Positions 1-64,000 of a stretch of DNA of 64,000 nucleotides are shown here, piece by piece (positions within the stretch are counted from its first letter, which is position 1; every line of letters begins with the position of its first letter). The notes beneath the pieces are model-generated. The model was not told where the DNA came from, did not search any database, and saw only the letters and a program-made list of their open reading frames with translations. The position numbers and the translations under genes are program-made. Source of the DNA: Scenedesmus sp. ARA3 (Eukaryota; Chlorophyta; Chlorophyceae; Sphaeropleales; Scenedesmaceae); assembly GCA_004335835.1 (NCBI GenBank), contig RWJK01000889.1:1-64000 (forward strand), read 5' to 3'.

Positions 1-261
1 GGGCACGCCAACCATATAGCTCGGCACGGCAGTACAGCACCTGCCGGCAACAAGTTGAACGCCTTTAGTTGACTTTCCACCTCACGTCGCACCGCCACAG
101 CAACAGGACATGTCCAAAAATGATGCTCCACCCCAGGCCCTGCATAGAACATGCTGCACACGCAGCAGTCTCAGTGAGAGAGTGGCAGAGAGAATGAGAG
201 AGAGAGAGAGAGGTTAACTGTGCTGCGTGCTCCTGCTGCAGCACGCAGCAGCTGAACGCCT

Positions 262-357
262 GCCGTTGTAGCACAGTGGTAGTGCGTGTGACTTGTACAC
301 AGCTGAACAGCTGATCAATCAATCATGAAGTCCCAGGTTCAATCCCTGGCAGCGGCA
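262..357 (+). tRNA. trnT-UGU: tRNA-Thr (UGU) with a 24-nt intron
   Basis: The cloverleaf can be folded by eye. The 7-bp acceptor stem pairs 262-268 with 350-356 (one G-U), the D stem is GCAC/GTGC, the T arm is CCAGG-TTCAATC-CCTGG, and A357 is the discriminator base. The anticodon stem 287-291 pairs with 323-327, including two G-U pairs, and the anticodon is TGT at 294-296. An intron of about 24 nt (298-321) sits at the usual place, one base 3' of the anticodon. A T4 run at 377-380 could end Pol III transcription. The role is decoding ACA threonine codons. The exact intron ends are inferred from the fold. Confidence 0.88.
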
Positions 358-850
358 TATGTGCCTGGTTCCCTGCTTTTGCCCTTGCATCCTGTGTGTC
401 TTTGTTGCCATATATTTGACGATGTCTTTGGGCATGTGGATTTAGCTGCTTTTGGGTACCGCAGTGTGGGAGGGGTGTCAGCGGCTGCCAGCTTCAGGTG
501 CCGTGGCAGTTTCAAGTGTTGTGTGCGTACTGTGGTTGGCAACCCGCCATTGTCTGCAGCATGAACAGTAGCACTGCTACAGTAGCAGCTGCTATGTGCC
601 CAGCAGCATTGGCAGCCGCTTGCAGAAATGTCTTGAGATCAATTGCTTCGCAGCAAACAGGTATCAGCAGCACATTTATAGCAGTAACCTAAGCTGTGTA
701 TGCTCACCTACAAAAAAGCGCGCCAGCAGTTGCAGAAAACCAGGTCGTTGGGTTACTTGTATGCTGGCAACAGCAGCAGCAGCATCTGCGGTGGGGTAGC
801 CTCGCTCAGCGAGGACACATCAGCTTTCCTGGTAACACAGGTTGGAGTCA
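358..850. other. Spacer between two tRNA genes
   Basis: No gene is supported here. Reading frames on both strands are short and show no recognisable protein. The segment separates the Thr and Ser tRNA genes, which lie in the same orientation. A simple GA run lies just upstream of the first tRNA, at about 176-212. Confidence 0.5.
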
Positions 851-932
851 GCAGCGATGGCCGAGTGGTTAAGGTGCCAGGCTGCTAACTTGGTGGGTTT
901 ATCCCGCGGGAGTTCGATCCTCCCTCGCTGCG
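851..932 (+). tRNA. trnS-GCU: tRNA-Ser (GCU)
   Basis: This is a class II tRNA with a long variable arm. The acceptor stem pairs 851-857 (GCAGCGA) with 925-931 (TCGCTGC), and G932 is the discriminator base typical of serine tRNAs. The anticodon stem-loop CCAGG-CTGCTAA-CTTGG gives the anticodon GCT, which reads AGC/AGU. The T arm is GGGAG-TTCGATC-CTCCC. A T5 run at 938-942 fits a Pol III terminator. No intron is needed. AGC is a very common codon in this genome because of its CAG-type repeats. Confidence 0.95.
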
Positions 933-1106
933 AAGGGTTTTTGCCTTGATCAGCATTGTAACATCATGCCAGATACAGTGTGATCTTTATTAATGGTGTA
1001 CTGGTCAACCAGTGCTGTGCCTGCTGCCTCAGCGTCAAGTCTGCAGTACAACCACCATGATCTGTGCTGTACTGCCCGCTGTTAATTGTACTGCATACTG
1101 CCACAG

Positions 1107-3105
1107 GCTGAGGGGCCACTCATCGCATGCAGCAGCCGGGGCCACACCCCAGCCGCCAGCCGCCGCCACACCACCCCCAGCAGCAGCAGCCGCAGATCAA
1201 GCAGCCGCCGCCGCCGCCGCAGCAGCACCCATGGATGTTGATGGAGATCTTGCGGCAGATGCAGCAGCGGCTGATGGCGCATTGGATGCAGCGGCTGCTG
1301 CTGCCATGCCGCTGCCTGCGGAGCCCAGCAATGCTGCAGGAACAGGCCAGGATGATGACGGTGTAGCAGCCGATGCAGAGGACTCATCCGCCACTGTTTC
1401 TGAGAATGCGCTGCTTATGGCCGGCACTGCAGCAGCAGCGCGGCAGCAGGCGGCAGCAGCAGGAGCAGCAGGCAATGCAGCAGCAGCAGAGGGTGGTGAT
1501 GACGATGACGATGCGCACAGCAGCAGCACGGTGACTGATGAGGGCCTGGGTGAGCAGGAGGCGCTGATGCAGGAGGTGCTGCAGCAGGTGAGATGAGAAA
1601 ACATGCACAACTAAAGCAGCAGTGACGTGCATTGGCTGTGAATAACAGATGTTAGTGGAGGGCCTGGGTGAGCAGGGGGCGCTGATGCAGGAGGTGCTGC
1701 AGCAGGTAAGCCAAGAACTCCACACTTGCTGCTGAAGCAGCAGTGGCAGCTGCCGTGCTGCGGCGTTCATTTTGGAGTGCATGCTCAAGCCTGCATGGGG
1801 GCTGCGGTTGCCAGTACGATGTGATTTGCGGTTGTCAGCAGGATCTGATGTGGGTTGCCGGTAGATCATGATCTGCGGTTGCCACTAGGATGTGATCTGG
1901 GTTGCCAGTAGGATGTGATCTGGGTTGCCACTAGGATGTGATCTGGGTTGCCAGTAGGATGTGATCTGGGTTGCCACTAGGATGTGATCTGGGTTGCCAG
2001 TAGGATGTGATCTGGGTTGCCACTAGGATGTGATCTGGGTTGCCAGTAGGATGTGATCTGGGTTGCCACTAGGATGTGATCTGGGTTGCCACTAGGATGC
2101 GATCCGGGTTGCCAGTATGATCTGATCTGGGTTGACTGCTGCTCCAGGAATGCACACTATAAGCGTGCTTCCAGGGTTTGCATGCATCACAGGTGCCCGC
2201 AGCTACTGCCGTCGCAATTGCTGAAGGTGTATGCTGCTTCACTGGCACCAGTTGACTTCTGTCGTCTGAGTTGCTCTGCCTGTCTGCATTTGCTGTTGTC
2301 ATCGTAGGTCAAGGTGGTGCGCAAGCAGCAGCGGCAGCAGCAGAAGCAGGCGCAGCCACCCCAGCAGCAGCAACCCAACCTGCAGCAGCTGCAGCAGCCG
2401 CAAGCGCAGCAGCAACAAGTGCAGCAGCACTGGCAGCAGCAGCAGATCCAGCAACAGCAGCAGCAGCAACGCTGGGTTCCGCCTGCGCAGCCTCAAACCC
2501 TGAACCCTGAGGAGATCAACTACCTAGGCATCCCAGATAACATGCTCACGGGTGAGGACCAGCAGTGGCTGGTTTGATGGAAATGCACAGGAAAAAGCGT
2601 GCACTGCTATGTCAGCTTGGACATTTAGAAACGTGCGAGTAGCAAGGTGCGTACAACGTCGGATTACTTCCAGCACAATTCACGTGCTTTCCGCGCATTT
2701 GCAACATAGGACAAACACACCTGCATGCTATGCTACCTCAGCTGCGTGCCGCCCGCTCAAAGCGCCTGTTGTCCCTGTCTGCTGTTGCAGCCGACGAGAT
2801 CAAGATCAAGTGCCGCCAGCAGCTGCTGCATCACCAACAGTACATGTTTCCTCCCCGCCCCTGCCTTTGCTGCTGCTGCTGCTGCTGCCGCCGCTGCTGC
2901 AGCCGACCAGATCAAGATTAAGCGCCGCCAGCAGCTGCTGCATCACTAACAGCACATGCATCCTCCCTGCCCCTGCCCCTGCATGTGCTGCTGCTGCAGC
3001 TGCTGCTGCTGCTGCTGCTGCTGCAGCCGACCAGATCAAGATCAAGCGCCGCCAGCAGCTGCTGCGTCACTAACAGCACATGTGTCCTCCTTGCCCCGAC
3101 CCTGC

Positions 3106-3143
<38 letters not shown>

Positions 3144-6100
3144 AGCCGACCAGATCAAGATCAAGCGCCGCCAGCAGCTGCTGCAGGCCGGCCGCCTCGC
3201 CCGCGAGCGCGCCGCAGCCCGCAAGCTGCAGCAGCAGCGCGAGCGCGAGGCCCAAATGAAAGCAGAAGACGCCGCACTTGCAGCACAGCCCTTCTCGTAC
3301 CTGCAGCAGCTGCAGCAGCGCCACGCGGGTGCTGCTGCAAGGGTGGAGGCGAGGAAAAGGAGGCGGCTGGGGGCGGCTGCACATGATGGTGGCGAGGAGG
3401 GCTATGAGGGCCAGGGGGGCCAGGGGCTGCTGGTGACTGGCAGGGCTGCACGCAGGGATGAGCGGCACAGGTGAGCAGTGTGCCGGCATAGTGCAGGTAG
3501 TGTGCAGGCTATGTGGCATAAAGCACCACCACAGGGCGGAATACGAACGTGCGGGTGACCGGCAGGGCTGTCTGCAGGGATGAGCGGCACAGGTGAAGGG
3601 GTGCAGGCTGTGTTTAAATGATGTTGACAATTGTCTCTTGCCCTGTGGGGCCAGGGGCTGCTGGTGACTGGCAGGGCGGCACGCAGGGATGAGCGGCACA
3701 GGTAGGGGCTTGCGGGCGGGAGAGGCATGCACAGGCTTTTCAAGTGTTGTGGAGGTTGTGTGTGCTTGGCAGCGTGTGTGCCGATGTGCTTGTTAGCAGG
3801 CTGGGCTGCAAACAGCGATGAGCGGCGCAAACGCTCCCTGTAGGTTGGTGTCGGGCCCCTTGTAACGGCATTTGCCATGTTCACTTGTTCGAGCCGTCTG
3901 CAGGCCATAGCTTGATGCTTGCTGCTTCTGTTACATTGTTGCCGCTGAATGCCCTGTTGATGCAGGGCAGTGCCTGGTTGTCCTTGCTCCACACCTTTGC
4001 TGCTGCATGCACTCTAAGTGCAGCACACACTGTCAACCCACTCCGCCACCCCCTTTCATCTGTCCCGCGGCCGACCTGTGCATACCGCCCACCTGCTGTT
4101 TCTCTGCAGGGAGCGCATGCGCCTCATTGCTCAGGCAGCCGCGCCCACGCAGCGCAAGGACCCCACAGACCAGCGCAGCACACTCTCAATGCGCTCAGCA
4201 ATGCTGCCCCAGTGTCGAACCGCACGGTTGTTCTTGCGTTGCAGGGAGCGCATGCGCCTGGTGGCACAGGCAGCCGCCCCCCACGCAGGGCAAGGACCCC
4301 AAAGGCGGCAAAGGCGGCGGCAGGGACAAAAAAGGCGGCAAGGATGTCAAGGGATTGCCCACTATCTGAAAACCACGGACTCACTGCTTTGCCGCCCTTC
4401 TGCTACACCACCCGCCTGCCACTCATTTGCAGGGAGCGCATGCGCCTCATTGCCCAAGCAGCCGCCCCCACGCAGCGCAAGGACCCCACAGACGGCAGAG
4501 GACGCGGCAGGGGCCGCGGCAGAGGCCGGGGCCGGGACAAGAAAGGCGGCAGGGGTGACAAGGGCAAGGAAGGCAGGCGCAGGGGGCCCGGGGTGGGGCT
4601 GGAGGACTCGGCGAGTGAGGAGGGCTTTGGTGATGACGGCGCTGACTGGGAGGTGTACCGAGCCATGGACATGCGCGACAGCGACTCTGGTGAGAGGTTC
4701 TGTGATGTTGCAACACGTCCATGCTGTCTCTTTGCCATACATTCAAAGTATATGCCCGTGAGATCTCCAGCGCGCAATGTCGCATTATGTGGGAGCTCCA
4801 GCCCTGGATGCTTGGATCTTGTCAACATGTTATCTAGGTGGCCCTGCTGACGGGTCTGGCTAGAGCTGCAGCATAAACTAGATGCGAGTCTCACAGGTGC
4901 TGTTGCTGTTGCCATTGCTGCTCGCAGATGTGGCTGCTGCCGAGGAGGCTGAGCTGAACTGGACTGCGCAGCGGCTGCAGCAGATTGGCGCAGCAGTGGC
5001 CTCAGCAGCAACAGCAACGCTGGCAGCAGCAGCGGCAGCAGGCGCAGGCGAGGCAGGTGCTGCAGACGCAGCAGCAGTGGTGGCAGCAGCAGCGGCCGAC
5101 GTAGCAGCAGGCGAGACAGGTGACACTGCTATGCCTGATGCAGGCGTGGCTGCTGCTGCTGCCGGTGCTGCTGCTGCTGCTGCTCCTGGCAGCAGCAGCA
5201 GGGCAGTATCTGCAGAGCCGCCGGAGCAGGGGAACATGCTAGAATCTGCAGCAGCAGCAATCGCAGGGCAACTCTGCACACTCGCCTACCCCCCAGCATC
5301 TGTCGACCCCTACCAGTCTGCTGCTGCTGCCCAGCAGCTCCCGGAGGCCCTTGCAGGCCTAGACCTAAACCTCCTGGGTTTAGGTGGCTTAGGGTTTGGC
5401 GAGGTTTTGGGCGCCGGGCAGGGCGGTTTAGGCGCCGCGCCGACAAAGCAGCTGACAGCAGAGGATTACCAGCTGCTGTTTGGTGTTGAAAGGGTGCGGG
5501 TTCCTGAGCTGCTGATGCAGCCTGCTGCATTGGCTGGTGTGGATCAGGCTGGGTTGCCGGAGGTGGTTGGGCTGGTGCTGCGGCGGCTGCCGAAGCATGT
5601 GCGGGAGGCAGTGGCGGCTGGAGGCGTGGTGGTGACTGGCGGCAATGCGCTGTTTGCAGGTGTGTGGGTGGTGCAGAGATGATAAGTGTGACAAGCTCAG
5701 CTCTGGGTATTGTGTGTGTGTGGAGGCTGACGCACATTGGGTGACGCAGCAGGAGAGAGGGTTGTACTTGGGGACGACAGGGCCATTGCTTTTTGCACGG
5801 TTGCGAAACTAGCCAACATTGCGGCAGTAACTGCTTTGCTGTGAAGATGCTGGTTGGCAGCTCGGCGGCTAACAACTGCATCTTCCCCGCATGCACACAC
5901 TACAACCTGCATGCAGCTCACGTGCTGCTGCACGCTCTGCTGCTCTGCTTCTGTGTCTGTGCACTTGCTTGCAGGCATACAGCCGCGCCTGCGGGCTGAG
6001 CTGGCCTCACTACGATTTTGAAGTAACATACCGCCCACGTTTTGCTGTACCGGCTGCTGCTTCTGTCTTTTTTGTTGCAGGCATGCTGCCGCGCCTGCAG

Positions 6101-6503
6101 GCTGAGCTGGCCTCACTACGACATTCAATGAACACACCACTCACGTTCTGCTGTACCCGCTGCTGTTGCTGTCTCGTTGTTTGCAGGCATGCTGCCACGC
6201 CTTCAAGCTGAGCTGGCGTCACTGCGGCCCCCAGGGCAGCCCATGCCCCTGTGGGTCAGCGCAAGCCCCCTGCTAGACACCTGGAGGGGCGCAGCAGCGC
6301 TGGCAGCAGCAGCAGGCCGCAGCAACCACACACCTGCAGCAGCAGCAGGGCTGAGTGCTAACGGCGGCGGCAGCAGCAGCGGTAGTTTGCTGTTTGCGGA
6401 TCCGTTTGCTGCTGGGTCTGGTGCGCTGAGCCGGGCACTGTATGATGAGGCAGGGGTGGATTACCTGAAGGAGTTCAGGGGCTTCAAGTACCCTGAGCTG
6501 TGA
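1107..6503 (+). CDS. ARP5: Actin-related protein 5 (INO80 complex subunit), C-terminal part
   Basis: Exons by phase-consistent joining: about 1107-1587, 2308-2551, 3146-3470, 4433-4689, 4928-5659, 6187-6503 (stop). The protein follows plant ARP5 through its large insertion and C-terminal actin lobe: IPDNMLT, then IKIKRRQQLL, FSYLQQLQQRHAGA, RERMRLIAQAAA, DDGADWEVY, EEAELNW, GVERVRVPELL, GVDQAGLPEVV, VVVTGGNALFAG, and a WRGA-type end. ARP5 works in the nucleus with INO80 in nucleosome sliding. The first actin lobe is not seen, so it lies upstream of the window or is lost. An in-frame ATG at 1057 exists, but the ccacag before 1107 looks more like an acceptor. An Arg-Gly run (about 4490-4545) sits in the insertion. 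Introns hold repeated copies of the exon edges, listed separately. I am confident of the family, less so of exon 1. Confidence 0.85.
1656..1705 (+). repeat. Copy of the donor-side edge of ARP5 exon 1
   Basis: This 50-bp stretch repeats the end of the exon at about 1538-1587. By eye there are three base differences over the 17 codons, including one Glu to Gly change and changes in the first codon. It is followed by its own gtaag donor at 1706, alongside the real gtgag donor at 1588. It lies in the intron. Confidence 0.85.
1805..2134 (+). repeat. 23-bp minisatellite in an ARP5 intron
   Basis: About ten near-perfect copies of a 23-bp unit (gatgtgatctgggttgcc plus a-c-t-a-g or a-g-t-a-g) run from about 1889 to 2107, with degenerate copies on both sides. 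The two unit variants alternate for most of the array, giving a 46-bp higher-order period. It lies wholly in the intron between 1588 and 2307. Confidence 0.9.
2791..3190 (+). repeat. Four tandem copies of the acceptor-side edge of ARP5 exon 3
   Basis: The start of exon 3 (ADQIKIKRRQQLL) occurs four times, beginning at 2791, 2903, 3027 and 3146, spaced 112, 124 and 119 bp apart. Each copy is preceded by a CTG-rich tract ending in gcag. Copies two and three run into an in-frame TAA shortly after the shared part. Only the last copy continues into the long exon. Confidence 0.92.
3434..3705 (+). repeat. Three copies of the donor-side edge of ARP5 exon 3
   Basis: The end of exon 3 (VTGRAARRDERH) is repeated with its donor site: gtgagc at 3471 (the real exon), gtgaag at 3593 and gtaggg at 3702. 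A fourth, decayed fragment lies near 3807-3830. The copies lie in the intron between 3471 and 4432. Confidence 0.88.
4110..4490 (+). repeat. Three copies of the acceptor-side edge of ARP5 exon 4
   Basis: The exon start (ERMRLIAQAAAPTQRKDPTD) occurs after cag at 4110, 4245 and 4433. Copy one differs from the real exon by three synonymous codons only (GCT/GCC, CAG/CAA, GCG/GCC). Copy two has an extra C that shifts the frame after about ten codons, and it then runs on into a Gly/Lys-rich segment resembling the later part of the real exon. Confidence 0.9.
5975..6235 (+). repeat. Three copies of the acceptor-side edge of ARP5 exon 6
   Basis: Copies begin after gcag at 5975, 6081 and 6187, with a unit of about 106 bp that includes the preceding intron segment. 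Copy two and the real exon differ at six codons, all synonymous. Copy one differs from copy two by three amino-acid-changing substitutions and soon meets a TGA. Confidence 0.92.
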
Positions 6504-6887
6504 TGGAAGGGGTATAGAGAGATGATTTGATTGTATATTCGCGAGAATTGGTGCTGTCTGGCTCCTGCGGTGTTGTAGTGGGCAGGCAAGCGCGGCAAGG
6601 AAGCTAGTGTGGCAGGCAGTGTCAGTGGAGGGCACCACCTGGCAGGAGTTGCTAGGGTTTATGTATGCTTGCAGTCTGCTCACTGATGGGTTATCGCGTG
6701 ACATAGGTTGTGAGAGCTGCAAGTTTTGGTCGGTCGAGATCTTTCAGTCCGTGGCTTGCAGCTGGCATGCTGTAGCTGTGCATGCGCTGTACTCTGGACC
6801 TGCGATGCAGCAGACTTTCGTTAAGAGTGGCCGACTTATGATTGTCAGAGACTTATCACGTAACTAATAGGTCTAGTTAGGGGTTTG
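6504..6887. other. Spacer between ARP5 and the WDR6-like gene
   Basis: This 384-bp stretch lies between two genes on the same strand. It must hold the ARP5 3' end and the promoter and 5' leader of the next gene. I see no further gene and no clear TATA box. Confidence 0.45.
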
Positions 6888-7076
6888 ATGCAGTCGATTG
6901 CCTACATCGGCGACGTGTCGGCAGTGACTGCTGTGCAGCTGCCCAGCGGCCGCGAGCTGCTGCTGTCAGGCGAGTGGCAGCTGGTAGTGTGCATAAACGT
7001 TTTGTGTAGCAGCTGATAAACGTTTCAAACTGCTTACGGCGATCCAGACGCCTGTACAGAAGTGTCACCAGCAGCA

Positions 7077-7111
<35 letters not shown>

Positions 7112-8172
7112 ACACCTGCTGCTCACGCTGCTGTTGTGGCAGCTGTCAGCACTGTGACTTACACAAACCTACTTTGTGACCCGGAGTTGTGTGTTATACA
7201 CCTGCAGGGTGTGGCTCTTATGTCAGCATCGCTGATACCGCTACAGGCCAGCTGCTGCTGCGGCTGAAGGTCCTGCAGCAGTCACGAGTACATGGCATCC
7301 ACTGTGCCACAGCCCCAGGCTGGCAACAGCCAACAGCAGCTGCAGCAGCAGCAGTAACGGTGACCGCAATAGATATCAACAACACCAGCAGCACCAGTTC
7401 AACAACCGGCATGAATGTTGGGCTGCTGCTGCTGGCTGTGTGGGGTGCCTGGGAGCTCAAGGTGGGCTGATGCAGCTGCACACAGCGAACAAATGAGGCT
7501 TGACACCTATGTATCAGTGTTGTGGAGCAATACATATGTTCAGCTTATTATAGTAACTATCAGTAATCTGGCTTATGTTTAAAGATGTCATGTTTGTTGG
7601 CTCCTGCCTTACACAGCATCCTATGCCCTTGTTTTGCTAACACAGAGCATTCTATGCACATCTGTTGGTTGTTATGCACCTATGCACAGCAGCTACTGGT
7701 GGCTGCAGCAGAGCAGTGCTGGTATGAAGCCAGCACTTCAAACTGTCAAGTTTGGGACCTTGCTGCCGTTCAATATGTTGTGCCTGCAGGTGCTGTGGCT
7801 GGAGATGGGCAGTGCACACCTGGCAGCAGCCGGCTGCAGCAGCTGCAGCATCAGGCTGTGCACCGCAGTACAGATCCCATTGCTCAGGACGCAGTGGGTT
7901 CTGGATGCAGCACTGCTGCTGCTGCCACTGTCACCTGGTGCTGAGCAGAGCACCGACGCATATCAGCAGCAGCAGCAGCTGCAGCTGCAGCTGCATAGCC
8001 AGGTCTCGCTGCAGCTGCCAAGCGTGCAGCTGTTCACTCTGCTGATGGACAACGCAGTGCAAGCATGGCACATACAGCCAGCAACAGCAGATGGACAAAG
8101 TGCCAAGCTGCAGCGAGTGCTGCATGCAGCTTGCAGCAGCAGGGCATCCCTGTACTCTGGCGCACTGATGAT

Positions 8173-8204
<32 letters not shown>

Positions 8205-8327
8205 TGGGCAGCTCCTCAGCGCCTGCTGTGTGGGTGGCTGGCGGCACTGCCTTTGGAGAGGTGCTGCTGTGGCGGCTGCCACACACCTGGCAGGCCTCAA
8301 CTTCAGAAATGAAGTGCAGCAGTAATG

Positions 8328-8360
<33 letters not shown>

Positions 8361-9948
8361 TGACAACCATCTGCCCTGTGCAGTTCAGGCTGTTAGGTCA
8401 TGAGGGCTCCATCCACAGGGTGACCTGGGGACCAGCAGCAGCAGCAGTAGATACAGGAGCAGGTCCAGCTGCAGCAGCAGCAGTTGGTGCTCCAACATAC
8501 CCGCACATGCAGGATAGCAGCAACAGCAGTGTGCTGCAGCTGCTGGGCAGCTGCTCAGATGACCGCACCTGCCGGCTGTGGCAGGTGCCGCTGCCGCAGG
8601 GCTCGAACAGCTGCCGCCAGCATGATGCTACAGCAGCAGCCGCAGCAACTGCAGCAGCAGCAGCAACACAGCAGGGGATCAGCAGCACGGCCAGTCATAC
8701 TCAGCCCATCGAGTCACTGGTGCTGAAGCCGTATGTGACACTGTGGGGCCACACAGCTAGGGTCTGGGATGTAGCACTGCTGCCCGTGCAGCAGCAGCAG
8801 CAGCCAGAGCGCACAGCCGCAGGCTTTGCTGGCGGCAGCAGCAGCAGTAGCAGCTGGCTGCTTGTCGCCACTGCCAGTGAGGACTGCAGGGTGCGGCTGT
8901 GGGACGGTGCTGCTGGGCGGGAGCTGGCGGAGCTGCAGGTGAGGTTTGGTGCTGCGTCATGTAGCTGTGGATAGGCTTAGGTAGGATATGTCTGTGAACT
9001 GCAGCTTGTACAGCAGGCACACAGCATGTTTGCTACTGATGAATGAGACGCCAGCGTCCAATGACCTGTTGCCATGTGCCGTGGTTTGTGTTGTGCAGGG
9101 CCACAGTGGGCGAGGCGTGTGGCGCTGCTGCTTCCTGCCAGGCAGCCAGCAGCTGGCCTCAGCAGGCGCTGACGCTGCCCTCAAATCGTGGCCGCTGCGG
9201 TCATGGCTGCTAAAGCAGCAGCAGCAGCAGCAGCAGCAGCGGGTTCCGGCTGACTTAGCACAAGCAGCAGCTAGCAAGAGTTGCGTCCATGTCGACAGCA
9301 GCAGCATACCCTCTGCAGCTGGTCCGCAGAGAGACAGCACCCACCAACAGCAGCAGCAGCAACTTCTGGTGCCTGTTGTGCGGCAGTTCAGCCTTGCAGC
9401 CAGCTGCAGCATTAGCAGCAACAGTAGCAGCAGCGCGGCAGCAGCTGTGAATGACAGCAGGAAGGAGGCTGTTGCTGCAATGTGCCTGGCAGCACCTGAT
9501 TGGCTGCTGCTGGCCACTAAGCAGGGCCTGCTGCATGCAGCACATGTGGATGTGGCTGCTGCCAGCGATAATAGCAGTGAAATGCAAGCTGATAGTAATG
9601 TATCAGACAGCAGCAGCAGCAGCAGCAAGCAGGCAGCAGGGCGTTCTTGGCAGCAGCTGTATGCTTGCAGCCGGGATGCAGGTCCGCTGATGGCAATGGC
9701 ACAGCTGGCATCCACACGCAGCAGCAGCAGTAATAACAATGCTGGCGGAATAGTAACAGTACAGCACAGCAGGGTTGCAACAGGGCACTTGAGGGGCATG
9801 GTGGTGCTGCTGGATGCACAGCTGCCACTGCATGGCAGCAGCAGCAGCATGGTCGACATCGCTGCTGCTGCTGCTAATCCTGCAAGCAGTAAACCGCTGC
9901 TTGAGCCTGATGCACCAACAGCGCAGCACAGAATAGGCAGTGACAGTC

Positions 9949-9992
<44 letters not shown>

Positions 9993-11236
9993 CCGTTCCC
10001 AAGCTGCAGTGCAGCTGCCTCCTGGCAGGCGCATGATGCCAGCTGTCCTGTGGCTGGTGTGTTTGCTGTGGGGGCGCTGGGGCCTGCCGGGCTGCTCACC
10101 TCAGCTGCCTCAGGTGCTGCTGCCAATGGTGGCACCAGCGTGTCCCGCAGGTAGGCACGGGGAAGATGGCCTGCTTGAGTGCTGTGTTGTCAATACGTTT
10201 TGGTTGCGCGGCATGATTTGTGGGGCATGTTGAAGCTGCTAGCTGCAAGCTGCTGTTGGCAGAAGGTGCATGATGAAGCATTTACGCATGCGTAGTCTTG
10301 CAGGTTGAATGTGGTGCAGCTCTGGCATGATCGCCACGCACCTTGGAGTTTGCTTTACACATGGCATGCTGCAGAGATGAAACGCTGAGTCATTCTGTTG
10401 CTGCTCTATTCTGCCTGTGCAGGGCGTGTCAGGGTCAGCCACTGACCAGGCTGTGGCTGCTGCCACCACCTACAGCAGCGCCAGCAGCAGGCACTGCATT
10501 TGCTGAGCCAAGCACACAGGACACCAAGCGCCAGCAGCAGCATCAGCAGCTGGTGCCGCTGCGCCTGGCAGAGGCAGTATCACCAGTCAGGTCTCGAGTA
10601 ACAGCAGCAGAAGTGGTGCAGCTTCCAGCAGCAGCCATCAACAGCAGCACCAGTAGCAAGGTTGGGCGCTTGCAACAGCATGCAGCTGCTGCTGTGTTGG
10701 TGCTTGGTGACGAGCATGGCAGTGTCATGGTGTTTGCAGTGCCTGCAGACTGCTGGGCACCTGCTGCGGCAGCAGCAGCGGCGATGGCATCTGCCGCTGC
10801 AGGCATGAAAACCTGGGTGCAGATGCACCTGAAGCAGCAGGAGCAGCAGCAGACAGCCAGTGCTGTTCAGCTGCAGCTGGTGCGCAGGTTCAAGGCAGCT
10901 CACGGCATCAGCCATGTCAGCATGATCCAACCACATGCCCGGCGGCAGCAGCAGCACAGTGGCAGCAGCAGCAGCAGCAGCAGCAGCAGTGTGGGCTTCA
11001 GCACTGCTGGCAGGGATGGGTGCACTGCACACTACTCTGTGCACAGTGCACCCACTGCAGATGTAACAGCTGGGCAGCAGGAGCAGCGACAGAAACCTGA
11101 TGCACAGCAGCAAGATCTGCAGCAGGACTCGACACAGCAGCAGGAGCTAAATGTGGTGCTGGTTGCCACTGAGCGGCTGCCAGGTGTCACCACCCTAGAG
11201 CACATGGTGCAGCTTGACCAGCAAAGTAGCCCAACA

Positions 11237-11278
<42 letters not shown>

Positions 11279-12142
11279 GTGCTGCTGGGGTTCAAGTCCT
11301 CGCAGTGTGTGGCTTGGGATGAGGCCTCAGGTGCTGCACTGTGGAAGGTGGAGTGTGGCAGCATGCGGCGGCCCCGCTGCTTCTGGGCTGCTGGCGGGCT
11401 GAGTGGCGGCTGCCGGCAGACAGGGGTCAGCAGCAGCAGCAGCAGCAGTGGTGATTGGCAGCTGGGGCAGCGGCAGCAGCCGATGTTGATGTTTGCGTAT
11501 CTGAAGGGTGAGGCGGTGCATGTTGTAACATATGCCAAGGAGCCTGCTGTTGCTGCAGGTGCTGCTGCTGAAGGCAGCGCTGCTGCCGCAGCAGTGCCGC
11601 TGCCAGTGGCTGTGCCTGTCAGCAGCAGCAGCCAGCTGCCAGGGGGCCACCATGGCAGGGAGATCCTGGCAGCAGTGATGTTGCCAGGCCCAGCAGCACC
11701 AGCAGCCGCAGCAAGTTCCACTCCAGTGGCTGTGCTGACAGCCTCTGAAGATGGCACAGTGCGGGCGGTTGTGCTCAGGGCACACAAGCAGCAGCAGCAG
11801 CTGCTGCCAAAAGAGCCAGGCACGGCTGACAGCCTGCCAAGCGTGCCAAAACCAGGAGCAGCGGGCGGCAGCAACAGTGACAGCAGCAGTAGCAGAAGTA
11901 TCTGTGGCATCAACGTTGATGCTGGTGATGCTTTGCTGGAGGGTCACCTGCTGGGCTCCCACTCCTCAGGCGTGTCTGTCAGGTGCCTGGACGCAGCTGC
12001 CATACCAACAGCACCTAGCACTGGCTTTGACACCAGCAGTAGCACTGCTGCAAACATGAACAACAGAGGCTTTGACCAGCAGCAGCAGTGGCTAGTGGTG
12101 GCTGGCTGTGCCCAGGAGGTGCTGCTGGTGTGGCAAGTGCAC

Positions 12143-12179
<37 letters not shown>

Positions 12180-13371
12180 GGGGCCTGGGGTGGCGGCTGC
12201 TGTGCAGCAAGGCCCCGTCCCGTGGCTTGCGCCCAGCACCACAGGCAGCAGGCAGCGCCAGCAGCAGCAGCGATGCACGCCACTTGGCAGTAGCCATTGT
12301 GGCTATCAAGCAGTCCAAAGTGCCTGGCCATTGCAAGCCAGATGATCAGGCGGTGCAAGCAGATCTAACGGGCAGCCCAGCAACAGCCGCAAGCCCTGGT
12401 ATGGCAGCATTGGTTGCGGTGTCACTGTCAGACGGCCGGCTGCAGCTGCTGCGGCTGTCCCTGCCAGAGGCATCCTGGCAGACACTGGCAGTGCTGCAGC
12501 CTGGCAACAGCAGCAGCAGCAGCAGCTTCTCACACCCAATCCTGTGCCTGTCAACGCTGCGGCTACCTATGCAACAGTACGAGGCAGGCAGTGCTGGCAG
12601 CAGCAGCAGCTGCGGCCCAGATGGTGCGTACTTTCTTGCTGCTGGCGGGAGCGATGGTCAAGGCTACATCTTCGATGTCACAGCAGCAGTTGCTCTGCTG
12701 CAGCGGCAGCCGCAGGAGGGGCAAGTGGTGAGCAGCAGCAGGATGGGCAGCGGCGCGTGTGGCCACTCATGGCTATCCCCGCTGCTGCAGCTGCCTGGCC
12801 TGCACCAGTCTGGCATCAATGACCTGCAGTTGGTGGCTGTGGCAGGTGCGCCATGCAGCAGCCACACAACTGCACATGCAGAACCCTTGGAAACCGCAGC
12901 GCAGCAGAGCCCTTGTTGGCAGCAGCAGCAGCAGCAGCAGCAGGAGCAGCAGCAGCAGCTTCTGTTGGTGAGTGGCGGTGATGACCAGGCGCTAGCAGTG
13001 ACACAGCTGGCTGCCGTGCAGGCTTGTGACGACAGCATCAGGCATAGCAACGGCTGCAAGCCATGCAATGGTGCTGTTATCAGTGGCAGCAGCAGCAGCA
13101 GCATTGACAGCTTGAGAGTGCTTGGTAATGTCACCTGCAGCAATGCCCACACATCAGCCATCAGAGGCATCCTTGCTACACCGCTGCACCAGAGCCAGCA
13201 AGGGAGCAGCAGCAGCAACAGTGGCGCTTGCATGCACCAGCTGCTGCTGCACTCTGTCGGACTCGACCAGCAGGTCCGCAGCTGGAAGGTGCATTGCTTC
13301 TTGAGCAGCAGATTGCAGCACTCGACTGCAGGCACAGCTGCTGCTGCAGGTACATCTACAGCAAGCAGCCA

Positions 13372-13408
<37 letters not shown>

Positions 13409-13639
13409 GCAGGGTTGCGGGTGGTGCAGCTGGGCTCCTGTGTGACTGAGGTGCCTGAGCCAGCAGCCATTTGTGGGCTTGTAGCAACGCAGCAGCAGCA
13501 GCAGCAGCAGGGGCAGCAGGTGGTGGCACGTGAGGCGGTACATCCGGCCTGTGTGTTGGCTGTTGCTGGCAGGGGCATGCAGCTTATGCAGCAGGATGCT
13601 CGGGCGTGGGCTGGCCAGCCACGCAAACCAGAGCTGTAG
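6888..13639 (+). CDS. WDR6: WDR6/Trm734-like WD40 protein, tRNA methyltransferase partner
   Basis: Five exons keep phase: 6888-6969, 7208-7461, 7790-8938, 9099-10150, 10423-13639, predicting about 1917 residues. WD40 units are visible: GHEGSIHRVTWGP (about residue 314) with SCSDDRTCRLW, GHTARVWDVALLP (about 429) with TASEDCRVRLWDG, then GHSGRGVWRCCF (about 495) with SAGADAALKSW. The spacing and the GRGVWRCCF-type motif fit WDR6/Rtt10, which pairs with FTSJ1/Trm7 for 2'-O-methylation of the tRNA wobble base. That role is inferred from the family. Human WDR6 is about 1120 residues, so this one is greatly enlarged, mostly by Ser, Gln and Ala runs. Intron 1 appears to use a GC donor (CAG|GCGAGT). 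Further weak blades occur to the C-terminus (ASEDGTVRAVV, SGGDDQALAV). The start is the first ATG in frame with the first blade. Confidence 0.85.
7079..7110 (+). repeat. CTG triplet tract in WDR6 intron 1
   Basis: About ten uninterrupted CTG units lie in the intron between 6970 and 7207. This tract is not at the acceptor itself, unlike several others in the window. Confidence 0.9.
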
Positions 13640-14167
13640 CATCACTGTGTTGCGTCACGAGTGTGTACGCACTGACGGCTGCAGTTGCGCACCCCATGCG
13701 CAGTGCTGTGATAGTGTGTCGCTCCATCTATTGGCGGGCTGCTAGTGAAACTAGCCATGCTGCAGCTGAACTGTGGCTGAGCAACTGCAGGTCTGTGCTC
13801 AAACTGGCTGCGTGACCATGACAATGCATGCAGTTCATATGGCCAGATCGGAGTTGCTGCCAACAGTGCTGTTTTCTGTATAGCAGTTTAATGTTGGGCC
13901 GGTTCAAAGTAGGACGAGTGTTATTCTTTGTCATGATCAGGACTTGCAGAGTGGCACGGGTGGCATTGGTAACAGCCGGTGAAGTTACAGAAGTATCCTC
14001 GCCCGTCTGCGGATCCAACAACAGGCTCATTGCGCAGGAAAGAAAGACAACCTGTGAATCATGGACCACTGGCCCTTGCAAGACAACACCACCAAAGCTC
14101 ATCCTGGAAGTCGTCCGATGAACAGTGTGCAGTGTTCCAGTCTCTAGTGCAGCCCCACACCAGCCAT
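13640..14167. other. Convergent 3' spacer
   Basis: The WDR6-like gene and the coiled-coil gene end towards each other across 528 bp. A TGTAA motif, the usual green-algal polyadenylation signal, lies on the minus strand at 13985-13989, about 180 nt past the minus-strand stop. No gene is supported inside. Confidence 0.5.
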
Positions 14168-16205
14168 CTATGGGTGCCACATGCCGGCATCAAACGGCTC
14201 ATGCTGCATCTCAAGCAGCTCTGCAGCAAACGCCTCGGCAGCACTGGCTGCAGCACTGCCGCTGCGCCCAGCAGAGCCAAGCCGCCCTAGCCGCTCACCC
14301 TGCTGTTGCTGCTGATGCTGCTGATGCTGCTGCCAACCTGGCAACAGCTGACGCCACAAAGGCGTATCTGGCTGTGTAACACTGCCGGCCCCCGCTAGCC
14401 TGCTGCCTGGGCCTCCAGCTGCTGCGGCTCCACCAACCCCAAGCCGATCGGCCCAGGCCTGCAGCTGCGCCTCAGCACCTGCTGCTGCTGCTGCTGCCAG
14501 CTCCTGTGCAGCCTCCTGCTGCAGTGCCGCACCACTCGCCAGCAATGAAGCAGCCGACTCGTCAAGCTCAAGCTCCTTCGGTGACAGTATGTCATGCTGG
14601 CTGTTGCACTGGCTGTTGCTGCCATGTAGGCCCACACTGCTGCTGCTGCAGCCACCAGGGGCAGCAGAGGTCAGCCTGCTGCTGGCTTGCTTAAGGATGG
14701 GGCCCCTGCTGCTAGCCTGGGCTTGGCTGCTTCTGTTGCTGCTGCTGCCAGCGCTACGTGGCTGCCCCTGGCCAGCATCTGCGGTGGCAGCAGTAGCAGC
14801 TGCTGCGGCAGATGGTGCTGCTGCTGCTGCTACTGCTGCTGCAGGCATTACACCAACGCTGTCTTGACCCACGCGTGCAGCAATGCTTGTAGCAGATGCT
14901 TTATATGTGCGGTTCTTCAGCTGCTCCTTCATCTGCCGCAGCTGCTGAAGCTTGGTCTGGTGCTGGTGGGCTGCTGCGACAGCAGCAGCAGCAGCACCCC
15001 CATGCGCTGCTGCTTCATCAGCCGCAGCCACAGGCCACATTTGACCAGGCAGCCGCTGCTGCCCAGCCTGCTGCTGCTGCTGCTGCTGCTGGCGTGGCTG
15101 CAGGCCATGACCTGCTGCTGCCAGCAGCTGCTGCAGGCCTGTATCAGCAGCAGCACTGTCGCAGCCCTCACCAGCAGCAGCAGCAGTGTCACTGCCGTCC
15201 AGCACCTGGTCTGCAGCAGCTGATCTGCTGCCATCAGCACAGCCAGCACTGCTGCGCTTGCCTGCTGCTGCAAGGCTCCAAGAGGACAGTAGGCCAGAGC
15301 AGTACGCCCCAGCGCTGGCTTTGTCAGCAGCTGCTGTTGCTGCGCTGCCTGCCTTTGCTGCCAGCAGCGAGTCCCGCAGGTTCCAGCACTCCTGCTGCGC
15401 AAGCACTAGGCGCTTCTCCAGGCCCTGGGTCTCCTGCAGGCCAACACATGCAGTGGGCGAGATACTTCAGCAACTGCGGCTGTCAAGGCATCTCAGCCTG
15501 CTTACGAAAGGTAGATTCATTCTGGTACTGTGTACACAGCGAAGCCTGCGATGTGGCTTGTGCGTACGATGCACATTCATGATAGCGCCTGCACTGCATA
15601 GCGCGACCGCATTGCTGTTTCATAAAAGGACTTGCAGACCTGTGGACTGTGTGTTGGTATACATGTACATTTTAGTTGCACTCATTGCAGCATTGCTCCG
15701 TTAAGTGCAGAAACTCACCCGCAGATCAGCCAGCCGCATGCGCTCAGCAGCCACCAGCCGCTGTGTCTGCTGCTGCAGCGCCCGCTGCGCTGCCGCCTGC
15801 TGCTCGCGCGCTGCCGCCAGCTCGGAGCGTGCCTCGCGCTCCTGCTGCTGTGCTGTTAGTGCCTCCTCCAGCAGCTGCTTGCAGCGCTCCTCACAGTCAC
15901 ACACTGCATGCTCCAGCACCTGCAGCCAGCAGCGTACCACACGACAGTCTACTTATTGTCAAACCAAGACGTTGGTTTTGGCATCGTCCAGGTTAAACAC
16001 CATAGTGTGCTTTGAACGCATGATCGAACAACGCAGTCTCCATGCAAGGAAAGAAGTGAGGTTCAAGCCAGCTCCAGCAGAATGCCCACCTACCTTGATG
16101 TATGTGGAGACTGGTGCCGGTAGGTCTGCAGCAGTTCCCTCAGGCAGCCCAGTAATGGCTGCTGCCTCGTTGGCCACCTGGCAACAGCACACACAGCCAG
16201 TAAAT

Positions 16206-16237
<32 letters not shown>

Positions 16238-16866
16238 TGAGGTTGAGCACTGTAAACCCAGAGGGAAGAGGCCTGCTACAGGTGCATCCAGCACTGCCAC
16301 CGCTGTCAACGAGCACATCAACCGCCACCCCAAACAATGGCCCCTTGCAGAGGACGCTGTAATTGGTCCTGTTGGAATGCTCACCTGCTCCCTGAACTCG
16401 CGCATGCTCACAGTCGCCAGCTCCACCAGCTGCCGCCGCGCCTCGCCAGCCTCCTCACGCGCCCCGCCAGCAGCAGCCTCCAGCGCACGCAGCCGCGCCA
16501 GCTGCTGCCCCTGCTGCTGGCCCGCAGCAGCAGCCGCATCCAGCTGCACCTGCAGCTCCCCAACACACTTGACCAGCTCGCCACGCAGCCGCTCAGCCTT
16601 AGCAGCAGCCTCACCAGCGGCCAGCCGGCGGCCAGACTCCTGCTGCCGCAGCGCAACAAGCGCAGCTATCAGCTCCTGCTTCTCGCGCTGCGCTGTTGCT
16701 GCCTGCCGCTCCGCCTGTGTAAGCTGCTGCTGCAGCTGGGAGGTTGCGGCTGCGTGCTGCAGCTGCGCCTCTGCCAGCTGGCCCTGCAGCGACACGACCT
16801 GCTGCTGCAGGGCCTGGGACTGGCACAGCATGTCCTGCTTGAGGTGCTGCAGCTCCTGCTTGGCCT

Positions 16867-16897
<31 letters not shown>

Positions 16898-18852
16898 TTG
16901 CAGGCAAACGGTTGTGGCCGCTAAACACTTGCAGAAGACAGGTGCAGAGCTCCTGACACTTGCAGAGACACAGGAAGGGCCACTGGATGATTGAGCACAC
17001 ATCAGGCCCGCCCAGGCCATGTATTGTTTGCAAGTACATGGTCGCGAGCATCTAATTGACAGTGTGACGCCATGCCTTTCTTTGAGGATCATGCAGGACT
17101 ACGCTCATACCTGGGCAAGCGCCTGGCCATCAGCTGCCCTTGCCTGCGCGCCCACCAGCAGCTCCTGCAGCTGCTTCACCTGCTGCTCAGAGGCAGCCAG
17201 TTGCCCAGCCTGCCGCTGCAGCTGCGCCTCTTGCTGCTGTGCCGCGGATCGCGCAGCAGCCAGCTGCTGCTGCCAACGCGCCTCACACTGCTGCAGCTGC
17301 TGCTGCGATGTCTCCTGCTGCTGCTGCGCATCGGCCTTTGCAGTTGCAAGCTCCTCCGTAAGCTCCCTGCAGCATGGACAGCAAAAGAAGCAGCACAGCA
17401 TCATAGCACAGGGCAAGCAATCACTGACTGTAAAATGTGATGCAGCAGTACCCCAGGCATACAGTGCATTGCATTTTGAAGTCACCCTTGAGCAACCCCA
17501 GGACGTGCAGCCTGTTCGCAATGCCTGTCGCAAAATAGGGCCTCATTTTCGAGGCCAGCCAGTGGTGCAGCCAGTTCACCTTGCAGCGGCATCTGCGAGC
17601 TTTTGAACACACCGCCCGGGCTGCATCCCCCTCCACACTCCACAACAACACTACATGGCATCCCTAAAGAGCATGACACCAAGCTGCACTCACTTGATGC
17701 GCTGTGTGCTGTTGATCACCAGCTGCTCAGCAGTGGGGCCCATCTTGGGCAGGGGGCCAAGCCCAGCTGCCATCATCTTGGCCTCTGCTGCTGCGTTGCG
17801 CTGCTGCGCCGCTTGCGCCGCCTGCTGTGCCTGTGCTAGCTGCTTCTTGGTGTCCTCCAGCTCTTGGCGCAGGTCCAGTGCCACATCCTCTAGCTCCTGT
17901 TGCTGCTGCTTGGACCTGCACCAACACATCGGACGGAAGGTTTTTGAGAATGGTAGTGCTGGTAGCCGTCGTGATGTGTCAACTTCTCCACGTACAACAT
18001 GGCACTTTAGACCTATGACTCCGCTAGCTGCCAGCAAGCATTGAAGTGCAGCTGATGGCGGGGCGCTGTCAACCCCCTAACAACCCCAGTACCCCCATAA
18101 CAGCCCCTGGCACGCACTTTTGCAGGCGCACTGAGTGGCTGTGCACCACAGACGACAGCCGCTCCACCTCTGCCTGCAGCCGCTGCTCTTTGTTGACGTT
18201 CTGTGCTTCCAGTGAGGCACAGGCAGCCTTGCCGTTTGACTCTGCCAGCTGCTTAGTGGTGGCAGCAAGCTTCTTAGACAACCCATCACGCTCGGTCTGC
18301 AGGCGCGATGCAAGTCAGCAGCTTTGGTATCACTGGTACATGCATCATCGCACTTTCCAGACACAGTGAATGCACACTTTGGCCTGCAACGCAGAAGGTG
18401 TGCTGAATGTGCGTCAGCGCAGCAGCAACACTGTTGTTGACATGGTTCAGCGTGCTGCTGTGCCCAGCACTGAAGCACCATGCAACAGTGGCCTTGCAAT
18501 CTGGTGCCAGATGCTAGAAGTTGCCTACAGGTGCCTTTCATGTGCTGGATGTTATACACTGGTTGCAGCATGGCCGAACTTGCCTTGAGGTCCTTGACCA
18601 GACTGCCCAGCAAGCTGTTCTCATTCTTGAACTCGCTCAGCTTCTCCCGCAACTGCAAGGGCATAAACCGTAGGATGAAACGCCGTCTACCCAGCTTTAA
18701 ACAGTTCATCAGAAGCTAATCAGCTGCAGCATGCTACGTACAGCGCGTATGGTGTCTGGCCCCTTGCTACTGCTTGGTCTAGCACTGCTGGAGCCATAAG
18801 GGGCAGGCACAGCTAGCTGCCGGGGCCTCTCAGACATCCAGGCTCCAGCCAT
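14168..18852 (-). CDS. Large coiled-coil protein of unknown function
   Basis: Nine exons keep phase (minus strand): 18852-18742, 18652-18584, 18296-18118, 17915-17694, 17366-17111, 16864-16385, 16177-16094, 15919-15719, 15433-14168, predicting 955 residues. The start MAGAWMSERPRQL is a true ATG. From about residue 38 to 590 it is nearly continuous heptad-type coiled coil rich in Gln, Ala, Glu and Lys (KLSEFKNENSLLGSL, KQLQELLVGAQARAA, REARSELAAAREQQ). The last exon is low complexity (Ala, Gln, Ser) and ends in EPFDAGMWHP. The layout suits a centriolar, basal-body or other cytoskeletal scaffold, but I recognise no named family, so no function is assigned. Intron 2 uses a GC donor (AAG|GCAAGT). 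It shares a 346-bp promoter region with the DUF760 gene. Confidence 0.78.
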
Positions 18853-19198
18853 TGTCTACGCACTCATCCAGGCCCGGCTCTGCTGCAACGGCACCATCAG
18901 CTGTTGTGGCTTTCGTATCATGTCACACCACAGTTGCCTTAACAGAGCAGTCTGAAACAAATCTATTTAGGAAAGATTTTGTTTGCATGTCCATGTATAC
19001 CGTGAAACACTCAAAGTCGACTGAGTAAGCAGCACCCCGTCATATTCTAGAGGGTCGTCTCCTATGCGAATTGCCTTCGCTTCTGCACAACATTCACCAC
19101 ATTTGTTGCTGTTCAGCACCTAAAGCAAGAGTCACGTACTGCTACAGTGCCGACGTGCTCCCGCTGCGACGTAGTACAGGCACAGTCAGATCGCAGCT
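18853..19198. promoter_or_regulatory. Shared divergent promoter region
   Basis: These 346 bp separate the start codons of the coiled-coil gene (minus) and the DUF760 gene (plus), so they must carry both leaders and probably both promoters. I see no convincing TATA box or other known element. Confidence 0.5.
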
Positions 19199-21218
19199 AT
19201 GCTGCTCAACAGAAATGCCCTGAAGTGCTGCTCTGGGCAATTGAATTGCCCACGTCGTGCGTTCCTGCCTGCAAAGCCAGTGGGATGTGGCAGGCCAGCA
19301 GTGACCAGGAACAGTCGCAGGCTGGCTGTGGCTGTCAAGGCGCAGGAGCAGGAGTTTGGTCTGTAAGAGCATTATACGTTAGTGTGTTTTATTGTTTTGC
19401 GCCCTGCATGTAGGCTGCAACATATGCAGAAGGCTTTGACATGCAGGAGCGCTGCTGTGTCCACCCACCGGTGACCCCTGGCCAGCAGCTGTACCACTTG
19501 CATGCATTGCTATGTTGCCTCTTCTGGCAGCCATATTGTTTATGAATTCAAAGAGCATGCGTTGCTGCACGTTTGTTCAGCTTGCTGTACGCTAGGCATG
19601 CTCAAGCTGCAGTAGCAGGCCCCTCTGTGCTTGCCCTGTCATCTTCCACTCACTCCCACCAGTTCGCTGCCCTATTACCTGCACACAACTCCTGACCATG
19701 CCTACTCGCCTCAGCCTCTTCTCCCCTTCTCTCAGCTTTGCTGTCACTCACACTGAATCAACTGCTGTGCCGCACCTGCACCTTGGAACAACACCATGCA
19801 GCGCTCCTGCAAAGCCCAAGACGCCCTACGGCGAGATGCTGCAGTACTACCTGCGCATGGAGCCGCAGCTCTTCCGCGCAGCAGTAGACCAGCAGCTAGT
19901 CCGAATGAAGGAGGAAAAGGACGCCAAAGACGCGGCAGCAGCAGCAGCAGCAGCGTCGGCAGACGAATCCGGGGATGAGGCAGGCAAGCAGCAGCGCAGC
20001 AAGAGTGAGCTGGTGCTGTACCAGCGCATGGAGGAGGTGCGGGCGATGGAAGTGCGGGCTACGCTTGAAGACCTGATGTATGTGTCCATCCTGGAGAAGT
20101 TTGTGCTGCTGCAAGTGGAGATGCTGCCGCGCCTGGACGGTGAGTGAGCGGCAGTGGCATTGGTCGGCGTTGTCCTGCAAGCAGCAGGGGAGTATGTGCT
20201 GGCTGCAGAGCAGCGCGTGTGCTTGGTGCGGCTGTGAAGTGCAGCTGCTTCTCAGCAGCTAGCAAGGTGGAAGAATGCAGGGCTGAACATGAACGTATGC
20301 ATGAAGCTGGGCTGCTGGGCCTCGTGAAGGCAGCAGTACGTGCCGCCAGAGTTTCTGTGGGCTGAGTCACCAGCTGCACAGCAGAGCACATGGCGAGTGC
20401 ACGAGCCGCGCAGCTTACACAGGCGTCATACTCACTCTGTGCTGTGGTGTTGCTGCTGTCGCGCTGTGTGGATTACCCGCAGGCTTTGTTGACGCGGGCC
20501 CCGCCAACCTGGTTGCTCTCACTGAGGGCATCCACAGCCGCGAGGCGCTGGAGCTGGTGACATCCGACACCTCCCGTCTCCCTTGCTGTTCGCACGCCCT
20601 CTGCCTCATCCGCCTCTCCTGCCTCACCATGCTGCAGGCTTTGTCGATTGCCCCGACTGAGGGCGTCCACAGCACCTATTGCCTTCCTTGCTCACAACTG
20701 CTGCGCTCCTGTCTGCTGCTGTACCCTGCATGCCGCAGGCTTTGTCGATGCCGGCCCCGCCAACTTGGTTGCGCTGACCGAGGGCATCCACAGCCGCGAG
20801 GCGCTGGAGCTGGTGCGCGAGCACATGCTGGGCGTGATGGGTGCGGCAGCATCAGCCAAGTTCTCCACGGAGCTCATCAAGATGAGCAAGTTCCAGATGG
20901 CGCAGGTGGGTGCATGCAAGCTTGGCCTAAAAGGCCTCTGAAGTTGCATAGGTGATATGCGTGACCAAGAGCAGCGAGCGCCACGTTCTTGATGGAGCTC
21001 ATCAAAATCAACAAGTTCCAGATGGCGCAGGTGGGCGGGAGGAGTGTGCTGTCTGCAGAGGATTGGTGGTGTCGCAATTGGTGGGGTAGCGCGTGACTGC
21101 ACAACACAGGGGAGGCATGTTCAAATGTGTCGGAATAGCGCGGGTGCAAGCAGCGCCTGCTGCACGGGTGCACGTAAGGGCCGTGCACCAGCATTTATAG
21201 CGCTTGCTGCTGCGGTGA

Positions 21219-21265
<47 letters not shown>

Positions 21266-21838
21266 GGCTGCTGTCGCTGCCGCAGGTGTACGCTGCGTCC
21301 ATCATGTTTGGTTACTTCCTGCGCCGCGTGGACACGCGCTTCCAGCTGGAGGCGGCGCTGGGCGTGCTGGATGAGCGCAGCCAGGAGGAGGCCGTGGCGC
21401 GCCTGGAGCGGCTCTTCGCGCAGGTGCGGCGCGGTTGCTGCTGTTGGCTGTTGTGCTGCCAGCTACTGATCAGATTGCGGCACGCCAACAAGCGCATGAT
21501 GTTGTAATTTGATATTAACTACATGATATCCTACAGTGTCACGAGCTTCAGAGCAGGCATGTGCCCTGAAGCATCCACAGCTTGTGTCAAGCCTGTGCAG
21601 TATGGTTGGGCATATGAAGATTACACCAGCAAGCTGTACCATCCCGCGCTGGTTCTCACCTGCTGTACTGTTGACAGAGAATTTTACTGTGGTGGTGGCT
21701 GCTGTTGCTGCTGCTGTGCAGGCTGATGACCTGGACGTCAGCTCAGACCCAGATGCACCAGGGCCCATCGTAGACATACTAGGATCACAGGAAGAGGAGG
21801 ACCCCATACCCAGCAGCAGCAGCAGCGACAGCAACAAA

Positions 21839-21870
<32 letters not shown>

Positions 21871-22819
21871 CAGCAGTGAAGCAGGCAGCAGCGAAGCTGG
21901 GAGCCGGCCGCGCGGGCCAGTGCGCAGCGATAGCAGCAGGGGCCGCAGCGCGCTGCGGAAGTACATAGAGGGCTTTGACCAGGCCACCATGATTGATACG
22001 GCTAGGGTGGTGAGCGCAGAGGGCGCTGCGCTGGTGGAGCGGCAGACGACTGCGCTGTTTGGAGACATCAAGGAGCTCACCCAGCAGATGCAGGTGCGAG
22101 ATATTTGCAGAAGAGTGCAGGGTGCAGCAGTGCTGTGTGTTTGATTACCGAGCATGTAGTCAGCAAGTGGCAGCCAGCGGCTACATGTGGGGGCGTGATT
22201 GCAGCATGCATCAGCAGATGTGCCACACTGGTGTCGTGCCAGGGCACTGCACGGATGTAGAAGAGCCCCCACCACACCAGCGAAAACCTTGTACAGGCAA
22301 TGTGTGTAGTTGTGTGCTTTGTTAATGTCTGCTGCTGCCAGTCAACTGCGCGCTGGAGGCTGCGGGGCAGGATGTAGGCAGCGCAGCGGAGCTGTGCAGC
22401 CGCTCGCACAATCCAACCTTGCGCCTGCCAATTGCTGTTGTTTCATCTGCTCCCGCAGGAGGCTGTAGGGCAGGACGTAAGCAGCGCAGAGGAGCTGTAC
22501 AGCCGCATGCATATACTCACCCCACGCGCTTACTGGCTGTGATTCCTTTTGCTTTTGCTCGCAGGAGGCTGTGGGGCAGGATGTGAGCAGCGCAGAGGAG
22601 CTGTACAGCCGCATCCAGCGTGCAGTGCAGACCAACGCGATTGAGACCGTCACCATGACCATCGCCACGCAGCGGCGCTGCGTGCTGGAGGCTGTTGCGT
22701 TCGGCACCTTCCTGCGGGACGTGGAGACGAGCGTCAACACAGATTATGGGCTGCTGACGCCGCTGCCACCACCCAAGCTGCCGCCTGGTGCTGCTGAGGA
22801 CCCGCGCATGGGCGTGTGA
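19199..22819 (+). CDS. Plastid DUF760 family protein
   Basis: Six exons keep phase: 19199-19362, 19802-20139, 20739-20905, 21286-21423, 21722-22093, 22565-22819, predicting 477 residues. Exon 1 encodes a typical plastid transit peptide (MLLNRNALKCC... RRLAVAVKAQEQEFGL; few acids, many Arg and Ala). The body matches plant DUF760 proteins (the Arabidopsis At3g17800 type): MLQYYLRMEPQLFRAAVDQQL, VLYQRMEEVRAMEVRATLED, HSREALELVREHM, VYAASIMFGYFLRRVDTRFQL, RKYIEGFDQATM, TQRRCVLEAVAFGTFLRDVE. The biochemical role of the family is not known to me; Arabidopsis members are reported as light- or UV-responsive plastid proteins. An acidic Ser-rich insert (about 21770-21890) is specific to this copy. Exons 3 and 6 have extra edge copies in the flanking introns. 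Confidence 0.9.
20483..20690 (+). repeat. Two extra copies of the start of DUF760 exon 3
   Basis: A copy of 26 codons starts at 20483. It differs from the real exon (20739) at seven codons, all synonymous. A second copy at 20638 has an internal deletion that joins the first codons to a later point. A copy of the end of exon 3 with its gtggg donor lies downstream at about 20985-21030. Confidence 0.92.
21221..21265 (+). repeat. CTG tract acting as the pyrimidine tract of DUF760 exon 4
   Basis: Fifteen CTG units end about 20 bases before the cag acceptor at 21285. The interval is also CTG-like, so the triplet run stands where a polypyrimidine tract is expected. Confidence 0.85.
22366..22510 (+). 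repeat. Two extra copies of the start of DUF760 exon 6
   Basis: Copies begin near 22366 and at 22459; the real exon begins at 22565. The nearer copy differs by three synonymous codons before diverging. The farther copy has several amino-acid changes and has lost its AG acceptor (gctg in place of gcag). Confidence 0.9.
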
Positions 22820-23106
22820 GCGGGTGTGAAGGGGTGATAATGGTGGAGGCGGACAACCGTGCAGCCGGCAGTGCGTGAGCCGGCTAAGCACAAGGACAAG
22901 CATTCTCAGCGGGGTGTCATAGTTCAGGCGTGGTTTGCATTTGCATTTGCATGTGTTGCGCGTTGTCTGATGCTTGGATCCTCCACACAACGCCGGCGTC
23001 AGACTGTTGGGGGTGTTGTTTTCAGTCGGTCTGCAGTGGAGACCGAGTTGGGTTGGCCTGCTGGGCCTAGGCTAGGCTGGCAGTGTGCTGCTCGCAGCAA
23101 GCAGGC

Positions 23107-23928
23107 ATGGCCATCGATGATGAGGCATTTTCATTCGGGGCCGAAGCAAAGAACCCAGCTGTTGGCAGTCACCAGTTGTGCTCCTGGCAGTCTGTTCGCA
23201 ATGCGTTTGGTATGCGCGGAGAGTCAGTCGTACGCGCTTAAGCAGCCCTCCCGCACAGCAGTAGATGGATTGTGTGCTCTCGATCGCTGAATTCTCGCCT
23301 TAACACTCTTCTTCAAAGCCTCAAGCAGAGAAAATCTAACATCGCAGGCCGGCGTGACACCCGCTTGGCTCATGTCGTGAACAGCTCATCACTCTCTGCC
23401 TGTCCTGACTGTTGTCCTGCAGGCGTGCTGTCTGGCGGTGGTGGACCTGTTCTCCCACCAGGCGTGGGCGTAGGCAGGGGAGGCATCCCTTCCGAGTTGT
23501 TTGACTTCTGCTTCGCTTGCAGTGAATTCTTTCCACAGGCCAGGTGTGAAGGATTATTCCGTGGATGCTCAGCAGTCTTTTGAGCTCGGTTCAACAAAAA
23601 CAACAGGGCCGCCGCTACTGGGCTGACTGCGGGCAGCATCCCCCCTCTTGCCAGCCTGGCTACCAAGCCAGTCATTGCGGCACTGGACCTGCTGTGCGGC
23701 TGCGGCGAGGAGATCACCCTGACCGAAAACATTTCAGTGCAGGACCTGGTGCAGACCCACTACATCGACCGCTTCCCGCAGCTGTCAGCACTCGCTGAGT
23801 ACGTTGGCCGCCAAGTGAGGGCCTGCAACCTCGATCGCATCACCTTTGTGGTGGAGAACGGACAGAGGCTGGTGGCGCCAACAGCGCCAGAGCAAGGCCT
23901 GCGTCGCGTCTGCATGAACTTGAACTAG
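23107..23928 (+). CDS. Unresolved small gene or decayed gene
   Basis: Several protein-like pieces lie in order, but I cannot join them cleanly. An ATG at 23107 opens MAIDDEAFSFGAEAKNPAVG and reaches a gtatgc donor at 23210. A piece after a good acceptor at about 23422 is Gly/Pro-rich (GVLSGGGGPVLPPGVG). A piece near 23540-23620 reads PGVKDYSVDAQQSFELG in one frame and breaks at a TGA. The next frame continues LTAGSIPPLASLATKPVIAA and runs through ALDLLCGCGEE and VQTHYIDRFPQL to a stop at 23928. The flow across the break suggests one base is missing from the frame, either a real frameshift or an unseen short intron. I do not recognise the family. Confidence 0.35.
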
Positions 23929-24706
23929 GGGGTTGTGGTGGCGCACCAGACACTGCAGCAGGTGCCAGGCCTGCCTGTCTGACTGTTGCAGCTTTACCGG
24001 CAGGGGCAGCGAAGGGTGGAGTTGCAGTGAGCTGGATCAGGGAATAAAGTCGAAATCATCTGCATAGCGTCATCTGCCACTACCTGCGCTGCAAGGTTAC
24101 TACCAACACATGATGAATGCTGTACGTTGCACTCGACACATTGTGCTGGTTTTGCATGTGCCACACTAGTTTTGCGTCAACAGGTTTTTGCACCACCCCT
24201 TTTTGTCATCGAGGTTTTTTTAGCATGCCGCATGGTGCGCAGCAGTCTGTGGCTGCTTGCAGCTGTGTCACGTGGGTTGTGTGCACATGCTGTAGGGATG
24301 CCACAGTCTGGCAAGCCATGTCATCGGTGACTGCTGCATCCCCGACGGGGCGTCCGGTGTCTCTGTGTGTGGGTGTGTGAATGGGGGTGGTGTGGTGTGT
24401 GTGTGTGTGTTGGGGGGGGGGAGAGGGTACTACTAGTACTTGCAAGGTGCTGGCTCCACTGTAGCTGTTGCAATGCGAGTTCTTGCAGAAGTTGCACAAA
24501 AGAGTATGCTGTGAAATAGAGGCGGTGCCGGCTCGTTGCCAGCTCGATCCTTGGGGGCTGGGCTGCACTTTGTTGAAGGTTGCGTGTGGATGTGTAAGCT
24601 TGAGTTCCTCCAATGCATTACAAAACAGAGTTTGGCCGGTGTGCTTTACTGCCTTTGGATGTGCTTTGAGCTATGGTGATAAGGGACAATGCGGGTTAGA
24701 ATGCCG

Positions 24707-24749
24707 GCAGCAGCAGCAGCAGCAGCAGCAGTAGCAGCAGCAGCAGCAG
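24707..24749 (+). repeat. CAG triplet tract
   Basis: About fourteen CAG units with a single interruption (GTAG) lie in a region with no supported gene. Confidence 0.9.
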
Positions 24750-26324
24750 GCTGCATCCTCATGTACCTCACGTTTTGCATCTTGTTGATGTCACCCTCCT
24801 ACGCCATCCTCCTTGTGTGACACAGTCGTGCACATTTTGCCATAGCAGAGTGATCTGCCTGGGTGCATGCCGTATGTGTTACAATCACCACAATACAACT
24901 TCCCCTGGATGCTGCTGTTTTGGGGGTTGCATTGAAAGAGACGGTCCCACTCAAACATCACGTTGTGGAAGCGTGTTGAACTTTTGCATACAAACCACCA
25001 TACTACGTGGCATGCTCTGGGCGATGATCAGAGCAAGTGGGTTCATGAAAGACATCAAGGGCGTTGAGACATCAAAAGTTGGGGCAGTCGGCAATGAGTG
25101 CGCTGGCTTGCTGGGTTATGTGATGTCACTGTGCAGAGCATGGCGTAGTTATCAGGCTGCAGCTGTTACTCTTTTGACTAGTGCTCAGCTTGCTGTATTG
25201 CCCTGTTGTTGACCCTACCGCAGCATGTGCCAGACAGCTGGCGCAGACTGAGTTGCACGCAGCACTCTTCTCATCTTTGATTCAAAGCATGCGGAGTGCA
25301 CGGATGTCCTGCTGTGTTGAGCAGCTGCATTGCTGGGGGGAGCTGTATTGCAGCGGTCTGCATGCAGGCAGTACTCCAGCTGTTTTGCAAGTGCTGCTGG
25401 CAGGGCACGTGCTGCTGGCCTTGATAAATACTAAAAACAATAAAAGCAAGCGCACGGTTGGCGTCGGATCCTGGCTTGTGGGTGTATGCTGTGGCTGCAG
25501 CTTGCTGTCAGCTACAGGATCTGTTGGAGTGCATTGTGTGCCAGCGACGGTGGTTCACAATAACCACTTGTTCTACTACCATTTAGCACCAGCTTTTGGT
25601 GTTCTGTCGGTGCGGCTGCAAGGTGTTGCTGGCAGCTCAGGCAGCCTATGTCACAGCTCAAACCCTGTTTTGGCTTGGGCAGTGCGCAGATGCTTCGGGC
25701 AGACAGTGATCCACAGTTGCTTGTTGTTTGCAAAACTGTTTGACTAGTGCTTGTCGGCATCCTATTACACTGAATCGCGGCCATGCCGTGATGGCTCCAC
25801 ATGCAGCTCTGATATGGGTTGACTGTGGGGCCTTAGACTATTTCCGGTGTGGCGCTTGCTGTCATTGCAGAGGCTGCCTGACAGTGTGGTTAGCGCCTGT
25901 GATGTTGCAATGTGCAGGCGCTGTGTCAGCGTTGTGAGGCAGAATACAATGCATGCACATCAGCTGTGTGCTGGACAGCTGCAGTACTTGTGCACAGCAG
26001 TACTGCAGCTGGTACAGAAGTACAGCTGTAAGGGCAGCTACAGTGCTGTGCATTTTGTGCAGTAATTGGAGCTGTCAGGTGGTACGCCGCCGTTGAGCCT
26101 AGGTCCGGCGTGGAGTTGGTGTCACGATGTGACGTTGATGGTGTGAGCTGGTCTGTTGGACCAGTGCAACAGGAAAGACGTGGACAGAGTGCAGTGACAG
26201 CAAGTTGTCATGTGCAGCAGTGCTTGTACAGCTGAACAGTTCAGGGAGCGACGACGGGGCTAAACAGCAAGTGCACCCGGCTCTGGATACAGGCTACTGC
26301 AGCACGTGATGATGTGCTCAAACT

Positions 26325-26515
26325 ACACTCTGACAATGTGTTGATGCTATGGCTACATTGATGAGTAACATGATGATGATGACTCTGACAATGTAACATA
26401 CGGTTGAGACTTAGCTGCCCTCATGATGTGTTTCCCTGCCAATAAGACAACGACACGTTACACGGCGTTGATGCTATGGCTTGATGGGTAACATGACGAT
26501 GATGACACGTTACAC
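26325..26515 (+). repeat. Imperfect direct repeats
   Basis: The phrase gttgatgctatggct occurs near 26340 and 26467, each followed by a gatg-rich stretch. The phrase actctgacaatgt occurs near 26327 and 26384. This looks like a decayed tandem duplication of about 125 bp. Confidence 0.75.
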
Positions 26516-28583
26516 GACTGCACACAGCGCACGCACAAAGCCAGCAATGTGTCTGCTTGCCATCACTGACGCATGCTTTAAAAACCCCCTATATGGTGCC
26601 ATACACGGTGGCGCAGTGCCATCATCATGATGTTGTGCCGCACATGATGCTGTGCAGCACCGGCACCTTATAACCATCTGATTGTCAGCAACTCATCCTT
26701 CTCCACCACATCGACGATCAGCAACACGAACACTGTTCATGCAGCCAACCGGACCAGCAGAGTACCAGGTGCGTGACAGCCAGTGGCTCCACCAGCAGGC
26801 CTGGCAACTGGCATGAGCAGCACAAGCATCCGTAACCTGCCGGCAGTGTTGCTGTAACAAGCTGGAACACCAAGCGATGCCCGGTCTGCAGATCCTGCCA
26901 CAAAACACAACCTAAACCCTCTGCTCTGCTGGCTGGAGACGCTGACCAGCAAGCAGCAACAAAGCAGCACATGAATGTCACTGTGCCGCCACACCACCCA
27001 CACCTATCCATCCCTGCTTTGCATAGCTGCTCCATCGCCGCCGAACATGCTGCAGGATAAAGTTGCAAGCAGCAACAGAGTGCAAGCTTCCACCCACACG
27101 TAACACTGGCAACCAGTCGACCACAGTTGCCAGGCCAGGCAGCAGCAACATCACGTGCCACTGCTGGCATGCAGTCTGATACCCCATGTCAAACAAACGC
27201 ATGCATGCGGCTTTTCGCACCATGGCAAGCGAACCACAATAGCACAGATTTGGTCAGATCGTCAATCTGTGTGAATCCTGCGACTGCCACGCTTGGTGGC
27301 TATCACCATTTCATGTTGCATCACAATCGCAACACATTTGTTGATGCTGGTGGGGCGATGTTGCCTCACTCAACATGTTGCAGACAATGTGCCCACCTCC
27401 ATTGGCAACCCCCGTTCTCAACCCAACCCATGTGTCCCCGACCCAACCTAACCCTGCTACCCTTCCACATGGCCAGGGAGACTGCTGCCCTGCCTTTTGT
27501 AGAAGAAACTGCATTGCTGCCCCAAAGCCTGCCCATCACACCTGTGCATTGTTGCATAACACACGCAGCGATGGCTGAAGTGTATTGCAGAGAACAACTG
27601 CAACGCACGCCCAAAGGTTCCCAGGAGCGTCAGGAGCGTGCAAAGCCACTGGCGTTCCCTTGATGCACAAGCACCACAACAACCGTAACAGCCAGTCGGC
27701 AGGACAGCACGCATGCAATGCCAACCTGCGAGCATCCTAAACTGCCCATCATCACGGCCCCACTTGCTACATCACTGCCAGGTCACGGCACCATCACGGT
27801 GCAGGGAGCCATGCAAACAACAACTTTTGGTGTAGCCAGATCCTGCTCGCACGAGAGAGCAGTGCACATGCACACCAACGCATATTCACAAATCCATGCA
27901 GTTGCCAATGAGCGACCCAGAATGCCGTAATCAGAAGTACCATTTGTACAAACAATGATTGTCTGCCTGTACTGCCCGGCTGCGCGGCTTGTGCAGTATC
28001 AGTGTGACAATGCTCCAGCCGCTGCGCAGGCTGCTGCAAACAGCACACTGGCACGATGCAGTGTGCTAGCCTGCCTGCATGTACAGGTGAATCAGCATCC
28101 ACCGACAGCCGTAGCAACAATTTCAAGGAATTGTCCAATTGAAGGAGAGTACAAGAGTACACTGGGGAGCAGCCCGCAAGTTTGACGGCGCTCCACCAGA
28201 AGGTGTGTCCTACTGCAACAGCATCTCGAGCTCTGCAACCATGCAGCGCAACAAAGTGCTTCCGCTCGCCAGAAATTGTTGTGCAACAGCGTGCTGATAT
28301 CTGACAGCCAGATAGTGACTGCTGCTAAGCCAAACCAAAGCGCTAACGCAAGCAGATGCCCATCAAACACCTGATGCTCTACCAACACCTGGCACCGAGT
28401 GCCCAAGTTTTTGTGCTGCTACTGTCATTGCTGCTGTTGCGGCTCCCTGCAGAGAGAATGCCACAATCACCAAGCAGTAGACAGGCTTGCGGTGCACGTG
28501 TCTCAGTGCTGCGACCGGCCACTATGCATCAGTAGCTGAGATGCTGGTTATCTTCGCTTATGGTGCAGAGGTGCATGCGCACT

Positions 28584-29288
28584 CTACATGTCCTCTGTCG
28601 TCACAGACATACGGGAGCTGGGCTCAGTTGCCAGCCGGTCCGCAATGTGGCTGTGCACCCAGCCACCGTGCCCCTCATCGTGGTCCATAGAGGCAGACAG
28701 CTCCGCCAGCAGCTGGTCCTCGCTGCAAGTTTATGAGACAGTGCAGCAGGTGAGTCAGCCAGTAGCAAGGATACGCAACGTCAGCTGCGGCAGCTTCTCC
28801 ATAACAAATAGACGACATCCTTTTCAATTTGATTTTTCAAAATAGTGGGGCAGTCGTTGAACTCTCCTGCTGACAGCTGCGAAGCTGGCGGGCGGGTCCC
28901 TCCTGCTCAAGAGCAACTGCTGTGCTGGCTCAGGCAAGGTGCTGGGCTTCAAGATGCATGTAGCCAACAACAATGTGCGATCCTCGCCATCAGGAAACAT
29001 ATTTATGCTTATTCGATTCCTCTGCGTGATGCCTGCGCCTTACCCAACGTGACTTTGCTCCTGAGGCTCCAGCCAGTGCACCACCATGTTGATTAAGTCG
29101 CTGAGCACATTGTTAGATTGCCTTGAGACGTCCTGAGCCAACGGCTGGTCTAGGAGAAGCGCTGGCCGGGCCACAGGTGCCAGCCTTCGCACTGGTTGCC
29201 TGGCTGAGACGGGGGCTGCCACAGACACACGACCAGAAGCAGCAATAGGTGCCTTGACGGCGACGGAAGGCTTGAGTGAGCTGAGCAT
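28584..29288 (-). CDS. Small predicted plastid protein, unknown function
   Basis: Two exons join in phase: 29288-29044 and 28722-28584, with a good gtaag donor and a ttgcag acceptor, predicting 127 residues. The N-terminus (MLSSLKPSVAVKAPIAASG, then VAAPVSARQPVRR) is a typical green plastid transit peptide. The mature part is acidic: SDLINMVVHWLEPQEQSHVG, then EDQLLAELSASMDHDEGHGG and WVHSHIADRLATEPSSRM. I recognise no family. The composition contrast between the targeting part and the acidic His-containing body supports a real gene. No expression evidence is available. Confidence 0.6.
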
Positions 29289-31148
29289 TTTGTCTGTCTG
29301 AAGCACAGAAAGTCGGACAAAAGAGCTGCGAGACGCTGAACAACTTGCTTTTACTACAGACAAACGTTTTGAAGTGTGAGACAAGGTTTGGTCATTCGCA
29401 GATGGCTGTAGGCTTTGAAGGGGAAGCTGGCTCAAACTCACGCTCGGGTTCGGGTTCTAAGAGGTGCTTTGGGCCCCCACCTTCGCGTGGCCACGGCTTC
29501 AGGAAACTGCAAGCCGCTACGGTTAGCTCTATGAAACAGTTCTCCAAGCAAGTCAGAGTACTTTCTGTGCTTGAGGGACTCCTTGCACATGCATTTGATG
29601 TCTTGCGCTGCTTGGCCAGTCCAGACTGACGAATCGCACAATCTATCCTTAGCCCTGCGACGGATAGAGCCGTCAGCGACACCAAGCTGTTTGTGATCAC
29701 CGTTCTGGGATATCCATCCTTGATTGCCTAAGGTGAGTGAGTCGATCGAGCCAACCTATGGTGACTGCAACGCTGCAGTATTTTCTCTTTGCAGCAAGCT
29801 CGTGCCGTGCACACACCCAAAAAAATTCACGCACGCTTGGTTTAGCGTATTTCATGGTTTTGCTCTGCCGCACGACCAGAGACTACACAGTCTATTGCTA
29901 CATCCAGCAGGTTGACTTCAAAGCCTCTTGTTGTGGTCAACATGTTGACTGGACCCAATCTCAGCACGCACACATTCATCGTGTGCAGTGCTAGGTTCGC
30001 AAAATGTTACTTTAATGCAGAACAAATCAGTTGCACGCTAACTTGAATTTGGTGCAGTTGAGATCCACACGTACACAACGTGCGCCGACTGATCTAGTCC
30101 AAACGCTGCCCACGCCAGTGCCCTCTCAATAGCGGCAAACGCTTGATCCCGTATAAGTTACACACCGCCCCTTATGCAACCAGTGGCAAGCCGACGGCAT
30201 ATCCCATCAGGGCAGTGGATGCCAATCCAAAAGCAGAAATGTCCACAACTCACATACATGTCTGACACACATCCTCTGGCTGCCAGCCGTGGCGCCAGCC
30301 ACATGCACCCAGGTCAATTGCGTCTGCACAGCTCACATACCTTGCTTATCAGCTAGCCACAGACTTGCAGCTCTGCAAGCAGTATATGCAGACTGCTACA
30401 AGCAGCACATGCAGAATCTTGCATAGGTTCCTTCAAGGAAGGGGACAAGTTTCAAACTTTTCAAGTTGCCCTATGCTCCACACCCCACTGAGTACAACAG
30501 CAACATCCCAAACATCACGGTTAGATGATGATCCAGTGCCAATGTTTGTGGTGCACATCATGCTGCACACATGTCCTGCACCAACAAGTTGTGCGACCTT
30601 CTGGGTGTGCTCACCAACTGCACCCCAGCAGCACCACTTTGGGAGAAATTCATGGCCTCACCGCTGCTGCGCAACAACTGCACAAAATCATGCCGCAAAG
30701 CGGCGGCAGTGCCATGACCAGACAGCCAGTAGGGCCGGCATTACAGTGTGTACAGAGGAAACTGAAGTCCAGTGCTGTATGCTGCTCTGGTAAGCAGCAC
30801 TCAACTCGCTTCATTTTATCATCACTCCCGGCAAGCAGCAAGCACAGCACCCTCCAAGTTGCCTGCGCCAAACCAGCAGCCTGATGCCGCCTGCTGCAGT
30901 GTGCATCCACAGCCAAGCACCATCTCATCTGCAGGCTCTGATCATCTGACACTCCATACATGAGTCAAAGATCAGTGACAAGATGATGCTGATGATGCAC
31001 GTGACCCAGAACAACAGCAGGCGTACCCAGCCAAACATTACCTGCATACCACTAAGGCCATCTTATGCTGCTACAATATGCCGCCCTCTCATATCAAAAA
31101 GCCTCTGCTGGCCACATACAAGCAGCGCTTCTGCATCGCGCGCCGCAC
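29289..31148. other. Intergenic region, nothing supported
   Basis: This stretch lies between two minus-strand genes. It should contain the promoter of the small plastid protein and the 3' end of the RBR gene. Short open frames are present on both strands, but none has splice context or recognisable sequence. Confidence 0.4.
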
Positions 31149-31607
31149 TCAAGTGCGTTTGGAGGGACTCCAAGCCATGCTATCCTGGTCACATGTGTCT
31201 AGAGCTGCTACCAACTGGCGGCCGCTGCCACCTGGCCATCCATCTGCTGCAGCAGCACGCGCTGCATTCAGCTTGGGCGACTGATAGTGTGTGCTGTCAC
31301 AGCCGCTGCTGTGCTGCTGGCGCTGCCAGGCGCTGCCGCAGTTGGATGCCGCGCTGATCAGCGGCGGTGGCTGCTGCTGGTGGCTGCTGAAGCTGCCGCT
31401 GCTGCCAAGGCTGCCTTGCCGCTTGGCTCCTGCTGCCAGCACCTGGTACTCAGCACAGCACTGCATTGCAGCAAAAAAGGCAGATGCAGCCGGTGTGTGA
31501 AGACTTCAGGGTAGAGCACCACAACTTATGAGGGATTGCGCAAGAAGGGAAGTGCTGTGTAGCTTATATATTCAGAAACGGCTGTCCCTAATTGTGAACA
31601 GAACCTG

Positions 31608-31644
<37 letters not shown>

Positions 31645-32780
31645 GCCAGCGTTGTGGTACCATGCGGCTGCCACTGCCTGCCTGGTCCAGAGAGCTGCTG
31701 CCAATGCAGTCACATGCAGCAGCCTGGGCATGCGAAGCTCACCAGTCCGCTGTGCCACGTGCTCCTGCAGGTGGCGCAGATGGGCCTGCTGCACGCCGGG
31801 CAGTCTGATGGCAAGTCTGGCAGCTGCTGCCCGTCAAGCTCCATAGGCACCTGCGACATGGCAGCACCGACAAACAGCAGGTTGAGCTGAAAGTGACACG
31901 AGTCGGCACCATAGATGAAAAGCATGTGTGTATTGTGCAAAGCGGCTGCGCATGAATACTAAATGGTGTGGACATCTAGTAATAGCAGGGTCTGCTGAAT
32001 GATGTCCTGGCTCAATGGATGGCTTCCTGCAGCTGCTTCTGCTTCTGCTGCTGCTGGCTGCGAATAAATGCCCTCTCGCGTCTGCATCTGCTGCTGCAAC
32101 AGCTGCACGCAGACCTACAGCAGCCCTGGCATGCTGCATGCGGCGTATTGCACTAACCTGGCAGTCCTGGTAGGGGCAGGCGATGCACATGTCATCTGGG
32201 ATGCCCAGCAGCGGGTCAGCACCCGCCAGCAGCACCTGCACAAACAGCGCGCAACAAGAAGGACGTGTGCTTGCAGCCAAAAGGGACGTGCGCTGTTTGA
32301 AACTCGCGTTTGTGAATCTACAGGCACAGCACATGCAGACTCTCTGTGAACAGCTGCAGTCTGCGGCTTGCAACTGGCTGCTCATGCTGACGCTGTTGCT
32401 GTCTCGTCGCGCCAAACCCCACTGCACACCCCATCAGGCAACTTAGCTTTGCTGCCACGTCACATAGCTGCTATGGTGTATTGGTGGCAGCAACGCCGCC
32501 AGCGTTGTAGGAAAGCAGTGCGGCTCACCTGTGCTGCAAATGCCTTGCTGCCAGGCACCTGCTGCTCCATCAGCTGCAAGTAAATCGCACACGTGGCAAA
32601 GCAGCAGCAGATGTGTGAAGCAGGTGATCAATAGCAGCTGAAGCTCAACCAGTGGAAGACAAACATTGTGTGCTATGCACGTGAAGACCCAGCACATGGC
32701 ACTGTTGCAACCGCACGCTGACAGACGCAGCACGCCACAACACCCATGTGCACTGGTACAGCAGCTCTCCTGACATGCAG

Positions 32781-32826
<46 letters not shown>

Positions 32827-33731
32827 GCAGCCTTGAAAACCTACCATTAGGGATGCCTGCAGGCTGAGCCGCGCCCTGCAGTGAGGCAGGGGGCAGCGCA
32901 GCGGCAGCTGCGCCAGCTTGAAGGCGTGCAGCAAGTGGCTGGCCATGCAGCCACGGCACACAAGGTGTGTGCAGCTGCCTGTGCAGTAGAAGGGAGGGCG
33001 GTGCCATGCACACAAGGCTCAGGATGAAAAAGGGGTGTATTTATTTTTCAAAAGTCTCAACACCTGCGCTGCTGCTGTGGTGCTGCAAGGCTAGTGCTGC
33101 ACAGTGGCAGAAGTATTGTTGTGCAGGCGGTTGCACGCTTCAGCGGCGATCTGCAGGGGAGCTGGCCATTGCTCACATATGCAAGCAGATGATCGGTTAC
33201 TAGCTTTCAGATTTTCGACTGTTGCAAGCACTCCCTCGGCCATGCAGGTGCCACAGAGCAACCCGCCCAGGTTGGGGTGGGTGTTGACCAGAGCACACCA
33301 CAGTTGCGCACCTAGTTGGACCATCTGCACGGCTTGGTCTAGGCATATGCAGCAAGACTGATTGCCTTGTGACACGTACGGACTGCAGGCACAGTCAGAG
33401 GAGGTGGCAGAAGCAGATGTAGTCAGCGTGCTGTGTCTGCACACAGCACCACCTGCTGCTGACAAGGGCAGGCCACTGCTTACCTGTTCTGCTGCCTCCG
33501 CTTTCCCGGCCGTCCTTGAAGAGTAGCTGAGCATCTATCTCCTTCTACAATAGGCGTGATGAGCCTAGCCCCTCGTTTGCGGGGAGTGGGAAGCATGTCC
33601 GCTCTGCTGCCCTGTGCCAGCTCCAGGCCCTCAGCACTGCAGATTGATGAAACCAATGCTTCTTCAAAAGCTTCCTTTGGCAACCAAGGGGTGTTGTGCT
33701 TCGCTGCTCGCTGCTCTCGCGATGCCAGTGG
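31149..33731 (-). CDS. RBR-type (RING1-IBR) zinc protein, apparently without RING2
   Basis: Seven exons keep phase (minus strand): 33731-33484, 33382-33312, 32978-32845, 32573-32529, 32235-32158, 31850-31743, 31460-31149, predicting about 331 residues if exon 1 is as given. RING1 is split by an intron: CCICLD, then GSCTHLVCRGCMASHLLHAF and LRCPLPHC. The IBR follows: CIACPYQDCQ, then CPACSRPICATCRSTWHSGL and CCAEYQ, a close match to RBR E3 ubiquitin ligases. The tail after CCAEYQ is Ser, Gln and Ala-rich and ends with no RING2 and so no catalytic cysteine. The 5' end is uncertain. Exon 1 may begin with an acceptor at 33731 or with an internal ATG at 33596. CTG tracts lie in two introns (32789-32826 and 31609-31643). 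Confidence 0.72.
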
Positions 33732-35911
33732 CTGCAAAATTGACTGAACGGAGTCCAAGTGGGGCGCGATGGAACAAACAGGCGATTATTAGGTTGTTTG
33801 AAAGTCGCATCGGGTTACGGCTTGCAACCAGTCCTCCTCAAACCCAGCTAAAACCCTGTGTAACTGTTACACCACATTCAAACTTGGTGTTCATTGCAGA
33901 ATTGCTCAGAATCGTACCTTTCACGCCCTCATCATCACGAGCACCTTTCAAGACTGTAGGCATGACTGACCTCAAGCACTGCCATTGATGGTGGTCCATC
34001 ATGGCATAGCAAGGCACACCTCTGACATGGCCTTCTTCAAACTTTTGCCAGCATGGCATGCATGCCCTGATCCAGTCGCTCCTTGACAGAAGCAGCATTC
34101 ATCACTTCTGGGAGGTGAGGCTGGTGCGTCTGCTTTCTGCTGTGTGTGCTGTTTCTGACAGCAGCCCTCTCGGCAGCTGGCGCCGACGGCTGCATCTAGC
34201 TACCACCATCAATGTAAAATGACGAATTCCAGACAAAGCCAGGATGCCGAAGCACGCTGCTCAATGTATGCAGCCTGCCCCACGCTGCAGCTGCAGCTGG
34301 CGCAACACTGCAGAAAGAACCAGATCTACAACCCTGACAGCTGCCACTGCACGAGATGCTGCTGCATGCGTGGCAGCGACAGCAAGCAGTGTCAGCTCTG
34401 CAGCACTTGCACTGCATATCTGCTGCTGCTGCTGCTGCCGCTGGAGGCAGTGATGTCAAGTGACATCACATTGCATAATACTTGCTTGTGGTTTTGAGTT
34501 TTTTCAGAAACTGCAGTATACAGAAAGCGGATGGTGCAGCTCCAGTGAACACAGAGAATCCTTGCAGGATGATGCAGCTGCGGTGCTAACGCCTGTGGAG
34601 CTCTCACGTCTCACTGCTGCTGCCAGTGCTGCCTGACTGTTGCAACCATCTGCCGCGGCACAGCTGGTGCTGTCACCTTCACCTTTAGTACCGCCTGCTC
34701 ACACTTTGCTAGGCCACCCCGCTTGCTGTGGCAGAGGGCCATGCCCGGCCAAGCAGCATGCTTGAACTTTGCCAGTGACGTAAAATGCAACGGCAGCGCT
34801 TGTGGCATCGTTAAAGCTGGACTGGGCAGAGTGTATGTACACTGGCTTGCGCTAGCAGTGCTGGTTGCGAATGTTTTGTGGAGCTATCTCGGCCACCGCG
34901 GGTTTGGTGCAGCAGATGCATAAGCAGTGTGTGGAGGGCTTCTGTAACGTGCAGGATGTAGGCTTCAGCATTTCTGGGGCCTCATGTGAGTACCATCAAC
35001 AGGCACAGATCCTCCTGCAGCAACAACTGCTGGTGCTGCTCCGGCTCCTGCAGCTGCTGCTGCTGCTGCTGCTGCTGCCAGCAGCAGTGCTGCTTCCTGC
35101 GCATCCCGCTGTTTTCAATTGTCTGCTGCTGCTGGAGGTCAGGGGCCGAAATACATCACTGAATCCTGATGCGATGCTTGTTCAGATAAAATGGAAAGCT
35201 TGCAGGAGTGTAAAACACCTAAAAGGGCAAAGGCGTGATCAACAAGTGCAGGTGGGCAGTACTCCTGTACAGTACGCCGAGCGGGGTGTGCAGGGCTGGT
35301 GACAATATGGGATTAACAAAAATCTGCGCAAGTTCTGTAGGGTGCGGTATCCTGTACTGTTCCCGGCGCGCAGAAACCCAGGCGTACGCCTAGGTCTGTC
35401 AGTTTGGCCGACGTGCCCGAGTACATGAGCCTTTGGATGATTGCGTCATTCCTCTGACTCGTCCTCCGTAGTTACACCACACGTTGCTGCCAGTGCGCAT
35501 CGCAGCCCAGTTAAACCACTCCCATGCTGCTCTATGAATGAGCAGGCGTCCTCCAGCAGCACAACAGAAGGCAGAGCCAGTGGCAGTGGCAGTGGCCGGG
35601 TTCTGACTTTTCAAACCGCACGTAAACGTAAGAACCGCTGGCACACCGGCTGCAGCCATTTGAACCTGCTGCCCTTCTGTCCTGCTGCAACTGGCCCAGT
35701 GTAGTGGCATCGGACCAGTAGCAAGGGAACTGTAACAACCCAGACACCTGCACTCAGCAGCTGATAGCCTTTATCCTGCTGTTGTCATGCAATTGTATCA
35801 TGCCTTTTAGTGTGCCCGTGCAGAACACGTCGCGTATGTAATTTGCGCACATCCCTTGGCACATCAGTTAATAAAAGCACTACTGCGCATTGCAGGACAC
35901 ACAGCAGTTTT
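33732..35911. other. Divergent intergenic region
   Basis: This lies between the minus-strand RBR gene and the plus-strand phosphatase. A minus-strand frame opening with ATG near 34808 (MPQALPLHFTSLAKFKH) reaches a gtgaag donor-like site and could be a first exon, but I find no convincing partner exon. A CTG run occurs near 35053-35080. Nothing else is supported. Confidence 0.35.
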
Positions 35912-36924
35912 ATGATGTGCCTTTACTGCACTCACATGGATGTCTCTATACTGGCTGCTATTCCTTTTCCAGGCTCCAAATCCTCTCTAGCGATCTACCT
36001 AGAGCAGCCAGCAGAGCAGGCAAGCACCAGTGACAGTGGCATCACCAGCAGCAGCGCCAACAACAGCAGCAGCAGGCCGATCGGCCAGCTCCCTCTATCA
36101 AGTTTCCTGCAAACAGACGGCAGCCGCCTGCGCACGCCCATGCAGCTCAACAATGCAGCAGGCAGCGGCAGCACTGCCAGGGCAGGGGCTCTGTGGAAGG
36201 TCGGCAATGTGATGTGGGAGCGTGCTGCTGACTGGGCAGTGGTGGTGGTGGCGCTCATTGTGCTTGCAGCATCTGAAAAGGAGCCCCCAAGAGCGAGTGA
36301 GTCTGAGCACACATCAGCTCAGCTTGACATTGCAAAGGCTGACACACCCTCAGTTAGCAGTTGCTGTGGGTCAGCTGGGGTTGGCATTTTCCAGGCTGGG
36401 CCTCAGCAGGCAGTTGGATTTGCGACGACACCAGTTGTCAACAGCCTGTTGTGCTCAGGCAGTGGATTAAAGCTGTGCTGATCTTCTATCAAACAGCAGG
36501 CTTTTGAACACAGCGCGTCTTGTCAACTCCTATACCTTTCTTGCAAAACCCGTGCACTGCGCTTGCTGCTGCTTCCCTGCAGGCTATGTGCCAAAGGCCG
36601 TGCTGTCAGAGACAAACTACCCGCTGCTACCCAACAGCGTACCCGCATGGTCTGTGCCGCTGTACAGCCTGGTGGGCCCTGCCATACTCATGGCGCTGCA
36701 CAGCGCAGTGCTCAGGTGCGCGGTGCTGCAGGGCGCTTGCACTTTGCTTGTGGTGCCAGTTGCCTGCTGTGAGATTAAAGGTGCTATGCAAGGATGCAAG
36801 CAGATCAGCTGGTGGAGCAATCCTTGCCAGCTTCTCCACTCTGCACTGGGCGTTGCTGCTGTATGGCTGCTGCTCATGCTACAGCCATTGCTGCGGGAAT
36901 GCGCAGTGACTCAGCTTGACCAGA

Positions 36925-36964
<40 letters not shown>

Positions 36965-38386
36965 AGGCGGCCCATGGGTGAGGCGCACCACCTCATCCTG
37001 GGGCTGTTCACTGCAGTGATGGTCACGGGGGCCATCACCAATCTCATCAAGCCGCCAGTGGGCCGCCTGAGGCCAGACTTCAACGCACGGTGCGCATCAA
37101 TATTGTTCTTAGAACAAATTGTCAAAACCCTGCAGCCAGGCTGACTGGCGCGTAGTGTGCGATGCCGCCAGCGCTGCAAAGTCCAGTGGTTGCAGAATGG
37201 GCTTGCAGTGGCAAGCAGTAGCCTGGCGCTTCGGCTGCTGAGCTTGCTCTGTACACCGCCCTAAACAGTTTATGCAGGACTAGGGTGTGTGGAACAATTG
37301 CAGCCGTGTGCGCTATGCATGCCCCGATGGCACTGTGACTTGGCGACACTAGCGCCAACACACACGCGCACATGTTGATGCCGGTTGTAACACGCATTGC
37401 TGGCCGTGCTACGCTGCGCAGGTGCTGGCCGGATGGCGTGATGGTGTGGGAGAAGGAGGACGCGCTGGGCGGCTGGCCCAAGTGCACCGCCAGCAGCCAT
37501 GACAGCATCGACGAGGGCCGCAAGAGCTTCCCCAGCGGTGAGCGGCACGCTGCTGTTGACAGAGAGATTGCAATTTTGGCTTTCGGGCGGGCTAGCAAAG
37601 TGATTGGCGTCTGATGGATTTGACTGTGGCAGCTGCAAATTCTTGATGTAGCTGGGAACAAACTTGCAGGAAGCACACTTTGCTGTGGTGATCAGCGGAG
37701 GGCGTGCTCCTGGCACATCGGTGCGCAGTGCAGTTTGAAACAAGCGTGGGCGTCATGTTGTGCTCCTGCAAGGAAGTGCTGCCACTGCCAGCTGCTGTTG
37801 GACCTTTGCTGGTGCAGGCGCCAGCATGCAACATATGCTGACATGTGTCGCAGGTCCCTGCAAAGCTGTGTGTGAGCATGCGCTGCCAGGTTGGCAATTG
37901 CAGGCTGTACGTCTCTTGCAGGAGAATCTGAGCATACGCATGACTGTTTGCTGCCTTGCCTGCCGCCGTGTGGCATGCGGCCCTGCAGGTCACAGCTCCT
38001 GGTCCGCAGCAGGCCTCTGCTACTGCACGTGGCTGCTGCTGGACAGGCTGCACGTGTTCGGAGCAGCAGGCGCCGGCCACCCTTGGCGGCTGCTGCTTGC
38101 TTGCATGCCAGCCCTGGCTGCCTTGGCGGTTGGCATCAGCCGCGTAACAGATTACTGGCACCACCCAACAGACGTAGCTGCAGGGCTGCTGCTGGGCTGC
38201 TTTGTGTCATGGTTGTGCTATAGGCAGCAGCGAGTGCGGTTGGCAGCAGAAGTAGACCCTGTTAGTTATGGCGGTGCAGTTGCGGGGCAAGCTGGTGGCG
38301 GTGGTGCGGGGTATGCCAGCGGCAGCATGCGGTTTGATGAGGATGGCATGCCACTGCTGCAGCAGCAAGGTGTGCTACTCGTGTAA
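35912..38386 (+). CDS. Lipid phosphate phosphatase (PAP2 family)
   Basis: Five exons keep phase: 35912-36296, 36583-36715, 36967-37089, 37422-37537, 37989-38386, predicting about 384 residues. The three-part PAP2 catalytic signature is present: KPPVGRLRP (C1), PSGHSSWSAAG (C2, split by an intron after PSG) and SRVTDYWHHPTDV (C3, with the nucleophilic histidine region). Hydrophobic segments such as WAVVVVALIVLAA and LYSLVGPAILMALHSAV fit the six-helix integral membrane family that removes phosphate from phosphatidic acid, diacylglycerol pyrophosphate and related lipids. The start is uncertain. ATGs at 35912 and 35915 are in frame, but a strong acceptor (ccttttccag) just after them may mean that a 5' exon lies upstream. 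A CTG run (36927-36966) forms the end of intron 2. Confidence 0.87.
36927..36966 (+). repeat. CTG tract forming an acceptor region
   Basis: Thirteen CTG units run directly into the AG acceptor of the phosphatase exon 3, so the triplet repeat is itself the 3' splice region of the intron. Confidence 0.9.
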
Positions 38387-39642
38387 CCATCAATGGATCG
38401 GCTCCAGCTGTCAATTGCTTGAACAAGGCTCACACGGCCAATGGCCTTCTGTTACAGCAGGATGGTATGGAAGTGTTGTGACAGCAGAACGGAATTGAAC
38501 AGGCTGCGGTACACATCTGCTCTGCGCAGGTGACGCAGATAGGATATTGGGAGCCGTCATATGTGGTGTTCAGCAAGCGTAAGGCCCTCAATTGCTCTGC
38601 TTTCCTCTGCAGACGCTGTGTTGAAAGGTTCATCGTTGCATAGCCTGATTGGCCTGGTCTCTTGCAAACGCAAGTAGAAGGAAGCGAACTTCGCCTCAGT
38701 TGTAACACGGAAGGCATTAGGCAGCTTGCTGACTGAGGCTGCGGCACCGGGACACGACGAGTGCCAGCATCAGCAGCACCTGCTGACAACCAGCTTGACC
38801 TTGGATCACGTTTTCTTCGTGGTAAGTTGTTTGATGTGAAGCCTTGGCTCGATCAAGTATAGGCGAGGGCCGGAAGGGTGGTGGGCTCAGCAGCAAGGGC
38901 AAGCCCGTGTAGCAAGGTGCAGCTACTGCTGCTTCTGGCACGACTTGGCAAACTTCATGGAGGATACACTTGGGCTTCGTCGTGCTGAAAGCTTCCATAC
39001 AGCAGCAGTAGCCCTTGATAACGCATACGCACAACTCAGCTTCGTCCTGCGTTTCCCTTACCCCTTCAAGCAGGCTATTCTCATGTACTTCAGTATATGA
39101 AACATATTTTTGTCGTCGTAGCCTGCATGAGGAGATGCCTGGCAGAGTAGGGCTGAAAGGTAGATTCAGCACACAAGGTGCACATAGTAGTGCTGCTTGC
39201 TGTTACCAGCCTGCTGCTCATTCAGTTGTCCGCCCTTTGCTGTGCTGCAGGCCAAGTTTGCAGGGCACGGCTTTGGCTGTGCACACACCAGGTGTGGGCA
39301 GTCAGTTACACCAGGCAGTGAAGATAGTTTTGCCAGTGCGTCATTGGCTACAGTTGGTCATGCAGCAGGGCTGAAGCTGCCAGTTTGTTGAAGCTGTTGT
39401 GGAGCGCTTGACACGATGACGTGTCGTACCTAGCAGCAGCAGTGCAGCTGCTGCAGGCGTCGCCGCACGCAGCAGCACAAGGCAGTAACCACCAAGGGAA
39501 TCTTTCCTGCAAGAACAGCTGCGTGAGGCAGCAGCGCAGCATTTGCTGCTGCGTGCCCTAGTGTCAATAAGACCCATAGTCCGCAACAACAGTATATCTA
39601 CAGCCGCTGCACGAGTGAGGCAGCAGCAGGTAGCGTGCTGGT
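38387..39642. other. Spacer before the MYB gene
   Basis: These 1.26 kb lie between two plus-strand genes. A TGTAA motif near 38700 could end the phosphatase transcript. Short minus-strand frames are present without recognisable content. The rest presumably holds the MYB promoter and leader. Confidence 0.4.
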
Positions 39643-42600
39643 ATGTCAGAGCAGAAGCCCAGCCCTGCTGAGTTGGCTGCAGCAGCAGCTGCTGCAGCAG
39701 CAGGCATGGCAGGTATTGGTGGCACCCTAGCAACTCGCATGGCACCCTCGGGCGCAAGCAGTACCAGTGCGCTGGTTATGCTTCACTCGCACTCGCCCAC
39801 ACATGCGACAACAGCCATGACTACCAGCAGCACTGGTCCTGCAAGCAGCGCAGAGCCCTACTCATCATCGGCAGGAGGCTCTGCCGGCGATGAGCTGAAG
39901 CTGTCTACATACAACCCGTGGACACCACAGGTGCGAGAGTGCTGTGACGCGCCGCAGCAGTAGCAGCAGCTGCACATGTGCCAAATGTGTTGCAGGATCA
40001 GCACAATCAGAAGCAGCAGACGTAGTCAGGCACAGCTGTGAGCAGGAGCAGGGCATGTGAGCATCATCTGGCATTGGCAACTGCTTAAGAATTGCAAACA
40101 TGCTTGCAACTGCTTGAGAATTCAGCTGCAACATGCTGAATCATGCTCGCAGACACACTTGCAGGAGAATGAGAAGCTGCGGCAGCTGGTGGCCAAGCAG
40201 TGCTTGCAACTATTGATGTGCCCGCAAACATGCTTGCAATTGCCTCTGCTGTGCCTGCAGGAGGATGAGAAGCTACGTGAGCTAGTGGCCAAGCACGGCG
40301 CACAGAACTGGTCCGCCATTGCCAAGGCGCTGCCCGGCCGCAACGGCAAGAGTTGCCGCCTGCGCTGGGTCAACCAGCTGCGGGATGACATAAAGACTGA
40401 GAGCTTTAGTGAAGAGGAGGACCGGATCTTGTTGGAGGCGCATCGGCTGTATGGCAACAGATGGACGCAGATTGCCAAGCTGCTGCCCGGCAGGTGCGGC
40501 GGAGTTCTGAGAGCAAGGGTAACTGCTTTGCAAAACAAAGGGGCTGGTTGGGGTGGCCGGGATGGTTTGCAGGGCACTTGCCAAGTTAGATTGCGAGGGC
40601 TATGTTAGCAATGTCTTCTGGTGCCTTTTGTGGGATTGAGCAGCTCCGCCGCTAGTCGTGTGGTTGCACTGGAGGTGACACGCCGTGTATCGCTACATGG
40701 CTGCAATGCTTGCAGGACTGACAACGCAGTCAAGAACCGCTGGCACTCCACTCTGAAGCGCCAGGCTGAACGCCAGCAGGCAGAGGAGCGGGAGAAGCAA
40801 GCACTTGCTGCAATGCTCATTGCCAGCAACCCGGCGCTGGCAGCACAGCTGCACTTGCCAGGCGCTGCAGCAGTGTCGGCGAGTCAGCAGGTGGCAGCAG
40901 CCGCGGCAGCAGCGGCAGCAGCAGCAATGACAGCCCAGCAAGGCTACAGGGTGTCAGCAGCTGTGCCTGCTGCTGGATCTGAGGGTTCTGGGGGACCCTT
41001 CCAGCAGCTGCCAATGCCGGCACAGCTGCAGCAGCCTGTGCGGCAGCAGTCTGTGCAGCCACAGGAGCAGCAGGCAGCAGCAGCAGCAGCTGCAAGTAGT
41101 CAGGGCGGCACTCAGCAGCAGCAGCAGCAGCTGACAGTGCTGACTCGTGAGTGGCAGGATGAGCGGGAGCGGCAGCTGGTGGCTGCGTTGTATGCCAAGG
41201 GGCATACGTCTATGGCTGTGCAGCTGCATAACCAGCTGCAGGCGAACCAGCATCTGCCTGCAGAGCAGCGGCTGCATCTGCTGATAGCGCTGCTCAATGC
41301 AGGGGGTTACGGAGACCTGGCTGCGCTGCTGCAGCAGCAGGTGGCACGGCACCAGCAGCGGCAGATCCTGCAGCAGCAGCAGGCGCAGCAGACTTACAGT
41401 GGAGGATCAGGAGGCCTGTCACCAGTAGCAGGGGCAGCAGCAGCTGCTACTGTTGGTGGCAGCTCGCCTGCGTTTGACAGTCCACTGCCACAGCAGCAGC
41501 AGCAGCAACAGCAGCAGGTCCAACCCATGTCTGGCCTTACAGGTGCGAGCAGTGACATCAACGCACAGCTGTGGTGATGTGATGGCTAGAACTTGCTGCA
41601 GCCGCTCTCTGTTGTCTAGTAAGCTGCTGCCGCGTCGGCTGGCTGGAACCGATGCATGCATTGGTGCAACAAGTTCGCTGCTGCTACTGCCGTGATTGGT
41701 CACCCTTATGACGTTCTTGTTCTCCATCACTGTTGCTGCAGGCCCCACACTGCCAGCGTTCATGTTTGTGTCAGCGCCGCAGCAGCAGCTGCAGGCAGCC
41801 GCAAGCCCAATGCACCCCCGCAGCGGCAGGAGCAGCAGCCAGGCAACACCTGATGCAGCAGCAGCGGCAGCAGCAGCAGGAAGCTTCATGCCTAGGGGCA
41901 CGTTTGCCATGCTGCCACAGGCAGGCCAGCAGTGGCAGCAAGCCTCACAGGGTGGCGACAGCAGCCCCACACAGGTGTGCGTATGTGTCTCTTGCTGCTG
42001 TTTGCGATGCTGTAAGGACGGGCAACATAGCACAGCTGCTGTTCATGCACAGGCATAACGATGGCGGGTTTGACAGTACCACATGCATTTCGTTGATTCG
42101 GCTTAACAGTTCTGTCAAAGTTCTTTCTGCGCACAAGTTGCATGTTGGGCTTGAAGGCTGATTCTCCCGTCTCCAGTTATGTGCTGCAACTGGTGTTGAG
42201 CAGCACACATAGCAGCTCTTTGAGTTGCTCAATGCCCTGAACGTACTGCTGCTCTTGCTTGTGCTCTTGCTGGTGCCTGGGCAGGCGTTCAAGCGGCTGC
42301 GAGCAGACCTAGAGCCGGTACCCTCCCGCAGCACCGGCAGCGCAGGCGCAGCAGCGGCAGCAGCAGCAGGCTCAGCCGGCGCGCCACCACAGCAGCAGCA
42401 GCAGCAGGCGCCGCAGCAGCCAGCCGCAGCAGCTGGTGGGCTGGGCGGTGGCAATGGCAGCCCTCCTTCACTGCCTGGCAGCTTTTTGGGCAACAGCATG
42501 GGGCAGCTGATGGGGAGCCTTGCTGGCGCAGCAGCAGGTGGCTTGACTGGCAGCCATCACGGCTCTGCTCTTAGCCTCGCAGACTTTTTCGGCATGGACG

Positions 42601-43394
42601 AGGACCAGCATGTGGGCCAGGCACCAGCCGAGCAGCAGCAGCAGCATCAGCGGCAACAGCAGCAGCAGGGTGCGGCTGCAGCTGCTGCTGGCACGACGGC
42701 GGCTGCAGCGGCAGCAGTAGCAGCAGCAGCAGCAGATGGCGTCACCGGCATGCAGGGCATGATGTCACCCCCGATGTCACCCATGCAGCGGCTGACATCA
42801 CTGGCTGGGGTGCAGAGAGGCTTTGAGGGATCCCATGGTGCACTAATGGACCTGCTAGGCAGTGGCAGCTCAGGAGGGGGTGGCGGCTCGCCAGGCAGCC
42901 TGCTGCTGCACGGTTTTGGCAGCCACCACCACGGCAGTGATGGAGGAGCAGCAGGTGTTGGCGATGGCGGCCATGGTGCCGGTTCCCTGCTGTATGGAGG
43001 TTTAGGGCTGGGAGGGTTTGGCAGCAGCGGGAACCTGAGCCTGCTTGGGACGCCTGTGGGCCGCGGCGGCAGCGGTTTTGCAGATCTGGAGGGCTTAGGG
43101 CAGGGTTTGGGGCATACTGCAGGAGGTGGGAGCAGTCCGTCGAGACAGAGACAGCATAGCCCAGATGGGATGCTGTTTGCAGATGTCCTGCCGGAGCTGG
43201 GCAGCATGCAGCAGCAGCGGCAGCAGCAGCAGCAACAGGCGGGTGCTGGTGCTGCAGCCGGCGCAGGGTACAGCGGCGGTCTAGCGGCTGGGCTTAGGGC
43301 TCAAGGTGGCGGCACGGGCGAGGGTTTCTTAGGGGATGATGAGGATGCCGTTGCTGGTGATGGCATGGTGCGCAGGTGCAGCACTACCGGCTGA
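39643..43394 (+). CDS. R2R3-MYB transcription factor
   Basis: Five exons keep phase: 39643-39930, 40261-40493, 40716-41542, 41742-41974, 42285-43394, predicting about 896 residues. Two MYB repeats are clear. R2 starts with the W of NPWTPQ in exon 1 and continues EDEKLRELVAKHGAQNWSAI with KSCRLRWVNQL. R3 is SFSEEEDRILLEAHRLYGNR, WTQIAKLLPGR, TDNAVKNRWHSTLKR, with Phe in place of the first Trp, as is usual for plant R3. It should bind DNA in the nucleus. The remaining 700 residues are Gln-, Ala- and Gly-rich, a typical algal activation-type tail, with no second domain that I can see. Splice positions within R2 and R3 fit plant MYB genes. The stop at 43392-43394 follows a possible gtgcag donor, so a further 3' exon cannot be excluded. 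Confidence 0.9.
40165..40296 (+). repeat. Extra copy of the start of MYB exon 2
   Basis: A copy begins after ttgcag at 40165 and the real exon begins at 40261, a unit of 96 bp. Over twelve codons there are three synonymous changes and three amino-acid changes, the last at the edge of similarity. Intronic phrases such as catgcttgcaa repeat with it. Confidence 0.88.
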
Positions 43395-46300
43395 CAGGAC
43401 TGAGGCCTCTGGTACCGGCGGCAGCGCCAGCAGCAGCAGCAGCAGCTCTTGTGCGTGTCGTTGCTTGGATGTGTCGTCTGTATGATTGGTGTCTCTGCGC
43501 AGGTGTTGCAGGGCATCACAGGGGCTTGGGCTGCCTGGGGTATGCACATAGGTGTGGTGCATGCATGCATGTGAAGGTTTGGTGTTCTGCATGTCGGCTG
43601 CACAGGTCATCCTTGCTGCGTTGTACAAACTGCAGGCGTTGCCAGGTGTTGTTTGCAGAGGTTTGCATGAGGCTGCCAGGAGCTGCGTTGCCTGGCTGAC
43701 TGGCCATCCCTGTGCCCTAAGTCAGCGTGCATGTATGCGCGCCTGCCTCAGTCAGGCACAGTGGTGTATAGCCATGCACCTTGCGCAGGAGCTGCTGCTG
43801 CTGCTGCTGCTGCGCTTGTGGGTTCATTTTGTCTCGTCGTATGCACGAAGCTTATGTCTGCTGCACTCTTCTAGTCAAGGTGTCTTGGCTGTTTGTCGAA
43901 GCGTGTCTGCGCAGCAGTGTGTGTTGCCTGGCTGGTACCACTCTGGAGCGGTGGCAGCAGGCAAGCTGTGTCCATTGGTCCCCACCAGTTTTGGCAGTGG
44001 TTCACATCTTTTGTGATGCCATCAGCTGCTTGCTTGCTTGCTTTTGTCTCGTGAACTTGTAGCAGGCACATTGGCAGCAGCAACCATGTTCGTCTTTGCA
44101 ACAGTGATGTCGGTTGTTCCATGTGCTATGCAGCTGCATGCTTGTGGAATGTGCATATTCTCAAGTATATGGGTCTCCTTGTCGCTGTGCACTGGCACGT
44201 AATCAGGTTAGTTTAGGGTCACGCTCAGGTTCAGTTCAGGATGTGTGTGCAGCACCTCTGTGTGAACAACCTGTTTCAGAATTTGCATATTCCCCTTGAC
44301 CTCACCATGACAGCAGTGTGCCAAGCAGTGCTTGGTTGACATGCCTGCAGCGTGCAGGTGCGCAACGCTGTGAGCCTTGTATGTGCTTGTACGGAACGCG
44401 TGCTTGTGTTGTACTCCCTCCCACCAGGACCCAGCTGAAACAGGTTGGGTGATGCGCTTGGCATGATGTGTATGCGTGTGTGGGGTGGAGGGGGGAGGGG
44501 CGTGCGTGTTAGAAACATATGGGATGTATGGGGTTGGAAAACAGCGCTGTGCATGGGTGGCAGGTGTGCATGTGTTATACATCAAACAGAAGGAGCAGAC
44601 CCCATGGTACGGTGTGTTTTGCGCTGAGTCGTGCTGCCGCTTGTGCTTGCTGCTCTGCGCTGCTGTAGCAGTTGAGTGTGCAGGTGCAGCTGGCATGTTC
44701 GACTTGGCCTGCATTGCAGTTCATGCATGTTGTGGTGTGTGTGGGGTGCAGAAAGGCAGTCACAGGTTGTGTGCATGTACTTCAGGGTCTCCTGCATCAG
44801 TTGCCGGGGTGTTGTGTTGGTGGTGATGGAGCTGCCGCTACCGACCACAATAGGCAGCCAGCAGTAGCGCCAGTGTTGTCAGGTGTGTGCACGGCACATG
44901 TTTGCAACACACTGCCTCAGTGTGTGTCATCATTGTGTACGCAGCCACACAGCATGCATGAGCATCTTTCCAGTTTGAAGCAGCCATGTCAGCACCTGCC
45001 CAGCCGTTGTTGTTTGCCGCTCGCTGACACAGCAGCCTGGCTGCTGATTTCAGCAGCGCTGAGGCCCCCTGCCAGATGCCATGGGAGATGGCGCAGCACT
45101 TGCAGCCTGCACGACATCAGGGTGTGTTGCATTTGCAGTACGTGCATGTACAGTTACAGTGTGCACAGTCGGTTGATGCATAATATTAATAATAGTCTTC
45201 TTGTAAGCCATAGTCGGTTGATGCATGTGCAGGCCCTGTTACCACAGCAGTGGCATGTGTTGGCTTGCGTCAGTAGCGGGGTTGTGCGGGACAGGGGGCA
45301 TCTGCGTGTTCTTGTGTTTGCCTTGCCTTGAATGGATGACGCATTTGGTAAGAGGTGTGCCATGGGCGCAAATGTATACATATGCAGGTGATGCCGCACA
45401 GACAGGCGCTGGCCTGGCTACCGCCAGTGGCACGTGCCCTGTGATGTGCTTGCTTGTGTGTGATCTGAGAGTGTGCGGGGCAAGTGTTTGTTGCTGCTGA
45501 TACTTTGACGCGCAACAAGCTTACGCTGGCAGCATGATGCTGCCAACAGAGTGTATGTACAGATGGTGTCTTGCTTGGTGTGGCGACAGGCTGCGCACCC
45601 ACCAGGCCTACAGACGTACTTGTTTTTTTTTTTTTTGGTTACCAGGGGGGACGGAATCCTACTGGCTCGCTACCACAGCACAATTGGGCAAGCCCAACTG
45701 CCGGGAGCGGGAGGCAATGCCTCACCAGCAGAACACGTCACAACACCCTATACCGGACGTACTTGTTTCTTGTGTCAGCAGGGTGCTGCTGCTGACACAC
45801 AATAAAGTAGAGTTGCGGGCATGATGCACTGTAGTGCCGTGAACTTGCCTGTTTACCTTGGTGTGAACCCCTTACATGCGGCTGTGTATGGTGTGTGTAT
45901 GAGCTTCTAGACGTGTGCGTGGCGCTGTGCAGCGCTGGCCTTGTGATTATGTTGCAGGCTGTGACGGCTGGCTTTTTGTGGAATTCAGTTCGCTTTACAG
46001 AGCGTCTGGAACAGCTGGCGCGTGCTGTCCTTGCCTTCCTGTGTTGCAGTGGATGCTGCGCAGGCTTCGCCCCAGGGGAGCACATGTGCTGTACAGCATC
46101 CCAAGCACAGCTCATACTTTGACCGGTGACTATATTGCTTGCTCATTGATTGACGCATGCGTTTGCTATTCAGTGATTTGCTTAGACATATGTGTATCTG
46201 GCAGCAGCATTCCGCTGGGTTCATCTGGTGCTTGATCTCAAGTGTGCCCACGTCGAGCATGCTGCTTTTGGGGGAGGGGTTGGACGGCGCCCTCTGCGGG

Positions 46301-46742
46301 CCTGCACCACAGCCTGTCGTGTTTATTGTCAATGTATATGGTACAATCTTCAGCTTTTGTTAGTAAGGCGTAGAAATCTATGTCCAGGTAACTCACGTGC
46401 CTTGCCATCACCGGAAGTCTGTTTTCACAGCCAGCGTGATGCGTGCAGTGCCGTGGTTCTCCAATCAAAAGTTGCAGTGGAGTCATAGTACTGTTCTTTA
46501 CCTTATCAGCAGGTGCATGCCAGTGCTCATTTTTCAAAAGGACGGCAGGTGAGTCACAAAGCCGCTAGGGTTTGTGTTCTGTCCTGCTATATACATCGCC
46601 GTATGAAGCTTGCTGTTCACCTTAGTACCAGCTGCTGAAGTTCAACGACGCTTGCTGCAGTTGACACTGCCCGGGAAACCCTTGCAAAGACGTGCCGACG
46701 TGCGGTTGGTTCACGCCGTTGTGCATCAGAATAAACGACAAC
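43395..46742. other. Intergenic region rich in TG
   Basis: No gene is supported across 3.3 kb. The sequence is rich in TGTG and TGC phrases and has scattered open frames without family resemblance. Notable items are a T14 run at 45623-45636, the phrase gacgtacttgttt at two places (near 45613 and 45757), and a short insertion-like element at 45167-45226. Confidence 0.4.
45167..45226 (+). repeat. Short insert flanked by 15-bp direct repeats
   Basis: The 15-mer agtcggttgatgcat occurs at 45167-45181 and again at 45212-45226. Between them are 30 bp, of which the last part plus one base (45188-45212) is identical over 25 bp to 48749-48773 inside an intron of the phosphorylase gene. This looks like a tiny mobile fragment with a target-site duplication. 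Confidence 0.6.
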
Positions 46743-49700
46743 ATGCAGGTGCTGATGAGGCATTCCTGCCAGTGCCCGGGCTCCAGGCTGCGAACAACGG
46801 GCGGCAGCTGCAGTAGCATCAGGGCACCTGCTGCCCCTGTGCATCATGGCTTCAGGAGGCCAGCCAGATCATGTGATATCACAGCTTCGGCGACCAACGG
46901 CTCAAGGCCTTTCAACAAACGCTCAGAGCCTGACTTCCCTGCCTTTCCTGTGGACGAGACCTTCCCTGATGAGGCCCTGGCCACCAACAAGTACCAGGAC
47001 AGCAGTTTGGACGCCAACGAGGCGCTGAAGTCCATTTGTGCTTGGGACACAGAAGGCCTGCCCAAACACCACACATCAAGGTGAGAGCAACTGAATTCAT
47101 GGCCAAGCTAGCCCTCAGTCCACTGGCGGGGGCAGCATGTGGTGCTTCGCTAGCGTGACGTGATGCTGCACAGTACTGCAACTATTTTCAAGTACTGCAC
47201 ACGGTTTAGGCTGCCACAGATCAGGCAGCTGTAGTGAGCTCTATGCTGCAGCTTTACTTCAGCAACCGGTGTCAGCAGATCGTGGCCAGGCGCGTGTGCA
47301 TGGCCTTGGATCCCGCCAACAGGTGCTGGTGCCAGCAGCGCTGACACAGCAGGTGCACCTGCAGTTGGCAGGCACATGTTGGTGCATGATGCACTTCAAG
47401 TGTGTTGTGTCATCACTGCCGTGGTCCATGAGTCACCTGACATGCTCTGCATTGCTGTACAAACCGCTGCAGGCGAGGTGTGAGCAACAAGGTGATGCTC
47501 AGCACGTATGCCGACTGCATTGGCAGCAACATCGCAGACCTCACAGGCTTCCTGCAAGCAGAGGTGCAAGGTGAGCAGCTTGTTCTGTAGAACCAAGGAG
47601 TGATTACGGCGCATGGTAGCCTGGGTTTGGAAAGGTTGCACAATTGATCATGGCTGGAGTTGCTGCAATGGTGTCATGTGCACAGCGCATCCACCAGCTG
47701 TTGCCACCGACAATGCACACCTGGTGCAAAAGCAGTGCTGTATGCAGCTGCATCACCTGGTGCTGCGCTGATAGCGATGACTCAACTTCAAGCGGGCAGT
47801 TGTTGAGCAGGTTGTGAGTACCTGCCTCCTGCTGATGTGCTTCCTGCAACCGTGTCTGCTGCAGATGCCATCGGCAGCATCCACCTGCTGCCCATCTTCC
47901 CATCTACAGGCGACAGGGGCTTTGCGCCGGTCAACTACCAGGAGGTTGACCCCAAGCTAGGTGGGTGCCGCTGCAGCACCAGATGACTACCAAGAACCAC
48001 TAGGCTTACAAAAATTCCTGCAGCTGGGGTTTCCTGCAAGCATCAGAGGTCTTCGGCGTGTGGCTGTGCCGCTGATTTTTTCTGCATGCTCACAGAGCAC
48101 ATGCATCAGCAGGCGATGTGGTGCTGCATCTCCTCCTTTGCCATGCAAACTCCTTCGCCAGATGTGCTTGGCAGTGCACTACCAGACTTGCTGCTGCTGA
48201 CTCGTGCCTTGTTGTGCGCCTGCAGGCAGCTGGGGGGACGTGCAGACCCTTGCAGGCGAGTACCAGGTGAGCGTGACAGCTGCGCAAGCCCCTGGCAGCA
48301 GCTAGACGGCATGCAACACAGTAACAATTCCTGGCTGCAACAGGTTTGTAGCCTGCCTGGCACATCCACTGCTCCCTGCCGTTGCTGTCAACAAACACAA
48401 CAAGCACTGCACTGTTGTGCTTTTTTCCTGCGCGTTCCTTCAAGATGTGCCTGGAGTACATGGTGAACCACATCAGCCCAGGCTCGCCGCAGTTCCAGGA
48501 CTACAAGGCACACGGCGACAACTCAGCCTACAAGGACATGTTTGTGCGCTGGAAGGACGTCTGGGCCTCAGGTGGGCAGCACAGTGATACAGGCAGCTGG
48601 TATGGCTGCTTCTTGTATCATTAGAGCTGTGCATCTGTGGCTGCTGCTGCCGGTGCTACTTGCCAGCACCATGAGCAACGTTGCAGCTCAACAACAACAT
48701 CAGCGCTGTAATGATGATGCACAGGCACAAAACTTGTTGTGTACTAATAATAATAGTCTTCTTGTAAGCCATACCTTGTCATCGGCATCGGCAACCGCAC
48801 CCCGCGTACGGAGCGGAAACTACGACTATTATTGCCTCTCTATTGACATGCATGCATGTGGTGACAATTGTGCTGCTTGCCTGCCTGCAGGCGCACCCAC
48901 AGCAGAAGAGCTGGCCATGGTGCGCACACGCAAGCCGGCGCCGCCTGTGCTGTCGGTGGAGATGGGTGACGGCAGCGTGGTGCCGCTGTGGTGCACCTTC
49001 TCAACGCAGCAGGTGTGTTGACAGCGCATCTGCGCCGGCAGCTGGTCTCATGCAATGTTGTTGTGTAGCACAGTGTTGCTCAAATTCTGGGGAAGCCATG
49101 CGCAGGCGCCGCCACCTCAATGCTCTCAGCTTTCTGTGTACATGCCCTAGCAGCACCCGCATGCCGCAAATGTTGCCTGCTGCTGCTGCTGCAGGTGGAC
49201 ATCGACCCCTTCTCAGAGAAGGGCTGGGAGTTCACCGAGGCCTCGCTGCGCTCGCTGTGCGAGCGGGGCGGCGCGCGGCTCATTCGCCTGGATGCGTTCG
49301 GCTACGTGTCAAAGAAGGCAGGCACGACGTGCTTCATGCAGGTGAGGGCTGGCTGTTGTGGCTTTGCGTGGCCAACTCTGGCATTCCCTGGATCATGAAC
49401 TGTGCAGTTGAATACGCGAGGTTTGTGCATGCATATGTTCCGGTCAGCGACAGCCTGTGCCCCTTACAGCTGCTGGAAACCTGCACAAGCCTACTGCATG
49501 GCCTGGCAGGTTTGCCTGCTGCTGTAGCAAACACATACAAGCCTCCCCAGCAGCCACCACAACGGCAGCCACCACAATTGCCACGTTGAGCGAGCAACAT
49601 GGTGTCACTGTTGTCCCGCCGTGCTGCAGGGGCCTGAGGTGTGGGACCTGCTGGCGCGCATCAAGGAGGTGGTGCGGCCGTATGGCGTGCAGCTGCTGTG

Positions 49701-52700
49701 CGAGGTGCACGAGGACTTCCTGCTCAACATCGAGCTGGCCAGGTGGGGGCTTGGCGCTTGGGAGCAGACGGCACCAGAGATAAGGGAGCTGTGTCTGCTC
49801 AGCCTGCAACACATTCTATGCTGCCTTTGTCGCTGCCACAGCTCAGAATGTGCAGCTGGCGTTCAGCGGGTGAGTTATGCTACAAACTGCGTTTAACATT
49901 CAACAACACTCTGCAGCGGTGCTGGGTCAATTGTTCATGCTGCTGACCTGTCTCAACTTCCATCTGCTGTGCAGGCACGGCCTGTGGGTGTACGACTTTG
50001 CGCTGCCGCTGCTGATGCTGCATGCGCTCAAGTTCAAGAGCGCTGAGCCACTGCGGCACTGGATCTCCATTTGCCCGCGCCGGCAGATCACAACCCTGGA
50101 CACCCACGACGGCATGTGAGTGCATCTGGATGCCATGTGTTATTGTAGGGGTGTGTTGTGTAGATGCTGGGCGTGTGCAGCCGCAGCGCTGGCATTGAAG
50201 CATGTTGCAATGTGGTGACCTGCAACAGATATATCTAAACATGATGCTGACCATATCATTTGTGCTGACTGCTGCTGCCGACTTGCAGGGGCGTGGACGA
50301 CATCACAGTGAGTGCCAGAGCAGTTTTTAGTCTGTGCTGCTGCTGTGTGGTTTACGCACGCGCGGGCTTCGACAGCTATGCTTGTCTTCAAGCTGCAAGC
50401 AGCCGGCACGCACACACTCGCTGCACAACCGTTATCCAGCATGCACAAATAGCAGTGACCAAGCATGCAATTCAAAAACCTTGTTCCCTATGCAGCTCGG
50501 GCCAGCAGGAAATGCAAGACATGCATTATGTCCCTGTGTGCAGGGCCTGGCGCCGCTGGTGGACATCCCTGAGCTGGAGCGTAGCATCCTGGGCAGGGGC
50601 GGCAACATCAACTACAAGCACTTCTTCGTGAAGCCGGGGCAGGCAGATGGTGAGCACTGTGTTGGGTAGGTTTTGCCAGTTGAAGGCATTAGAATGTGTC
50701 ATTGTGCCGTGTGCGTGTGCAGCCTGTGCTGTTGGCTGTGTTGTGTCCAATGGTGCTGCACAGCTGCGCAGGTGGTGCACCCCTCCTGGCCAGACTGGCA
50801 GCAGCAGTGGCTGCTGCTCAAAAAGGGGCAACAGAGGGTGCTGGAGACTGTGACTGCCCACGAAAAGTGGTTTTGGGACATTTGTTATGCTTTTTACGTT
50901 TAAATTCCGCTGTGATCGGACCAGCAGCCGCAACTTGCGATTTCGCGCAGTCACAGGTCGCTTCTCCCTTTGACGCCTTTGCATTGAATGAAGCATCGAT
51001 ATTGGCGTGTGTGTGTACTCTACAAACCCTTGCTGTGTCGCAGAATTTGCCAAACAACCGTGACGTGGCAGCTGCACCTCCCCCCATTTCGGCCAGTGTG
51101 ACACTGCAGGGGTATATAAGGGTATCTGGGTTGCACTACTGTTACGACTGTACTTGAACAGGATCTGTTCTACAGTTCGTACACCTGTCTGTGTTTCTCT
51201 AACCAGACAAGTTCCTCACATCGGAAGAGGATTAACAGCTCTGCTGCCTGAGCACGAAGCCATGCCAGCAGTGTCCAGGGCGCTGCCCAGGACGCGCTGC
51301 GCTTGATGAATGTTCCTGGGCAATCATTCCAGCACAGGATGGCAGCAGAGCATTCTGACGATGTTTTGCCTTTTGTTTGACAGCCCTTGACTTGTATTGC
51401 TGCTCCCCTGCTTTCTGCAGTTGCTCCAGACCACAAGCGCACAACATCATCTCTGCATGCAGCAGCAGATTTCCTGCAGCCAGACTGCCTGGAGGGCTCC
51501 TACCAGTCTGTCGCCCACCAGGTCAGCACACCTGCACTAAGCTAGCACTACACAGCTGGTGCTGCTGCAGACCAAGCTGTAGCATGGTGCTTGTGTGTGA
51601 TGTAGCTGCAGGGTATGAGCAAGGCACGTGCTGCATTTCCCTCGTTCTGCACTTGCATGCTCAGCGCAATGCACCTGATAGTTTGCCGGCTGGCAGACGT
51701 GCGGGTCGGCAATGGCCTTGGGTCATCCTGCAAGCTCCAGCACTTGCTGACAATCAACTCACTGGGTGATCTGCCGCTGCATGCCTGCAGTACAACCAAA
51801 CTTACTTCAGCGCTGTGGGAGAGGATCCACAGCAGTACCTGCTGGCAAGGTGAGCACAGCAGGTGTATGGCTCAGGCGCCTCAGCTGTGCATTGTTGTAC
51901 AGCTCAGTGCCATAGCTCATCTGCATTCACCGTTGGGAAGATTTATTTCTATGCAGCTTCGATGCGCAAGCCAGCTTGCAGGCGCCGCAACATCACTGTG
52001 TGGTGATACTGCGTGCTGCAGGGCCATCCAGTTCTTCACGCCAGGCGTGCCCATGATCTACTACGTGGTGAGTGCAGCGAACCTTGGCTCGGTGTGTACA
52101 GCAGGCATGCCCCTGTTGCCACAGGCGCAGCGTCGGTGGAGCAGCTGTGAGTTGGTGTTGTCACATGCCTTAGACGTGCATGCATACCTCTGTCATGTCA
52201 GCAAGAGCATTGTGTGTTCTGCGCTACGCGTCAGGCGATGTGATGCATAGGTTGGGAGTCAGGTAAAGTGGCCTGAAGACATGTGTGTGCTGACTGCTGC
52301 TGCAGGGCCTGCTGGCTGGCAGCAACGACTTTGAGCAGCTGCAGAACGGCGGCGACTGCAGGGACATCAACAGGCACTTCTACAGCCTGCAGGAGGCGCG
52401 CCAGGCGGTGCGGCGGCCAGTGGTGCAGGTAAAGTGCTTGGTGCCAGCAAGGAGCTCTCATTTGATAGCCGCACACAAGCACTGGCTATGGTGCATGTTT
52501 GTGTTGCTGTGGCAGTTGGACAGCTGGCCTTTCCACAAGCCCTCTGGTAGTTGTAACAGTTTGATTGTTGCTGACGCATGCGCTGCATGGCTGCGCTGCT
52601 GCTGCAGGCGCTGCTGGAGCTGTGCCGCTTCCGCAACGAGCACCCCGCCTTCAAGGGCCGCGTGTACGTGGACGACTCCGGGCCTGCCTCGCTGCTCAAG

Positions 52701-53069
52701 GTCACCTGGGACTACAAGGGCCTGCACAAGGCAGTGCTGGTCGCTGACGTGGCCAGCCACGCCTTCAGCATCAGCCACACACCATACTCCCCAGATGGCT
52801 TGGAGCTGGGCGGCGTGAGCAGCCTGGATGCTCGTGGGATCTTCAGCGTGTTCAGCTGCGATGCGCTGGACCTGCCCAGCAGGAAGCTGAAGAGGACGCG
52901 CGCAATGGTGGCGGCGGCAGCAGCAGCAGCAGGCGCGGGAGTGGCGGAGGGCTCTGTGAGTGAGTCTGACACTGAGGGAAGCGTGAGTGTGGGTGTGGGC
53001 ATGAACGGCATGCAGCAGCTGGACCTGTCCTGGGCCTGGAAGACAGCACCTGCTGCTGCCTCCCGTTAA
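46743..53069 (+). CDS. GH13_18 sucrose or sucrose-6-phosphate phosphorylase, plastid-type N-terminus
   Basis: Sixteen exons keep phase: 46743-47080, 47473-47570, 47865-47960, 48226-48266, 48445-48571, 48891-49012, 49195-49341, 49630-49742, 49975-50115, 50289-50307, 50544-50649, 51421-51521, 51791-51849, 52022-52067, 52306-52428, 52608-53069 (712 residues). The fold matches bacterial sucrose and sucrose 6(F)-phosphate phosphorylases: ILPxFPS-type [92 protein letters not shown]. The likely nucleophile is Asp307 (RLDAFGY), the acid/base Glu348 (CEVHEDF) and the stabilising Asp406 (LDTHDG). It would split sucrose or its phosphate with phosphate to give glucose 1-phosphate. The first 55 or so residues are Arg/Ser-rich and transit-like. 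The exact substrate cannot be told by eye. Exon 10 is only 19 nt. Confidence 0.9.
48749..48833 (+). repeat. Intronic element with 10-bp inverted ends
   Basis: Within the intron 48572-48890, aataatagtc (48749-48758) pairs with gactattatt (48824-48833). The left end carries the 25-bp sequence shared exactly with 45188-45212. The 85-bp unit resembles a very short inverted-repeat element. Confidence 0.55.
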
Positions 53070-55207
53070 GCTGCTGGTGATCTGGCTGGCATGCCAAGAA
53101 AGATGCATGGCATAGCAACTGTGAGGGGTGGGGCAATTGGTAGTCCGAATTTGATGCATTGGAACATGTCTTGTGCAAACCATGTGTGTGCTTGTGGGTG
53201 AAGGAACAGCTGTTGTGAGCAGCTGTGCATATTTGTGTCAACAGGACGGCTGGTGTGTGGCGTGTGCATGGCATTGCGTGAAATGCGTGTGATTGGGGTT
53301 ATGCAATGCGAGCGTGGATGAGAACCGTGCTGTACTGTGCAATCAGCTGGTGCAGACAGCTGCAGAAAGATTTGTATTTCCTGCAACTCGCATTGAGTTG
53401 TGTACACTTGGCAGCTTGCTGGTTTCTGCACCGGATTATTGCCTTTCCAACTTGGCTGCGTTCCATATGTGGCACAGATGCCAACTCTCCAGCATGTGGC
53501 ATGGATGGAAGTGTGGTCCGCGCTGGCACTGTGACGCAGTGAACTTGGCTGTGGCCAGCATAGCGCATTACTACTAGTAGCATGCGCTCCGTGATCCCCC
53601 CTGACCTGACTTGACATGACCAGACCTGACTTGAAGCACCTCATCCTGCAAAGCAACTGTGATCATGGTCTGGAACTTTGACTGGGGTTTGACTGCGACA
53701 ATCCTGAGCTGGGTGAACTTACCCAGACAAAAGCTCTGTACATTGAACAGCATCGGGTGTGCATGGCTGACTACTGGTATGCACCTCCTTTGGGGATGAT
53801 TGCCTGGTCTGTGGGTCGCCCGCGTGTTGGTTGTGCTGTGCCTGATGGCTCGGGAAAGTGAGAAGGCAATGACATGCATGCCATATGGCAGCTGCTGAGG
53901 CTTTTCTATGTTACCAGGGGGACGAAGCCCCACTGGCTTTGGCTTCTTGAGTGCAATTAGTGCCCTGCCCGGCGACAGTGCCAGCACCTGGTTCGATGCA
54001 TCGTTGTTTGTGTTTACCCCAACCCTAGGAGTGGGATGAGTGGGTTGGTGCAGACACTGCATGCATGTCGGCACAAGCCGTATCATACTGCAATGATTGC
54101 TCTGCTGCATCATGCTGCAGCTGCATGCCGTAGCGCCAATTGGTGGCCATGGTCGTTATTGCACAGCTATCGTGGCGAAATGCCCATACTGGCTGACATT
54201 GTTGATGCCCTGTAACCTACAAGCATAATATGGGTTTCGTTGGAGGTATGCAAGTAGCTTGGCAGTTGCCCTGTGTCATTTACAATCTATTGACAGCAAC
54301 AGCTCAGTGCGCTCTGCACAAGCAGCAGTGCACAGCAGCGCCTGTCAACCGCGTCCTTGATGACGTCACCTGACATGAAGCAGCACTGAAATCGGCTGGC
54401 GACATGTGGTGTACACCGCTAGCGGCATTCAAAGCAGCGTCCCGATCCACCCAGACTCTCAGTTGCATCTGCAGCTGCTGCTGTGCATGGCCCCTCAACA
54501 CCTCCACCATCACTGCACAACAGCTACTGCATGTCGAAGACCAGTGGGTGGCTACAGGTGCGCAGCACAAGTGTGTGCTGCTGTGCTGCTACAAAAACAC
54601 AGAGTACATACAGACGGCCCAATGCAGCATTAGCTGCCTAGAAAACACTAATTCAAGCAGACCATTCTGATCTCAACGCATGCCCTGCCCATAGCTTGCA
54701 CTGAGCAGCCAAACCCCAGACCACTGCGGCAGGTGGTGCAGATGCATTTGCTGACATGTGTTGGGCCATACTTGGCCAAGACCTGGTAAGCTCAAGGCCG
54801 TGTTCTCCATTTGGTAAAGCATGCAGTCTGCCACCAGCTTCTGCCATGCAATACAATTGCGTCAGGCTGACGAGGCATCAGCACACAGCGCTCATGATGC
54901 TGTGGTGGCATTACATCGCCGCCCGCCACACATGAGCAATGCATGTAGTGTGGCACGCATGACACTGCAGCTGCCAGCTCGAGCCAACGGTGTCTTGGCC
55001 GCAGCGCAGTGACCCCCTGGCACCACCACGCTAGCAGTCACTGCACTGCCGTGCTGCCCACGAGCTGCAGCTGCAGCTGCGCCGCATCATCCTGTTGCAG
55101 AAGCTGCTACAGCCAGCGCCAGCTGTAGCGGCTTTTGGTGAACCAGCCTGATTGCCAAACCGGATTGTTGCTAGCTGGTGGGCTATCTGGCTGGCTGGCT
55201 GAATGGC
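53070..55207. other. Convergent intergenic region
   Basis: The phosphorylase gene and the ING-type gene end towards each other here. No gene is supported. A segment at about 53910-53945 (gttaccagggggacg and onward) resembles one at about 45637-45670. Minus-strand TGTAA motifs, seen as ttaca on the plus strand near 54911, could end the ING transcript. Confidence 0.4.
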
Positions 55208-55290
55208 TCACAGCGGCTCGATGAGTGACATGTGGCCTTCATTGGCAATCTCCTGTAGGTTGAGCTCTTCTACCTCACCAGTCCTGCAGG

Positions 55291-55326
<36 letters not shown>

Positions 55327-58300
55327 TAAGCACATATCCGCAATTCAGCTGGCTGTCATGTACGTTGTTGTGTCACTGGCATGGTCCACAAGCTGAAACC
55401 TGAAAAATTCCTGCGCCAGCAGCACAGCCCCAACCGCGTAGCAAACTCAACACCTTGCTGCTGCCTTTGAGCTCAACGTGAAGGCGTGTGCTTGTGCACT
55501 TACTGAAACACTTGCATGCACCAGACTGCCCACCTGTACACGATGGTAGCTGTTTTGTCGATGACGTTGACGCGGTGGATCTCAATGAGGTACCACATGT
55601 TGTCGTCCGGCCAGAACATCTCAGCCTGCCGGCCCTGCAAACACATACGCGCAGCAGCAGCAACAGCAGCAGCAGCAGCAGCAGCAGCACAACAGCTACT
55701 GAGCACTGCAGGAAGCCGCAGAGGATGCCTACAGCAGCGCAGTGCGGCTTCACAATCAACTATGCAAACCGTGGTGCTGCAAAGGCTTCACACGCTGTGC
55801 GGCACCTGTTCACAGCCCTCACTTGCCCCCCACGCAGCCCACCTGCAGGTCCGGCTTGATGTCAGACACCTGCAGCAGCCGCCCCGGCAGCTGCGGCTGC
55901 TGCGCGCTGTCCATCAGCCCCAGCGTGCGCTCGTGGTGCGCAAACTGCAGCGTAGGATACATACTATCCCCGCCGGCCGCCATACTACTCGGGTTGCTGC
56001 TGCCGCCGCCGCCGAATCCTCCCATTCCTCCAAACTCATCTCCCTGGGCCAAAACCGCTGCTGCCATCACCCTCTGGTCTTCCCTGACCCGCTTCTTGGT
56101 AGTAGGGATGTGAGGAGGGATGCCGGCACCGCCCATTGGGCCGCCGCCTGCACCCGGCCCCACTGGTATCCGCTTGAGGCTGGGTGCTGCGAGGGGCTCC
56201 AGGCTGTCCCATTGGTCGGCAAAACCCTTGCCCTTGCCCCTGCCGCCGCCTGCAAGCAGTGGTTTAGGGTTCAGCAGGGTTTGAGAAAGAGAGGATTGAG
56301 GTTTAGGATTTAGGGTGTGAGGGGCTCTAGGCTGTCTCACTGGTCGGCAAAGCCCTTGCCCTTGCCCCTGCCGCCGCCTGCGGTTTTGCGGTTTGGGTGG
56401 TTCAGGGTTCAGGGGTTGGAGGAGCAGCACAGATGGTGGGTTGATTGTGGAGGCCACAGGGTGTTGGGAGGTGCAGCTGGTCGGTGTGCATTGACTGGCG
56501 CAGCAACTAATTGTGGAACCATGCTGTGCCCGGCAACATATCTGCACATAAGTGCGCATGCAAACTGCCTGCAGCCCAGTCAGCGAAGTGCTGCAGTCTG
56601 GCGCAAGCCTGGGTGCTGCTGCGTATAAATCACCTGCAGAGTAGGGCTGCTCAAAAGGGTTGTACGCGTCTGCTGCTGCTGTGGGTATGGCCGCCACTTC
56701 CTCCTCAAACTGGGCGGTGGTCTGGCAGTGGCAACAACAACAGCAGCAGCAGCAGCAGCAGCAGTGATGACAGCAGGCTTATCAGCAGCAAGCACAACAA
56801 GAGATGCATGGGCATGCCAGGGTGCGCGGCATGCACTGCCATGCCGCTGCCTGCTGCTACAGCACCTGCAGCCACCTCCAGCAGCTGTTGTGCAGTGGGC
56901 TGTGCCCAGAGCTGCTGTGCCGTGCCTGTTGTTCAGCAACAAGCCCAGAGCGCGTTGCTCCTGCTGTAGTGGCTGCTGCTGCCATCTGCGCTGCTGCTGC
57001 TGTCGCTGCACTTGTCACAGTCACTAGCACCCACCCCAACTGCTCGCAAGATGCTGGGTGACCAGCAATGTCCCAAACGGCGCAAGATGCTGAGTGACCA
57101 GCAATGTCCCAAACGGCGCAAGATGCTGAGTGACCAGCAATGTCCCAAACGGCGCAAGATGCTGAGTGACCAGCAATGTCCCAAACGGCGCAAGCATACG
57201 GCACTAGCGGCTATCCAGCTGGGCTGCTGCTGCTGCTGCTGCTCAACAGCCAGCCGTCTCGGCGCGTCCAGCTCATGCTGCTGCTTTGTTATAAGCTCCA
57301 GCGCATACCGCGCAACAGGCGTACCCACAACGCACGATGCTAACGCTGCCGCTGCTGCTGCAGCTTATGCTGCTGCCGCCAATTGCTAGAGCACTCACCG
57401 CGTCCAGCTCTCGCTGGTGGTTGGTGATCAGCTCCAGCGCGTGCTGCGCCAGCGTGACCTTCTCCTCGCTGAACTGGTACAGCAGTGCCTCCTGCCGCTT
57501 GAAGGCAGCTACCAGGCCCAAATATTCCTGCGGGCAGGCAGCAGCAGCAGCAGCAGGGTGCAGCAGCAGCAGTGACAGCAGAGGAGCGAAGATTGAGACC
57601 AGTGCCGTGCTTGTTGCAGACATGCCTGCTTCCCAGCAGACCAGCAGATCAGCACAGCTGTGTTTTTTCCTCTTTTAACGGTTGCTTCTGCTGCTGCTGC
57701 TGCTGCTGCTGCACGCACCTGCTCGTCTGGCCCGCCCTTCCTGCTGCCTGCTGCCGGCTCCATCCTGCACAGCGCGTCAGTGGTGTGCTTGATGGCCTCC
57801 ATCAGCTCAGCTGTGCGAGCATCAAGCACCTGGCAGCAGCAGCAGCAGCAGCAGCAGCGGCAGCAGCAGCAGCGGCAGCAGCAGCAGCGGCAGCAGCAGC
57901 AGCGGCAGCAGCAGCAGCAGCAGCGTTAGTTGAGGATGTGTGGTGTGCTTGATGGCCTCCATCAGCTCAGCAGTGCGCGCATCCAGTACCTGGCAGCAGC
58001 AGCAGCAGGGAGTGTTGTTTGATGACAGCTGGTGCTTGCAACTAAGCAAGCAGCGACAGCAGGGATGCGCTGCAAAGTGAAGAGCGCCAACTATATGGTG
58101 GATGATTCGCTGCACGCACACACTCAGCCAGCATGCAGCGGACTGTGCTGTGTGCGCAGGACGGCAACCAGCCACTGCAGCACAGTACTGAAGCAGCCGG
58201 CACACCAAACTGCTGACGGAAGAGCCCTGTCAAGGGACAGCCATGCTGCCACCCCGCTGCCACCACGCCGCACTGCCTTACCCTGATCATGTTGAGGAAC

Positions 58301-58371
58301 CTGGACAGGTCTGATGGCAGGCCCAGCGTGCTCTCCACATAATTTTCTAGGTAGGATATTATGCTCGCCAT
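55208..58371 (-). CDS. ING-family protein with C-terminal Tudor/Agenet-like domain
   Basis: Seven exons keep phase (minus strand): 58371-58282, 57829-57719, 57527-57399, 56721-56634, 56249-55843, 55634-55534, 55283-55208, predicting 333 residues. The N-terminal 115 residues follow the ING fold: SYLENYVESTLGLPSDLSRF, DARTAELMEAIKHT, QFSEEKVTLAQHALELI, HQRELDA, AQFEEEV. ING proteins are subunits of histone acetyltransferase or deacetylase complexes and normally end in a PHD finger that reads H3K4me3. No PHD cysteine pattern is present. Instead the end reads AEMFWPDDNMWYLIEIHRV, TATIVYRTGEVEELNLQEI, like an Agenet/Tudor barrel of the EMSY-like or SMN type. The middle exon is Gly-rich with basic TTKKRVRED. 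Function in chromatin is inferred. Introns hold three extra exon-edge copies and a minisatellite. Confidence 0.78.
56315..56380 (-). repeat. Extra copy of the start of ING exon 5
   Basis: This copy reads like the real exon start (GGRGKGKGFADQ) but has TGA where the exon has TGG. Three synonymous changes, this nonsense change and one Thr/Ala change separate the two over about 20 codons. The real exon starts at 56249. Confidence 0.88.
57047..57190 (+). repeat. 36-bp minisatellite, four copies
   Basis: Four tandem 36-bp units run from 57047 to 57190, starting caagatgctg and ending acggcg. Only the first unit differs visibly (ggg for gag). They lie in an intron of the minus-strand ING gene. The unit is a multiple of three and is open on both strands. 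Confidence 0.95.
57265..57340 (-). repeat. Decayed copy of the end of ING exon 3
   Basis: The minus-strand reading YALELITKQQHELDA echoes the real exon end HALELITNHQRELDA (57399 side). The donor is lost (CCGAGA in place of GTGAGT). Changes are a mix of synonymous and non-synonymous. Confidence 0.75.
57836..57989 (-). repeat. CTG/CCG tract plus an extra copy of the start of ING exon 2
   Basis: The plus strand at 57836-57924 is CAG units with a CGG every fifth triplet, a 15-bp period. On the gene strand this is a CTG tract ending at the exon 2 acceptor. Beyond it, 57989-57941 repeats the exon 2 start (VLDARTAELMEAIKHT) with five codon differences, all synonymous, before diverging. Confidence 0.9.
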
Positions 58372-59251
58372 GCTGCAGGGCTGTTTGCTATGCTATGCTG
58401 GAGCTTCTTGTGTGGGTGCAGGAGCAGCAGCAGCTGATGCTGCTGCCTGCAGACAGAGGCACCCCTACTGCTGCCCAGGAGCCATGCTGCCGATGACAAC
58501 AGTACTTTGATGCTTCTCAAATGAAACGTAGATGATAAAGCTGCTGTTCGTGATGAAAACAATGGCTTGAGGCTTGCAAGGCAAAGAGCGGCTTTTGTTT
58601 GGTTGTGATCCAGCAGCGCCGATGACAAGTCAAGGAAGAAGGATTTGTAAACAGTTGCAGCAGCTGTGGTCGTTCACGCCCATGACCGTGCTCAGTACTT
58701 CTGTTCACAACCTCCTGGAGTGACACATCAGGAGTTTGAACGACGGACCCCCTGAAGTCATGCCCTCGCCCGCACGATCTTTACCGAAATCAGCAAACAT
58801 TAAGTTTCACCGTAGCTTGCAGATAATCTTCCGTGTACGAATGCCTGCAAAGTCATCAGCAGCTGTAGCAGCAGCAGGCACAAGCAATTTCAGTTGCAAT
58901 GCGCTGCCATTCGCCCTTTTCATCACAACATCAGCTGCAGTATGTACATGGCAAGCTGGTGGTGAAGGCTGCGCCAGCTAGCAGGTCATGTGTAGCAAGC
59001 AGGCAATGGCAGGCTGCTGCTGCAGCAGCAGCCTGCTCAGCTGTGTTGCGCAAGCCTCAGCAGGAGCTCAGAAGGTGTAGCAGAGGTGAATACGCAGTGC
59101 CAACAACCGCAAAGTTTCTTTTAACGAAGGGTCCAGTCGCTGCAATTCTAGAATGAGTGATGATGGTTGAGCGTACATCGCCTGCTGGTGGCTGCAGCTG
59201 TAGCAGATATCCGGCACTCCAAAGCTGTCAGGCCCCTGCCCTGCCAATGTG
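58372..59251. promoter_or_regulatory. Divergent region between the ING gene and the next gene
   Basis: This region probably holds both promoters. A plus-strand ATG at 58899 opens a basic, Ala-rich frame (MRCHSPFSSQHQLQYVHGKL, then VVKAAPASRS) that reaches a gtgaat donor near 59086. In phase it could join an acceptor at 59337 in the next gene, giving it an organelle-targeting first exon. That join is only a suggestion, because the acceptor is weak. Confidence 0.35.
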
Positions 59252-59428
59252 ATGCACTATCCCAACATCACTATGCACTGGTGTACTAATGTGTGTGCTG
59301 AATCTGCTGTCAATGACAACGGGGCCGATATGGCAGGTGGCAGTGCTAGCTTGGCATGCAGAGCCGCCCCTGATGACAGCAGCAGCGCAGCCAGCATCAG
59401 TGCAGGCGAGCCTTTGGCTGTACTGCCC

Positions 59429-59459
<31 letters not shown>

Positions 59460-59575
59460 TAGGCCCAGCTTGGCAGCCCCAGGACATCCTCAAAGCAACT
59501 ACAGCTGATGGCACCACTCTCTTCATGGAGGTAATCAGCACTCCAGCAGCCAGCGGCACGCAAGCAAACAGTGAC

Positions 59576-59606
<31 letters not shown>

Positions 59607-61805
59607 CGATCGTCGCCCACCAAGGCGTGCTGTATGCAGTGCAGCAGACGCAGCAGCACCTGCTGCTGCTGCCGCAGGGCTGGCAGCTGCAGCCGGAGCA
59701 GCAGCTAGTCAAAGCCCTGCCCGGCTGGCCAGCAGCACTGCAGCAGCTGCAGGCCAAGCAGCGACTGCCGCAGCAGCCGCTGCAGCTGCAGTCGGCGGCT
59801 GTGGTGTCATCGGCTGCGCAGCTGCAGGCGGCAGTGCAGCGCAACCCTGCTTTGTGGAGAGATGGCACAGGTGCGGGGGGTAAAGTACAACAACACTAAC
59901 AGGATGACTCACCCGAGACACGCTGCTTCAGGCTGTTGGGGCAGCGTGGTTCCTTGCAATGCGTGCATGCTTGAGCACTGTGTGTGGCTAAAAGCAGTTG
60001 TTGCATGCACATCCCCAGCTGCCCTGTGGAGGGATGGCACAGGTGCGGCCTGCTAGGGCTGGCAGAGCAGCAACACCGACTGCTTTACCCCAGCCTACTT
60101 GCAGGCTGTTGCAGCAGAATGTTTCTTCTCGCAATGGACGTCTGCCGGAGACTCTGTATGGCTATGAGAGTAGTCGCTGCATGCGAGTCTGAAGCGAACA
60201 CGTGACATGCTGCGCCTGCAGGCCCATCGGACCCCCAACTGCAGGGCCTGCAGTACCAAACGTTAGCAGCAGGCGAGGTGGATAGCCTGCTCTCCAGGGC
60301 ACGTGGCCTGGTGATGGTGTTGTGCAATGCATCACATGAAATTGAATGCCTCTATACTGCCCCACATGCATCTGGCTTGCTGCCCTTGCAGGCCCATCGG
60401 ACCCTCCACTGCAGGGCCTGCAGTACCAGACGCTAGCAGCAGGCGAGGTGGAGAGCCTGCTGAGCAGGGCACGCGGCCTGGTGATGGTGCAGCTGGTGGT
60501 GGGCTGGGATGCTGGGGTGCCGCAGCCGGTGTACAACCCGCTGCTGCTGCACAGCCTGGGGCGGGCGCTGCGGGACGCTGATGTCAGCATCTTCATGAGC
60601 AAGGCTGCAGGTGCATGATGTTGTTGATGTTTGTGACATTTGGTCGCATTTCCACTGACAGTGTGTCTTACAGCCAGCATCAGCATTTTGTATGGCTGCA
60701 GCTGCAGATGAGGCGGCTGCTGCATTGAGTTTTTGGCAGTTGTCCAGCACTGTTGCGTGGTGCTGCTGATCCGCTGACAGTGCATGGTTCGTTGCTGACA
60801 GCAGTGAGCCACACACTAGCAGCTGTCGCATCCGCAACAATGCTGCGTGACAATGGATCGTAGTCAGCCAGCTCAGCTTGACTGTACCAGGCGCAACAAC
60901 CAGCAAAACCCAGCATTCATCAAGCAGGCCATGATCTCGCTGCCATTGCACCCTGTGTGCCACCATGCTCTGCAGGAGGATTAGGCCTGACGGCCATTTT
61001 GTGTGCCAAGGCTGAGCCGTGGCGGGCCTGGGGTGCCCACCTGGCGGGCTTTGGCGCTCAGGCGGCGCTGGTGGCTGACTCAGCCTACTACAAGCTGCTG
61101 ATCGGGCGCATGCTGGGGTACAAGGAGGGCCACATCCACGCCCACATCCAGGTGGGGGCATGGCTGATGATTTAGATGTTTTGCTGCCCTTTCAACCGGG
61201 CCTTTACACTGAAACTAACAGCTTTGCAAGCTGCTGATCGGGCGCATGCTGGCGTACAAGGAGAAGCACACCCACGCCCTCATCCAGGTGGGAAGAGTGG
61301 GCGGTGATGGTTATGTTCCTGTTGGCAGAGCCTATGTTGTTATGTGGCTGTTACTTGATTTGTGAGCAGTGGCCTCTTTTGCGGCTGACGTGTAAGCGCC
61401 GAACAGATGTGCCAAGTGCTCGCACTGGGGCTCTGCATAGCCGGCCGAAGGCAGGTGCTGATCGGTAAGCTGCAACTGCCTCATGCAACTGCCATGTTCT
61501 GACTTGTCATCATCATGTCACCATTGAAGCCATAGCAACGTCTCCATGTGCTGACTTGTGCAAGGCTTACATGCTTGCTCCTGCTGCAGGCCACCTCGGG
61601 CCGGCTACAGCCTACGCCCGAAGTGGTGGCTGCTGTGGACAAGGACATGGCCAAGATAAGCAGGAAGAAGCCGCAGCTGCCTTGGAGCGCAAGCAGCGCG
61701 GCTGGCGGCAGCAAAGCAGGCGGCAGCAAAGCAGGCGGCAGGAAGCAGCAGCAACCGCAGCAGCAGCAGCAGCAGCTGCCGAGGTCAGCGCGCAAGAAGC
61801 GCTAG
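59252..61805 (+). CDS. Conserved-looking protein of unknown function
   Basis: Four exons keep phase: 59252-59870, 60392-60610, 60976-61151, 61590-61805, predicting about 409 residues from the first in-frame ATG. The first exon is Ala/Gln-rich and low complexity. The rest is compact and looks like a folded domain: GLVMVQLVVGWDAGVPQPVY, NPLLLHSLGRALRDADVSIF, LAGFGAQAALVADSAYYKLL, IGRMLGYKEGHIHAHI, VVAAVDKDMAKISRKKPQLP. The end is basic (RSARKKR). I do not recognise the family and assign no function. The start is uncertain, since an upstream targeting exon is possible. All three internal junctions have extra exon-edge copies nearby. Confidence 0.68.
60014..60041 (+). repeat. Copy of the donor-side edge of exon 1 of the 59.3-61.8 kb gene
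   Basis: The phrase ALWRDGT with its gtgcgg donor occurs at the real exon end (donor 59871) and again here. The codons differ mostly at synonymous positions. Confidence 0.8.
60222..60320 (+). repeat. Extra copy of the start of exon 2 of the 59.3-61.8 kb gene
   Basis: This copy spans about 33 codons and begins after gcag, like the real exon at 60392. Eight codons differ, six of them synonymous, including Ser TCC against AGC. The copy stays open throughout. Confidence 0.92.
61225..61290 (+). repeat. Copy of the donor-side edge of exon 3 of the 59.3-61.8 kb gene
   Basis: The phrase KLLIGRML and following codons are repeated with a gtggg donor, after the real donor at 61152. Four codons differ, all changing the amino acid, so this copy looks decayed. 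Confidence 0.85.
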
Positions 61806-62378
61806 GGGCTCAGCTGGCAGTCCTTGGGCCCTTGTGCGGAGCACCCCAAGTTTTGTAAAGAGATCTGTTACTGAGTGGTTTAACTGGCTGTCTTATAGCA
61901 TCATGAATACGCAGTAACAGTTGCCTTGTACTGTGCGCTCTGAGCTGTCCTATTGCTGGGCCCATGACAGCATGCCACACGTGCACGCCATGCATGTGCC
62001 GCATAGCACGCCTGTGCAAGCAGTGCGCACTCCCTGGTGCTGCCTGAATTGCACAACGCCACCAGCTTGCCTCTCGTCAATCTGGTGGCAGCCAGAAGCA
62101 CCTCTAGTGGCAGCCAGAAGCCGCACGCTACAGCTGCAGTACAGTTGCAGATGATACTTGGCTCTGGTTCTTGCCAAAGAACCCTAGCGACCTTGCCACG
62201 GCAACTCCACAGCTTGCGGTGGTGGAGAAAGCGCTCTTACAGCTGGTTCTGCCTTTATTGATTTGTTTCCGGTCACGGAAGCTGCCTGATCCCGATAATC
62301 GCATGCGTTGTCAGCCTATCTGTAGATGTTGTACTGTATCGCCGTTGAGCAGCATGCACACGCCCGATCGATAGCAGG
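61806..62378. other. Spacer between two plus-strand genes
   Basis: These 573 bp hold no supported gene. They presumably include the 3' end of the upstream gene and the promoter of the next. Confidence 0.45.
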
Positions 62379-63909
62379 ATGATCAAGAAGCGGAGGATAT
62401 TGGCTGAACAGTCACCGGTGACAAACCATCACAGCAACACTGCGCAGCTGCTGCTGCAACAGCAGCTTGGCCTGCAGAGCTGCACTGCCATTCGCAGGAA
62501 GCTCTTAGAGGCATCTGTACAGCGCTTCACGTTGCAGGTGATGCTTTTTTACTTTTGACCACCCACAACATCCAGCTGTCAACATTAGGCCAAGAAGGGA
62601 ACAGTGTCAGCACAAGGGTGCCAGGAAGCTCGTCAAACCAAACTACATCTGACCTCCGGACCTGCTGTCGCATCATGTGTGCAACTGCTGACCTCACACC
62701 ACTCACCTCCAGGCTGCCATTGACACGTACGATGAGGGATCCAGTGGGGGTATGGCACTGCCGTACATGCAGCGCCGCAGCGCAGTGCTGGAGCTGCTGG
62801 CCCACGGCCAGCTGCTGTTTGTGCTAACCAACAGCGGGCTGTGCTCGGTGCACCACATGGGCGGTGAGCGGCATGCTGCTGGGGCCCCATCTAAACATGT
62901 CAGGGGCCTTATTTGCACATAGTGCTGCTGCAAACTGTGCTTCCTGTACCTTTCTTACACATGCTGCGGCAGCAGCAACTCCACAGCAGCAGAGGAGCAG
63001 GCGGCTTGTAGGGCACTGCTCCAATGTCGCCAATGCTGGTGGTGCGACGCGGTTGTGCGTTTGCATGGTGTGCCGACAGGCTGACTAAGCAAGTGGCACT
63101 CGAGCCAGCGCGCCTGGTGGCAGCCCCCTTTTGCTCCCCTGCAGCTACAAACATTTACATGCAGTGGGCACCATACGTGTGTTAGCTACAGCGTGCAGCG
63201 GCACCCTTACAACCTCTGGTTCCTACAGCATGCCACATCTGCTGAGCACCTGTTGTGCCACCTTGCCTGAACCTGCTGCCGCATCTGCAGTGTCACGCAC
63301 GCGGCGCCTAGGCTACCTGAATGCTCTGGTTGCTACAGATTGCCGCACATGCTGAGCAAATGTTGTGCCTGGACCTGGTGCCGCATCTGCAGTGTCACGC
63401 ACGCGGCGCCTAGGCTATTTGAATGCCGGCCCGCATGACGTCATCCGCTCCATCGTCTTCAACGAGTGTGACAGCAGCATTCTGGCTGTGTCATTCCACT
63501 CGACAGATACGGCCTTCCCCAACCAGCTGCACTGCAGATCGGTGCCAGCACACAGCAGGTAGGCAGATGCCATGCATGCTGCAAGCAGGCAGTTCGCCTG
63601 TTGGAGGGTTCTGGCCCCCATAACCACACAGCATGTTGCACTGGAGACATGCACAATGACAGACCTATTCTCAACAATTGCCCTGCGGCAATTCCAGCCC
63701 CACAGTGCGGCCCTGCTTACTGATACGCTGCTGTTTGACCGCCTGTTGACCTGTTGCAGCTCTTTCACCAACAACACCAGCAGCAGCAGCAGCGCTGGCC
63801 CCTGGTGCATTGCTGCCGGCATGGCCATCTGTGAGCCTGTGGCCTTCCCTGGCTTTGTGGAGTTTGATGAGGCAGCACACAGGGCACTGCTGCTGAATGC
63901 AGCCACCAT
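62379..63909 (+). CDS. Plant-conserved WD40-like protein, N-terminal part (runs off the window)
   Basis: Four exons keep phase: 62379-62537, 62713-62863, 63393-63558, 63760-63909, and the last ends in a gtgagt donor, so the gene continues past the window. The start MIKKRRILAEQSPVTNHH is an ATG. The sequence follows an uncharacterised land-plant family annotated as transducin/WD40-like (the Arabidopsis At2g38630/At3g54190 type): RRKLLEASVQRF, LPYMQRRSAVLELLAHGQLL, FVLTNSGLCSV, RRLGYLNAGPHDVIRSIVF, NECDSSILAVSFHSTD, LHCRSVP, FPGFVEFDEAAHRALLLNA. The link to those loci is from memory and should be confirmed. No biochemical role is known to me. Exon 3 has an extra copy of its start in the preceding intron. 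Confidence 0.75.
63222..63425 (+). repeat. 102-bp tandem duplication over the acceptor of exon 3
   Basis: Two units, about 63222-63323 and 63324-63425, each carry intron sequence, the phrase ccgcatctgcag and the exon start VSRTRRLGYLNA. In the exon part the copies differ by three synonymous codons (TAC/TAT, CTG/TTG, GCT/GCC) before diverging. The real exon starts at 63393. Confidence 0.92.
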
Positions 63910-64000
63910 GTGAGTGCGGGCGGTGGTGGGCGCGACAGCGGCCTGGGAGTGGTGCATGCAGCTTGGCACAGCCTCTTGTGTGCTTGTGATGCGCTTGGGC

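Follow-up and report, generated by a model that had tools for sequence, protein, structure and literature searches.

Genes and exon-edge copies in the window

The window, the whole 64-kb stretch of Scenedesmus sp. ARA3 DNA that was analysed, contains genes for which Pfam supports the names DUF760, Myb and actin-type ARP5 (ARP5 via its relative P0121), as the sequence-only reading had named them. The gene that it had called ING matched no Pfam family at 1e-3, and the 62.4 kb gene matches DUF7899 (Pfam). Exon structure was taken from an HMM gene finder self-trained on the same genome, and its calls were cross-checked for DUF760, valyl-tRNA synthetase and ARP5 (the last by eye). The protein search with ARP5 returned a single relative (P0121), probably owing to low-complexity words crowding the candidate list. 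The start of ARP5 exon 3146, placed by the HMM at 3027, was corrected by frame.

Using self-BLAST with simple repeats masked, we identified 13 exon edges in the window that clearly have one to three copies in the adjoining intron (Table 1), namely the donors 1588, 3471, 20906 and 61152 and the acceptors 3146, 4433, 6187, 20739, 22565, 40261, 56250 (minus strand), 60392 and 63393. Two further repeats (57780/57940 and 26340/26467) have no firm tie to any exon. The polarity reported previously holds, acceptor copies lying upstream of the real exon and donor copies downstream. Adjacent copies are spaced 96-170 nt apart, except for 188 nt in one ARP5 pair and 256 nt at 20739. With one to three extra copies per edge and uneven spacing, the window edges do not resemble minisatellites of many near-identical head-to-tail units; true satellites in the window (1802-2134 and 57045-57194) were listed apart.

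Table 1. Real exons in the window and the copies of their edges in adjoining introns.
Feature	Coordinates	Strand	Basis or remark
ARP5 exon 3′ edge, real donor 1588	1540..1587	+	self-BLAST; donor copy downstream
Intronic copy of 1588 donor edge, own GT at 1706	1658..1705	+	96% over 53 nt
ARP5 real exon, acceptor 3146, donor 3471	3146..3470	+	reading agrees with P0121
Intronic acceptor copy 1 of ARP5 exon 3146	2791..2830	+	
Intronic acceptor copy 2 of ARP5 exon 3146	2903..2942	+	
Intronic acceptor copy 3 of ARP5 exon 3146	3027..3066	+	
Intronic donor copy 1 of ARP5 edge 3471, GT at 3593	3550..3592	+	
Intronic donor copy 2 of ARP5 edge 3471, GT at 3702	3647..3701	+	98% over 57 nt
ARP5 real exon, acceptor 4433	4433..4689	+	HMM; P0121 comparison
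Intronic acceptor copy of ARP5 exon 4433	4110..4172	+	3 synonymous changes in exon part
Intronic acceptor copy of ARP5 exon 4433	4245..4310	+	frameshifted
ARP5 last exon, real, acceptor 6187	6187..6499	+	HMM; P0121 comparison
Far intronic acceptor copy of ARP5 exon 6187	5975..6014	+	
Near intronic acceptor copy of ARP5 exon 6187	6081..6120	+	
DUF760 real exon, acceptor 20739, donor 20906	20739..20905	+	tblastn with P0001/P0002
Intronic copy of 20739 exon start	20483..20559	+	26/26 residues kept, 7 synonymous differences
Intronic copy of DUF760 20906 donor edge, GT at 21031	20980..21030	+	
DUF760 real exon, acceptor 22565	22565..22815	+	tblastn
Far intronic acceptor copy of DUF760 exon 22565	22356..22403	+	AG lost
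Near intronic acceptor copy of DUF760 exon 22565	22459..22511	+	
Myb-gene real exon, acceptor 40261	40261..40493	+	HMM, Pfam
Intronic acceptor copy of Myb-gene exon 40261	40165..40199	+	
Real exon of gene called ING, acceptor 56250	55843..56249	-	HMM; family unconfirmed
Intronic acceptor copy of this exon	56316..56377	-	
Real exon of 59-62 kb gene, acceptor 60392	60392..60610	+	HMM
Upstream copy of exon 60392, own GT at 60303	60222..60302	+	
Real exon of 59-62 kb gene, donor 61152	60976..61151	+	HMM
Intronic donor copy of edge 61152, GT at 61288	61227..61287	+	5′ spacer matches only itself in genome
Real exon of 62.4 kb gene, acceptor 63393	63393..63558	+	HMM
Intronic acceptor copy of exon 63393	63283..63317	+	full tandem unit, 110 nt

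Occurrence beyond the window

Exon-edge copies are real and extend beyond the 64-kb window. A sample of 237,692 nt (237.7 kb) from 16 contigs, the window included, contains 59 local repeat loci. When exon edges were aligned with their own introns, 44 of 652 edges (20 donor and 24 acceptor; self-trained gene model) matched at score 36 or more, against none in four rounds of random exon-intron pairing; at score 32 the numbers were 23 donor and 27 acceptor edges against 0-1. At a laxer cut-off, 42 of 73 clusters have offsets of 90-160 nt with a peak at 110-120 nt, none has an offset between 260 and 700, and shuffled sequence gave no repeat clusters. No description of pervasive junction-edge copies in algae was found in the literature searched, most subscription journals lying outside that search.

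Junction preference

Loci combining exon and noncoding sequence account for 47 of the 59; five are intron-only, four exon-only and three satellites, the satellites being left out of the junction-preference counts both before and after masking. The junction is abutted exactly by 45 of 60 copies, and the 12 of 60 lying more than 1 nt off it were omitted from the identity, substitution-table, splice-score, donor-flank and frame-use counts. The statement that the units always span a splice junction was thus too strong. Counted by all similarity, exon and noncoding sequence are combined in 47 of 52 loci, compared with the 35% predicted for blind placement. This excess is weakened once exons and exon copies are masked, leaving 10 junction and 5 intron-only clusters (p = 0.012 versus blind 35%; clusters grouped by hand). 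Because the count from intron sequence alone is just 10 to 5, much of the junction preference is a visibility effect. Spacing is similar in intron-only and exon-only repeats.

Head-to-tail arrays make up 20 of the 59 loci (satellites and intron-only arrays counted in), and at most of the others the exon edge alone is visible. Tandem duplication across the junction, as previously proposed, fits the former loci; the flanks of the partial donor copies are largely non-homologous. Classed by hand, 35 of 48 junction-abutting copies are partial. Whole or short exons, to which the HMM mostly assigns both splice sites, form a subset (L015:9196-9585, L019:6054-6458, L020:796-1614 and L022:855-1431); the whole-exon list (L015 9255, 9496; L019 6130, 6391; L020 827; L022 1085, 1370) was chosen by reading, not by rule.

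Intron length

Changes in intron length over evolution are usually attributed to transposons or small indels. The median length is 457 nt for introns with copies (n = 39) versus 253 nt for those without (n = 287; p = 2.5e-6), and subtracting the copies brings the former to 256 nt. The surplus in the affected introns is accounted for by a size-limited process that can be counted, which bears out the earlier suggestion of a widespread intron-lengthening process. Table 1 of PMC5966456 lists a mean intron of 462 bp for Tetradesmus obliquus versus 230-302 bp for four other green algae.

Splice sites of the copies and related proteins

The AG is retained in 25 of 28 acceptor copies and the GT in 16 of 20 donor copies. 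These sites score like real ones, the median of which is reached by 17/28 acceptors and 11/20 donors. If they were used, the frame would be kept without a stop in 3/28 acceptors and 0/20 donors, with a frameshift or stop in the other 45 of 48, so that productive alternative splice sites, also suggested previously, are unsupported. For the missing partner splice site, the 48 copies are no better than random intron windows, and cassette exons were rejected for them; both an acceptor and a donor are present in the whole-exon subset. The branch-point motif, considered as a possible upstream boundary of the unit, gave a weak signal. Full-strength decoy splice sites beside real ones constitute a natural test of how the spliceosome chooses its sites.

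In related proteins for three genes (DUF760, valyl-tRNA synthetase and ARP5), the copies of the Scenedesmus sp. ARA3 genome are absent. The relatives' DUF760 and valyl-tRNA synthetase proteins continue without interruption over the real exon borders, between which the copies fall. Of 11 related proteins scanned, several of them gene models and not transcripts, 10 lack any adjacent duplication of at least 7 residues; the exception is Tetradesmus obliquus P0002, in which 13 residues are duplicated at a junction that shows no duplication in the Scenedesmus sp. ARA3 genome.

Exon-derived and intronic halves of the copies

Similarity is retained far better in the exon half of the copies than in their intron half, a contrast unforeseen in the earlier reading. 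Among 48 exon-copy pairs, identity is 0.91 in the exon part versus 0.68 in the 40-nt intron flank (null 0.58-0.60), and 17 intronic acceptor copy pairs gave 0.92, 0.66 and 0.60, respectively. The exon part exceeds the flank in 20/20 pairs of two intronic copies (mean difference 0.25; pairs from 13 sets, one counted twice and 9 in whole-exon arrays), and 10 distinct partial intronic pairs average 0.89 versus 0.64 (by hand). In the 13 copies whose exon identity is at least 0.95, flank identity averages 0.70 (by hand), and 6 of the 16 copies at 0.93 or more have a flank that stays under the null 95th percentile. By simulation, flanks that have diverged by 0.10-0.15 still score 0.83-0.90. One duplication followed by neutral decay does not explain this contrast.

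Partial donor copies have an exon identity of 0.91, and their intron positions +13 to +30 are at 0.20-0.27 (null 0.25), so that scarcely any homologous intron is present past the splice consensus. With gaps allowed, 5 of the 16 flanks of partial donor copies lie above the null 95th percentile, and thus weak old homology remains in some of them. Changes in these copies look neutral (N 33.2, S 20.8; pN 0.065, pS 0.144). Taken together, the conserved exon part, the intron at null level and the neutral-looking changes indicate that the last copying event in donors seems to have carried the exon edge without its intron flank. Acceptor-side flanks are partly homologous, and one L020 copy pair has flanks at 0.95.

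Partial acceptor copies have a pN of 0.070 and a pS of 0.283. Overall pN/pS is 0.22 (bootstrap 0.16-0.29) and 0.27 at non-CpG sites, duplicate copies having been dropped (75 pairs to 64); some reference exons in the substitution tables are copies themselves (e.g., 3027), which is expected to blur but not to create the synonymous excess. The 13 whole-type copies have N 17 and S 47. Changes polarised onto intronic copies in 16 multi-copy sets amount to N 57 and S 49, or N 47 and S 25 after removal of five whole-exon sets (by hand; L019, L020 and L022 sets only). The deficit of N is real overall, but the changes polarised onto partial copies look neutral, as do those in partial donor copies, and protein-level constraint was rejected as a general cause.

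Origin and maintenance of the copies

The best explanation, to which we assign a probability of roughly 0.4, is that local duplications of about 115 nt are followed by recurrent short-tract overwriting of their exon halves from the real exon. Such short duplications would arise throughout this Tetradesmus-like genome, and one crossing a junction would leave a partial exon edge and a splice signal within the intron; splicing would ignore the copy, and the intron would become longer. We infer that the exon-derived half is then repeatedly overwritten by short-tract copying (template switching or conversion, possibly DNA- or transcript-templated), which would preserve similarity as far as the splice site and leave the intron half to drift. 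For ordinary gene conversion, a homology of 30-70 nt is short. At 0.22, overall pN/pS lies below the value of about 0.5 that by our reckoning follows from copying plus neutral decay. Whole-exon duplicates contribute to this low value, yet partial acceptor copies are low too, and conversion does not account for the low ratio, which by reasoning it should raise. Partly homologous acceptor flanks are a prediction of plain duplication, and neither a conversion tract nor a template was detected.

Blind local tandem duplication, followed by neutral decay of the copies, is possible but doubtful. It supposes that exon-internal duplications are purged, that intronic ones decay unseen and that junction-spanning ones stay visible through their constrained exon partner. 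The head-to-tail arrays, the similar spacing of intron-only and exon-only repeats and the neutral N and S of partial donor copies fit this explanation, as does the intron-sequence-only ratio of 10 to 5, much nearer to blind expectation than 47 to 5. It is opposed by the intronic acceptor pairs, in which no real exon is involved, and by the poor flanks of the copies with exon identities of at least 0.93 and 0.95.

We regard it as rather unlikely that selection retains the copies to act as decoy splice sites, flanked by exon sequence, that tune the efficiency of splicing or the retention of introns. The retained AG and GT with their realistic scores, the low pN/pS (also at non-CpG sites) and the conservation of exon-derived parts between copies are consistent with it; however, the partner site at the other end does not surpass those of random intron windows, use would be unproductive in 45 of 48, generic decoys need no match to a particular exon, and changes in partial donor copies look neutral.

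A bolder form of the overwriting explanation is also unlikely, namely that an exon edge and its copies in the intron evolve in a concerted manner, through copying that stops at the junction (e.g., from a spliced-transcript template), so that the genome keeps writing exon ends into its introns and inflating them. Concerted evolution of the exon halves, if true, would provide evidence that sequence is copied locally in a eukaryotic nucleus, possibly from a transcript template.

Tandem duplication of exons, with the copies used as alternative or repeated exons, is improbable as the overall cause. It suits the L015, L019, L020 and L022 subset and the few amino-acid changes in whole-type copies, but misses the 35 of 48 partial, single-ended copies. 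More improbable is an assembly artefact such as diverged haplotypes joined end to end, even though five sequences used contain N runs of 21 to 4802 (gaps or withheld letters) and copies differ mostly synonymously, as alleles might. The window has many loci yet no N, some arrays have 3-5 copies with higher-order structure (L020), divergence varies among copies of one locus, and a duplication of this kind is present in a protein of Tetradesmus obliquus encoded on a 6.0 Mb contig. An assembly search for second copies of two window stretches, which skips common words and scores the best candidates only, found none, and haplotype joining was rejected. Copying from splicing intermediates (the free 5′ exon giving donor copies, the lariat with the 3′ exon giving acceptor copies) would account for donor copies without flank and acceptor flanks fading upstream, but is very improbable given the head-to-tail arrays and the GT and good donor consensus that follow most donor copies, absent from a free 5′ exon.

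Comparison with known systems

The copies share features with several known systems. Like introners (PMC9860276), they represent intron sequence generated repeatedly in many genes, green algae included. Introners are, however, dispersed similar elements, whereas the three spacers searched here (61153-61226, 1588-1663 and 20906-20984) match only themselves genome-wide in a search that skips very common words, and introners were rejected. Mutually exclusive exons arising by tandem exon duplication (PMC9013439) are likewise tandem copies of exon sequence within a gene, but the majority here are partial copies with a single splice site, the use of which would be unproductive. In the exonic proto-splice site or AGGT model (Drosophila, PMC2891723), a small local duplication also supplies splice signals and exon sequence turns intronic; the unit here holds an existing junction, not an exon-internal AGGT, and borders are unchanged in the genes checked. 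In tandem genomic duplication across a splice junction, a junction-crossing duplication also makes the exon sequence of the upstream copy intronic. That known case is one event producing a new intron, and none is indicated for DUF760 and valyl-tRNA synthetase, where relatives' proteins cross the real exon borders; here many events lengthen existing introns, donor-side copies occur too, and exon halves are kept while flanks drift.

Sample and gene models

The window represents positions 1-64000 of a 68,155-nt contig in a eukaryotic assembly of 87.3 Mb and 1567 contigs, and was analyzed together with the remaining sequence of that contig and a further 169.5 kb taken from 15 contigs elsewhere in the assembly (in total 237,692 nt from 16 contigs of one genome, ~3% N, 0.27% of the assembly). 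By protein match, this alga lies beside Tetradesmus obliquus (DUF760, 95%; valyl-tRNA synthetase, 98%). A home-made two-strand gene-finding HMM, trained on the sample itself, gave 37 genes, 500 exons, and 463 introns with the splice consensus CAG|GTG(A/C)G and TTGCAG|G. For the gene on the minus strand near 56 kb, the ING family label is putative.

HMM exon structure was compared with proteins of relatives (Table). The DUF760 protein P0001 (473 residues), which is without introns because its source contig is only 2031 nt long, covers the DUF760 exons and none of the DUF760 copies. For valyl-tRNA synthetase on L017, a stretch of another contig, the true exons are given by the T. obliquus match P0122 (OEZ85_004004), whose model continues into an alpha/beta hydrolase domain, probably through gene-model fusion; the HMM model on L017 likewise extends beyond the synthetase. 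The HMM frequently called copies as additional exons; the "real" copy was therefore taken as the one continuous with a longer exon, and was set by hand correction at ARP5 exon 3146.

Table. Coordinates of exons, copies, and other features
Feature	Location	Remark
DUF760 exons covered by P0001	window 19199-19363, 19803-20139, 20739-20905, 21286-21423, ~21722-22093, 22565-22815	
ARP5 junctions across which P0121 (protein of a relative) is continuous	window 3146, 3471/4433, 6187	copies absent from P0121; compared by eye
Extra partial P0122 matches (ten) between true exons	L017 9747, 9635, 8309, 7900, 7508, 6990, 4500, 3566, 2602, 2501	
Decayed fourth copy of 3471 donor edge	window 3801-3832	by eye
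Local repeat, similar spacing, no confirmed exon	window 57780-57832 / 57940-57992	self-BLAST
Local repeat, similar spacing, no confirmed exon	window 26340-26383 / 26467-26506	self-BLAST
True intronic minisatellite	window 1802-2134	23-nt unit, ~14 copies
True intronic minisatellite	window 57045-57194	36-nt unit, ~4 copies
tRNA-Ser (gct)	window 851-932	upstream of ARP5
Second tRNA-like stretch, putative	near window 262-352	by eye; without tRNA call

Abundance and position of the copies

Self-BLAST with short-unit runs masked recovered direct repeats in the genes where the sequence-only reading had claimed them (ARP5, DUF760, MYB, ING, and those at 59.3-61.8 and 62.4 kb), and also beyond these genes, with 59 local repeat loci in the whole sample (~1 per 4 kb); five of 19 sampled stretches outside the window's contig (L004, L007, L008, L010, and L016) gave no match. 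CAG/CTG-type runs are very numerous throughout the window, both in exons and ahead of acceptors, and likewise make up the acceptor-side tract at ARP5 3146. A slightly laxer cut-off gave 73 clusters, compared with none in shuffled sequence, with offsets of 110-120 nt in 14, 90-160 nt in 42, 200-260 nt in eight, 260-700 nt in none, and more in nine. Self-alignment of introns with flanking exons, the check proposed earlier, was run on the sample after removal of called exons <40 nt (326 introns, 652 edges): 44 edges (20 donor, 24 acceptor) matched their own intron at score 36, and when edges were paired at random with introns from different contigs, none matched in any of four rounds. A cut-off of score 38 yielded 60 copies, of which 45 begin or end precisely at the junction and 48 do so to within 1 nt.

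The claim that units always span a junction stands for 47 of the 59 loci, which combine exon and noncoding sequence, but not for five intron-only loci, four exon-only loci, and three satellites. Blind placement would give 35% junction-spanning among units not wholly exonic; the raw comparison is biased toward exon-bearing loci because constrained exon keeps such repeats visible. Masking of every exon and exon copy left 17 rows of intron similarity at raw score 42, compared with none in shuffled sequence; the analyst grouped these into 10 clusters that share the register of an exon-bearing repeat and five intron-only clusters. This share exceeds the blind 35% (p 0.012), for which the exon fraction rests on the HMM. 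The junction excess proposed earlier thus persists in intron sequence, though far weaker than in the raw count; it is modest, and targeting of junctions is not claimed.

Intron lengthening, also proposed, is borne out: median length is 457 nt with copies (n=39) and 253 nt without (n=287), falling to 256 nt when the copy span is subtracted. Copies span 7.7 of 121 kb of intron.

Divergence of exon-derived and intronic parts

If a single duplication were left alone, the exon and intron halves of a unit would be of the same age. Identity is 0.91 in exon parts, 0.68 in adjoining 40-nt flanks, and 0.58-0.60 between unrelated introns, and similarity falls off within about twelve bases of the junction; simulated flanks at 0.10-0.15 divergence are expected still to read 0.83-0.90. 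In 16 partial donor copies, identity is 0.91 in exon, 0.35 at intron +7 to +12, and 0.20-0.29 beyond (expected 0.25). The 19 partial acceptor copies give 0.86 in exon and 0.54 declining to 0.34 in the flank, a mix of plainly homologous and unrelated sequences. Between intronic copies, real exon excluded, the exon part exceeds the flank in all 20 pairs, by 0.25 on average, and 10 distinct partial pairs give 0.89 versus 0.64 (reckoned by hand). At L020:796-1614, on another contig, an exon and four intronic copies have 29-31 nt in common at 97-100%, and copy-pair flanks span 0.56 to 0.95. The two halves therefore seem not to share one age.

Possible overwriting or role in splicing

The exon-derived part of copies may have been overwritten repeatedly from the real exon, which would leave high similarity, neutral changes, and a stop at the splice site. 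The main alternative is that copies have a role in splicing. Within 1 nt of the junction, AG is kept in 25 of 28 acceptor copies and GT in 16 of 20 donor copies, and the splice-site scores of these 48 resemble real sites. The partner site at the other end is no better than random, and a predicted in-frame, stop-free product would follow in only three of 28 acceptors and none of 20 donors. Since the partner site is absent and use would be unproductive, most copies are predicted not to be alternative exons, contrary to the earlier suggestion of alternative splice sites. Whole-exon arrays (L015, L019, L020, and L022, on other contigs) differ: the HMM gives both splice sites in most, and 13 copies are poor in amino-acid changes (17 nonsynonymous, N; 47 synonymous, S).

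The 64 unique copies together carry N 124 and S 186; neutral copies would give N of 174-194 (z -5.8 to -8.2). The pattern is heterogeneous among loci (p 0.009), and the deficit comes partly from whole-exon copies. Partial acceptor copies are also low (pN 0.070, pS 0.283), a synonymous excess that repeated overwriting leaves unaccounted for; partial donor copies look neutral (pN 0.065, pS 0.144). Changes assigned to intronic copies in 16 multi-copy sets, two of them overlapping at ARP5, number N 57 and S 49, or N 47 and S 25 after the analyst's subtraction of five whole-exon sets. CpG sites, checked as a cause, do not account for the deficit. The whole sample is CpG-depleted (observed/expected 0.54), and among copy sites the share that differs is 42% for CpG third positions and 12% for others, which suggests CpG hypermutability.

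Comparison with relatives and known systems

One annotated T. obliquus protein (P0002) has a 13-residue exon-end duplication where the corresponding junction here is without one, which argues for turnover of such duplications among relatives. Transcript-templated repair has been published for human cells (PMC12065846). The nearest known background comprises one instance in potato of a duplication that spans an intron-exon boundary (PMC4974935), proto-splice-site duplications in Drosophila (PMC2891723), and introners (PMC9860276).
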